From positions 9,699,453-9,763,452 of the forward strand of contig NC_087084.1 in the NCBI RefSeq assembly GCF_026151205.1: DNA of 64,000 nt. Reading direction: 5' to 3'. Positions 1 to 64,000 of this stretch are shown in pieces; the stretch's first letter is position 1, and each line of letters begins with the position of its first letter. The translations under genes were made by a program, and so were the position numbers. This stretch comes from Bolinopsis microptera. Lineage: Eukaryota > Ctenophora > Tentaculata > Lobata > Bolinopsidae. The notes beneath the pieces were generated by a model. That model was not told the origin of the DNA and ran no database searches. It worked only from the letters and a program-made list of their open reading frames with translations.

Positions 1-430
1 AATATGTCACTATTATGTCACTTATATGTCACTATTATGTCACTAATATGTCACTAATATGTCACTAATATGTCACTATTATGTCACTAATATGTCACTA
101 ATATGTCACTAATATGTCACTAATATGTCACTAATATGTCACTATATGTCACTATTATGTCACTTATATGTCACTAATATGTCACTATTATGTCACTAAT
201 ATGTCACTAATATGTCACTATTATGTCACTATTATGTCACTATTATGTCACTAATATGTCACTAATATGTCACTATATGTCACTAATATTTCACTAATAT
301 GTCACTATTATGTCACTATTATGTCACTATTATGTCACTTATATGTCACTAATATGTCACTATTATGTCACTTATATGTCACTATTATGTCACTAATATG
401 TCACTATTATGTCACTTATATGTCACTAAT
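1..430. repeat. Minisatellite, unit about 12 bp (TATGTCACTAAT type)
   Basis: About 35 degenerate copies of TATGTCACTA(A/T)T with 8-13 bp spacing, continuing from beyond the window start. Open frames over it are repeat artefacts. It lies in the TRPM intron below the 2.6 kb exon. Confidence 0.95.
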
Positions 431-688
431 CACATCTCCAACCAGTTTCATTACTCCCTGAATTGAGGAAGCTTTTAAGAAAAGAAGTACTCTTCGTTTT
501 TAATTTTCGTAGAGTTCGGCACATTTTAAAAGTTCGTTGTATGCGTTTTCCCCAGCTATGAAGTAATCTGAAAATCACATATGGTATCGCTAAGGCTTTG
601 ACAGTATAGATAGTTAACAATTTTCACTAACACTATTATCCTTTAAAATTTTTATTTTGAATAAAACTATATGTATAAAACATATAAG

Positions 689-690
<2 letters not shown>

Positions 691-728
<38 letters not shown>

Positions 729-1960
729 TTTTTTTTATAAATATGCAACCTACTAAAACCAATGGGGCCCTCCCCGGGGTCATTACTCTCGCATTTGCGT
801 GAGTCGTCCCAAAGGTGTGAAAGTAGGTCAAGATTTGTTCACACCAAGCCCTAGCATTGCTATTTGCTGACCATCTGCCTTCACTGAAGGTATGTTTTTA
901 GAGAGTGGAGGCCGACCGTCAGCTTGGGATGCAGGGCCAAGTGGTCAACAACGTCAAGGCCCCCTTCCGCATGGGCCATGTTGGTTTTGGCAGATACTGT
1001 GGTAATAAGATATGAAGTGAATGAGTGAAATGAAGTGATTGAAAAGGGTGTAAAAGAGGAAGAGCTTGTAAGGTAGTTTAAGAATGGAAGGAAGCAGGGC
1101 ATGTACTACAAAAAACAGTTAGTAGTACTGTAAGATAGTAACAATAACCATTGATAATAAAATAACAAAGACAGCAATATAAATGGGGTGGACAATTTGC
1201 CCTAATCGGCCAAGATCGACACAATAGAACTTTTGTGGCCTATTTTGTCTCCAGTAAGTGAAAGTTTAAGAAGTTTGATATATCCCTGCCAGATCGGCAT
1301 GTCCCCTGCCTGAAATCTTTTGCTAATGTACCATTTGGCAACAATATTAAAATAATTTATAATTTGTGAAGTGTGATTACAAACTATAAAATTAATTTTA
1401 TTGGGGTCTTTGTAATTTGTATCGATTTTCCTTTTTATAAAGTCTTCAAGTATTGTGATGAAGCTATTTGTGTGGATACAATGGAGATAGATATGAGGAA
1501 TTGTTTCTAAGTATGTGTTACACAGGCTACACATGGGAGTATCTGTAACAATTTTCATTTTCTGTCTCATGTATCTACACGTCGTGATCCTCATTAAAAG
1601 CTTATACTGAAATTGAATCAACTTAAAATTTTTAGATACTAAGAAAAATAGGTTGCTAAGAACGACCGCCCAATCTATTGGTTGATTATTTAGGTCAATA
1701 ACCCATTGACGTAATGGGGACAGCTCGTTTGGGCAGATAGAGTCGTACATTTTATCCCGAATTTTACTTCCCTTCACCTGTCCAGTTACAGAATGTAAAA
1801 ATTTAAGTTTTATATTTGAGTCAACAAACTCAATATTCCTTGAGTTAATAGTGGGGCAGTTATATTATATATTTTCTATAAGGGTTTTTAAAGACATGAT
1901 ATCTCGGTCACACTTCACAGTAATATGTATCAGCATGGGCCGCTTTACACTTTGCTGTTT
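691..1960 (-). mobile_element. LINE (non-LTR retrotransposon) 3' end, 5'-truncated
   Basis: Read on the minus strand: C-terminal part of a reverse-transcriptase ORF, a 3' UTR, then a poly(A) tail (T-run 691-725 on the plus strand). The clearest part (1777-1202) holds a C-x-x-C-x8-H-x4-C zinc-knuckle-like motif ([18 protein letters not shown]) in the context FQYKLLMRITTCRYMRQKM, typical of the end of LINE polyproteins. Homologous frame continues upstream to about 1960 past an in-frame stop near 1868, so it is dead. A second copy lies inverted at 10.7-11.5 kb. Confidence 0.85.
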
Positions 1961-2596
1961 AAATATTAATATCACCACTACATAGGGGAAACGCACTTAA
2001 CGAACTTTCAAAAGGTGCCGAACTCTACAAACTTTTAAAAGCAGTTAACCGAACTTTTAGCCGATAAAGTAAAAATAACCTATTGTATTGAACGGACATC
2101 AATTTGAAACTTGAGGCCCATAGCGTTCATATTAATGTCCGTTCAAATAAAAAGTTTAAAAGTCCGATAAGGTAATGTTATAGCAATAATACGAAATTGT
2201 GCGGTTGTTTCTTCCCTATTTGCGGTTAGAAAGCTCATATTTATGTCCGTTTAGAGAGCTCATATTAATGTCCATTCACGCAATGTCCGGTCAAATAACT
2301 TCCGATAAGCTATCTATATTTTACTGTGCCACGCTCAGCCTGTCATTACGCCGAATCTTTATAAAACGGAATGTTTGTTTATGAACATTATAGCCTGGAG
2401 TCCCCAAGTAAGGTATCTATAATAGAATGTTCAACTGTAGGAGTACAACACAATATTCAACTGTAAGTTATTTCTCCTGGTTTGCCCAGGACCTGGATTG
2501 CGGAAAGGGTTTATCTCTTGGTACTGGCGCCTCTCTTGTTAATTTTTCCATTATATTATACAATATATTTTAAATTTTTTTTTGAGATTTACTCAC
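1961..2596. other. Intron sequence without recognisable gene
   Basis: Contains several copies of a phrase like TATTAATGTCCGTTCAAAT (near 2120, 2230 and 2260) and its reverse complement form near 8245-8290; probably an old dispersed repeat. I see no exon. Confidence 0.4.
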
Positions 2597-2730
2597 GCAG
2601 TTCTGTCCACCGGTTATCAGCCAGGCATTAGTTGATTTAGCAGCACTGAGTAAACCCTGTTGAAATGAGCCGCAGATATCGTGAGACACGTTGAAACTCT
2701 TAGCTCCTCCTGTTACTGATATCAATAAAT
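2597..2730 (-). CDS. TRPM homology region exon 4 (LLISVTGGA motif)
   Basis: A 134-nt exon, acceptor CTCTCCCCAG, donor AACTGC|GTGAGT, ending on a codon boundary. It encodes [37 protein letters not shown] and LITGGQNC. This is the most diagnostic TRPM block: the Rossmann-like SLOG core that in TRPM2 takes part in nucleotide binding. The next exon, expected to begin G-V, was not found above position 1 and should lie outside the window. Confidence 0.93.
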
Positions 2731-5700
2731 CTGGGGAGAGGATAGTTATTACTCAGGATGGTTATTTAGTTATGTTTATTACTCAGGATGATTTTTCAGT
2801 TTGAGTTATGTTAATTATTAAACCTGAGATGAGTAAGAAATCAATTTATATAGCTAATCAGTTCGCTATGTAGACACACTCCTCGGGGAGAGGTTTTTAC
2901 CCCATGGGGGCTGATTCAGAATAAGCGTCCGAAAATACGCAGAATGAGTCTACTTTCTACCCTGGGCCGTTTCACACGATTTGTTAAAATTTGGGCGAGC
3001 GATTTAATTGGAGCGTCTGAAATGAGCAAGAAATGAGAACTAAAATACACTTATTTATTGCTATTTAGAGTTAAGACACAATAAATGAGCAATACAGCAA
3101 TTTATAGCTAATTGGTGCGCTATTTAGACACACTCAATATGTAACCTGATACACGCTGAATCACATTATCACTCACATGCATGGTTACGTGGTATTGGTA
3201 AAAATCATCACTTTTTGTGATTATGGCATCGACAAAAATAATGTTTTCTCAAAATAAACCAATCATTTTAACTATAGACTTATAGATTGAGTGTGTTCTA
3301 GTGTGTAGTGTGTAGTGTATCTACTTATCTAGATTGAACGTGTATTTGGTTAGGTGGAGGTTCCTTAGATTTTCTCGGAAAGTCGTGTTAAAATTAATGT
3401 CGTGGTGTCAGTAAAATGGCAACAGATAAAGTAAGATTACAGATTGTGCGTGGTGTGGAGGTTAGTTAGAACAGTTCTAGTAGAAGTTCCTCTGTGGTAC
3501 CTCTGAAAACTGAAAGTTATAATGTAACACTGTATTCTAACTCTCTACTCTATACTTCTATATAAGTATATAACACTCTTACACTAACCAGGTTCGTTAA
3601 GCTTCCAAAACTCTGTGAACAATCGTTCCAGTTTCTTTATAGTCTCCGTACGACCGTTATCAACTGCTATCCTCATGTACTGTGGCTGAGTGGTTGTGTC
3701 CACACCTAACAAATTATAACATTTATATATTTGGAAATTGTTCCATCCACTTTTTTGTAAAAAAGTAAAAGTGGAAGGTTATAAATGATTGTTGGTGCAG
3801 AAAAAGATGGATTTTGGAGGTAAATTGTTAATGATAAGTGAAATGCCATTTGAGCAATTTAAATCTTGCAATAGGAGCTTCGCACACTATCAAGTCATAA
3901 AAACACGATCCAAAGAATGTTGAGTTAATAAGTTAATAAAAAAAGAGTGTGCTCTTGTATTATTAACTTATTGTTAACAGTGCTAACCTGAGAAGTTAAT
4001 CTTGCCAAAAGCACAGTTCTCAACAAGAGTGGTACAGCTGGGCTGGTCCCATTTAGCGTCTGGGGTCATCTCCACCGTCCTCGGGAGATGGTTAGACCTT
4101 TTGTTCCCGCACTTGCATCTAGGATATATTCTCATTATTGTTTGGTTAAAGGTAGACTTTCTTTTACTGAATTAGTTTTTCGTAGTTTGCAGAAATACTG
4201 CTGTTTTCTGACAAAAGTGCCTAAATACCACTCAAAAATCCTAGGACTATAAGCACATTTTTGAGAAAACGGCAGTATTGATCTTCTTAATATGTTTAAT
4301 ATAAAAACGACATTAAAAGGGCTGTTAGATAATATATGTACTTAGAAAAGACCAATAAACTTACATGGGGTCATCTTTGTGGTCTTTTTTCTTCACAAAC
4401 TTACAGCATTCCCTCACATTAATCTGTCGCCTAACCCAATCTTCGAACGTTTTCTGCAAAAAAGTAGCGTTAACAATTTGTTACTGTTAATAATAAGGCA
4501 TTGTTAATCATGTAATAATGATACCTTAGTTCCCAAAAATTTGTGTGCCATTATATTGAGCACAATTTATTTGAGCCCGAAAAATTTGGGCAGAAAATTT
4601 GAACTCATTTGGGCGACCGAAAATTTGGGCACAAATTCTTCGAAAAATGAACGATTTTCCACTAAAATTTCAGTTACATATTTGTTCATTATTATTCCTT
4701 ATTATTCCAGTCATTTTGCTTTCAATTTTAAGCATGTAGGTGGTAGTCTGAGTTGTTTCGCATTATGAAATTTACGATCTGCCCAGTAACTACTAAAAAA
4801 TACAGTGATGATGGCACAGTACAAAATGATAGATATATACAATAGTGATATTTAGTCTCTCAATCAGATAGTTTAGTCTACTTACACTCAGCATATCTTA
4901 TCATACCCCTTTCACGTACAATTATCATTATGACGCCTCACCAGATGGTCGAAAGGTTTGACCAGTGTCCAGTTCTTTGAAAAAACCCTTCTTCCCCACA
5001 TAGAATCAGTTAGAGCCTCCATCAACAACCCTGAGCAGAAAGCGCTATTGATATCAGATGTGTTTCGGGCCCAACACACACAGACACTAAAAGATCTGAT
5101 GACAGCCAACAACTGCATCCTACAGAAAGTTCCAGCTAATATGACCCATCATCTACAGCCCCTGGACATATCTATCAATGGACTGGCTAAGAAATTCATG
5201 CGCAATAAGTACGAAGATTGGTACGCGAAAAACATAGTGTGTCAGCTCAATGGAGGAGTTTCATCAGACAATGTGAAAATTGATACCCGCTTGACAGTGA
5301 TCCGTGAAGTACACGCTCGTTGGATCAACGAACTTTTTGTCTATTTAAAAGGGAGGCCAGATGACATAAGGAAAGGCTTTGAGAAGTCGGGTTTAACTGA
5401 TGCTTGTAGATCAGACTTTACGGTGGATGATAATCCATTTGCAGATCTTGTTTAAATCTCTAGCTATCCGTACCTCTAGCCATTTGTTTTATTATAGTAG
5501 CTGTAAGCTATTCCAGTTATTTCTATTCATTTAAAATATAAGCCTTTTTACTTGGTCAAGCCATGAATGACAGATTAGAAAACTAAAATTTCAAATATTA
5601 TTTCACTTGGATATGAAGAAAAAGCCATCTTTCTATAGATTTCAGGGCCACAGGCCAAATGCCAAAAGTTTGGTTAGCAAAAAACTTATCAGACGGAAAA

Positions 5701-8700
5701 GATTTATGCAATTAATTTGGTCTGCAAAAAATTTGGGCGAGAGGCCCGCTCAAATTTTTTGTCGCCCAAATTTTTGGGAATTAAGGTACCAAGGAAATGA
5801 GATGTCGCTTCTTAATTAGGTTTTGAGATTTTATCAGCCTCATTGCTTATAATTTCGATTTATTTATTAGCAGATCGCATTTAATTTCTGGGTGCAAAAA
5901 GCCGCATCGAATTTTCTGACCAGCACTATATTTACTCGCACACGACCAAAGTGTTAAAGATTCACGTTATCAATTAGTGCGCTCCAGTGAATCGGCGAAT
6001 GGTTCCCACGAAATTGGAATTGAATTTAGACAGAATATGAAAAACAAAAGAAACTGCATTTCAGTAGTACGGGTTTCCGTGGGATGAAAGATTCGGCGTA
6101 AAAAAACGTGTTGTACAGGGGGACCGTGTAATGGAGGAGGTAGCCTGTTTTCCTGGCTATAAGCCGGCTGTAAGAAGGCTATTAGCTAGAGGGTTGTTAC
6201 CGTAACAGCCGGCTATAAGCCGGTCAATATCCGGTCGGTATTGTACATATTTTCCTTTGTGTGAGCCTAACATACCAGGCTTGTCCGCTGCCGCTGGACG
6301 CCGCGGCCCCGGTCAATTTGACCTCGCCGCACGCCGCCGGTACCACCCCCGGCGTACGACGGCGTGAATTATGTAACATCGAATTTTTCCGTATGATCAT
6401 CTGAAAGTTTCACTCAAAATTCAATTTCAGATTTACAAATAAGATAAATAAATAAATCAAATTAAAATCAAATTTTTGCACAGATCAATTTTACTCAATT
6501 GTCGGAAAAAAAGCACGATAATAGACCAAATTTTTGTCTTTTAGGGTCGATCTCACGCCGGCATACGCCGCCGCCGCCGACTGGTTAAGCCACGGCGGAC
6601 AAGCCTGTAACATATACGTGGGAATTATTATGCATTTTAGAGATAATAGCTAGACAAAATTAGAAACAAATTACTAAATTAGGAGATCTTAAAGCTGAGA
6701 TAGCATCATAAACATAATAGTAGTATGTATCGGAATATTGACATAGTGCCTCGCCGGGCTAAAGTAGTGGATGACCTTGCTGTACGGCAAGTTAAACAAG
6801 GATCTGAAACTACTAGGTTCCGTACAGACTCAACTCTGCACCCGTGTCAATATGTTCATTATATGCAAGCCTCTTGATTTATAGTCTCTATCAATATATG
6901 ATTTTCTTTTCAGTCAACCCATACTGCTAAGGCTTAAAACACAAAGAATTCACCAAAGGTGAACAAATATCTTTCAGGTGCATAGAAATAATAAGTTATA
7001 ACTTTATATAGTACCTTTTCGAAATACGAAAGATCGGGTTTTGTTGCACCAAGGCCTCTCATTATAGAAGCTTCTCGGAAACCTCCACGTGATATAGGCA
7101 TCGCTCCCACGTGATCTAGGCAACGTGATCCAGGCAACGTGATCTAGGCAACGGTATCTAGGCAACGATATCTAGGCATCGCGCAAGCCGAAACTATGGC
7201 TTAATAGTAACCCAAAAAGCAAATATACATATTGGTGAATGCCTAGCCTGCATATATGTTATTTATGTAGCCCTCTCTGATAACTGATATGCGTGACAAT
7301 ACTAGGTCCAATAACGGGTAATGTACAAATATACTGTAAAGTACGAGGCACTGTGAGATACCTGGCACAGTAAAATGCTTCATGTTAAAATCCCTGTCGA
7401 CCTTAAATTTATTAATGGATAAAATGTATGGCACGTGTTTTTACTATGTGTCAGGAATGAAGACGTTGACAAAAAGTAATTCAGCTTAAACTATGTAAAT
7501 AAGCTACAAAGATGATATTATGTAAATATGTTACAAAAATGAACAATGTACTGATAGTGATAATGACTAGTAAAGTATTCACACCTTTTGTACAAATTCC
7601 ACAAAGTTAAATACCGAAACCTGTAAACTCTTTTAGTTAACGTCACTGATCATGAGTTGGTACAGGCAATTACCGACCACGTACAGTCACTTTGTCACGT
7701 TGCACAATTAACTAATGGACAATGTGGAATTTAATCAAGAGATAACCAGGAAGATTTATTAACTATTTTATTATTTCGTTTTATTATTGTACTGTTGACT
7801 TTTTGGTTCTCTTGCGATAGTGTAAACGCGATAGCTAGCGCCATCCAGCGTTAATTAGCCTAAGCGTTGGATGGCGCTAGCTATCGCGTTTACACTATCG
7901 CAAAAGAACCGACTCTTATATTTCGCCGGACAACACTAACGCTTAGACCACGCAGTAAAACGAATAAGTACATCTACATTGATTATATACTTTTTCCGTT
8001 TTTATTGCTATTTACACGTGACACGTGTAAATAGAGCATTTGCACGTGCAAACGTGTTTATTAGTAATAACTCGACGCATGAAAGTCAACATATTAATTT
8101 CATCTTTTGATGCGACCGATTTGTATTCCAACCTTCTTCCATCTGTGAATAGCAATTAGGTCGTATTAAGATACGGATCACAAAGGCATTCATTAAATGT
8201 ATTTAATTTTACTGTCTTATCGGACGTTATTTGACCGAACATTAAAATGAACGCTAGGGCCTCTAGCCGCCTAGCTTCCAATTAATGTTCATTCGAATGA
8301 TGTTTGATATGGTTTGTATTTTCTGAATGCGAAGTTGGGAATTTGCCAACTGATTTACCTGCTCATTATCAACTTCTTCCTTTGTTATTGCTATTTGCAG
8401 GTGCAATTAGAGCATTAGCACGTGCAAATATAGGATTTACCTGCTCATCATATCAACAACTTTCTCCTTTGTTATTGCTATTAGCCCGTGCAATTAGAGC
8501 ATTTGCACGTGCAAATGTAGGATTTACCTGCTCATCAACAAATTCCTCCTTATCTTTCTTCCGTCCTAACGTTATCTTCCCAATCATCAGATCGAATCTA
8601 GTCTTGTTCCTGTACTTGTTATTACCAGCACTTGATGCTGCTGACTCACTAAGCCGGGTTTCCTTCATCTTAATATTAGCTGCATCCTTGAAGCTAACTC

Positions 8701-11700
8701 TAGGTCCTCTCTTAGTGGAGGAGGTAGCGATGATCATATCTGCTACTGATTTAAGAGGTCCCTCTACAGCAGGGGAGGTAGCGGTGATCATATCTGCTAC
8801 TGATTTTGGAGGTTCCATTGATTCTATACCATTACTTGGGTTCTCCATTGGATCCGCTGGTACAAACCCCCGAGTCTTTGTGATGGGCAGATAAGACGAT
8901 AACAAACCCGCTTCACGCTTGTCCAACAGCAGTTAAACAATACTCAATACTGATTTTAACTTTTTTTATACACGTGTATAATTTATACATGTGTATTTCG
9001 CAGTGTACATAAAAAAGAGCTGTTCTCTAAAATGCAGCTATTAAAAAAGCGTCAAGTAGCTGAGATACAAAAGAGAACAGTTTGACTCAGTAGAATGGGG
9101 AGCCCTTGCACTATTCACTTGTACTCTCTCAAACATCTACACGGCATAATCGATAGGGCTATAAGGTAGCGGCGACATTTGAGCTATTTATGAGCAGACA
9201 TACTGGGGGGATTATCGAGAGACTTGATTGTGTTGTTAATATGAGGTAATTGGTTATTATATTATGGTTAATATTATTCAATAGATTCATTAGTCGCTTC
9301 TATAAATAGTGTGGATCACAGTAAGATACTAAGTGATAAACACTCGATCTTACCAGAAATTTACTTTTAAAAGTGGGTAAAAAACCCACGAACCAACACA
9401 CGTGCAGGGAATATATTAAATATGCCTTTTGTTTGTTGAATATCTATTTAGACACCTTTGTTTAATGATTATCTTTTATTCATCTTTTGTTGTATCTTCT
9501 TGGTATAAACGACTTATTATGTTATCAAGCAACTGTATCTAGTATTCAGGTCAGACACAATTCTCACGACGGCACGTACTGGCTCAAGGACTTTGCTTAA
9601 TCTGAGAACAACGCTAGGAAATATTGCGGGTTCCGATCACAAGATCGGTGGTAGCAATTATCCTTTCTCTGAAAAACCCTATCAATGATAGTAGCATGTA
9701 CAATGTACATAGGACTAAGCCGAAACCCAAGCGGTATAACGTAAATTGACTAACTGGAAATGAAGAAGTTAGATAAAATATTGTTGTTGGGATCCGCAAA
9801 CCAACAAGACCCAAATCGCAGTGATGACAAAGATCAGATATTTGGTCTTTCAGAACAGCATGAGTAGAACTTTAGACTATGAAATTAAATCACAACTTTA
9901 GTGTGGACAGATCTGTGTCCAGCAGTCATGAGATCCAGACAGTGATACTTGACCGACAAGTGTGGAGGGGATACATAGCTGCTCGGACTTTGGAGCCGAC
10001 CTAAGTCAGTAAGTTACAGATACAGGATTAAAAAAGGCGAAGGTTGTTAGAGACTGGTCTGTGAACAGTGAATCACTTCACAGGAAAGGAACACTGAAAC
10101 TGTTTGTTGGTGTCTCTAGCCCACTTGCCACTCTGGTAATGTAGAAGGTGCGTGTGAAGCAGATGAGATCCCTAATGAGCTCTTGAAGTATGCTGGAACC
10201 AAGTTTAGTGCAGCATTCTCAGATATTGCAAATCCGTGTTTTACGGCCAAAACATGTATCAGTGACATTGGGAAACATATTTTGTATCTCTTAACAGGAA
10301 GATCTTATCTGTGCTAATGCCAAACCGTATCCAAGATTAGGGATTAGGGTATGCGACGAGATTATTTCTCGATAAGATAATTGGGTAAAAATCTTTATCG
10401 GTTGATCTCGATAATTTGGCACTGATAACCGTTAAAATTAAACCAAAATTCCTCCGACTTAAACATAGAAATTTAAGATTTAATCCTTGATACATTTACT
10501 ATTTCTCATGATCAATATAACAGTAGTTATAGTGTAATAACTTTTGCATATTACTAATATAACGTATAAGGCATAAGCCATACCTAAATTATTTTTAATA
10601 CAGAGTAGAGCTCACTATATTATGGAGACCGAGTTATGACTTATGTCAAGTCTTAGTAGTCTTGTGTAGCCTGTGTAACACATACTTAGAAACAATCCCT
10701 CATATCTATCTCCATTGTATCCACACAAATAGCTTCATCACAATACTTGAAGACTTTATAAAAGGAAAATCGATAGAAATTACAAAGACCCCAATAAAAT
10801 TAATTTTATAGTTTGTAATCACACTTCACAAATTATAATTATTTTAATATTGTTGCCAAATGGTACATTAGCAAAAGATTTCAGGCAGGGGACATGCCGA
10901 TCTGGCAGGGATATATCAAACTTCTTAAACTTTCACTTACTGGTGACAAAATAGGCCACAAAAGTTCTATTGTGTCGATCTTGGCTGATTAGGGCAAATT
11001 GTCCACCCCATTTTATATTGCTGTCTTTGTTATTTATTATCAATGGTTATTGTTACTATCCTACAGTACTACTAACTGTTTTTTTGTAGTACATGCCCTG
11101 CTTCCTTCCATTCCTAAACTACCTTACAAGCTCTTCCTCTTTTACACCCTTTTCAATCACTTCATTTCACTCATTCACTTCATATCTTATTACCACAGTA
11201 TCTGCCAAACCAACATGGCCCATGTGGAAGGGGCCTTGACGTTGTTGACCACTTGGTCCTGCTGACGGTCGGCCTCCACTCTCTAAAACATACCTTCAGT
11301 GAAAGCAGATGGTCAGCAAATAGCGATGCTAGGGCTTGTGTGAACAAATCTTGACCTACTTTCACACCTTAGGGACGACTCTCGCAAATGCGAGAGTAAT
11401 GACCCCGGGGAGGGCCCCATTGGTTTTAGTAGGTTGCATTTTATAAAAAATTAAAAAAAAAAAAAAAAAAAATAAAATAAAATAAAAAAAAAAGTAGTAA
11501 TTAGTATTGTTATGATTATTAATTATCAAGTCTTGTAATCTAATTCCAAACAAAAACATTATCAGGAGAAATAAACAGCATTCCCCTGAAATTACAAGAT
11601 ACCCAAAACAAAAGTATGTGGATGATGATGCTGATTTTGTGGATGATGATGCTGATTTTGTGGCTGATGATGCTGATTTTGTGGATGATGGTGCTGATTT

Positions 11701-14700
11701 TGTGGATGATGATGCTGATTTTGTGGCTGATGATGCTGATTTTGTGGCTGATGATGCTGATTTTGTGGATGATGATGCTGATTTTGTGGATGATGATGCT
11801 GATTTTGTGGATGATGATGCTGATTTTGTTGCTGATGATGCTGATTTTGTGGCTGATGATGCTGGAGTAACCGGACAAGTGACATGTCTCATGTCTGTTT
11901 TTAATAAACAAGTCGAGGATAAGTTTTTTTGTTATGAGGTATCAGACGTAGCTACTCAAACACATGCTAATGGTTTTAAAGGTAGTGTAAAAATTGCTAT
12001 TAAAGTATAACTTCTGATTTCTTAATTTGTTTTCAAATTTTGTAAAATTGTGTCAAAAGTTACAAGGATAGGGGTGCTCTCATTGTCCATATAGAACCGA
12101 CAGGGGTCACTTTAAGATACCAATAGAATGCACATTATGGTGGGCATCTTCTTTTATACGACCATTATTATGATTATAAAAGGCTATAAAAAGCTATAGA
12201 TCGTCAACCATCAGAAGATCAGAGTATCTGGAGAGCGACAGTAAAGAAACAAATATTGATTTTTACGGCAGAATCTAACAATATCAATGGTAAATAAATC
12301 GATGGAGGCTTGAGGAGGTTTCAAGTGCCGGAGGCCACTGCTTATCGTTGGATTTGAGAGCGACTTGTGCTTGAAACCAGCTCAGTCATCCACTACGTCA
12401 ATATGCAAATTTAAAAATTCAAAAATATAAAAGTAAGAAAAATATAAAAACAAGAACTTATACAGCTTTACACTTCTTACTGTGTGAAGTATGTACCTTT
12501 AAGAATGGTTGTACCCTACGTTCTTTAAGCCGGGTACCGTACGTACTTTAAGCCGGGTACCCTACGTACTTATCACTACATCAACACCTTGGCAGCCTGA
12601 CACTAAGCCAATTACAGCTCGCTTATAGTTACAGCTCGCTTCGGTTGGAAAATATGGCTCCTTTTACAAGCAAGATCCACTAGGTCTACTAACTGTGAGG
12701 TGCCTCAGCTACATGGATTGAGGTCCCCACTTTTTATATATTGATATTTTTATAACCTCAGACTTTATACTTATTCTAGTTATTTACCTCTCCATCCCCA
12801 TGAGTCCATCTGTCCGTCACTGGCTTCAAAAAGGCAAGAGAAGCCCGTATCATTGCATGCAAAAATACTCAGCTATTGCCTGGCAACGGTTACCATGCAA
12901 ACGAAAGTTTGTAACTTAAACAGAAGAAAAAAGAGAAAAGAAGCAAGGAGTGTCAACCAATAACCAATATGAGAATATGAAGCAAAGTGAACCAAACTGA
13001 AGATAGATTGGTCAAACACGTACAAAACAATGAACATATATAAAAAGTGATTTCAGCTATTGTAACAGCTATTGTTAACCCATTAAGGACCTATGGATAC
13101 CATGATTTGATTAATGATGAGTTAATTTGTTTCAATTAATGATGAGTTATACCTCTTCATCAACAATGTTTTGTCGCCGATGTCTCACTGGCTTCGGACT
13201 TTGGGTGAGGGCCTTGAGCATCTCATAGAGGAGTAATTAGCAGGAATTAGCAGGAATTAGCAGGAATTAGCAGCACGAAGAGATCGAACAAAAACTTTTG
13301 AGCTTTCAGTTCTGATCGACGCCGGGCAAACTTTCCGTATGTATAGATATAAATAATAAAAATAAACGTGAGATCAAAAATAACCCTTTAAAGCAGGTTG
13401 GGTGGGAGTTTCAGTCAATTAGTAACCGAACAATGTCTTATCAATCAAATGAGTCGTCTCAAAACTACTCACAGATATCAGGCTTTAACTATTGTTAATA
13501 GATTAAAAACTTACTCGTTCTCCCATTATTGAATGACAAAGGAAGCTTTCATCTGCTGATGGCTCTATTAGATTATATGAGCATAAGACAAAACTTGCAT
13601 TATTTTTACGAGACACACAGGCGCCGTTATAGACCACAAATTTAACTTCAGTATTATAGCATTATCCGAGGGGTCATTAGACCACAAATCATATTATCCG
13701 AGGCGCCAGTAACGTAATAGGAAGCTATATTCTTCAATCAACGTGTCTAGATCTACTTGTAATTGGTCGTCATTTAGTGCTGTGCACTTCTTTAAAGTGG
13801 CCTTCTTCTTATGTCTTATGACTGACTATACTGACCACCTTGAGCTTAATGCCCCGTGGACAGAAGACTAATAATAATCCTATACTATAAAGGAGTAAAA
13901 GAGGACAAACTTGGAGACTCAGGAATGAGGCATTCCTGACTAAACAATCACATTGATAATTTGCTAATTACAATATGACTATCCTAAATAATCTTATAGA
14001 GAAACTAACTTTAGTGTTACACAATTAAGATACATCAAAAAAAAATCATTAAATCAGTATAATATGGTGGGTAACACGACCTCTGTCCGACAGCGACATC
14101 TGTCCGACAGCACTATTTTTTTGTGTTTGAAATGATATCTCAAATTTGGCACATAGAAATACACCCAAACTTGCACAAATTATTTGTCTTAATCTTACTA
14201 TCTAGAAAGAAAATTGTACGGTAGGATCCGACATGAACTTGTCCGGATAACCTATTTTCTGAGTCGGACAGATGTCGCTGTCGGACAGATGTCGCCCAAT
14301 CAATATGGTGCTATTTCTTTTATCTGCACTACAGTGCATTTCCAAAGCTTCAACCCTTCAAGAACGAGGCCTACGAAACATCAACCGTGAACCGAGTTAC
14401 CCAAACTCGTATGGAGACTCAAGAGAGGCGATATAAAATATACCATTGACTGGCAATAGGCAAATATTTTAAAAAATGCCAATCAAACAAGCCTGGTGCG
14501 AGAACGTGCAACTTGTGCCTGACAGAAAAGCTCAACAGCAGGACCGAGCTAATCTCAAAATGCAGGCACTCAAGGAAATTCCTAATAATGCACTGCTGTT
14601 AACTTTATGAATGAGCAAACTGTCTTAAGAGAATATTTTTAGATCTAATCTAAGTTCCTGACGATTGCTTTAGTTTAATTTCTATAGTATGAAACTTGAA

Positions 14701-17700
14701 GTAGAACTTGCCATTTGAACTTTGTTTCATTTTTTCTAAAATCAGTTTATAAATATAACCTTTAGAATGGGATGGCCCCAAAACATGCCATCACATACCC
14801 AATTACCATTAATATCTAACCTTGTCTATAAATTTAAAGAGAGCAGAAAACAGATGTATCTGATGATCGGCATCAGCAGGAGTCACCCTCTTCTCATAAT
14901 GGTCGGTGATCTCGGAGCTAGCCTCCCCTCCATTAGCAAGTACTGGGGCCTTCCCTCCAAGTGCACCGTGTAACATCAGATTAAAGGAAACGGTGCTAAG
15001 GATTTATCATAAATGGTCGTTTAGTTCAGCAAATTCAGTTTTTGTGGTAAATCAGTTGGTCTTATAGTAGTATGTTAGACGTTACGTAATGCTCCGTCTC
15101 GAATCAGTGCGAGCATTCATAATAAGTTCATCATAATTTTGATGAGGGAGTGGGAATTTTTTAATGGGAGAACGGGACTTCTTATTGTCTTTTATTTTAG
15201 AGAGCCACCCATTGTAACTGGTAGTACTAGAATAATTGTAATAGTGAACAAAGGATCTCTTATCCTTCGTGCAAATGAGTTTACGTCACCTTCACCTACA
15301 ACAAGAGGACGTTACCAGCATCACAGACAAAGGATAGGAAAAAGAAGATACTCTCTGCCACACTCTGACTCATAGAGCCTGGCAAACTCTAATCACAGGT
15401 TAGTCTGGCAGTGGCTCACACTCTGTTGATATCTCTTTAATCTTTTAATGAGAATTGATTTGAAGCCTCTCAACTTTTCTAGTTGAATGTGTCCCACAAC
15501 CAAGCACATTGCCTAGAAGTCCTTCATTGGACATAAGTGGCGTGTAGCTCTATAAACCAAAACCAAAAAAAATTGTAACAGTGAGGATGATTTTAGGAAC
15601 TTCTACAAAATATTCAGAACAACTTAAGGGGGCATACCCCAAAACAGTGGTTTGTGCCGTCCAGACCAAATGACCTCATAGGCAGTTCAGTGACCTTCTA
15701 GCGCACCGTTTCCACACCAAAAAAAATTATTTTGAGAATTCCCATTTTTGTAATCGAGCATTTCCTGGTTAAGAGTGAAATTTTCGGAAAAAATTATTTT
15801 GTGGTTGAGACGCTATAAGTTAATCATTTCTTGCGGTATCGGGTTAAAATTTTGCTCGCCGTTTATTCACATCTATGTCAAGGTGTGTGTAAAATCTTGA
15901 TATCGTATCTAAAAAGGCTGGTGTGTTATGAATTTTTAAAGTCAAAAAGCTAAAATTGTCCTTTTCAGGCTTATTTTAACAAAAAGTCAGTCAGGGAAGA
16001 TCGGATTATTTGATGCTTGACATCAAATTGTTCTCTGAATTCTGGCGCAGTTTTTGATGCCCTCAAAAATGTTTTTACTCATTCACCTTCTGATCTATTG
16101 GACCTCAAAGCCAAACAACAAATTTAGGCACATTTTTCGTTTTTAATATTTACTGATTTTTCTAAAATGTTGATAGGAATGTGCTAGTGACTTTTTGAAG
16201 GGTGCGAAATAACCGCAACTAGCACATTTATATATGAGTTATGAACAACAAAACACCCTAAAATGCTTCCCTTTGAAGTTATGGGAGAAAATGTGATTTT
16301 TTGGCTTTGCAGATAAAAAATCACATTTTCTCCCATAACTTCAAAGGGAAGCATTTTAGGGTGTTTTGTTGTTCATAACTCATATATAAATGTGCTAGTT
16401 GCGGTTATTTTGCACCCTTCAAAAAGTCACTAGCACATTCCTATCAAAATTTTAGAAAAATCAGTAAATATTAAAAACGAAAAATGTGCCTTAATTTGTT
16501 GTTTGGCTTTGAGGTCCAATAGATCAGAAGGTGAATGAGTAAAAACATTTTTGAGGGCATCAAAAACTGCGCCAGAATTCAGAGAACAATTTGATGTCAA
16601 GCATCAAATAATCCGATCTTCCCTGACTGACTTTTTGTTAAAATAAGCCTGAAAAGGACAATTTTAGCTTTTTGACTTTAAAAATTCATAACACACCAGC
16701 CTTTTTAGATACGATATCAAGATTTTACACACACCTTGACATAGATGTGAATAAACGGCGAGCAAAATTTTAACCCGATACCGCAAGAAATGATTAACTT
16801 ATAGCGTCTCAACCACAAAATAATTTTTTCCGAAAATTTCACTCTTAACCAGGAAATGCTCGATTACAAAAATGGATATTCTCAAAATAATTTTTTTTGG
16901 TGTGGAAACGGTGCGCTAGAAGGTCACTGAACTGCCTATGAGGTCATTTGGTCTGGACAGATTTGGGGTATGCCCCCTTAATGTGCTTCACGTGAATGCC
17001 GACACGAATTAACGCTTAAACCGAAGAACTCCGGTAACGGCCGCTATAACCTGGTTATATAACGTTATGTTTTGTGACCAATGGTTACTGATTATAATAA
17101 CTAAAAAACTAATAACCATTTATATCTTACCTTGGATATAAATTTAAAGGGAGCAGAAAATAGGTTCATCTGATGATCAGTAGGAGTCTCATGAGGGTGT
17201 CTGATCTCGGAGCTGGACTCCCCTGCTTCAGCAGGGGTTGATACATCACCTCCAGTAGCAGGTATTGGTGCATCATCTCCCTCAGTTAGTGCCCCATGTA
17301 ACATCAGATACAAGGAAAACGGTTCTAAGGATTTATCATGAACGGTCGTTTACAGTAAATTCAGTTGTTCACCGTGTCACGGGCAATGAGAATGAGTGCG
17401 AAATATGCTTTTATAATGAGGAAGTAGGATAAATGGCTTGTACTACCGTTCCAAGGATTACAAATAAAAAGTTTTAAACTACAATCGTAGTACCCAAAAC
17501 AATATAATACTCATGTAGAGTAAATAAATATTATATGGAATGCATAATTCCAGCGAATACTGTTCAGTTTTCGTATTTACAGTGGTAGAAAAAGTGACAG
17601 ACGCTTAGACGCTATTTCGTTATGAAGCAACCGAATAGCAGTCGATAAGTTATAATGATAAGTTAGATGCTTAAAAGAGGACCAACTTGGGACTCAGGAA

Positions 17701-20700
17701 TGAGGCATTCTTGTCGCATGACTAGACTATCAGATTGATAATTACATAACATATTATACGCTTTGATAAGCTTTGATAAGCTTTGATATGGCAGAGTAAA
17801 CGGATCTTATTCAAATGGTGAGCCTGATGGGATAAACTTTCAAAAGTCAAGACCTATTTTCCGGTTCATTAGAAAGGGAGCCTGAAGCTTTTGGTAGGTT
17901 TCAACTTATATACGATATAGAGACAAGTGAGAATTGTCTGAGTGGAGGTGAAATAGATATGATAACAACTTACTTTAATTAATCACTAATTAGTTTAATT
18001 AGTTCAATTAGTGCAATAAATTTACGAACTCTGTTCATTAACTAGTATTTACAGTTTTTTCTTGCTCTGTCAAACACGAGTAAAATTGTACATTTTGTGG
18101 AAATTTAGCCAGGTTTATTCTTTTATTGTAAACGTAGCCGATAAAAACTTATATTACCGAAAAGCTGCCCATATAGCTCTATCACTAACTAAGATAAAGC
18201 ACTAATCCTTTACATTTTATAAAAATTTAGATCAATATCACATCAGAGCTGTCAACAATGCAATCTTTTATACGAAATAGTCTATTCTGTCTATCAAGAA
18301 TCTACTGCACAGTGGTATATACTCAATTGCCTGGCAGAGCTGTTGTGTTACACGATTTCTAAGGAAATTTAGATCCGTTTTATTCATTAAAAAAATAGAC
18401 AAATTCATATAAGGCCCAGACATGTCAGGCTTTGTCAGGTTTTGTAGGTTTTCTTCTGGGCTCCAGTTTTAAACCTTAACACAGTATTAGTACTAACACA
18501 GTATTCGTCAGCATAGGTTCCAGCCTATAATAACTGACATTAAAACTTTATTTAACAATAGCTCTGTGTGAAGTGTGAACCACTAATTTTATTTTGGGCT
18601 CCACCGCCTCCAGGTTTAACACAGTATTCTTCAGGTGCATTGGTTCCTGCTTACAATAGGTCTGTGAAATACTAATGATTGAACCGTTATTTAGTTCAAA
18701 TAACGGAGTAGTTCGCTGTTTATTAGTCTCATGATTGAAATACTGATATCTGGATATTATCCGGTTGGAAGAGACAAGGACAAGTGAAACAAGGAAGTTA
18801 GGAGTAAGGGCAAATTTTCGGCGTCAACGCCATCTTCAGGCTCAAATTATTTGTTATATAGTAGTGTTGAAAGTATTAAAAATTGTAATACTTTCAACAC
18901 TACTATATAACAAATAATTTGAGCCTGAAGATGGCGTTGACGCCGAAAATTTGCCCTTACTCCTAACTTCCTTGTTTCACTTGTCCTTGTCTCTTCCAAC
19001 CGGATAATATCCAGATATCGTTATTTAGTTCCATAAGCGGGATGAGCCACACCTATCGAGAATAACACATGCATCTTATATATTTACCTACATCTTATAC
19101 TTTTATAAGCAACCAGACATAAACTAGTCGGCTTCGAAAACTAAAATAACACAAAAACGGTGTGCAAGAGCAGCATTGAGACGAAGGACCACACCCGACC
19201 TGATACCCGCTTTCCAAAAGAATTGTGCATCTTATCGGTGGTTTCTGACCAAAACCTATAACTTAGACGATAACCATGATTAACGATGATAACCGAGATC
19301 ATATCAAATTAAAGAAAGGTTTTAATCATGGAGGAGGTGGTTTCCACCCAAAACCCTATCATTTAAATATTTCTAACACCACAAAAACCGAGATATTAGA
19401 TTAGATAAATAGTCAGGGACGAAACGGAATCTCGTTAGCTTTTCGTGTTAAAAGCGATTTCTCAACGGTTATCACCTCTCTAGATTATTCTCAAAACATT
19501 TGGACTTCATTGCATTTTTGAAATAAATGCAATGAGGGCGTTTTCGGCCACACCCCTTTTCAGGGTTTCGCGGTCACTCGAATTTTTGTATTTCAGCCCA
19601 GGAAGGTTTTAAAGACTATTCCGATACACCAAAATGTGCCTAATAGCCACATTTATATACAACTTATGAAGCAACATATACCTTAAAATGCTTTGTTTCG
19701 GAATTATGGCCGAAAAACGGTTTTTGGCTTGACGCAGTTCATAATTTCCGTGATTTTTTGCATTTCCGCCTAGGAAGGTCGTAGAGACTATTTTGATATA
19801 CTAAAATGTACATAATGGCCACATTTATATACAACCTATGAAGCAACATATACCCTAAAAGGCTTACTTTCGGAAATGTGGCTGAAAAACGAATTTTTGC
19901 CGAGCGAACAATGACAGTATTCACAAATGGGCTATTGGACTGTTAACTAAAAAGGTCTTAAAGAAGACTCATGAGGAACATAGCATTTGTCACAAGATGT
20001 AAGATGACTCACCTTGTGTCCAGAAACACTCACAAAAATTGTAGAATAATCTACTAGTACTTTATTGGGCATCTCTCTTAATGGGCCAGGACAGCAGCAT
20101 ATTTGTGTCTTACGAAAGGGCAATTTTTCAAAATTACGGTTTCTTTAGTAAAGGTCACAGTAAAGGTCAAAGGGTCAGTTGCTAACAGCAAATTGTTTGC
20201 AATTGCCGACTCATGCACATCATATACTCAAAAACGTTCACTTTAGGAGTGATTAGTAAATAAGTTTAACTATACTGCATGATTTGTGAAAACTCCAACA
20301 ATTTTTCATTGGCACCAATTTAGCCAAAATGTAATGACCAAAATTCAACTTTTAATTTATTCATTTCATAAAACCATATTGTTGCTTGACCGCTGACCAG
20401 TACCCCACTTTATAATTATAATTGACTTCACTGCCTCGACCAATATTGGTCTGTAATCGCTAGATTGAGATCTGTTGGCTGCAGTTTAATTTGGCTCATT
20501 TACCATTTAAATAGTAATACCGCAGTGGTTTGGTTCGCATAGATTTTCCCATCGTATGATAATGTGTGTCATTCCCTCGTTTTTTAATCAAGTGGTTACT
20601 AGCTAGCTCTTTTGTTATTACAGCTGCCTCGAGATCTTTTCTAGGGCACTAATGCATTAGTACTAGAACACTAGAACTGTAATTCTAGAACTTCAGATTA

Positions 20701-23700
20701 AGATTACTTGACTGAATGGCAGGGTTCGAGATTCGACTCTAAAACTCTCAGTTTAGGAGTGATTAGTAGATGCATGATGTGCGAAAACTCCAACTAGACA
20801 AGGATCATGCTTAATCAAAGTGTTCCTTGACTTGAACTTAAGTCTCGTAAGTCCAAACTGGAGTTTGAGCCACTGAATCGAATACAACCTGATATTAATT
20901 TTAGGATTTCGGGAAATCCATTCAGATTTTTATTCTTTGGTTTTTCAATTGTGCTACGAATCCGAGTTTGAGTTGATAACACCGAATTTCCTGTTTGACT
21001 CTCAAAGAGAGGAACCAAGGCGTAGGTTCCTCTTTTTGGCTCTGAGACCCAACTTTAACATCAGACTTCGGAGATCATTGCGTCGGAGATCATGTAAGTG
21101 TAACATCAGTACCGGAGATCAGACTTTTTTGCTTGATATTGGACCTATGAATCTAATGATATATTCGAAACAGTACGGGATTTAACCAAGGTTAATTTAG
21201 ATAAGATATACCAGCTTTCGGGGTTACAAGACCCCACGAAAGGCAGGCAGAGCATCCTAAATCCTCATGCTATCCTCACGTTGACCATCTAGGTCCATAC
21301 CCCAGCCCCTCATTAAAAAACAGCTACTAGGCCCGATATCCGTCCCTTGTCCCGTAGTACTAGTGCCCCGTAAGTAAGAGATCGTTCAGATTTTGGTCAT
21401 TTAGACCCCCTCCCCGCTCTAAAATCCACTTTACCCAAAGCTGGAAAAATTTCACATGTGAAACCTAAAAAGCTAAATCAGCATCTCGAGACCTTCTATT
21501 ATATAAACCCCGTGATCCTACTATAATCTTATAACTTATAAGGCATTGCATGCCGAAATTAAGATCCACCTCAACTGGTGATATGAACCTGGTATGTTAC
21601 CTGAATGCCCTCAGTCAAATCTCGAACCCTGCTAATGCTATTCTGCCAAGTAACCTTAATATGAGGTTCTAGAATTACAGTTCTAATGTTCTTAGTTAGT
21701 GCCCATGCCCCAGATAAGATCTCGAGGCAGCTGTAATAACAGAAGAACTAGCCAGTCACCACTAGATTTAAAAACGAGGGAATGACACGCATTATCATAC
21801 AGCTGTCAAGCAACAATCTGGCCCGGATCCAGTGCCGATTTATTTTAGGTGCGGTATTCTTGGTACATATATCATGGTTTCATGGCATGAATATAAATAA
21901 AAAGTTTGAAGTTGAATTTTGGTCAACACATTTTATTTAAATTGGTGCCAAGGAAAAATTGTTGGGGTTGTCACAAATCATAAAATCATGTAGTAGTTAT
22001 TTACTAATAACTCCTAAAGTGAGCGTTTTTGAGTATATGATGTACATGAGTCGGCAATTGCGAACAATTTGTTGTTAGCAACCGATCCTTTGACCTTAAG
22101 AAACCGTAATTTTGAAAAATTGCCCTTTCGTAAGACACAAATATGCTGCTGTCCTGGCCCATTAAAGCATTAAGAGAGATGGCCAATAAAGTAGATCATT
22201 CTCCAATTTTTGTAGGTGTTTCTGGACACAAAGTGAGTCATCTTACATCTTGTGACAAATGCTATGTTCCTCATGAATCTTCTTTAAGACCTTTTTAGTT
22301 AACAGTCCAATAGCCCATTTGTGAATAATGTCATTGTTCGCTCGGCAAAAATCCGTTTTTCAGCCACATTTCCGAAAGTAAGCCTTTTAGGGTATATGTT
22401 GCTTCATAAGTTGTATATAAATGTGGCCATTATGTACATTTTAGTGTATCAGAATAGTCTCTGCGACCTTTCTAGGCGAAAATGCCAAAAATCATGGAAA
22501 TTATGAACTGCGTCAAGCCAAAAACCGTTTTTCGGCCATATTTCCGAAACGAAGCATTTTAAGGTATATGTTGCTTCATAAGTTGTATATAAATGTGTCT
22601 ATTAGGCACATTTTGGTGTATCGGAATAGTCTTTAAAACCTTCCTGGGCTGAAATACAAAAATTCGAGTGACCGCGAAACCCTGAAAAGGGGTGTGGCCG
22701 AAAACGCCCTCATTGCATTTATTTCAAAAATGCAATGAAGTCCAAATGTTTTGAGAATAATCTAGAGAGGTGATAACCGTTGAGAAATCGCTTTTAACAC
22801 GAAAAGCTAACGAGATAGCCTTTTAGAACGGTTGGGATCCGACTAAAAGGTTTTACCAAACAAAATGAAGCGGATGTTTATCTAAGATTAGAAGTACGGA
22901 CTCGTACAGGGGAAAAAGTAGGTACTTGTACGCAACTTTGAAAAGTCCGACTCATACGACATACGATTCAGATAGATTTTTTTTGTTTTTGAATTATTAT
23001 CATCGGGGCTGTTCTAAAATGTAATTGTTTGCCGATGTTAGAGAAAATATACCGCTCGCGAACAAATTAAACACAAAATTCTTAGGTCAGGCAATCATTA
23101 AAAAGTAAAACATAAATTAATCAGTAGGTGAACATATAGAATCAGACAAAAATTCTAAAAAATTACTTGACAATCGAGAGACAATTACTCTTCCATCGAT
23201 TTCTAGAAGGAGAACTTTCCAGCAGAATTGTAAAGTACGTACGATACGAGTAAATTGAATAGTCCGACTCATTCGTAATTCTCATCTTAGATGTTTATTA
23301 AACTTCCCTACAAGTAGAGTTATGCGTGTTTGTCTTTCTAAATTATTCAACAATTTCAATACTGAGGAAAAAATGAGACAACCGTGAACAGAAAAAATCA
23401 TCAAACTATATGATCTGTCTGGACTCTGGAGGGTATGCTACATGAGCTGTGAGCAAAGTTACAGATCTCACTCTCAAACCACGATGTGACATCTTCGGAT
23501 AAACCATTTGTGTTGTCTAATGTTCCATGATTACCTAGTGAAGCCCCCACCCAGTTTATTTTGTGCCACAAGCCACTGTACCACCTGGCAACTCTAGATG
23601 TGAGCTGGTAGTCAAGGTGGAGCCAGATGGGCATCAAGTTGGAATCGCACAATGCAGAATAGTAGTCTTTCTACGGAATTCGAAGTATCTTGTACGATCA

Positions 23701-26700
23701 CATTGATATTGCATTTCATGATTTAATATTTGTTTTGGATGTAATATAAGCAGTAAATATGTTGATATTCCTTTCATATGAACAAAGGACTTTTAAATAA
23801 GTATATAAATTGTATGATTATTCAATGAATTCAACAAATTTCAGTATTGATAATGTTGCAGCGTCCGATTATCTTACGCAAATACTATCTGTAAAGATGT
23901 AATATTAAAGGTAACAATTATTACACTTTAACAGGTTGCATTTACAACTGAGATATTATTATTACGATTATTCAAAGCTGAGCTGAGATAGGCTTTTGAG
24001 AGTCGACATCTCAACATTTCAGCTGACATATATCCAACAACTTTTAACGAGGAATACAGTAATTTTTCCCCAAATTTCGTTATATTATTGCAGACTTCTG
24101 GTTAAACTTTCGTAGGGGAAGTTTAACAGGGTTCCTGTTAAGTGCAAAATAGCCGCAACTAACAGTAACATGTTTATGTGTAGCATATGAAGCAATATAT
24201 GACCCAAAACACCCAAAACATGTTTATGTGTAGCATATGAAGCAATATATGACCCAAAACATGTTTAAGTGTAGCATATGAAGCAATATATGACCCAAAA
24301 CACCCAAAACATGTTTATGTGTAGCATATGAAGCAATATATGACCCAAAACACCCAAAACATGTTTATGTGTAGCATATGAAGCAATATATGACCTAAAA
24401 CACCCAAAACATGTTTATGTGTAGCATATGAAGCAATATATGACCTAAAACACCCAAAACATGTTTATGTGTAGCATTAAGCATATGAAGCAATATATGA
24501 CCCAAAACACCCAAAACATGTTTATGTATAGCATATGAAGCAATAATAACAATATATGACCCAAAACACCCTCTTACCGTCAGCAAACAACTGGGTTAGC
24601 AATTTTAGAGAAAATATTTTCATTGGGAACCAGCTTTGTTTACTGGGTAAAAACAAAGTTCTAGTAGACTTACGGTCTTGTGGCGAAGAATTTTCGAGCT
24701 CATCAAAATATTCAAAATCTTAAGGTGGGTCACAAATTTGTCACAAATTGGTCACAAATTGGTCACAAATTGGGTTAGAACGATCACAAAGACCCCAAAT
24801 AAGCTCAAAATGTTCGTAATGGCCACATTTATATTCAACAAACGAAGCAACATGTTCACTTTTAGAGTTGTAGTCGATATGATAAAGGCAAAAGTGCAAT
24901 TTAATATTTATGCACTTTTTGTGGTCAGGTTGATTGATGGCAATGCCTGACCACTGTTTTTTGGGACGATGGTGTCCTAAATACACTTCTTTGGAACTGA
25001 TTGCAGTTGCAGAAATTTTATCCCATGTAAGTCACCATCAACACAGACGTGTCGACGCTTTTGGATTTTGTAAATACATTTTACCGGAATTATGTACAAC
25101 TTGAGTTAAAACACTATTTCGTGACATACTAATTTTTAAACTAATTTTATTTATTGAGTATAACTATACTGTGAAACTGATTACAGTTGCAGACATGGGA
25201 CACTGAAAGTCATCAAAATCAACACAGAAGTGACGACAATTGAAGACCGGACACCTTCACAGGCATGCACCCAGTGCACCACCCAGTGCACCACCCAGTG
25301 CACCACCCAGTGCACCACCCAGTGCACCACCCAGTGCACCACCAAGTGCACCACCCAGTGCACCACCCAGTGCACCACCCAGTGCACCACCCAGTGCACC
25401 ACCCAGTGCACCACCCAGTGCACCACCCAGTGCACCACCCAGACGGGAGCCAGCAAATAAATGAGAACCAATCCTACTTGGGAGTATAAACCCGGTTACG
25501 GACTAAAACCGTCCGGGAATTACCATTACCAGTAATAAACATAAATTATTTTTCTGCGGAATATCAATAATGTACTTAAGGTTAAACAATGTGACACTAT
25601 TACTTTACATGCTAAGTGAAGAGGGGGTTACTCGTGGAGAAGAACCTCAGGTTGGAATTCACAAACCTGCAAAGCATAATCGAGGATTGCGTTTTCTATG
25701 AGTAGTTGATTGCTGAACTGCTCCGTCATCAGCAGATCTTTCACAAACAACAGAGAAGTATAATTCCGCAAACAACGATAAACGAAAACAAAAAGCTCAT
25801 AAATAAGTGCCGCTGCACAGTAAGTCAAAACCCGCGTTGACGCAAAACTCAACCTGGACTAAAGTTAGAAACGTCGAAACCTGTAATTCAACCCAAGCGT
25901 GGAAACTAATCTGCACGGCGCACAGTTGATAGGATACAGTTGTTATAGGATACACACCAATTTTTATAAACTTGGTCCCCGCACTACCGCAGTTAAAACA
26001 TGTATCCCAAAGAGAAAAGCTATTTACAAGTTGTCAACAGTGCTGCCTGGTCTCGACAAATGGTCCTTAACTCTGCGTATTATACTCCGCTGTACTCCAA
26101 GTTTTACTTAGAGTTAGTAGACTTAGTGGTCTCTTAGTAGTCTCTGTATTACTCCGCAAAACTCTCTGTATTACTCCGCTGAACTCTCAGTAGTCTCACC
26201 TAGTGTGCTCTCAGCAGAAAAGCAGCAGTGATATTGGTTAACGTTAAGTAATGATAGTCTGCGGCGGAGGTGTACTAATTAGTAAACAATTCTGGGGAAT
26301 CTGAGAATTGGAGAGAGAGAATTGGAGAGGTTGTCAACAGGAAGTAATAGTGAAAGTTGAACATAATATTGTATGACGTTTAATAATATTGTATGATATT
26401 TTGTTAATCACCAGTATAAACCTATAAACTCCTCGCCTGTAGTTAAGTTTATTAATTTAATATAATATTACAATTTATTTAATTTAATGTAATTTAGGAT
26501 ATTTAAACTTCCGACTGGTTAAATAATCCTTTATATGTGATCACTACTACTGCTTAGTGGTTAGTATCAGTCATGTTTCTTGGGTGGTCTAATAAGTACT
26601 TTCAATAAGTGACAAGGTTGTCATCAACCAATACGGAATATATTACCTTATTACTAGTAAAGTGTTGCTTTTTTTACTACCTTATTACTGTAAATATTTA

Positions 26701-29700
26701 ATTTTTTTTCTGGATAAAAGAAACAGAAGTAGGAGGAAATCTGGCAATATTATACTGTACGTGATCGAAAATGAAGAAAAAAAACCTTAGTGTTGAACAG
26801 TATAAAGCGATCCTGGAATTTGAGGTGTTAAACGATAGTAAATACGTAAATAGCGTGCCTTAAATTGTAGTAATATTATGAAGATATAACTATAAGGTTC
26901 CTGATAGATAATATTACTACAAGCCATTCACGGATGTTTCCGAAGGCAAGGAATAATCAAGGAAATTATTCGTTATTATTCAGAATTCATGCGTAAATAC
27001 CAGTTAAACGGTTCACAAAACCTCAGTCTTGGTGGGGAACTGAAATTTGCATTATCATTAAATAGATTTGGCGGGGAACTGAATAATTTGCGTCATCATT
27101 AAAAGGATTTGGTGGGGAACTGAAATTTGCATTATCATTGAATGGATTTATTCTCAAAATTCCCTCTTCAGAATAAATTCAATTCAAATATTCCTTCTTC
27201 GATTCTCAAGAGAATGCTACTTATTCAAGGTAAGAATTCTAAATAATTCGCAACTACTAAACACACAAATACAGAAGTAAGTAGTTACCTTGTTCATTAT
27301 CGCAGCGAAGGCACTCTCCAAGTTAATAAGAGTTGGAATAGTGGAACCAATCACCGTGGAAACAGCCTCCCGGTTAGGAACAGCAACTGGGTTAGAGAGG
27401 GCCAAGGAGTCCACCCTGGGAGACTCCACATCAGTTAAATCAGCTAAAATATCACTCCTCAGCGTATCTTGCTGTTCCAAACGGTTAGAACTAGAACTGG
27501 ACTGGGGAAGCTCCAGAATCCCTGGTTCCACCGTCTCACTTCCCGCCAAGAAACTTGGCTGTTTCTCTTTCTGTTTCTCTTTCTCTTTCTTGTCGTGTGA
27601 AGATTTGCTGAACCGGCTGCACGGAGAGGAGGGCGTCTTCATCGGAGCGACAACTACTAGGTTAGTTAACATTATGATGTAATAATGCTTATAAAAACAA
27701 TTAGTTTAATAAGCATTATGTCAAGTAAACGTGCACTTGTACGGGGTACTAACACAACTGCAAAACACTTTAAGCTACATAACAAGCTGCAAGGTTCCCA
27801 ATCTTTAGTCTTGCAGCTATAGTAATCTGGTTAATTTTATGGTGTCGTTTTATAAAGATGAGATATTATGTAAGTACACCTAGTTACGAGGGCTCCAACG
27901 TAACTAGGTGTACTTACCTGGGGCTTGAGGTGTCCGGTTTCCAAATACAATGATACTAATCACTGATCCGTGTATAAAGTGTTGTAGTAAACTAAGTAAA
28001 GTGGCAGGTGGTTTTGAAAATAACAATGGAAGTTAAGTTATACAAGTTAAGTTATACAAGTTAAGTTATATAAGTTAAGTTATATAAGTTAAGTTATATA
28101 AGTTAAGTTATATAAGTTAAGTTATATAAGTTAAGTTATATAAGTTAAGTTATATAAGTTAAGTTATATAAGTTAAGTTATATAAGTTAAGTTATATAAG
28201 TTAAGTTATATAAGCTTAACCCTCGCTGCAATAAAATGATTCAATTGTGAAGTTTTTAAGTTTTTACGTTTTCAAGTTTTTAAGTTTTTAAGGTTTTAAG
28301 TTTTTACGTATTTAAGTTGTTAAGTTTTTATGTTTTTAAGTTTTTAAGAAAGCGACATGAACATTGACATAAACATGATTTGTAACGGAACGTGGTTATT
28401 TTAGATCAGGATAGCAATAAAATAGCAATAAAACTTACTTTCGTATAATAGTACAATCCATGGGAAAATAGATTTTTTAAGTTTTTGAAAGTTTATTATT
28501 ATATTTGTAATACTAATATAAGTTGAGGAATATAAGCTGAACCCTCTTTGAAATAACTTTTAATCTATACTGGAAGGGCTTCATTTAAAACTTTGAGTTA
28601 GTCAACCTGACAAGTATGACTCAGCTTCTTTTAAATTAAAAAAAGGGAAAACAGCAGTGCTTTAAACTTTGGTAAAATTAATATCTTTAAAATTCGTAGT
28701 TTGTTTGAAAAGTTAATAAATTCGCGATTAAAAAATTCGGTGTATAGTAAGTCGACATTAACGATAGTTTTTATCTGAGAGCTAAGCCTAATTTTGTGGC
28801 TTTCATTAATTTCCTTTATCTGCCTCAAACAACAATACATTTGTGGCCTTGTAAATATAACCGCGATAATATCATGTATCACGCAAATGAAACCTTGTTA
28901 ACAAAATTTAAATCAAATACTTTCAACACTACTATATACAGTTTGTTATTATAACAAACAATTTGTGAATATGAGAAAGAAATATGACGTAGAAATGTCA
29001 ATACGAGATTTATCTATTTACCTTTATCAGAAGTTCTGAAAGAATCATCGAATGAGACTCAATAAAACAACACGACTTAAACCATATCTTAAACTAAATA
29101 ACTTAAAAATTCGGTGAAATCTTAAATATATTCGTAGTGGCCGAAAAATTCGTAAAAAACGTATCAAACAACACCGAACACGGGAAAAAGAGCAGATAAA
29201 TTAAAATTCCTCCATATATTCTTTGGGTACAATGACTTGTTGGCATTTGAAGATATCTAGTCATATCTCCCTTGAGTACAATACCAGACGTCGTCAAGGC
29301 GGCCAAAACATAGTTTGATGTTTTCTAAGTGCAGTTTTGAATTTGCACGTGTACGTAATTAAGATTTTACAATTATCCGAACACCATTGTTATTTTTCAC
29401 ATTTCTAAAGTCGGAGTCACGGCGTGACATCCTCAAATGCCAGCAACTCATTGTACCTAAAGAGCTAAAGTAGATACGGAGGAATTTTAATATATCTGAA
29501 AAGCTTTGTTTTCCTGTTTTGAAAAATGTTTAAAGAGTTGAGTCATACTTTTCTAACTCAAAGTTTTAAATTGAACATAGCCACGTAAATTATAGGTTAT
29601 TGCACTGAAGGTTAAGCTCCTATTACTCAACTTACATTGTTGTTTTCAAAACCACTTTACAGCACTTTACATGGTACCTTTAGTCTTTACTTGAAGTATA

Positions 29701-32700
29701 ATTCACGTCCATATTCTACTAACTAACTAAAATTACAATTCACGCTATGAATTGGTTACAGGCCAACTCTTTGAAACTCTCGACGGAACTAAACTGCTTT
29801 TTCACGTAACTAGAGCAGTTGCAATGCTTGGTGATACTATATAACTAGTATAAGAGCGTCTGTAAATCATTAAAAAGTATATAAAATATAGCAAAAGACT
29901 TAACAACCATGGCATTTACAAGTGAGCTTGCAGTTTTACAAGTGAGCTTATAGTGCATGTAACCTGCCAGCCGGCCAGCGGAGGTACCTAACTACTTGTT
30001 CCAAACTGCATACCATTTCCATGGCACACGATCTAACAACTTTATGAACTTTTGAATATCATTCAAAAACGATATACCCTTATATGGAAGCTAACTGTTA
30101 GTCTACAAATTGAATCTTAGTGGGAGACATTCCTACAACGCGGAGTTTATAGACATAAAAAGCATGGTGGGGAGTTTAAATATACTTCTAATACCACGTT
30201 ATCATATTACTGATATCTAATACAACCACTCTCCTCGTTATTACTCAAGAATACATAGGATCCGAGCCGTAAAACCGATGAAATTCTATTTTGAACAGCT
30301 AAACTGAGGTTTAATATTGGCAAAATGTTACTGAAATTACCAAAATTGGTAGATAAGTAGCATAGGTTTTAACTCAGTCGCACATCTTGGAGTCGCTATA
30401 TTAATTATTCTATGAATTGACCAATGCCTTGTATCTTAGTACTCATTTTTATTCATTATTACAGTAAAACCCCGATTTACCGCGGAGTTTGGGGAAGGAA
30501 AAACTCAAAAGCCGCAGTAAATTGGGGTCCGCTGGAAATCGGGATTTACATATATATTTTGGGCCTCCATTCGGGGGAAGGAACTGGCTGCTTAACTGTA
30601 GTTGGTTTGGAGAATCCTGGTTTTCATTCACTTTTTTCTTCTTTCTTTTTTACATTAAGAGACAAACATCTGTAAGTATTTTACAGTGCCGTACCACTTT
30701 TAATCACTTGTTTTTTAGCACTCTAGTGTGATTTTAGCACTTTTATACGCTATAAAAATAGTAAATTATCGCTGTTTTTGAGGTGTTCTGTAGGTAGAGT
30801 TGTTCTTCAGAAACAACGGCCGTCTACAGTGCAAATTAATGATTTTGTGATTTTTGAGGAGTCAATTTACGTTTTTACAAATTAAAAACAACATAATACA
30901 AAGATAAAACTAGTTCTACTCACATCGCGTCTCTCATGTACTCTAGCTAATTTACTAGACCGGAACCTCCAGAAACTAGTCCACTGGACGCTGGAGTGAG
31001 CTAACTCCCGGTACACTCTATCATCTGATTCTGACTCTTCTGGGTAGGTAGCTGCTTCTGGGTAGGTGGATCCAAGGGAGAAGGTACATGCTCTCTTCTG
31101 GTGCATGCTGCGAGGCAGAGGGGTCTGGTGTGACTATACTGTGGTGTGACTAATGTGGTGTGACTAGTGCTAGAGACAGACAGGAAGATCAACAATATCC
31201 AGAACGGAACAGCATGGTAGGATGATTCTGCTATAAAACCAAAAAGCTGCACACCTACAATAATCGACTGGAAACCACTGCTAAGAAACAACAAGAAACC
31301 ACCTATAAGAATCAACAAGAAACGTCTATCTCTCCCTTGACAGCGGTTACAGAGCTGTAATAACAATTACCCGTTATAATGAAGATTGTGAGACAAGGTG
31401 CACACACTTTGTAATATAATTACTAATTAACTAATTAACTGATAACTGGGTATTGTGACAACTCCGCAAGCAGCCCGGTATTATCACAACATAAACCTCC
31501 GCAAGCAGCTCTGGTATATTAAGTATAAGTAGTTAAGAGGTGGGTTAACCACAGGTTCTAGCCACGAGGTAAAGGGAGGGGTAGGGTGGAATAGTGGCAA
31601 TTCAGGGGAAATAGTGGCAATTCAATCAGGGGATTTGATTGGCATGTCAACAGGGGGAACAGATAGGAAATTAAGGGGGGTAGTGGAGAGGGAATGAACT
31701 GGAAGAAGGGGAATCCTGGTTGCTATGGTGATGATCCTGGCGCCTTTTAGATCTTGTAGTTGTGAGTGTCAAATATTGAGGTATTATTTGATAATAGCTG
31801 TCGATTATTACCATTCAGTGACTATAGAACTAGTCTACATTATGACAATGTTATCCTCCGCAAGCAATGTTGTCTCCCTTGAAACTCTTTAAAGTTTTTA
31901 TGATAGACTTTGAAGGGTGCCCGTTCAGCCATATACCCACAACGTATCTGATCGACTGCCAAACAGTTATCTTAAAACTTTACTGTAAACATTTTCTGAT
32001 TGACTCTTCTGTATCCAACTTCAAGTTTATGTGTTATAAAGTAGTGTTGAAAGTATTAAAAACTAGGCACTGAGAATGATGTGAAACAGTGTGCCTGTCA
32101 TCTGATTCTAGGTAAGTATAATTAGTGAAATATTATGCAGAGAAACCTTATTAAAAAATAATGAGAGCCGTTAATTTTAATTTAGAACTGACAGAGACTT
32201 GCCAGAATCGTCGCAAATTCTGCAGAACAGCCACAAATTGGAAAATGAGCACTTCCTAGTTCCTCCGCAAGCAACCACTTCCTCACTTCTTCCACTTCCT
32301 CACTTCTTCTCTCGATGTTTTACGGCTAATAATCTTGATAAAATACTGTGATTGGAGAGTTGGATTACGGGGATTTAGCTTGACCTGAACCTAATTAATA
32401 ATTCATCTCAATACTCCTCTCGCCTCTGATAGTGATACATACGGTTATTTCTACCATAGTATAGTAGTAGGACAGTTACAGGTACTACCTAGGTACAGAG
32501 TGTAATATCCGGATCGGAACATTGTTTTAATTTATTAGTTGCATTATTGTGATGATTCTGATGCAAAATGTCTAGATTCCTTTTATTGCGACAAGGAAAA
32601 GGCTATCAGGATGAGGAAATGTTCGACGTTTTTAACACCACATCATCGTATTCAGGTAAAAAATGTACTTTCATCCCACAAGCGTGTGGTATGTGCCTAC

Positions 32701-35700
32701 ATTTCCGAGGAATTGCTGAGTAGAAATTGCTGAGTAGCTCGGATTCACTATCTGGAATGCATAACAGCTCTTCTTCGTAAGTTACTATACAGATTACAGT
32801 ATACGGGATACGGATACCTCTTCCGCTGAGTTCAGCTGTGGGCTCTCTGGTTCTCAAGAATGTATTATGTGAACTAGTCCCGTATCTTGACTGTGACACA
32901 CATACATCGTACTTGTGTGTGGTTCTGATTATACTCAGTAGAGCTGTCGAGGGTAAATCTCTCAAGCAAGAACCGTCCAAAGTAGGCCGATAATAGTGCC
33001 CTATATAATCAATGCTGTCGATGTATTTTATGCTTGATTTTGCAGCTACATTGATTTTCAACCTTGGGCAACAGAAGATCTAGACATCATATTCAATGAC
33101 AGAATACAGTTGGGGTTTCCATTAGCAACAGTCACTATCAGCAACAGGGGGTTACTATTAGCAACAGTTACAATTAGCAACAGTATCATGCATAATTGCG
33201 TACACACAGTGTTAACTGTAAAGTATTGAACTTGTGACCATGCCTATTAAACCCCACTTTGAGTAGAATACCCAGTGGAGCATGAATTCTTATCATATGC
33301 TCACCAACCAGTTAGTAGTTAATGCCATGTTGCAGAAGCACTTCGCTTGATAGTATGAGGGTTTTGCTTTGGTTTTTATATCTGCTTCTGACAATAAAAC
33401 CGGCTGAATTGTCAGATACCAACTGTAATGACGTTTGCACGTTTCTGCACGAAGAACCCGAATGGGGTAGCATTACTGACTTTGAAGGCGCTGCTTTCAC
33501 CCACGAATTGATTTCTAACACAGTGGCTGGTATAATATCTGCAGAATTCATAACTTATTACAATATAATAGATGACTGCACTAGAAACAAGTTACAATTC
33601 ATAAGTAGTCAAGAGGGAAATTATGACCTACCGCTCGCATTTTGGTTCGAACCAACAAAATCAGTCAGTGTGTCCGGATTTCTTTCTGGAGTAAAAAAAA
33701 ATAGTGGATACTTTGCATTCCCTCATGAAATGGGAGATTATTTCCAGTTATCGGACAGGAACCCGAACTTCTATTCGATGCTCATGGGAAACACTAATAA
33801 TGCAACATCTATGCAATCCCTTGAGATCAATTACAAATCCAACGAAACCTGGGAAAAGTACCAAAACAATAACGTCAAACTCCGTGACACAGTCAGGATA
33901 ACAAGTGAAGGGAAATGTGTGGTCTTCAAGTACATCTCTGTGTGTCCTGATGCAACTCCTAGACTCTGTGACGAACCTTCCTCGGTTGTAGAAGCACAGT
34001 TAGGTGAATCCTACAATCTCTATTGCTCTGCTTCGGGTGCTCCATTCCTTGCTGCGAGCTGGATTCATGATGGAGAACTCGTGACGAACTCAAGAGAGAC
34101 CCATGTTGTTGATAAAGCCACACACAGAATCATTTCACAGATAGATATACATGATTTCTCACATGATGACCTAGGAGAATGGACTTGCACTATTCATAAC
34201 AAGAATCTCGGGAACAGTGTGACAAAGACCATCAAATATTCCTACTCAAGCAAAACAACTGTAACCCAAGCTCCATCGCAGGACTATTACATACCAAAGA
34301 ATGATCAACTAACATCATTTGAGTGGACTGTGGAAGGCTGGCCTCTAGATCAAGTTACTTTAGATTGTCATGGAGTTGAAGAAAATGATATCACTAAAGG
34401 TAGCTCAGAGTATCAAGATAACGAACCTCCTATTATTAAGCTTACTTTGACACTACAGGATAAAGATCAGGTATTGTGCAAAGTCACTGACGGGGATAAG
34501 GTTCTAGATACAAAGAACATCACCAAGGTAGGGTTCGGCTGTGTGGCTGGTGAGAAGGGTGTTGATAAAGGCTGTGAGGTATGTCCTCAAGGAGAAACAA
34601 GCCAGGCTGGAAGTATAGAGTGCTTCTCGGTTGAGATTCAGTGTGAAGAAGGAACTTATGGCGTAGAGGATGAATGTGAGGTATGTCCAAAGGGAACAAT
34701 CAGTCCGGAAAATGCTGCGAAAGTTCAGGAATGCATTTTAACAACAAGTAGCTGTGAAGACGGGTCCTATGGAAGTGAAAATGACTGTAAAGTTTGTCCA
34801 AAGGGTGAGATAAGCTCTGCAAGTTCTGTGAAAATACAGGAGTGTGTTAGAGTTGAGAGTAGCTGTAGAAAAGGAGAGTTTGGTTATAACAACATTTGCA
34901 CTGAGTGCCCAATAGGGAAGATAAGTGAAAAGCACTCTGTTAAAATCCAAGAATGTGAAACTGCCACAAGCACATGCGAAGAAGGTGAATATGGCACTGA
35001 CATTTGTCACACTTGCCCCCACGGTAGCGATAGTCCCAAATCTACTGTCAAGATACAGGACTGCGAGTTTAAAGAAAGTTCCTGCGGTGAAGGATACTTT
35101 GGAGTTAAAGATGACTGCTCACTCTGTGCAAGCGGAGAGTTCAGTCACAAAGATGCTGTCAAAGCCAAAGACTGTTTTCCTAAACCAGGATCAAATGAAG
35201 TAGATAACTCAACGAATATTCTCCCTCTCATCGTCGGACTAGGAGGTGGGGTAGCAGTACTTCTCATAGCAGTGTTGATTGTTCTAGTAATACTACTGGT
35301 GCGACAAAAGGGCAATTCATCATCACAACAACAAGACCTACCATTAACCACAAATATAGTAGAGAAGAAGAAGAGTTTCAGGGCAAAGAAGCAGGAAGTG
35401 ATAGTAGCCACCACAGTAAATCCCCTTTATGAAATACACAATCTGGCCGATAATGAGAACACCCAGGATGCCTCGGTGAGCCAGCCTCAAAAGACTGCAG
35501 GTAATGTCCCGCAAGAAGGAGATGTCCATGTTGAGGATGATGTTGCTGAGGAGAGTGTTTACGAACAAATGCTACAAAGCTATCCCAAAAACGATGCAGA
35601 AACCTCTGAGGACACCTACACAACCCTGGACAGACCAAAGAAGAAACTAGGGCGATCTTTTTCAAGCAAGGGTGATGCTGTTGTGGAGATTCAGTCCGCT

Positions 35701-38700
35701 TATGAGACACTGAGTGAACATGTCGGAGAGGTGTCGGAGATAAAGGAGTTAAAGGAGATAAAGGAGATAAAGGAGGCAGTCGGGAAAGACAAAGGCAAAC
35801 TAGAAAAAAACAGCGAGACAAAAGGAAAAGGTCTGGTGATTGACACTCAGAAAGACATCAAAGATATCATCATCAAGAACCAAGGTGATATTGTTGGTAG
35901 AAAAGTCGATGTTGAGAGCGACGATGAGGGAGACTATGATATTCTCGAAGACCCTCCTCGGCTTATAAAACCACGTGATGATCCTGGTTGCCATGGCGAG
36001 GTTCCTGGTTACCATGGTGAGACTGCGCAGTCCACAACCTCGCCTATCTACAGCCAAGTAGATAAACGGTAAGAAGTAAAACACAAAGTCCGACAATTCT
36101 TAATGGTTCGTTTTTCCTTAGAAAGTCCATATTAGAAATATGATTCTGCCTGGCTAATCTTTCAAACTCGTCACTCGTCAGTCTGTTATTATGGTTACGA
36201 GAATCCGTTTATTCAACAAGTTGAAATTTAAAGGACCAGTTAACTGAAAACAAAGTTATCCTCATATTTTGACAGATTGTGACAAATAGCAAACTAAGCA
36301 ACGAGTCGAAATTCCTAAATCTCTAACTGCTCTCTAACGCGTGTAAATAGCGTTTGTATTATTATGGCGATGACGTCATAAAGTCCCTTGCGCGCGCAGA
36401 GGAGCTCGTTAGACTGTATTTTACAGGTAGAAAATGGACATAATACAATGTTTTTCCCCGAATAACTCGAAAAGTAAGTAATTTAGGGTACATGTTGCTT
36501 CATAACATGGCCATTCTGCACAACTTGCACACATTCAAAAACCTTTAGGGCCTTCATAGCCCAATTTACCAGATACCTATAGTTTTGCATGATTTCTGGA
36601 AACGAAAATCAGTTTTTCGCAAATAACTGAAAAAGTAAGCACTTTAAGGCATATTTTTGTTCGTAAGTCATATATCAATATGCTAATTGCGGTTCTTTTG
36701 CACCCTTTCTAAAGACTCTATCACGATCCTATCGAAAATGGGCTCAGCACCACGCCCAAAATGGTTTTTGGCGAATTTCTCGAAAATTAAGGATTTTAGG
36801 CCATGTGTTGCTCAATAACTCCTATATAAACATGCATATGCGGCTTCGTTTAGGCCTATTTTGAAATCTCTACGACCTTCAGAAGCAAGGGGTCGGTTAC
36901 GTTATTGGGTCAATATGGGCGTGGCCCTCCTGGGTTTTATCCACGGCCAAAAAAATGTCTTGTCTCCAAACGAAAATCGTTTATTCATACCTTCGGGAAG
37001 GTCTGTGCAAAGTTTCGTGAGTATTTGAACATTTGCAGGTTCATATCCATAAATGTCCATAAATGACTGGACTACACAACTTTAGAGTTAACTTTGGGGG
37101 GGGGGGGGGGGGGTCCAACCCGATCATTCCGATCATTCCGATCCCGATTTTGGCCTCATCAACCCTCATATCGGAAAAATCGGGAAAATTTAAATCTTCC
37201 CTCTGAGGTTTCTAGGCGATATAGGTAGCTATTTCTGTACTTAAATATGACAAGAAATCGATTGGTGGTGGTCCCAGAACTCCAAAATGGTATCTTGTTC
37301 CAAACAAGAATCGTTTCGTCCGAAAAACAACACAATGTCGAATCAACTCTTGTTAAACAGAAACATCCACCCCGGTCCACAATTGAAAGAGGTACGGTTG
37401 GTAATAACAATCGTAACAAATAGCGAACGCTTTAGTAACTTTTGATTTAAATTGTCTCTACAATTTGTCTCCACAATTTGTAACAGGCTATCTGCAGAAA
37501 TGGGTAGCACGGTTAATGACTGGTCCTTTCTCAAACTTCCAATCCTCAGTTAGATACAAAGAATAGTCTACACAATTTTCAATAACATTAAAAGGGATGA
37601 AAATCACTTTATTTATCAAAATCTTTATTTATCATGTAACAACTTTTCCATAGTACTGGAGAGTAAAACTCTATTAAACAAAAAAATTCTCGAGCACATT
37701 TTGAGTCAGTAACAGTAACATGTCAATATGTTACAGACTCAAATGCGTTTAAAAACATTTTAGTAACAATAAATTGTGTAAACTGATGAGGAGGAGGAGG
37801 ACAGAGGAGAAGGAGGACTGAGGAGGACAGAGGAGGAAGACTGAGGAGGACCAGGACGAGCACTAGGAGGATGAGGACGAGGACTAAGGACGAGGACTAG
37901 GAGGATGAGGACGAGGACTAAGGACGATGAGGACGAGGACTAAGGACGAGGAGGAGGACGACTGAGGAGGAGGACTGATTAGGAGGAGAAGGAAGAGAAG
38001 AAGGAGGAGGATGAGGAAGAGAACTGAGGAGGAGGAGGAGAAGGAGGAAGACTGAGGAGAAAGAGGAGGACCGAGATGGACTGAGGAGGAGGAGGACTGA
38101 AGAGGAGAGGGAGGACTGAGGAAGAGGAGCAGGATTGGTGGAGGAAGACGAGAAGGAGGAGAAGGAGGAGGACGAGAGCGAGGACGAGGAGGAAGACTGA
38201 GGAGGAGGACTGTTAAAAAGGAGAAGGACGAGGACTGAGGAGGAGGACTGAGGATGAGGAGAAGGAGGACTGGGGGAGGACTAAGGACGAGGAGGACTGA
38301 GGAGGAGGACTGAGGAGGAGGACTGAGGATGAGAAGGAGGACTGAGGATGAGGAGGAGGAGAAGGAGGACTGGGGAGGACTGAGGAAGAGGAGGACTTAG
38401 GGAGGACTGAGGAGGAGGAGGACTGAGGAGGATGATGAGGAGGAGGACTGAGGATGAGGAGGAGGAGAAGGAGGACTGGGGAAGGACTGATGAGGAGGAG
38501 GACTGGGGGAGGACTGAGGAGCAGGAGGATGACTTAGGAGTAGGAGGAGAAGGAGGAGAAGGAGGAAAAGGATGAGAGGGAGGAAGAGGACTGAGGAGGA
38601 GGAGGAGGAGGACTTAGGAGTAGGAGGAGAAGAAGGAGAAGGAGGACTGGCGAGGAGGAAGACTGACGAGGAGGAGAAGGACTGCGGAGGAGGAGGACTG

Positions 38701-41700
38701 AGGAGAAGGACTGCGGAGGAGGACTGACGAGTAGGAGGAAGAAGAGGACTGAGGAGGAACAAGATGAGGACTGAAGAGGATGAGGAGGATGAGAAGGAGG
38801 ACTGGGGGAGGACTGAGGAAGAGGAGGACTTGGGGAGGAGGATGAGGAGGAGGAGACTGATGAGGACGAGGAGGACTGAGGAGGAAGACTGAAGAGGATG
38901 AGGACAAGGACTAAGGACGAGGACTAGGAGGATGAGGACAAGGGCTAATGAAGAGGAGGAGGACGACTGAGGAGGAGGACTGATTAGGAGGAGAAGGAAG
39001 AGGAGAAGGAGGAGGAGGATGAGGAGGAGGACTGAGGAGGAGGAGGATAAGGAGGAGAACGAGGAGGAGGATGAGGAGGACTGAAGAGGAGGAGGATAAG
39101 AAGGGGAATGAGGAGGAGGAGGAGGATGACTCAGGAGGACTCAGGAGGTGGAGGAGGACGAGGAGGAGGACTCAGGAGGAAGACTGAAGAGGAGGAGGAG
39201 GATGATGAGGATGAGGACTGAGGAGGAATACTGAAGAGGACGAGGACTAAGGACGAGGAGGAGGAGGAGGAGGACTGAGGAGGAGGAATGATTAGGAGGA
39301 GAAGAAAAAGGAGAAGGAGGAGGAGGAGGAGGAGGAGAAGGAGGAGGATGAGGACTGGGGGAGGACTGAGGATGAGGATAAGGAGGACGAGGACTAAGGA
39401 CGAGGACGAGGACGAGGACGATTATGAGGAGGACAGAGGATGAGGACTGATGAGGAGGAGAAGGAGGATGAGGATGAGGACTCAGGAGGAGGACTCAGGA
39501 GGTGGACTCAGGAGGTGGAGGAGGATGAGAAGGACTCAGGAGGAGGAGGACGACTATGAGGAGGACTGAGGAGGACTGATGGGGAGGAGAAGGAGGATCA
39601 GGAGGAGAAATGAGGATGAGGAGGAGGAGAAGGAGAAGGAGAAGGAGGAGGACTGGGAGTAGGAATGAGGAGGAGAAGGGGATTGAGGAGGAAGGTGAGG
39701 AGGACTGAGGAGAAGGGCGAGGACGAGGAGTCAGGAAGAGGACTGAAGAGGACTGAGGAGGAGAAGGACTCAGGAGGAGGAAGACTTAGGAGGAGGAGGA
39801 GGAGGACATCTAAATGTTTTGTCTGTTTTTGTCCGTTTTTGTCCGCCCTACTTTTTGTCCGTTTTGAAAATACAGGGAACCGAACGGACACAAAACATGA
39901 TCCCCCAGCCAAGCATGTGTTACGATACAAATGTACTTGACTATACATTTAAGGTGCAGTGTACTAGTGATATTATGGTATGTTTAAAGACCGGACCACA
40001 AAATATAACCCGGTACCTAGTGTTGTACTAATACATAATAACAACTAACAGGGATAAAATTAATGAGCAGAAACAATCGATCTCACGTCAAGAGGCCAAA
40101 GCACTCGGGTCTGGGAGTACATGACAACTCCAACTAGTAGTGAGCATACTAGCCCCTGCAGTGGAAAAACACATAAAACATACTATTGGAATGTCCAATT
40201 AGTTCGTTTTCTCATAACAATATAGCATATGTAGGGGTTCTGGTTGAATTATATCACTTCTGAGAGGTTTTAGAGATCGATTCTCTAAAATTTCTCAATT
40301 TTCCGATTTTTCCGATTTTTCCGATTCCGATTTTGGCCTCATCAACCCTCATATCGGACATCGGGTTGGACCCCCCCCCCCCCCCCCCCCCCCCCCCAAC
40401 TTTAGAGAAACTCATATGTCATTTATCTCAAATTAAGCTGTTAGTGTCCATGATCAACCTGTTGCGACAATGTTTTACGTGAAATGTAAAAATCAGGAGT
40501 AATATAAAAAGTGTATTTTTAGATTAAAGTGCTAGCTCATAGTTTTAGAATTGTATAGATTAACGTTGGTCGTTTAGCCATCTAACAATCGATCGTGCCG
40601 TAATATATGGCCAGAGAATAATAGGGTCTTGGAAATTCTATAGTTGTTCAGTGGGTCGATTGACTGAACACGTTTGCACTTGGTATTTAAACTTACCAGT
40701 AGTTTATTTATGTTATGGACCGATGATAATGCAATTAGGATAACAACTAGGTAAGCCGTAAGTCTAATTCAAAACACACCGTACACTGCAATCAGTATTA
40801 CTATTTGGTAGACCGGGTATTTTGGCGGGAATTCTGTTCCCACGGCACTGTTCTGATAGAAGCTACTTCTACTAATGGTCCCAGAGGAACGGCCGTAAAA
40901 TAGCCAGACTTCTTGTCTCCTGTACTGGCTGACACAAGCGAGTTAAAGTTAGAAATTTCGCTATGCTATAAATATAATTGCTCTCGGAATTGAACAAACT
41001 CTTACTTATCTAGATCCTTTCTAAATTCGTTAGAGTTTCATGGACTGGGGAAAAATAATCGGTACAGTCTCCCTTGTGTAATTAAGCAATGAAAACAATC
41101 CACAATTATCACATATGACATAAGTTGTAATAGCAGAAACTTTCTAACCGTACATTCACCCGCCACTGTTCAAGAACCTATATCACTGTTTAAAATCATG
41201 ACGTGAGCACTGTACATCCAATCAGCTATTCCTTTAGTTAGGATGATAGCCAAAACTATAAGGATTTTGGAGAACTAGGGTAATAGTCATAATTCTAAAA
41301 TTTGAGTGAGTTACACGTGTTTTATTGATGATGATAAACATTTGCAATGTATTACGCCATGCAAGCGCGCACTGAGGGACTTTATGACGTCACGAGGCCA
41401 CAGCTTATTATTGCAATAAAACGCGTTACACGTACGCTAGAGAGTTGGTTCTTTCGGCGATACGATTCTTTACCAGTTTGTCACAGCTGATTTAAATCTT
41501 AGCCAAATTGGAGACTACAAAATTTTCAGTTATCTGGTCCTTTAAATAGATTCACAAATTAAAATAGCTCGTCTCCTTTGCATGGGTCGTCCTATTATTC
41601 TTATGTTGCATAAATATAACTTAATTCAGGAATACTAATCTCTCAAACACTTCAGTCAGTTACGAGAGCCCCTGTCTAACGTATCACATCTCCCTGAGAT

Positions 41701-44700
41701 ATTTCCTCCCGTCATACCATCTTATAACAGGTAAATGTGCAGTTTTAGAACATTCTATATGTATACATTCTAGATGTATACATTCTACATGTACATTCTA
41801 CATTCTACATGTAGAATGTAGAATGTAGATTAGGTTGGTTCAAAAATCACAAACTTTCTCCGAAAATCAGAGAAACTTTGTGTTTTTTTAAACCAACCTA
41901 AATAGTAGGCCATGGGCCGGATTAGATGCCATGGATTACCGTAAATACAGGGTGGCCCATAAGTGACTACCCACACGCAACCTCTTAATAACTCACGTAA
42001 TTCGTCTCCAAATTGCACCAAAATTTCAGAGATTATAGATATGGGTCAAACTTAGATTTCCTGAAAGTTTCGTAAGCCACGCCCAATTACAGTGGGCGTG
42101 GCGTGACACTCCCTCTTTTTCACTATTGTCTTCATAAAATGAGAACGCTTTAAGCTAAGAACTCAAAATTTTTTGCACACATTTGGCTTGATAATTGAAA
42201 ACTTTTCCAAGAGTTTCAAGTTCATTGGTTAAAATATGGCTGAGTTATGACCATTTTAAAATCCATCGGATATGTGATCCGAGCACTCAGTCAGTGATAT
42301 TTGCACTCAATTAGTGATCTCGTCACCCAATCTGATCAAGAGTAAGGCGTTAGCGTGTATTAATGAGGTTCATTAGGCTTTGATTGGATACCGATGATGA
42401 CTTTGCTAGAAAGGGAAACACAAATTTTTAGGATAAAAACCAGATCGTGACTTTTCAGGAAAAGCCGTTCTCTCCACCACTTCATCCGGTCTAGTAGAGC
42501 CCCAGTGAATTGCATTCTGGGAGTTGACATATCCGTTTATATGGCCTTGTCGCTGTATCAGATTTCGTCCTCAAAGTAGGGATCCACATTCTGCTTGGAC
42601 AGGAATGTGTTGGCGAAATCTATCCTCGATTGGAAATCACGGTCCAAAAGTTTGTGTTTCTTTGTGATTCGGTAGGCCCGGTTCGATGATTCAATGGATG
42701 GTTCATTCCTTTTTATTGATTGTAAGGAACCTGTGACTAGCAGGGCTAACAAGCCCTGAAATGGTGACACCACTATAAATTCGTGTGATAGCGTTTTAGG
42801 TGCAGTCAGCTGTATAGGCCGGCCCATAAGCAGGCTGCAACCAATCAAGCGGTGCATGTGAGCCAAACAGGCCATTAACCAAGTGACGAGATCACTGACT
42901 GAGTGCTCGGATCACGTATCCGATGAGTTTTGAAATGGTCATAACTTAGCCATATTTTAACCAATGAACTTGAAACTTTGGGAAAGGTTTTCAATTATCA
43001 AGCCAAATGTGTGCAAAAAATTTTGAGTTCTTAGCTTAAAGCGTTCTCATTTTATGAAGACAATAGTGAAAAAGAGGGAGTGTCACGCCACGCCCACTGT
43101 AATTGGGTGTGGCTTACGAAACTTTCAGAAAATCTAAGTTTGACCCATATCTATAATCTCTGAAATTTTGGTGCAATTTGGAGACGAATTACGTGAGTTA
43201 TTAAGAGGTTGCGTGTGGGTAGTCACTTATGGGCCACCCTGTAACATATTCTTGACGGCATTATGCTATGGGTAATCATTCTCAGTTTGCTGCAAACAAA
43301 ATGACTTGCTAAATTAACGCAAGGATATTTCCAGTGATTCTGACGATGAGCACGAATATGCTAGCATGGAAATAGCAACACTCTCCAGAATGCGGATCCG
43401 GAATCTTAACGATAAGGCGACCAGCAGCAGACACCAGAGCGAACAGGATGACACGGAGTATGCTACCATCTTGACAAACTTTAAAACGTAGAGAACATCT
43501 CTCAGGCTTAAAAAAATTATGAACAAATAAAAATGCAGGGTTGAAAATGAGTTATAATGGAGAGAAGCTAAAACGGCTTTCAGTTGTTCTTGGTGTGATT
43601 TTTCCTTGATTTATGGATATTAGTTATGAAGTATTTCTATGCAAATTGAAGTTTTTCCAAATGCTTCCTCATAAACACGATCTTCTTCAAATGGAAATGC
43701 ACATTTTATTGCGTGAGTGATTATTTTGATGGTTTTTAAATGACTTTATCGGTGTCTTTGTTTTGATAGGCAATTTGTTTTTTGACACGTTTTCAGTTTT
43801 AAATTTTACATTGCAGCTGATCGAGCATAATTTTTCATTGGTACGCTATGAGTATGGAGCTTGTTTTATTCATCGATTTTCTCGTTTCTGTGTTGGCTTT
43901 TGTATTATAATGAAGTCAATTTCTGTGTTACAATTATATTACTTTGTCTGTTACAATTGAGCTAACATTTTTTAATATTAAATATTAAGTCGTTCATCCA
44001 GAAACATAAACGTCGTTTTGTTGACGTCTAAAATGCTTTCCGTATGTGAAATTGACAAAACGGTATGTGTGTATATATGTATTTAGTCATTTGATTTATC
44101 GATTTGAAATTGTGTTTTCTAATTTTTGATTGTCAGTTTGTTTTTAAAATTTTACTCTTTTTGAACGAAATTCTGAATGCGTATAATATATTGACTCCAA
44201 AACTGCGACAACATTTTTTATGGATACTAAGTCTGGAAACTAAAAAACCATCCACTCTTCCAGTTTTTAAGTTCTCATTAAGAGAGATGCACACTTCTTA
44301 AAATTATGTATTAAAACCTAAAATAATCTAAAAATAAACACAGAAGGTCCGAACGTTGTCATATAATCAATACTATGAGGAACAATTCACAGTTTGGGGG
44401 AGGGGGGGGGGGAACGAACAAACTCTCTAATAAGACTGAACGTGCCATAGATTGGAAACAGGCTGAAACATTTATGGCATCTTTCAAGAACATTGAAGCT
44501 TGAACACACGTGACTGTCGACCAGTGCTTGGCAACTGAATAACGATGGATAACTATTAAACTATTAAGACGTTGTAAGAGTCCGATACCAAGAATCACGT
44601 GTTATCTCAGACCACAACCATCTTATCTAGTTATACTTGACAGTTAGGACAGCAAATACTGTGCCAGTACCTCCAACCACCAAGACATGTTCATAATAAT

Positions 44701-47700
44701 AAACTGAGAAGTTCAATTAATCGCCTGCGTAACCGCGGCAACCTGTCAAAATTTGTAAACGGAGCGTGATTTCTCGATCATATCAACTTGTTGCCATGGT
44801 TCAACACATAGCACCAGTAAGCTTATCGCGACTGTAAAATGTTTTAATCAACAAAAAGATGTTTATTGTAATATTTCATTGGATCGAGCACTAAGAGGGC
44901 ACATAAGCTAATGAAACAGTAGGAACATAACAGTATTAATATAAATACTGAACAGGATAATATTAATATAATGCTACACGAGAATAATGTAACAGCTAGT
45001 ACAAGTGTAATCCTTAAAGAAAACGGCTACAATTTGTGTAATCTTTAAAGAACTTTGAGAACTTTGAGTGCCACTTAGCAGACGGTCTTTTGTGAATCAT
45101 CCCTTTATGGGAGGGTTTAGCATTTATACTCCCTCTCAAAAGCTTGCGGAGTAACTATTTGACAGTTTTCTGTTGTTAACACTTTTATAACGTCACAGTG
45201 CTTAAGAGGGATCGTATAAAAGCAAAACAGGCAAATTAACAAGTTGAACAAATTCCCGCTTTTTCATTATAAGAGTGGCAGTTGTATAATGTATATGAAT
45301 GGGAATTAAATAATTCTTTACGTTGTAATTTGTCTTTGTGATTTATCTTCCATAGTTTGATTATTTTGTGACAGAAGCCGTCAATATAAAGCCCCCGCCG
45401 CCACAATTTGATATAGCAAACAATATTAAAATACTTTAACCATAGTAACAGAAACTTAAAAGACAAGATCAATCCTAGGCGACCTACGTTTAGTGTTTTG
45501 AAATACATTTAGCAGTTTAATGTTTTGTGATAATTGCCGCGCGTTAATCATTTCAAGCATAAACAAGAAACTAATCGATGATCATCTGTCATATGATGAT
45601 TTTAAAAAAATAATATGAACCTGTACCTCTGAGAGCTTTTCACGGAACTAAAGTTTTAATATTTTCAACAAGTAATTTTATTTTTGATTAAGCTGCAGTG
45701 ACAATATAAATTTCGTCGTATAATTTCGCAATTTTTGAACGGACCAGTAATTGCTAATGCGGAAATAAATAACTTTTAGCAAACTAATAAATAACTTTAA
45801 GCAAACTAATCACTTACAATAAATAACGTTAACCTGCACGTTAACCTGCACGTAATAACGTTAACCTGCACGTTAACCTGCGCGTAATAACGTTAACATG
45901 CACGTAATAACGTTAAACCTGCACGTAATATAACGTTAACCTGCAAAGTGCACGTAATAACGTTAACCTGCACGTAAACCTGCACGTAATAACGTTAACC
46001 TGCACGTAATAACGTTAACCTGCACGTAATAACGTTAACCTGCACGTAATAACGTTAACCTGCACGTTAACCTGCACGTAATAACGTTAACCTGCACGTA
46101 CCTCAGTGATGACTGAACTCTTCCTCAGTTTATTCAGTCCTAGTTCCACTTTCTCGCTCAGTATATTACTGCCACTATTCTGAAATTAATCATGTTGTTT
46201 GCTATTGTTCTCGGTTCAAATGAGGTATAAGCTACGTAAAACTACTGCAGAAATGTAATACTTCCTTACGTAAAATAAGTAAGTATTGCTCGCGGTTGAA
46301 TACTGTGAATAGCAATAGAATTATCTAAATAAAGATTAGAGATATTATTGTACTACTATTCACTACAAGAGTACAAGTAGTAATGTTTGAACTACGTTGC
46401 AGAGATTAGAAATATTATTGTACTACTATTCACTACAAGTATAGTAATGTTTACGTTGCAGAGACTAATTTCAAAAGCTCACCTGCATCTCACCGAGCTT
46501 TCGGAACAACTGAAAATAATAACAACTTAAAACGAGTTTAGATACCGTATACTCATATAACGATAACAAATTAAGGTATTAAATAACCGGCTAGTTCAAG
46601 TTGAGGTCTATAAGTATGATTTTATCCGGAGGTCTGAACAAGTAGTAAAGTTTTCTTTAGATCAATAGATACATTTTCCTTTACAAAAAGATGTTTCATG
46701 ACAGCCCTGGATTTTTACAAGTGAAGTTAGCTGAACAAACTCTTAACCCGGGGGAACAAAGATTCATTCTAAAAATAAATGGGAAATTCAATAAAATATA
46801 CTTGTTTTTCTGTCCTATTCGTCTTATATTGGCACAAGATAGGTCTTTGCCACTTTTCAGTTGAATAGTCCACGTACATAAGTACGTAGAAGTACGTAGA
46901 AGTAGAAGTCAACGTATAAAGTCAACGTATAACATATAGGTACAATGGTAGTAACGCTCGGAGGTATGCAAACATTTGGAGGAAGGCAATGCAGATTGCA
47001 GGACAGTCGACAAAATTAGCATAATTAATTAATTATATGTCGCTGATTCACATAATTATTTGTCACTTATTGACGGTTTGGTGTCGTTTAAACTTTTAAA
47101 GGAGTATATACAGGCATTTCAGTCAAGAGACAACTACAAAATTGGTAAGCTAATAACCAAGTTTGTAGCCAACCTACAATTAGCTTCAGAATTCTGTCTC
47201 TTTCGTATAATTCTGTATCTACACAATGGTAAGGTGAACCGTATATTTTATATATATTATACATATGTTAAACTTAATATGATAACAATAAGTGAACTTA
47301 CCGTATACACAAAGGTAAACATTTAAAATGGTATAGGGGGAATCATTCAGGTCGAGTATGCAGCAGCATGCAGTTATTAGTAATATAAATCATATGGTAA
47401 TATTATAATATATTATATATGAGTATTGCTGAAAGCACAGTGTAAGGCCTACACGGACCGCCCCTAACTAGCCAATCCCTGTTTACATGCCGTGTAGCAG
47501 GGGACTAGAAAGAGCTAAACTAGTAAGCGGGGCATAACCAATATGCCAATATGCCAATATTATATATGTTAATATAATAACAATTAGTAATTTACGTGAG
47601 TTAACTCACCGTGCTTATTGGTCCAGTAATGTAAAAGGAATCGTTCCTATTCGTGGCTAGGTAAGATTTAGATTGTACGTGGTTAATAAAGCACTGTGTA

Positions 47701-50700
47701 ATAACTTAGTCACTATATTATTATACATATTATTTATTATATGTTATAACTATTGTACGTATAATAACAATCATGTATAATAACGATCATGTATAATAAC
47801 TTTTATATATAATGACTATTGACTATTACAAATGTGAGTGTTTCCAACGCTGCAAAGTGCTCAACTAATATTTATTATAAGAGCTATTATAATTTTGAAC
47901 AATTAACAAATACATTTGCTTGGTTCAAAATTATAATAACTATTATAATATAATGACATAAGTAAACTACGAAACAAAAGAGTACCTAAAAGAGATTCAG
48001 CAAAGTTCTGGTATATTTACGCTTTATTTGATTCCCTTCGCACTGGACGCGAGGCATTAAGGGTCAGACATTCACGAGCACCCCGCACCTGCCCGATAAT
48101 AATTTAATTAACTAAATAAGATAATTACAATCGATCAGGACCATGATACTAAGATCTACAAACTCTTATGTTCGACGTAAATAATAAACGTATTGTTCCC
48201 ATGAGAGATCAAAATAACAACTTGATATTAAAGTTATTAACGAAAATAAGTTATACCTATCATAAATCCCAATATTATACCTTAAAAGCTTAAACTTTAC
48301 AGATAAATTAATGTAATATATTATAAAATGGTTAGCGTGAAGATGTTTAGTATAAAAAACCGAGAAATTAAACGTCATAATTATCATCAGAAAAATACTA
48401 ATTATAATTTAAAAAATACTAAATATGAATTACACTATTTCACAACATTACTGGGTACTGCAACCCAAACAAAGTATTCTAATCAACGATAAAAATGATA
48501 TTACAAGCACATTAACCCAAGCTTAACTAACTAACTGTGTAACAGAGTCTGGGTGACTAATCTCAAATTAGTGATAGTCTCTGTCTAAATCTAACAAGTC
48601 GGCCATTTACCAAGCTGAGATTTGGTACAGCTTCGGCTGGTGATACACACTCTCTGGCTCGTAGGACTAACCCCCCCCCCCTACAGCTAGTATAGTGCCT
48701 CGGCACAGAGTGGCTTAGGGTTATTGAAAAGGAGATAAGCACCTCAGGCCATCCCAACTTGCGGGAGAGACCTGCCCTTGTATCTTGTTGTATCTAACTC
48801 TAACTCATCATGTTCATGCTATCTCTTCCAGATACACCACCCACCAGGGGATACACTCCTCGGAGCTCAAACTCGCTGCTTTGCTGGAGGAATGACAGTG
48901 AGATCTCCTCTCTGTGGGGTGGTCACACAATGTGATGGCCCTGTTGTTAAAGCATAGGTGACATAGGTAGGTAACTCAAACTCAAACTCAAACTCAAACT
49001 CAAACTCAAACTCAAACTCAAACTCAAACTAAAACTCAAACTCAAACTCAAACTCTTACTCTAACTCTAACTCCAGCTCTGGTCCTCTTCACAAAACCTC
49101 TGGTAAGGCTGCCATTCTATTGGATTCACTCATTCACTAACTTATCAAGGTTTGAGGGCCTTTTATTAGGGTTTAAGGGCCTTATTAACAAGGTTTAAGG
49201 GCCTTGTTACCAAGGTTTAATTAAGGGCCTTGTTATCAAGGTTTAAGGGCTTTGCATAAACTTTAATCAGTAAATTAAACTATGGCAAACTTATTCGTTC
49301 TACTTGCAAAACAAGAATGAGTGTGAATATAAATAAGTTTGGAAACAAGTAAAATGACTGCAAGCGTATTTTGCAGGAAACTTCGAGAAAAATAAAGAAT
49401 ATCTAATAATAGATCCTATAGGGTCTAAAAGGATAAAATCCAATATGAGAAGGTAAATGAACCAATGCATCGTGGATTTAGAGCTACTGCTTGACATGTC
49501 ACTCACAGTACATTACGATTAACGATTAACCATCTGTAACGTTTTTAGTGGCAGAGACCGGTAATTACTCAGCTGAACTACTTGCCAAGTTGTATTAGGA
49601 CCGGTATTTTCTTCAACGATCTGTCATTTCTGTGAACCGATGATGTAATAAGAGCCACTTTTCCAGTTTTACTTTCCAGATCAGGCCGAAGATAGGTGGT
49701 TGAGCCATTAGCAGAAAAACAGAGGTTGAGGTTATTGAATCGTAAAAACAGCTTCCATAGGTTTGGAAAGGATTGAAATTGTAGGGTCAGTGAATAATTA
49801 GTCTTAAATTCTTAAAAATTGTTCGGGCATTTAAACTTTTATCTTAGATTACATAATATTTCGTAGACTAAAATATTTTAAAGATACCTTAGTATTACTG
49901 TAAATTAATTGAAACGTCCTCGCCTACTAGTTTGCCTGGGAAACAGGCTGGGACTGTCATCGAACTGAGGGCGAAACGGCTGTTTCGTGGAGTGAAAATA
50001 CTGAAACATGCCGTGAAATGGTACAAAAACTAACGTTTTTGTTTTCTGTTTCGACCCAGCCGTCTAAAAGCTCGTTGACAGTCTCAGCTTATTTTTGTAC
50101 CACGTGAAAGTTGTATCCTGGGAATTGGATTTGAACATGGTCGGGACAGATTATCCCGGTATGGACCGGTTTGGTTTCTGAGAAACCGTTTCTCAGCAGT
50201 TTGAACCGAGAAAATCAAATCGCTACGGTGGTATGCATCGTTGGAGCACTAATATTGGAATTTGGACAAACTGACACACAAGCACACAAAGACACAGACT
50301 CGCAGACACACAGACACACAGACTCGCAGACTCACAGACCGACACACAGTGTCATTATGTAGTATGAATGTTGAGGAATATTTTGCTGCATTATCGTACG
50401 CAGTGGGAAGGGGTAAAGCAATAAGGCTGGTCGTAGACAAGGTCTCGTACAGTGAATATATCCCCTAGGTTCAGTTAAGTTCGAGTTTGTAAAGATAAAT
50501 AATATGCAGAATTCTGGCGGCTAGAATATGACAGTTTCTGAAAATATCATTGTACTTATAGTCGTTGCAGTATATAATATTATAAACTATATTATAAACT
50601 ATATTTTTATAAACTATATTTTACTTTCTATTGGAGAAATACTTAGTTTTCAATAATTTTATAAATTGCATGCAATTATTGAAAACTACGTTATACTTAT

Positions 50701-53700
50701 AACCTGAATTTTGAATATTTCCACCACAATATTATGTTGACACTTTTATCCACTCAGCTAAAGTGACCTCATCAACAAGAAATATCGCACCAGTGTCCAA
50801 TAGGTACCTAAAACCGACATATCGTACCTTAACAACTAAAGCCAAATCCAAGATTAGTGTGTACCTAAAACCAACATCATACAGCTACTACAAAATCCTA
50901 CTTTTAGTACAAATATCTTATTTATAATTCGAAAGATTATGTTTGTTTGTCGTTTGTCGTCTGTAAGCTAGAGCGTCGATTACATTTTAATCGGCTGTAT
51001 CTTCGGTTGTGACGGATATTTTTGGATGCGATAAAAACTTAGCTTCCTCCCTGTGACCACGGGTTTTCTTATTTCTAGTATTAACTAATGTATAAAATAA
51101 TGAATTGAAGAAGACAAACCTCTTTATTTTTCTGGAAAACAGGATCTTGATCTTCCTTCTCTTCCTTCTGGAATTAAGTTACTCGGTTAGAATTAAGTAA
51201 CTTAGTTAGAATTAAGTTAGATAATCCCCTTCAGTACATTAACTAAAAGACAACTCATCACATGACACATAACAATAAAACCAAAATTACTGAAATTTCA
51301 GTTCGAATGTTCTCGTAATTGATATCAAACAATTGGGTTTCACCAGTGGCGTAACGAAGGGCCTCGCTGACCTCGCTGTGCTGGGCGGGGGTAATCGTCG
51401 TTTGAATGGGTACACGACACACGTACTTATACACGACACACGTACTTAAGTTCGACACGCACTCTAGTTCGACACGTACTGTTCGACACGTACTGTTAGT
51501 AGTAAAACCTAAGGTTTTACTACTAACCTTCGACAAGAAAATTTCGACTGTCGAACTAGAGTACATTCTCACACTTATTCTGCTGTATCCGTACTCAAGT
51601 TCGACACGTACTCTAGTTCGACCCGTACTGTAGTTCGACAAACCCTAATGTTCGACTCTGTCGAACTAAAGTGCGCTACCTGGACTCATGGTCGACACGG
51701 ACTAAACTTCGACAAGAAAACTTCGACTGTCGAACTAGTGTACATTCTTACATTTTTTCTGCTGTATCCAATGAGGTCTAAAATGTACCGAAGTCCGAAC
51801 TCTATAATCCATATCTATGAACATGTTATTCAATGAAATAAATTATTGACTTCAGACTCAATTGTTATCGTTGTGACCCTTTAACAGAATTATAGACTAA
51901 GCGGAAAGATAAAAAACTATCGTGGTAACCCGTACTCCGTTTTGTATATCTAGATTGTAGTTGTAGAGTACGCTATATGAATATCTACCAAATACCACAC
52001 TTTATATTATCACAAACGACTAGTAACCGAGTACCGGTCTAGAGATTTGGCTGCTGAACCGGAAACAGTCGGATATCAATCTATTTTGGACTCTAGTTCG
52101 ACACGTACCGAAGTTCGACAAGGGTGATATCTGGCGAACTTAAATTAATTTTGAACATATTGCAACGTTACGCCCCTAGACTTTGAACAACAATCGCACG
52201 GAGGTTCCAGCGAAAATCAAAATCAAAAATATTCCAAAACCTACGATCTAATAATGTTCCCCTAGGTTGTCCTTTATACTACTTCAACTACTTCTACTAC
52301 TTAATGGGAAAACTGTTGTCCACTGGTCCAGGTAAATGCGTATTATAGTTAAGCAGTGAGCTAGACTACTACTACTTCTTCCAGGGCTACTACTACTAGC
52401 ACAGCTAGAGTTCCAATGCATGGAATTTTATAACATCAAACAACTAAAATCATTCATAAAATCATCAAACGCCAGATATCCCTGCTCCTTATTTATACGG
52501 TGACTAAAATTTAGTAACGATATAATTACAGTACGGTATCGTAAAGATGATCGAAATTCTGAAAATGTATAATAAACCCTTTTACTCTTTAGCATCTTAC
52601 TACCCTTTAAATCGTAAACGAAGAACTGCAATTTGGCCACCATATGAAGATCTAGAGAGGTTATATAAACTGCTTAACCTACAATTTGGAATGTTACGGA
52701 CATCCATGTAGGTATATGCGGGCTAGTTGTGACTAGTTGTGACTAGTTGTGACTAGTTGTGACTATTTGTGACCATTTATGACCAGTTGTGAGTGATTGA
52801 TTATAGCTTCCCCGTAAAATTAAAACGGTGGAAATGATTATCTTTAAGATCTGTGAAAGTGAGGATGCAAGGTTTGATATCTTATTACCATAATTTATTT
52901 TCTCCTAAAAAGGACACGGTGTTTATCAGCGCTCTTTACCCGTTAAATAGGAAATGTCAGAATTAACTGCAGGTTTTTACTAAGCTTTCAGTACATTTAA
53001 AGTAATAATTTTGGTATTAATTCCGAGCACGTGCTAAAGTACTCGATATCAAGTTTGTTTGATGTGTTTTTAAACGCGGATTCCGAATCTCCCCACATTA
53101 CATAGGGTTAAAATATTTTCCCCCAGTTATTAGCTTAAAAAACTGTTTTTATCACGCGACATGGCCATATAAGGAAGTAGGTCAAATACTGCAGAATATC
53201 GCGGAATACCGTGATAACTTAATAATAACGTACCTCAGAGGCACCATTATACCGTGATAACTTAATAATAACGTACCTCAGAGGCACCAATATACCGTGA
53301 TAACTTAATAATAACGTACCTCAGAGGCACCATTATACCGTGATAACTTAATAATAACGTACCTCAGAGGCACCATTATACCGTGATAACTTAATAATAA
53401 CGTACCTCAGAGGCACCAATATACCGTGATAACTTAATAATAACGTACCTCAGAGGTACCAGTATACCGTGATAACTTAATAATAACGTACCTCAGAGGC
53501 ACCATTATACCGTGATAACTTAATAATAACGTACCTCAGAGGCACCAATATACCGTGATAACTTAATAATAACGTACCTCAGAGGCACCATTATACCGTG
53601 ATAACTTAATAATAACGTACCTCAGAGGCACCAATATACCGTGATAACTTAATAATAACGTACCTCAGAGGCACCATTATACCGTGATAACTTAATAATA

Positions 53701-56700
53701 ACGTACCTCAGAGGCACCAGTATACCGTGATAACTTAATAATAACGTACCTCGGAAGCCCCAATATCAATCTCAACCACGTTCTTGTTTTCGATGACCAC
53801 GCCGGACTCTTTTTCTCCTCCATTACTGAAAAAGAAATTGTCAGTTATAGTTATCGTTCATCGTATACTTAGATGCAGTGAAACTATCGGACTGCGATTA
53901 ATGGGACTTTCCACCCATGGCAACATTATTGGTGCGTGTCAGTTATCTTATAAAGTCGTGTGTGTCAAAACACTACTAATGTTTCACCGAAGAAGAATTT
54001 ATGAGAATGTAAAGTAAGATCCAAAATTCGACTGAAAAAGATAAGAATTTTAACACCAATATAAAGAGAGAATAATAGCATTTCCAGTTTTTCAGACTTA
54101 AGCTTACTCACTAATTTACCGTCAATGATGAATGTCAAGAAAGAAAATAGACTGGTCATAAAACAGTTTAGATATTAGGACGCAAAGGTTACATGTTTAG
54201 ATATGACTTTCATCAAATTAACCAATAGAAATGCCGTAGACACTCAAAAAGATTCAACTCTCAACTAAGATTTAATGATCCAGTCTTCGTACCTGTCCAG
54301 GGATTCTACGCTACCATCAATACTGCAGGATTAGTGAATAAACCACAACGTTTTTTAAACTATAATTACGTAGAAAACCCAATCACGTTAATGATTAATG
54401 CCAATATCAAGTGTTAAATATGGCGCCATCCTTATTTCTGTTATTGCGCGCGCTATTATATGGGAGTATTGGACCCTAGCTTAAGCTCTAGACAGTACAT
54501 AACACGTTACTTAATTAGTGATTTATGATCCAACTTTAAACCACAATCAGTAAGATCACGATAACAAACTGTACCTAGTTGACTCAGGTTTAGGTTCGTC
54601 TCCCTTCTTTTTCTTAGGGTCCTCACTCTCGTCAACCTTGTCCGGGTTGGCCATAACGTAGACTTTGTTATTCGGCGTCACGCCTTCCGCCCTGAGGGGT
54701 AGTGTGTGTAATGGTGTGTTCCGCTTGAGGCGTGGGGTCAGCCCGAATATATCGACTAATATCAACTGATATCGACCGGTCGATATTAGTCCCCTCAAGT
54801 CGCCCATGGGTCTGACCCCATGCCTTGTGTGAGCCTTCTGCCCTGAGGGTTAGTTTGTTTTAGTTTGAGTGCGAATTCATGTTTCACCTTGAGGATTAGT
54901 GTGTGAGCCTTCCGCCCTGAGGGCTGGTTTGTGCAATTGTGTGTAATTGTGTGCCCTAGCTTGTGAGCTAGTTTGCATAATTTATAATCGCCCTGAGCTC
55001 TGAGGGTTACATTATGTGCAAGGGTCTGGAATTATATATTTTTGTGACTGTTTTTGTAATCTATAAATCAATCTATTATCTTTCTGTTACCATGTTTTGA
55101 ATTACCCGATCACAATATGCTAACAAAGTAATATTTTAACTGGAACCCAATACAGAACCCAATAGATACTACAATCAATTACGTACACATCCATTGCCGT
55201 TATGTGTAACAAATATTATGATAACAAACACCGCTCAGGTACTGAATACCATCCGATTACAAAGTGAGAATGATGAACATTTTACAATGTATAGTATACA
55301 CACAATGTACAGAATACATACAATGTACAATATACACACGTGTTTACCTTGGAAAACTGTTAGTCAGCAAGAAAAGGGAATTATGTCCAGGTAGTCCACT
55401 CATGGCTCCAAAGTGAGATCGGCTTTACAAGATATTGCAGACGCAGATATGTGTAATATATGTCGCATAACTACATATATATAGATATTTGTTTGTGCTT
55501 CGAAAAACCAAGGGGTTACAGCTAAAAACCAGGATTATCTGCCAGGACAGGCAAGCCCCGGCTGGGGGCTATAGGGGGCAGCTTCCGTAAGATTCTTGAG
55601 AAAATGAAGGCTTTTTTAGTGTGCTGTGTAAACCGTTCTAATGTCATATGGCCCCAGATTAACGAGAACCAGTATGACTGACCAGTTTTATCAAGACTAT
55701 GAATTGTATGAAACTGTGAAAATAACATCTATTCAGATAAATATTGCAGGCCATTTCTTGGACATTGCACAACAGAAACATGGCCTTAACCACGATAAAG
55801 AAAACATCTGTAAACCAATAACACGACCAAGCGTTTATATCAACTCCCTCAATCAAAGAAGTCTTAGCCATGGCCCATGCACGTGAGTACCTCGTCACGT
55901 GGGCACATGATCACGTGATACTAGTCACGTGACCACAGTATCTACCTGTTTGGTGACGTCATCAAGTGCAGCTGAGCGGGTGTGCAGTGAGAAACTATTG
56001 CGCAATTGCAGGGCAACCTTACTAGGACAAAACAAACAGCTTATGGAGATTAGGGTGAGATTTTATATGTGAGAGAGCTGGGAGAGACCTCTACTCTTTA
56101 CTCTCTAATGTAAGAGAGAGCTAGAGTGTGAACTATAACAGTGGACAGTGGGTACCACCACTGCAAGACATGGTTTAGATCAAGCAACAAGTACCATAAT
56201 GTCTAGTATAGTTACTAGTAACTCTAGTTACTAGTAACTACCTATAGTTACTAGTAGCTCTATTGGTAGCTGTAACAGTAGCTCTAGTTTCTGAGTTACA
56301 ATTAGCTGGATCAGATAGACCTCTAGTGTAAGAAGAGAAAAAGGAGGTGGAGAGCTTGTATTAAGGCCCCAACACACTGTGACCAAGGACAAAAGAAAAT
56401 CGTGATTATTTAGGCCAAAAATAGTATAGTTAGATTAGGAAGCGACAGGCTCGTCAGGCAAAACAATAGCATTTATATTAATAATCGTTAGTGTGCACTG
56501 AGTAGTATTAAGATCTAAACAGACTCTTCTTCATGATGAATACGATTGAAACATTGTCAAGTTAGAAAGCGGTAAGAGGTACATGGCTGTAAATATGAAT
56601 TTGAAGCTAAATTGGATTAAAAAGATCGAAATTCTGTTTTAAAAATCCTGGCTAATATCCCGGCCAGAACGATAATCCCGGCCGGGACAAAAACGCCAAA

Positions 56701-59700
56701 TCCCGGCCGGTATCCCGGACGAGCTCTGAGTATACTTTGACTGAGCGATTTCATACTTTTGCACCGTTTTAACTACCAAAATGTAATGAGTTTTTAGAAT
56801 ATAATAGTATAGGCGGGTTTATACTTTTGCATTTCAACGGTGATAGTGAAGTCCCGGCCGTAGGCCTTGGTTACACTAGTATAACATAATCTCGAATATA
56901 TTATTGCTATAAAACAGCATACTGGTAACTGGAAGTTATATTGGTCAAATATGTGTTGAGTATGTACAATTTGTATAGCAACTTAGACAAATAAACACCA
57001 GCGATTCAAGCTGTAACTTACTCGTTGTTACACGAATTATGAATTTGGGGTACACTGCCAGTGTACTACACTGGTTCATAGGATTAGAGTAATGACAATT
57101 GCTAGTTGGTTTGTGTGCAGATAGTAGGTCTGTGCGGCTTCTAGTGATAATAGAAAATTATTATAATTATTACGTAAGAATTATTATAAAAGTTATGTTT
57201 ATATAGAAACAAGGAGAGTAACTTACATATTGAGGCACTTTCCTTATAAGCTTATACCTATCGAGAATGACTCGGACCGAAAATTTTCTAAATCGAAATT
57301 ATTTTCAAAGTTTTTCTGGAAACTACTTTTGTTCATGTTTCATGCTACCCTGATCATTATGAGCCGAAAATAATTTTTCGGTCCGTACCTACATTCGGAT
57401 TTAAAGGAGGATGCGCAAATTTGGTCCTCAGAGAACTGGAATAATCGCGATCTGTCGCGAGGAACTGAGAAAATCTCGATTTGACGGTCAAAAATCGCGA
57501 TTTGTCGCGGAGAATAGGAAAAATCGCGATTCTGCACGTGCCGCGATTTCCTTTTGACCTTGACTTACGTCATCATGAGTCTTGTCACTAGTGTGCCTCT
57601 TAACACACTGTGCCTTTATTTTCTCAAGAATCTTATGATATTGTTATTATTTTAATATATATTTTTTCCCGATCCATGACTCAAAGTGCCGAAGGCACAA
57701 AAGAGTCAAGGACAAGGGTTAGCGAACGAGGTTTTTTTTTGTATATGGTAGCTTGCGACCGTGCGAGCGTGCGTGAATACGTGCCCGCCCACGTTCCTAC
57801 CTGCGCAAAGTTATTTTGCGTGATAATCTGAATTATATAATTGTTGGCGCGCGGCGCTGAACCAACCAAGTACATTATTAATTTCATCATGTACGTATCC
57901 CACTAGGCACTAATTGATAGCATATTATCATTATTTTGAGTTAGAAGTACTTTCTTGCACAGATCCGTGTCAGGTTGCATAACCAATAAAAATATGGTTA
58001 CATAGAAATATACATGATTTTCAAATTCAATATTGAATTATATTAACTGGGCGGCAGTCGGCATGTCACTTCGCCATATTGGCATGTTTATAAAAACAGT
58101 AAAGACTGGGCCGTCCCCAGGTTGTATGGAATATGATAAATACGCCATCACGGATCGGGAAATTGAGCGGCCATCCACAAAAGAAAAGCGGCCGCATTTC
58201 TTGTTGTATTCCTTGTATTCCTTGTATTCCTTGTATTCCTTGTATTCCTTGTATTCCTTGTTTTCCTTGTATTCCTTGTATTCCTTGTATTCCTTGTATT
58301 CCTTGTATTCCTTGTATTCCTTGTATTCCTTGTATTCCTTGTTTTCCTTGTTTTCCTTGTATTCCTTGTATTCCTGTGCCATACGTCACGACTTTTACAG
58401 TTATAGCTAGGCAGTAGGCACAACTTAGTGAAAGACGTGCAGCATGACCATTGTCGCGACCTCTAAACACACTACGTGTTCACTCTGGTGGTGACTTGTG
58501 GTGTAAGAGATCTAGAGAGAGAGAGAGAGAGAGAGGGGGAGTGTAATGTAAGAGATCTAGAGAGAGAGAGGGGGAGTGTAAGGGATGATAAGGAGCCGTG
58601 TAATGTGCTTAACCAGAGTGGGGGGATATTGTTAAGGTTATGCAAATCAGCTCTCTCACACCGCTACTACTACTACTACTACAGGTCTCTCACTAATACT
58701 TAGCTACTACTAACACAGGTCGTTGCATAATTCTTGTCTTGATCATATGCCTGGGTATAGTTATACTTTTAACTACTCTGGTAATAAGCGCATGTATTTG
58801 TGTTAAAGAATCAAATAAAGATTAAAGGTAAAATCCGGATTGGAGTATTATTTATGAGTCGCATTGTTGTAATGTATTCTGGGTAAAATTATCTTTATCC
58901 CGGTTGTTGCGACAAGTAAAAATGCTCTTATTAGGGAAAGGAGATTACTCGACGTTTCAATGTAACTACATCGTATTCATGATCTCAAATTATTTGTTAT
59001 ATAGTAGTGTTGAAAGTATTAAAAACAAAATACTTCATACTTTCAACACTACTATATAACAAATAATTTGAGATCATGAATACGATGTAGTTACATTGAA
59101 ACGTCGAGTAATCTCCTTTCCCTAATAAGAGCATTTTTACTTGTCGCAACAACCGGGATAAAGATAATTTTACCCAGAATACAAAGATTAAAGGGCATCT
59201 CAATAACTAATTTGATTGAAGGAAATCAAAGATGTTATGGAAACTTCGAAGAACGTATGGAATATGGATTGGTGACCGATTCGCAAAGGATAAGGAGATC
59301 GGAGGATTGGAAATTCTGGTGATTCATTCATCAGTTTCCAAGCAACTATCAAACATAATCTGTTAACAAAAGTTGTGCAATCATAAAAAGCAGCCGTAAA
59401 GATGGTTTTATCGAATATTTAAAGAAACGCGCGCAGATCTGGAAGAAAGCCACGAGTTATAACTTTATGAGCCCTGTGTTACCACGGTTATAAAGTTATA
59501 AGGACAGAGGGCCTTGAAAAGTTCAAACCTAACTGACTTTGTACTTCACAGTTCACAATTGTGAATACTCCTTTAGCAATTGCTTGATAGGAAAGATGCA
59601 CAAGAATTGAGAAAAATATTATGAAAATAACAAATTTTTCTCATCAAGCATGAATGACAGGACAATACATTCCATTATAAGAAGGAGAAAATGAAGAAAA

Positions 59701-62118
59701 TTCCTTATTTTATTAAAAATACGATATTTTATTTTAAATTCCACTCGGATACTATTGGCTAGCTATGTAGAGGTTCTACTCAAAGGATGCCAGCAATATT
59801 TAAAATATGGCGTTATAATTGAAAAACCCCATGCCACCAGAATTTTATAATAAATTGTATTCTCCCGACTAATCATGCTTTTGTACAACCAAAATCAAAT
59901 TATAAAGAAATTTTTCCAGCCATGGGAAGTGGGAACTGGGCGTTGTCTTGATCAGAAATGTTTCCAGCACTGGGAATTGGGCGTTGTCATGATCAGAATA
60001 AAAAATAACTCTTGTAAAATAAACATCTTTGATTTATTTGGGATTTAAGAGACTCAATAATAATACACGACTCAATTTAAGATCAATACGCGTAAAATGA
60101 CACAGACTATCATTACAAGGATCAGTGTCGGGTAATCGGGAGTGTGAGCTGGATCTTTAGCCCAGTAGTTATTATATTAGAATGAGTAGCCTGTAACCCT
60201 GCTATTGTGTGAAGGTATCACGGATAGCTCTTATCAAACACACATCTCTCTAATACATGCGTCTCTCTAATACACATCCCAAACACACATCTCTCTAATA
60301 CACATCCCAAACACACATTTCTCTAACACACATCCCAAACACACATCTCTCTAATACACCTCCCAAACACACATTTCTCTAACACACATCCCAAACACAC
60401 ATCTCTCTAATACACCTCCCAAACACACATTTCTCTAACACACATCCCAAACACACATCTCTCTAATACACCTCCCAAACACACATCTCTCTAATACACA
60501 TCCCAAACACACATCTCTCTAATACACATCCCAAACACACATCTCTCTAATACACCTCCCAAACACACATCTCTCTAATATACATCCCAAACACACATCT
60601 CTCTAATACACATCCCAAATACACATCTCTCTAATACACATCCCAAACACACATCTCTCTAATACACCTCCCAAACACACATTCCTTTAATACACATCCC
60701 AAATACACATCTCTCTAATACACATCCCAAATACACATCTCTCTAATACACATCCCAAATACACATCTCTCTAATACACATCCCAAACACACATCTCTCT
60801 AATACACCTCCCAAACACACATCTCTCTAATACACATCCCAAACACACATCTCTCTAATACACCTCCCAAACACACATTCCTTTAATACACCTCCCAAAC
60901 ACACATTCCTTTAATACACATCCCAAATACACATCTCTCTAATACACCTCCCAAACACACATCTCTCTAATACACATCCCAAACACACATCTCTCTAATA
61001 CACCTCCCAAACACACATTCCTTTAATACACCTCCCAAACACACATTCCTTTAATACACATCCCAAATACACATCTCTCTAATACACATCCCAAACACAC
61101 ATCTCTCTAATACACATCCCAAACACACATCTCTAAACATTGACTGAATAGAGCCGCCTATATTTCCATTGTAAGCGAGGTAAATGAGAAAGTGGTCAGG
61201 TAGTACAGGTAAGTTTGAGAGCTATTTAATTTAGCCTCCTCTTCATAAGTTGGTCTATTCTCTTGGTGTATTGGCTGATAAATAAACCAGGACATAAACA
61301 GACAGACAGTCAGACTGAGATGGAGGTGACTGGTGAGTGGTGAGCCTTGTAATTGCAGAGTTTAGTATTATATCTCGTCATTTCTATAAAAGCCTCTAAG
61401 ATACATCGTGACTTCATCTAATTCCTCTTTTACTATCTATTGAGGACGACACTTTACCTACAGGAAATGAGAGATAAGGTATTGGGGATAAGAGGATTAC
61501 CTCACCCTTATAAAAGTGTAGTATTCTTACAGTAAACCAGCTCCTGCTTTGTTAGAAATCCGTATAAGGATCATTCGGCCCCCTCTAAAAGTAGGGCTTC
61601 TAGAATCTAGACGAGGATTATGATTCATGATCGTGTGTTGCTTGTGAGCTGTGTTTTCTTCAGTAGGCTAACTACTCCTCACACCAGAGGGTGATAAGGC
61701 TAAAAGGAGAAACTCAAGCGAGTTCACCAAGGTTGGTCAAGTGGGCGGTTTAGAAGTTAGAAGAGTTATACTGACATTAAAACAACTGTTAAATTACTAA
61801 ACTAACTTTACAGAGATAAGACAAGATGAGGGGTAAACCAACCGACTTAAAAACAAACAAAACGAACTAACGGGCAGACAAACTGACAGAAAAATGGACT
61901 GTCCTACAAACTTACAAGAGTAGACATCAATACCATCACCCCGTGTGTTAGTTTATACTTACAGGAGTGTACCCTACTACTGTAATACTTACAGGAGTGT
62001 GTTAGTTTTTACTTACAGGAGTGTACCCTAGCTCCGCGTCCTCCGTGTAGAGTTAGGATGCTTACATGTCAGTAAAGGTTGCATTTCCACTGCATAAACT
62101 CATTGCTCCTCATACAAC
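2597..62118 (-). CDS. TRPM-family cation channel gene, 5' part (spliced, runs off the window)
   Basis: Gene-level entry; exons are listed separately. TRPM channels are tetrameric six-helix cation channels whose cytosolic N-terminus forms MHR/SLOG-type domains. Only this N-terminal part lies here; pore and C-terminal exons would be below position 1. The TRPM call rests on four consecutive exons (4453 to 2597) whose translation reads W-V-x5-V-R-E-C-C-x-F, then CKCG, then AFGKINFSG, then [13 protein letters not shown] and [10 protein letters not shown], all TRPM signatures in the right order. Upstream exons at 62118, 54691, 54322, 53825, 51167, 46509, 46179, 45647, 31097, 27955, 27616, 23604, 17324, 13221, 12823 and 8917 were found by GT/AG signals and open frame. 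Their lengths sum to 1734 nt, exactly 578 codons, joining in frame to the TRPM exons. This long, charged, probably disordered extension is unusual. Individual upstream exons may be wrong. Confidence 0.75.
2731..3588. other. TRPM intron, nothing recognised
   Basis: AT-rich. Two near-copies of a phrase (aatgagcaagaaat... / cgctatttagacacactc) near 2830-2880 and 3020-3130 suggest an old tandem duplication. No exon seen. Confidence 0.35.
3589..3705 (-). CDS. TRPM homology region exon 3
   Basis: A 117-nt exon, acceptor TAATTTGTTAG, donor AACCTG|GTTAGT, phases matching both sides. It encodes [20 protein letters not shown], then [10 protein letters not shown]. It corresponds to the TRPM segment (A-K-Y-V-R-x-S ... 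L-L...W-x-L..P) just before the L-L-I-S-V-T-G-G motif. Confidence 0.88.
3988..4118 (-). CDS. TRPM homology region exon 2 (CKCG motif)
   Basis: A 131-nt exon, acceptor ATATCCTAG, donor TCTCAG|GTTAGC. It starts with one base and ends with one. It encodes [17 protein letters not shown], then [20 protein letters not shown] and FSG. The C-K-C-G, the W-D and the A-F-G-x-I-x-F motifs match TRPM channels in order and spacing. Confidence 0.88.
4365..4453 (-). CDS. TRPM homology region exon 1
   Basis: An 89-nt exon, acceptor ACTTTTTTGCAG, donor CCCAT|GTAAGT, phase 0 in and two bases out. It encodes [20 protein letters not shown] then [13 protein letters not shown] proteins begin their conserved region with a W-(I/V)...(R/K)-x-C-x-x-F block directly before a C-x-C-G motif, as here. 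This is where family-level homology begins. Confidence 0.85.
4524..5786 (+). mobile_element. pogo/Tigger-like DNA transposon, internally deleted
   Basis: Terminal inverted repeats of CCTTA(G/A)TTCCCAAAAATTTG at 4524 and 5786, each flanked by TA, the target duplication of pogo/Tc1 elements. At 1263 bp it is much shorter than an autonomous element. It holds the C-terminal part of a DDE_1 transposase. Extra copies of (C)AAATTTTTTGTCGCCC-like sequence lie inside both ends. Confidence 0.85.
4958..5455 (+). pseudogene. DDE_1 (pogo/Jerky/CENP-B type) transposase C-terminal fragment
   Basis: 165 codons. [15 protein letters not shown] and [20 protein letters not shown] match the second and third catalytic Asp regions of DDE_1 transposases, with 35 residues between the two Asp. 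The end NPFADLV matches the usual C-terminus. The HTH domains and first catalytic Asp are absent, lost with the 5' part, so it cannot be active by itself. It lies between intact terminal repeats. Confidence 0.85.
5787..6275. other. Intron sequence with small GC-rich hairpins
   Basis: No exon seen. At 6153-6235 the phrase GGCTATAAGCCGG occurs twice with GCCGGCTGT and its complement ACAGCCGGC, forming a hairpin; probably a small relic element. Confidence 0.4.
6276..6607. mobile_element. MITE with GC-rich ends, 332 bp
   Basis: Begins CAGGCTTGTCCGC and ends GCGGACAAGCCTG, with TA next to the right end and TAC next to the left. The outer parts are rich in GCCGCCG in otherwise AT-rich DNA; the middle is AT-rich. 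No ORF. Confidence 0.65.
7084..7181. repeat. Short tandem repeat, about 15 bp (AACGTGATCTAGGC)
   Basis: About six degenerate copies of (C)ACGTGATCTAGGCA. No gene. Confidence 0.8.
7805..7910. repeat. 106-bp nearly perfect palindrome
   Basis: Arms of about 47 bp with a short spacer (outer ends GGTTCT / AGAACC, inner GGATGGCGCTAG). One mismatch near the end. Probably a miniature foldback element; no clear target duplication. Confidence 0.85.
8340..8527 (-). repeat. Tandem duplication carrying the splice donor of the 8.9 kb exon
   Basis: On the minus strand GAGCAG|GTAAATC occurs at 8528, again near 8428 and near 8357, each followed by a similar sequence (ATTTGCACGTGCAAATGCTC). The intron therefore starts with copies of its own donor. 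Confidence 0.8.
8528..8917 (-). CDS. TRPM gene: 130-codon extension exon just before the TRPM domain
   Basis: A 390-nt open exon, phase 0 on both sides. The donor GAGCAG|GTAAATCC joins in frame to the first TRPM-homology exon at 4453. An in-frame TAA lies just upstream of the proposed acceptor (TGGACAAG), which limits the start. It encodes [18 protein letters not shown], two copies of KSVADMI(T/I)ATS, a basic stretch ([20 protein letters not shown]) and ends VDEQ. The sequence around the donor is repeated twice more within the next 170 nt. The opposite-strand ORF over this exon is a shadow. Confidence 0.65.
8930..10663. other. TRPM intron, no gene recognised
   Basis: AT-rich unique-looking sequence with a small inverted repeat (CACGTGTATAA / TTATACATGTG, about 8970-8990). 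No exon signals that fit the TRPM frame. Confidence 0.35.
10664..11495 (+). mobile_element. Second LINE 3' end, 5'-truncated, plus strand
   Basis: Near-identical to the reverse complement of 725-1535, from within the zinc-knuckle coding region through the 3' UTR to an A-rich tail (about 11450-11495). Frameshifted (for instance AAAGGAAAATCGATAG), so dead. With the first copy it forms an inverted pair about 9 kb apart. Confidence 0.85.
11516..12010 (+). CDS. Possible coding segment with Asp-rich heptad repeats
   Basis: Plus-strand frame open from 11516 to a TAA at 12008. It has about eleven copies of (D/A)DDADFV from a 21-bp minisatellite (11618-11866), then 50 non-repeat residues ([20 protein letters not shown] ... 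GSVKIAIKV). A 21-bp unit keeps all frames open, so the repeat part proves nothing; the open unique tail is the only hint of coding. No family recognised. It lies in a TRPM intron on the opposite strand, just after a LINE tail. Confidence 0.25.
   Translation, partial: LLIIKSCNLIPNKNIIRRNKQHSPEITRYPKQKYVDDDADFVDDDADFVADDADFVDDGADFVDDDADFVADDADFVADDADFVDDDADFVDDDADFVDDDADFVADDADFVADDAGVTGQVTCLMSVFNKQVEDKFFCYEVSDVATQTHANGFKGSVKIAIKV
11618..11870. repeat. 21-bp minisatellite
   Basis: About twelve copies of GATGATGCTGATTTTGTGG(A/C)T with A/C variants at one site. Confidence 0.95.
12496..12571. repeat. Short tandem repeat, unit about 26 bp
   Basis: Three copies of TACGTACTTTAAGCCGGGTACC-like sequence (shown in two parts: TACGTACTTTAA, GCCGGGTACC). 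No gene. Confidence 0.75.
12788..12823 (-). CDS. TRPM gene: 36-nt microexon
   Basis: Very good acceptor (CTTGCCTTTTTGAAG) and donor GGAGAG|GTAAATAA, phase 0 on both sides, encoding [12 protein letters not shown]. Its phase fits between the 13.2 kb and 8.9 kb exons. Confidence 0.5.
13153..13221 (-). CDS. TRPM gene: 69-nt extension exon
   Basis: Acceptor TACTCCTCTATGAG, donor GAAGAG|GTATAAC, phase 0 on both sides. It encodes [20 protein letters not shown] then DEE, basic and hydrophilic. Just upstream of the acceptor, a short tandem repeat gives three copies of TTCCTGCTAAT-like sequence, each with a branch-point-like CTAAT. Confidence 0.5.
13236..13274 (-). promoter_or_regulatory. Triplicated branch-point region of the 13.2 kb exon
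   Basis: Minus strand: three units of CTGCTAATTC, each with a branch-like CTAAT, directly before the pyrimidine tract and acceptor of the 13221 exon. Confidence 0.5.
14077..14294. mobile_element. 218-bp inverted-repeat MITE
   Basis: Both ends carry two direct copies of GACATCTGTCCGACAG (left) or its complement (right), giving 32-bp inverted ends around an AT-rich centre. No ORF. Confidence 0.75.
14800..15050. repeat. Direct duplication, copy B (with 17110-17365)
   Basis: Shares exon and flanking intron sequence with 17110-17365, for example AAATTTAAAG(A/G)GAGCAGAAAA and AAGGATTTATCAT. Confidence 0.85.
14821..14995 (-). pseudogene. Copy B of the duplicated exon (alternative or dead)
   Basis: Direct-repeat paralogue of the 17.1 kb exon, including flanking intron. 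Translation keeps LHGAL, EASSEI and [16 protein letters not shown], with donor GACAAG|GTTAGATA still present. A one-base deletion near the 5' end (CCGTTTCC against CCGTTTTCC) changes the phase: with the equivalent acceptor it now needs a two-base partner upstream, unlike copy A. It cannot replace copy A in frame after the 23.6 kb exon. It is either used with another exon or no longer used. Confidence 0.5.
15628..16977. mobile_element. 1.35 kb foldback element flanked by TTAA
   Basis: Near-perfect palindrome: arms of about 660-670 bp around a loop near 16300. Ends GGGGGCATACCCCAAA / TTTGGGGTATGCCCCC, each flanked by TTAA (15624-15627 and 16978-16981). TTAA duplication is typical of piggyBac-type insertion; no transposase is present. 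A 15-nt difference near the left end is the main asymmetry. Each arm has one copy of the TTGCTTCATAA-type module seen in other elements. Confidence 0.9.
17131..17324 (-). CDS. TRPM gene: extension exon, copy A of a duplicated exon
   Basis: A 194-nt exon with a near-perfect donor (TCCAAG|GTAAGATA) and acceptor AAATCCTTAG. It begins with two bases and ends on a codon boundary. It encodes [19 protein letters not shown], an Ala/Gly/Ser-rich middle and a C-terminal block [16 protein letters not shown]. The same block recurs in the duplicated exon at 14.8 kb with frame-preserving indels in the middle, which suggests selection on a coding sequence. Confidence 0.6.
17325..18744. other. TRPM intron, no gene recognised
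   Basis: AT-rich. Contains a triple TTTGATAAGC near 17762 and two similar phrases (CTCCA...TTTTAAACCTTAACACAGTATT) near 18450 and 18600. No exon fits. Confidence 0.35.
18745..19019. mobile_element. 275-bp perfect palindrome (family sharing the TAGTAGTGTTGAAAG core)
   Basis: Arms of about 135 bp meet at an AT-rich loop near 18882. The inner end holds TTATATAGTAGTGTTGAAAG, shared with the palindrome at 58.9-59.2 kb and single copies near 28.9 and 32.0 kb. Next to it is a CTGAAGA-GGCG-loop-CGCC-GAAA hairpin. Confidence 0.85.
19429..22816. mobile_element. 3.4 kb foldback element
   Basis: Arms 19429 to about 20735 and about 21618 to 22816, inverted and diverged by small indels, with an 880-bp centre. 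Outer ends ATCTCGTTAGCTTTTCG / CGAAAAGCTAACGAGAT. Each arm carries two modules with ATGAAGCAACATATACC about 170 bp apart. No transposase frame found; short ORFs in both arms are mirror images. Confidence 0.85.
23535..23604 (-). CDS. TRPM gene: 70-nt extension exon
   Basis: Acceptor with a long pyrimidine tract (CTCCACCTTGACTACCAG), donor CACTAG|GTAATC. It starts in phase 0, matching the 27.6 kb exon, and ends with one base, matching the two-base start at 17324. It encodes [18 protein letters not shown] then VGASL. The open frame runs on past the donor to 23401, so a longer exon is also possible. Confidence 0.45.
23605..24120. other. TRPM intron, nothing recognised
   Basis: AT-rich. The open frame upstream of the 23604 acceptor continues to about 23650 and might be exon if another acceptor is used. 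Confidence 0.3.
24150..24575. repeat. 41-bp minisatellite made of the shared module
   Basis: About nine copies of ACATGTTTATGTGTAGCATA / TGAAGCAATATATGACC(C/T)A, expanded from the minus-strand form of the module found in the foldback elements. The adjacent phrase GCAAAATAGCCGCAACTA also matches the 16.2-16.4 kb module. Confidence 0.9.
25265..25443. repeat. 12-bp minisatellite (CACCCAGTGCAC)
   Basis: About 15 almost identical copies. A 12-bp unit leaves every frame open, which explains the overlapping ORFs with HPVH, SAPP and TQCT repeats. Confidence 0.95.
25667..25717 (-). CDS. Doubtful 51-nt exon
   Basis: Minus-strand open frame ending at donor TTGCAG|GTTTGT. With acceptor GACGGAGCAG it is phase 0 on both sides and encodes [17 protein letters not shown]. 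The open frame continues upstream to about 25858, where another acceptor (TAGTCCAG) would give a longer exon in the wrong phase for this chain. It may be a real optional exon, part of another gene, or chance. Confidence 0.25.
27030..27155. repeat. Tandem repeat, unit about 45-50 bp
   Basis: Three copies of TTTGGTGGGGAACTGAA followed by ATTTGC(A/G)T(T/C)ATCATT. Confidence 0.85.
27289..27616 (-). CDS. TRPM gene: 109-codon Ser/Lys-rich extension exon
   Basis: The best-supported upstream exon. Open frame of 328 nt with donor AACAAG|GTAACT and a pyrimidine-rich acceptor (CCTCTCCGTGCAG). It starts with one base and ends on a codon boundary. It encodes [19 protein letters not shown], a Ser-rich stretch ([18 protein letters not shown]) and a more regular helical end ([15 protein letters not shown]). 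The open frame continues upstream to 27672, so an earlier acceptor cannot be excluded. Confidence 0.6.
27869..27917 (-). promoter_or_regulatory. Inverted repeat containing a splice donor
   Basis: GTAAGTACACCTAGTTACG and its perfect complement 10 nt apart. The right arm is the donor of the 27955-27918 exon on the minus strand; the left arm is a donor-like GTAAGTAC on the plus strand. Confidence 0.6.
27918..27955 (-). CDS. TRPM gene: 38-nt exon with hairpin donor
   Basis: The donor CCCCAG|GTAAGTAC is near consensus; the acceptor GTGATTAG is weak. Starting in phase 0 and ending with two bases, it encodes [12 protein letters not shown] and matches the one-base start of the next exon. The donor lies in a 19-bp perfect inverted repeat (27869-27917), which could hide it in an RNA hairpin. 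Confidence 0.35.
28028..28214. repeat. 15-bp minisatellite (ATAAGTTAAGTTATA)
   Basis: About 12 near-identical copies. It is followed at 28250-28350 by a degenerate TTTTTAAG repeat. Confidence 0.95.
28351..30462. other. TRPM intron, no gene recognised
   Basis: AT-rich. A single copy of the CTTTCAACACTACTATATA core lies at about 28919-28943, followed by AACAAACAATTTGTGAATATG, a diverged member of the palindrome family. No exon that fits. Confidence 0.4.
30463..30570. mobile_element. Solo pogo/Tigger-like terminal repeat remnant
   Basis: CAGTAAAACCCCGATTTACC is typical of Tigger/pogo ends. A partly inverted echo (GGAAATCGGGATTTAC) lies 60 nt away. No matching far end or transposase. Confidence 0.4.
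30924..31097 (-). CDS. TRPM gene: 58-codon extension exon
   Basis: A 174-nt open exon with donor CGCGAT|GTGAGTAG. The start is placed after ATGCACCAG because it gives phase 0, matching the preceding exon. Two further acceptors (CTACCCAG) lie inside, in a short tandem duplication. The protein has a Ser/Pro/Thr/Tyr part with the repeated block TYPEA/TYPEE, then [18 protein letters not shown], then a basic part ending ARVHERRD. No known domain was recognised. It lies 5' of the nested receptor gene on the opposite strand. Confidence 0.5.
31098..33321. other. Sequence between the 31.1 kb TRPM exon and the receptor gene
   Basis: Should hold the receptor promoter and 5' UTR. A strong plus-strand donor (GATTCTAG|GTAAGTAT, 32110) and an acceptor-like TGTTGCAG (about 33335) just before the start codon could bound a 5' UTR intron. 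The phrase CTCCGCAAGCA occurs near 31465, 31496, 31857 and 32262. A 151-codon minus-strand ORF (33061-32606) is unassigned. A diverged palindrome-family copy lies at 32575-32650. Confidence 0.4.
33355..36068 (+). CDS. Ig / Cys-rich repeat receptor with tyrosine tail, main exon
   Basis: Open frame 33322-36072. I prefer the second Met (33355) because it begins a good signal peptide ([20 protein letters not shown]). Residues counted from there: about 25-205 an unrecognised ectodomain with several Cys and N-glycosylation sequons; about 209-297 an Ig domain with the Cys-Trp core and a D-x-G-x-W-x-C end; about 305-393 a second, weaker Ig-like segment; about 394-615 six Cys-rich repeats (C-x-x-G-x-(Y/F)-G ... 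C-x-x-C-x-x-G) of the GCC2/GCC3 type; 622-652 a membrane helix; then a long charged tail. Tail tyrosines are in NPLYEI (also NPxY), SVYEQM, DTYTTL, SAYETL (ITIM-like), GDYDIL and PIYSQV. A surface receptor signalling through SH2/PTB proteins is inferred. Ligand unknown. It lies within a TRPM intron on the opposite strand. Confidence 0.88.
37096..40397. mobile_element. 3.3 kb element bounded by an 18-G tract and a 27-C tract
   Basis: Inverted ends G(18)TCCAACCCGAT and ATCGGGTTGGAC(27), flanked on both sides by AACTTT. Just inside each end, in the same direction, is CCGATTTTGGCCTCATCAAC followed by CCTCATATCGGA. The centre is a purine tract. No ORF beyond repeat artefacts. Confidence 0.75.
37786..39808. 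repeat. 2.0 kb purine-only-like (GGA)n tract
   Basis: Degenerate GAGGAGGA, GGACTGAGGA and GACGAGGA units; T and C occur mainly in the recurring ACTGA and GACGA steps. The long Pro/Ser ORFs on the opposite strand are artefacts. Such tracts can form triplex (H-) DNA. Confidence 0.95.
41948..43241. mobile_element. Tc1/mariner-like foldback element, 1.29 kb
   Basis: Ends CAGGGTGGCCCATAAGT / ACTTATGGGCCACCCTG, each flanked by TA. Arms of about 350 bp (to 42299; from about 42883). The centre holds a transposase remnant. Confidence 0.85.
42558..42875 (-). pseudogene. Transposase remnant in the Tc1/mariner-like element
   Basis: Open for 105 codons. The last part, [18 protein letters not shown] then [10 protein letters not shown], resembles the R-x-x-F-x...(F/W)...P-x-F-x-x-x-I block that precedes the catalytic FSDE in Tc1/mariner/IS630 transposases. 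It ends at a stop just where the FSDE would follow, so catalytic parts are lost. Confidence 0.5.
43335..43491 (+). CDS. Receptor gene: proposed last exon with two more tyrosine motifs
   Basis: Acceptor AAGGATATTTCCAG, then one base plus 51 codons and TAG. The main exon ends AAACG|GTAAGA with two spare bases, so joining gives an arginine and continues in frame: [19 protein letters not shown] ... [22 protein letters not shown] and TEYATI resemble the motifs in the main tail (the latter fits T-x-Y-x-x-I), strong evidence that it belongs to this gene. AATAAA follows 35 nt after the stop. The spliced product would be 956 residues against 905 if the intron is retained. Confidence 0.65.
43526..43531 (+). 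terminator. Poly(A) signal AATAAA of the receptor gene
   Basis: AATAAA 35 nt after the TAG of the proposed last exon, in AT-rich sequence. Confidence 0.5.
43532..44670. other. TRPM intron after the receptor gene, no gene recognised
   Basis: AT-rich with a G-run near 44396-44411. The ORFs here (for example 43763-43960 and 44104-44301) have no family features. Confidence 0.35.
44671..44703 (-). CDS. TRPM gene: doubtful 33-nt microexon
   Basis: Acceptor GAACTTCTCAG, donor TTGGAG|GTACTG, phase 0 on both sides, encoding [11 protein letters not shown]. The peptide is hydrophobic, unlike its neighbours, and the donor is only fair. Leaving it out does not break the frame, so it may be chance or an optional exon. 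Confidence 0.25.
45627..45647 (-). CDS. TRPM gene: 21-nt microexon
   Basis: Acceptor ATTAAAACTTTAG, donor TCAGAG|GTACAG. Phase 0 on both sides. It encodes FREKLSE, similar in character to the FRKLGEMQ microexon. The nested receptor gene lies in the intron that follows. Confidence 0.45.
45830..46101 (-). repeat. 20-bp minisatellite starting at the donor of the 46.18 kb exon
   Basis: About 12 copies of ATAACGTTAACCTGCACGTA with some shortened forms. On the minus strand each has GCAG|GTTAACG, a donor-like site, and the first unit overlaps the true donor GAG|GTACGTGCAG. Confidence 0.9.
46102..46179 (-). CDS. TRPM gene: extension exon abutting a 20-bp minisatellite at its donor
   Basis: A 78-nt exon, phase 0 on both sides, acceptor GATTAATTTCAG, donor ACTGAG|GTACGTGCAG. 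It encodes [20 protein letters not shown] and then SSVITE, probably helical. The intron begins at once with a tandem array whose 20-bp unit overlaps the donor sequence. Confidence 0.6.
46320..46465. repeat. Tandem duplication, about 75 bp
   Basis: AGATTAGA(G/A)ATATTATTGT followed by ACTACTATTCACTACAAG occurs twice, in the intron between the 46.5 and 46.2 kb exons. Confidence 0.8.
46483..46509 (-). CDS. TRPM gene: 27-nt microexon
   Basis: Acceptor TTATTATTTTCAG, donor ATGCAG|GTGAGC, both close to consensus. Phase 0 on both sides. It encodes LFRKLGEMQ, which reads on into the next exon ([15 protein letters not shown]) as a possible amphipathic helix. Confidence 0.55.
46510..48559. other. TRPM intron, no gene recognised
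   Basis: Very AT-rich with TATAAT-type simple sequence (47370-47420, 47700-47830). The 88-codon ORF at 47060 has no recognisable features. Confidence 0.35.
48560..49075 (+). other. Possible SINE-like or captured unit with AACTCA tail
   Basis: A block of more balanced base composition ends in (AACTCA)n at about 48975-49055 and shorter CTAACT repeats. Inside, after acceptor-like CTATCTCTTCCAG, about 40 codons stay open ([20 protein letters not shown]). It might be a SINE or a retrocopied fragment; no tRNA-type promoter boxes were found. Confidence 0.2.
49150..49252. repeat. 27-bp tandem repeat (AAGGTTTAAGGGCCTT)
   Basis: Four degenerate copies with GTTA or ATTA spacers; each unit contains a small inverted AAGG...CCTT. 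Confidence 0.8.
49253..51119. other. TRPM intron, no gene recognised
   Basis: Contains a diverged inverted pair at 49940-50090 (CTGGGACTGTCATCGAACT / AGCTCGTTGACAGTCTCAG), a possible MITE, and a CAGACACA simple repeat at 50270-50350. Confidence 0.4.
51120..51167 (-). CDS. TRPM gene: 48-nt extension exon
   Basis: Acceptor CTTAATTCCAG and donor AAAGAG|GTTTGT. Phase 0 on both sides. It encodes [16 protein letters not shown], continuing the charged extension. Position and phase agree with the exons at 53.83 and 46.51 kb. Confidence 0.5.
51405..51745. repeat. Cluster of GTTCGACACGTACT motifs
   Basis: About ten copies of (G)TTCGACACGTACT or shortened GTTCGAC, several paired with GTCGAAC to make hairpins, plus a separate 15-bp perfect inverted repeat (GTTAGTAGTAAAACC). 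A further pair lies at 52090-52120. Confidence 0.8.
52725..52792. repeat. 10-bp tandem repeat (TAGTTGTGAC)
   Basis: About six copies, degenerating at the end. Confidence 0.9.
53205..53749 (-). repeat. 43-bp minisatellite of splice donors
   Basis: Twelve units of 43 bp plus the true exon junction. On the minus strand each unit contains GCCTCTGAG|GTACGTTATT, matching the real donor GCTTCCGAG|GTACGTTATT of the 53825-53750 exon. Unit variants differ at one or two sites. Confidence 0.95.
53750..53825 (-). CDS. TRPM gene: extension exon abutting a minisatellite at its donor
   Basis: A 76-nt exon with a strong acceptor (TTTCTTTTTCAG) and donor TCCGAG|GTACGTTA. It begins with one base and ends on a codon boundary, encoding [20 protein letters not shown] and then IGASE. 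The donor is the first unit of a 43-bp tandem array that fills the start of the intron, so the exon's last bases and donor are copied about 12 times downstream. Confidence 0.6.
54293..54322 (-). CDS. TRPM gene: 30-nt microexon
   Basis: Acceptor AATCCTGCAG, donor GACAG|GTACGA. It begins with one base and ends with two, so it fits between the 54.69 and 53.83 kb exons and adds IDGSVESLD plus two split serine codons. Its short length makes it uncertain alone, but both signals are good and the phase is right on both sides. Confidence 0.5.
54575..54691 (-). CDS. TRPM gene: N-terminal extension exon (Lys/Glu-rich)
   Basis: A 117-nt exon with acceptor CCCCTCAG and donor ACTAG|GTACAG. It starts with one base and ends with two, matching both neighbours. 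It encodes [18 protein letters not shown] followed by an acidic and basic run ending KPEST, hydrophilic and likely disordered. The acceptor region is repeated in the intron upstream: degenerate copies of CCTCAGGGCGGAAGGC appear again near 54.84 and 54.92 kb. No domain is recognised. Confidence 0.6.
54692..54935. repeat. Degenerate repeats of the acceptor region
   Basis: CCTTC(C/T)GCCCTGAGGG recurs near 54683, 54834 and 54908. On the minus strand this is CCCTCAG|GGCGGAAGG, the acceptor of the 54691 exon. A palindromic stretch of GATATCGA / TCGATATTAG lies between (54745-54790). Confidence 0.7.
55880..55961. promoter_or_regulatory. Cluster of four CACGTG E-boxes and one CRE
   Basis: CACGTG at 55880, 55896, 55912 and 55926, then TGACGTCA at 55954. 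Spacing of 14-16 bp for the E-boxes. It lies in the first coding intron of the TRPM gene, where an internal promoter or enhancer could act. Function is inferred. Confidence 0.45.
55962..58190. other. TRPM intron, no gene recognised
   Basis: Holds a TTACTAGTAACT-rich repeat (56200-56290), several CCCGGCC sites (56660-56870), a hairpin around GGACCGAAAA (57270-57390) and three tandem AATCGCGATTTGTCGCG units (57430-57545). No exon fits. Confidence 0.4.
58199..58375. repeat. 9-bp minisatellite (CTTGTATTC)
   Basis: About 19 copies with CTTGTTTTC variants. All six ORFs over it are artefacts. Confidence 0.95.
58874..59182. mobile_element. 309-bp near-perfect palindrome of the TAGTAGTGTTGAAAG family
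   Basis: Arms of about 147 bp meet near 59028. Inner core TTATATAGTAGTGTTGAAAG as in the 18.7 kb palindrome, but the outer arms differ. Outer-arm sequence TTGTCGCAACAACCGGGAT recurs in diverged form near 62350 and 32585. Confidence 0.85.
60238..61136. repeat. 28-bp minisatellite
   Basis: About 32 copies of ACACATCTCTCTAATACAC(A/C)TCCCAAAC with a higher-order mix of variants (CCTTTAATACAC, CATCCCAAATAC). Confidence 0.95.
61960..62036 (-). repeat. Triplicated donor-like sequence after the first coding exon
   Basis: Minus strand: ACACTCCT|GTAAGTA occurs three times within 75 nt, just downstream of the 62066 donor. An extra exon ending here would meet a stop in the TRPM frame, so use is doubtful. 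Confidence 0.5.
62066..62118 (-). CDS. TRPM gene: first coding exon with start codon
   Basis: A 53-nt exon after a good acceptor (pyrimidine-rich, ending TCTGTAG) and before donor GACAT|GTAAGC. The start chosen is the ATG 15 nt into the exon, reading [12 protein letters not shown] and leaving two bases. An in-frame TGA lies three codons upstream, so translation in this frame cannot start earlier in this exon. The two leftover bases join the one-base start of the exon at 54691. Another ATG lies 10 nt further upstream in a different frame and opens a short overlapping uORF. The acceptor means at least one untranslated exon lies further 5', which I could not place. Confidence 0.5.
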
Positions 62119-62329
62119 CTACAGAATAAAATGATAAGAGGAGAATAGAGATGAGGCTATCTAACAGAAGGTTACAAGAACATACAACCTACAAAATATA
62201 GAGAAATTAGGAATTAATTTAGTGATTTAGTGATCAACAGAAGGCATTAAGATATTTTTCTGGGGGAAATTGTATGGTGTTCCTGTCAATACATCAGTTC
62301 CATTGAACAATTCAATTGAACAATTCCTT

Positions 62330-62400
62330 ATCCTGATAAAATCCTTTTCTTTGTCGCAATAAACGGGAACACTACAAATTTTGCCCCAGAAACATTACAA
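62330..62400. repeat. Diverged copy of the 59 kb palindrome arm
   Basis: CTTTGTCGCAATAAACGGGA and TTTTGCCCCAGAAACATTAC match the right arm of the 59 kb palindrome in order. Confidence 0.6.
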
Positions 62401-64000
62401 TATTCGGCTAATAAATAATTTCCCGCCCCGGATATTACACGGTAAGATAACAGCAACTAAAACACGTGTGATAACACAATAATATAGTAATGATACACAG
62501 AGTTAAAATAAGCCATTAGCCAAGTCAGACAAGACGTCCTAGCACTGTGTACTGTCTTAACACAAGCTTCTACTGAAACAATCTGTAGATGAGGATATGT
62601 CTACTTTTAAAGCAATCTCACAGCTGAGCTGCTGATCGTGCTGGTAAAAGTTATCAAACAACTAATGTTGGTGGAGTAATTATGTGCATAATGGATAATA
62701 TGTAATGAGGGGTGCTGTGGAACGAAACAAGTAAATAAAATGTAATAACAAATGATAATATGACTAATATTACTAATAGTATTAGTAGTAAGACTAATAT
62801 AACTAATGTAACAGTTAGACGTGACCTATAAATTATGATTTCCGCATGTTAACACACACCCATTAGTGACAGAGGTTACTAATAAACAAATAGTAAAATT
62901 GGATTGAAGTATTATTTATTAATTAATATGTCTCTATAACTCTATAACAATTAGTAAAATTGGATCGAAGTATTATTTATTAATTAATCTATATAACTGA
63001 TTACTGCGGGACTGCGGTGCATTACATGATTAATTGGGGAGTTCACCTGCACTTAACGCCTTAAAAATGTTATTTACAATAATCATAGAAAAATATAAAA
63101 TCGTACGAAAAACACGGTGTGGCTTCACATTTTATTGTTAGATTTTAAACTGCTAATCTGAAGAACTTCAAGTCAATAATTTGATTAATTAAATTTGCCG
63201 TGGTGGATCTAAGAGTTTACTGATGTTCGAGTCAAACTAGCGCCAAATGCACACCTTCTTTTTTGAACGCGGAATTTTCTTTGTTTTCACAAATTCCGTG
63301 TGGTATTCACAATGAATTCTCAATAATTAAATTAATGAATTCGTCTCACAATCATTATTATTCTATCATGGGTAGAACGATTTTTTAAATTAGCCCAAAC
63401 CGTACAAACACAACTAAAAGTAAGATACATCGGAGATGTTTATTCTTTTATTTAATTCGGAACATGAAATTGAGCTTTTAAACTGATTAATAATACGTTG
63501 TCCAAAAATTGATTACGTAATTATATGTGAACGACCCCTTATTCTCATTCAAATTAATATTAACACTCTTAGCAAATGTTTTAATGATTAAGTTGAATGT
63601 TTACTGAAAACAATTAAGTTATAATTCTCATTCAACTGCATGGTTAGAAAATGTTTTAATGATTAACGTGATCATGATGCAGACATCGAAAAACGTTTGT
63701 TACGATTATAATTAAAACTGCCGTAAAAAACCGAAATTTGAAGAAACAATCAACATTATTGACATAACTTGAATAGTAGATTAAGTAACTAACTGGAACT
63801 GAATGATCTTACAGTACCAGCTAGGGTAATTAACCAAGTGTGACCCCCTGTATTCGCCTCATGAGACAGCTCCACACGTGTAAACTGTATAATCTATATT
63901 AAGCTCCTCGTTTAAAGTGGCAGCCCTTATCAAGAAACATAAGATACCAAGGTTCCTCGTCACAAGTACTACAAACTACACAGCTGGATTATATTATTAT
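62401..64000. other. Upstream of the first TRPM coding exon; no gene recognised
   Basis: Expected to hold 5' UTR exons or the promoter. A 60-bp tandem duplication (AGTAAAATTGGAT(T/C)GAAG) lies at 62890-62995. I could not identify a transcription start. Confidence 0.35.

Follow-up and report, generated by a model that had tools for sequence, protein, structure and literature searches.

The window analysed here is a 64-kb stretch (64,000 nt; C13:9699453-9763452) of the 264.65-Mb genome of Bolinopsis microptera, whose sampled sequence has a GC content of 37-40%. In this genome innexin (PF00876) has 18 matches and the nuclear-receptor zinc finger (PF00105) has none, although the zinc finger also stayed without a match in every control genome; sponges are not known to have innexins, nor ctenophores that zinc finger. 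Exons were predicted, some surely wrongly, with a small exon finder trained on the window and five random 40-kb blocks (264 kb), and donors were scored with a generic animal weight matrix. The splice signals of all arrays in question are read on the minus strand. The predicted exons and the arrays beside them are listed in Table 1.

Table 1. Predicted exons and tandem arrays of the window, in order of minus-strand reading; a slash marks a predicted splice site.
Feature	Position	Strand	Details
Two upstream copies of acceptor context	54692..54941	-	Sites 54842 and 54916
Predicted coding exon	54575..54691	-	Acceptor CCCCTCAG/GGCGG; finder score 12.6
Short predicted exon, IDGSVESLD	54293..54322	-	Phase 2-2, frame link between its neighbours; low finder score, 1.9
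Predicted coding exon	53750..53825	-	25 aa; phase 2 to 0; donor GAG/GTACGT; finder score 11.8
43-bp x 13 array across donor	53206..53766	-	Unit 1 is exon end and real donor
Predicted coding exon	46102..46179	-	26 aa; phase 0-0; donor GAG/GTACGT; finder score 7.9
Array of TTACGTGCAG/GTTAACG-type units	45822..46100	-	Weak donor-like copies
14-bp x 2.7 repeat, contains acceptor-like sites	31126..31166	-	Precedes predicted exon 30924-31107 (or 31124)
10-bp x 3.9 repeat, CTGCTAATTC on minus strand	13235..13273	-	No supported exon adjoining
Predicted coding exon	8528..8856	-	Ends KEEFVDEQ; donor GCAG/GTAAAT; finder score 30.8
87-bp x 2.4 array across donor	8352..8551	-	Extra donors at 8440 and 8358

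The reading phase joins the predicted exons 54575-54691, 54293-54322 and 53750-53825 and, separately, 46483-46509 with 46102-46179. The loci at 31.1, 13.2 and 8.5 kb have no phase tie to either group, and an ORF of 916 aa on the plus strand (33322-36069) sits between the minus-strand loci; that all of the arrays lie in one gene, as the preliminary description assumed, is thus not established. Neither Pfam (eight ORFs) nor PDB sequence searches gave a name for the host minus-strand gene.

The two clearest arrays lie across donors. At 53.7 kb, the real donor (last exon base 53750) is followed by 12 intronic copies at 53706, 53663 and so on to 53233, each scoring 6.52, the same as the real site, and at 8.5 kb both extra donors score 6.07, as does the real one (last exon base 8528). 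These donor copies had been correctly described from the sequence alone, but the arrays do not start exactly at the junctions as was then proposed, since their units include the last 17 nt of the exon at 53.7 kb and the last 10 nt at 8.5 kb. All 13 units of the 43-bp array agree in their 26 intron-side bases, while unit 1 departs from the consensus at 4 of its 17 exon-side positions (against 0 of 26 on the intron side; Fisher P 0.019). A uniform intron side with a divergent exon side of unit 1 would follow from homogenisation among the intron copies together with selection on the exon. Within the last 12 nt of the predicted exon 53750-53825 there are three differences from the intron copies, all synonymous in the predicted frame. 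The 8-kb unit looks, by eye, like a palindromic stretch near 8.05 kb.

The remaining arrays of the window are weaker cases. The 46-kb array, for which about 12 donor-like copies had been claimed, does consist of donor-like units and starts inside the real donor GAG/GTACGTGCAG, but its copies (CAG/GTTAACG) score 2.80 against 6.52 for the real donor; being weaker than the real site and unlike it, they indicate that the real site was not what was copied, and strictly the units do not span the exon-intron boundary. The acceptor at 54.69 kb does recur, its context being repeated at offsets of -151 and -225 with 21/24 identity and scores of 3.76 and 3.10 (4.36 for the real site), with the proviso that 54575-54691 might be internal or, alternatively, the first exon, the repeat then simply lying upstream of it. 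A doubled acceptor in the 31.1-kb exon is weakly indicated and not established: the repeat lies upstream of 31107, the acceptor that the exon finder preferred (3.39, against 2.02 for 31124). The repeat at 13.24 kb is real, but the tripled branch region read into it is not supported, as a stringent exon-finder run predicted no exon beside it.

In genome searches, the sole match of the 53.7-kb array (in a search that skips simple repeats) and of the 8.5-kb array was the locus itself, and the 46-kb array matched itself and, weakly, one sequence at 73%. The three arrays are thus local and unrelated to each other, and an origin of the window arrays from a mobile or introner-like element was rejected on these searches.

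A lack of genome-wide enrichment of tandem repeats at junctions had been named among the outcomes that would refute the preliminary description, and in the 264-kb sample no enrichment was seen. Tandem repeats make up 13.4% of the window, so some junctions are expected to fall within repeats by chance, and 3.9-22.8% of the blocks. The exon set was drawn from 127 predictions scoring at least 6, reduced to 106 that did not overlap and 102 that were not mainly repeat. TRF repeats covered 4 of 100 donors and 2 of 99 acceptors, as well as 10.9% of 20,000 random non-exon positions and 0.8% of 5,000 exon positions. A junction was counted as copied when its 24-mer recurred within 600 bp with at least 21 identical bases, three donors and three acceptors near block ends being left out. 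Such copies were found for 4 of 97 donors (window 2/16, blocks 2/81) and 2 of 96 acceptors (window 1/16, blocks 1/80), compared with 136 of 1500 random non-exon positions and 112 of 800 donor-like sites outside exons. The denser duplicated donors of the window are to be read with the window having been singled out for its arrays. All copies of the four duplicated donors lie downstream, on the intron side; the second acceptor with a copy (B2, 28423) belongs to a transposon-like ORF and has its copy on the exon side.

At a looser 19/24 identity, 5/97 donors, 2/96 acceptors, 64/670 intron positions near junctions and 9/772 exon positions had copies, and different score thresholds and masking gave 3/72 to 8/116 donors. 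In a re-run, 5/96 donors had copies, those of the fifth (B0, 11384) lying upstream on the exon side, and when short repeats were left unmasked the counts were 7/98 donors and 5/101 acceptors, several within coding repeats. Such repeats are therefore no commoner at predicted junctions than elsewhere in non-exon sequence, and at acceptors they are probably rarer (binomial P 0.006 for a background of 9.1%).

Boundary-spanning arrays recur elsewhere in the genome. Block B2 (C3:3000001-3040000) contains an inverted gene pair, whose members are 93.8-98.4% identical over three stretches that align, in which the exon end and its donor are present in six copies in one and in a single copy in the other, the last 60 exon bases being identical; by eye, the breakpoints share ATC. 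To judge from the assembled sequence, this difference could be either an allelic misassembly or a product of paralogy. A 35-bp array in a homeobox gene on C10 (L046, at about 4.507 Mb) has its first donor where homeodomain positions 1-45 (Pfam E 2.2e-13) stop; VWFQNRRAKCKK comes after the next acceptor, which lies outside the array. QIQVQ is connected to VWFQNRRAKCKK, giving the reading QIQVQ/VWFQNRR, by no donor but the first. A 12-bp array is present at a predicted donor in block B4. Two further carriers have weak matches below the Pfam cut-offs: L041 is WD40-like (E 0.0001 and 0.0056), and at L003, one of seven distinct loci examined, a 7tm-like exon (E 0.0073) starts a 16-bp array.

The units of ten such arrays are 12, 20, 23, 29, 32, 35, 41, 43, 48 and 87 bp long. 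By the predicted boundaries, anchored by homology at L046, the exonic part of these units is 5-34 nt long and the intronic part 1-77 nt. Besides the two arrays of the window, the exon part measures 11, 8, 12, 22, 27, 24 and 34 nt, and only 5 nt at L039. Nearly the whole unit is exonic in L041 (27/29 nt) and L046 (34/35 nt), and an exonic AAGT in L041 and TAAGT in L046 align with the donor GTAAGT. Judged by this alignment, the exonic motif may possibly have served as a primer for slippage against the donor.

Donor motifs were also counted in arrays across the genome, the counts being of units and inflated by satellites. Arrays of AGGTANGT numbered 6095 against 355 for the reversed motif, those of AGGTAAGT 1260 against 11 for its reverse TGAATGGA, and those of CAGGTAAGT 431 against 0. 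Control motifs of the same composition gave 24 (TGGAATGA), 223 (GATTGAGA), 752 (AGTAAGGT, a poor control because AAG/GTA is itself donor-like) and 1706 (AGAGTTAG). As motifs of one composition range from 24 to 1706, the counts are compatible both with a real preference for donors and with none. Across 154 repeat loci, 22 units had a donor score of at least 4, compared with 14 when reversed and a mean of 18.4 for shuffled units, and a general preference of repeats for donors was set aside for want of a clear excess. On C1, a single one of nine AGGTANGT arrays has its start at a predicted exon scoring at least 6 (L036, 8.6); doubtful cases are L037 (5.6), L034 (3.5) and L030, the last with a lysine-rich stretch (5.8). 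All nine CAGGTAAGT arrays of at least three units among the matches listed (100 of 431) were followed up: five begin at a coding-exon end (L040, L041 and L045 exactly as predicted, L046 by homology and L039 by eye, where the exon finder called a stop), three do not, and one is without outcome. L005 and L006 are one array.

Arrays of this kind are known from amphioxus as mirages. PMC3087553 and PMC3902484, which trace the original report to Canestro 2002, describe them in Adh3, the globins BflGb6 and BflGb9, troponin C and PGBD5 as tandem repeats that span exon-intron boundaries at 5' or 3' ends and carry AG/GT signals in many copies. According to the same papers, their copy number varies between alleles and the boundary unit escapes homogenisation, and PMC3087553 reports that the arrays do not interfere with splicing. 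The arrays described here are alike in several respects: their units span a predicted exon-intron boundary and are within the mirage size range of about 10-160 bp, their copy number is unstable (as in the inverted gene pair), and the boundary unit stands outside homogenisation (as in the 43-bp array). For one homeobox gene, the encoded homeodomain supports use of the first donor. They differ in belonging to another phylum, in having carriers that include a homeobox and a WD40-like gene, and in that a per-junction rate could be estimated, which is not above the non-exon background. In human segmental duplications, PMC2812944 describes internal tandem repeats that alter exon-intron structure, with minisatellite expansion at exon-intron boundaries; many of these change the exon or keep the repeat in transcripts, whereas here the exon is preserved, with the copies to its intron side. 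General searches of the open literature on such arrays returned amphioxus and human work only, and no earlier report of ctenophore boundary-spanning arrays was found there, though one may exist elsewhere. What we describe is thus a known phenomenon in a new lineage, a ctenophore.

We consider it highly probable that the arrays are mirage-type minisatellites, produced by frequent local tandem duplication over junctions and tolerated where the copies fall on the intron side. The exon end and its donor would be copied together by a duplication whose breakpoints fall within the last few to about 34 nt of the exon on one side and 1 to 77 nt inside the intron on the other, and slippage at short matches would fit such an event. 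Further slippage or unequal exchange would then multiply and homogenise the intron-side copies, while the copy belonging to the real exon would be kept by selection on the protein, as the pattern of differences suggests. The most upstream, original donor would adjoin the intact exon and be used, as homology indicates for the homeobox gene and as we infer elsewhere; used in this position, it would leave the extra donors as tolerated bystanders. The outcome would be a minisatellite that appears to begin at a splice junction. A mechanism directed at junctions need not be invoked, because tandem repeats abound in the non-exon part of this genome. The preliminary description had argued that unrelated repeats behaving alike point to a common mechanism or function; a single explanation is indeed called for, and the phenomenon is not confined to the window, but the explanation supported here is mutational. 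The feature is real and recurrent, is most likely neutral, and resembles a tolerated error of copying more than a means of regulation.

It is unlikely that the exons are false and the arrays hold GT-rich motifs by chance, with no real junction. The host exons are without a protein match in Pfam or PDB, and most donor-motif arrays on C1 lie away from predicted exons, which would agree with such a reading; the phase-consistent predicted exons, the synonymous differences at the 53.75-kb exon end and the homology that anchors the homeobox case are against it.

We regard as distinctly unlikely that the copies are functional decoys, as had been suggested, in which extra U1-binding donors slow or regulate splicing, for instance through unproductive transcripts with early stops. 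It would suit this idea that the extra donors at 53.7 and 8.5 kb match the real ones in score, that read-through into either array reaches a stop before the next donor copy, so that use of the copies would be unproductive, and that donor-motif arrays exceed reversed-motif arrays. Yet six copies and one are found in a near-identical gene pair, junctions show no repeat enrichment in the 264-kb sample, the 46-kb copies are weak and the homeobox gene needs its first donor, and decoys or slowed splicing are accordingly left unsupported. The large and uneven surplus of donor-motif over reversed-motif arrays is one remaining doubt about the neutral reading. That the donor itself primes copying, with exonic AAGT or TAAGT slipping against GTAAGT to seed arrays, that introns of this lineage thereby grow from their 5' ends through copied exon ends and that ladders of equal donors throttle the splicing of some genes is a very doubtful proposition.

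Intron birth, also raised in the preliminary description, we hold to be highly improbable. Here a tandem duplication of an AGGT-bearing exon segment would create a new intron, and the arrays would be introns in the making, an idea with which the mostly exonic units of L041 and L046 and their AAGT or TAAGT aligned with the donor are consistent. A model in which introns are gained when exon sequence containing AGGT is duplicated in tandem is outlined in PMC3087553 and shares with our arrays the copying of splice-site sequence. It differs in that the intron of the inverted gene pair is present both with the array and without it, and in the homeobox gene the acceptor lies outside the array. Insertion at junctions of a dispersed mobile element bringing the repeats with it (introner-like, or a minisatellite-bearing transposon), which the by-eye likeness to the 8.05-kb palindromic stretch might favour, is extremely improbable given that the units contain the local exon end.

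If the arrays arose by tolerated duplication, boundary-spanning minisatellites would be no lancelet oddity and would recur in a distant animal lineage. They would offer numerous natural experiments on the way in which splicing selects the first of many equal donors, and would let introns grow and leave fragments of exons inside them. Gene prediction can also be misled by such arrays: in the homeobox gene L046, our exon finder overshot to the second donor.

The genome-wide motif counts are inflated by a 32-bp satellite, present at two sites far apart on contig C1, whose unit contains AGGTAAGT. Identical scores were found within the innexin pairs among the inverted or repeated gene copies on C3, C1, and C7, and these copies represent either recent segmental duplication or haplotypes left over in the assembly.

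In the window, the Ig-domain ORF is flanked on either side by predicted minus-strand exons, and cysteine-rich repeats and a transmembrane stretch were seen in it by eye. No high-scoring predicted exon adjoins the 28-bp minisatellite. Translated fragments similar to the GAG-type array also adjoin loci L007 and L044. The arms of both inverted repeats are approximately 0.85-0.95 kb long.

Positions of the features (bare coordinates count within the window)
Feature	Position	Strand	Details
32-bp satellite	C1:37400-38400 (L030); C1:761950-762950 (L031)		unit contains AGGTAAGT
Inverted or repeated gene copies	C3:3000001-3040000		L018-L021
Inverted or repeated gene copies	C1:4254005; C1:4378223		
Inverted or repeated gene copies	C7:6754013; C7:6935049		
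Reverse-transcriptase zinc-binding region-like remnant	1205-1864	-	E 0.0003, below cut-off
DDE_1 transposase-like remnant	4934-5452	+	E 8.3e-7
Inverted repeat	691-1533 / 10663-11492		95.6% identity
Inverted repeat	19429-20370 / 21892-22816		91.6% identity
Ig-domain ORF	33322-36069	+	916 aa, intact; Pfam I-set, E 9.8e-10
GAG-type array	37782-39806		purine-rich, two kilobases
Minisatellite	60262-61134		28-bp x 31
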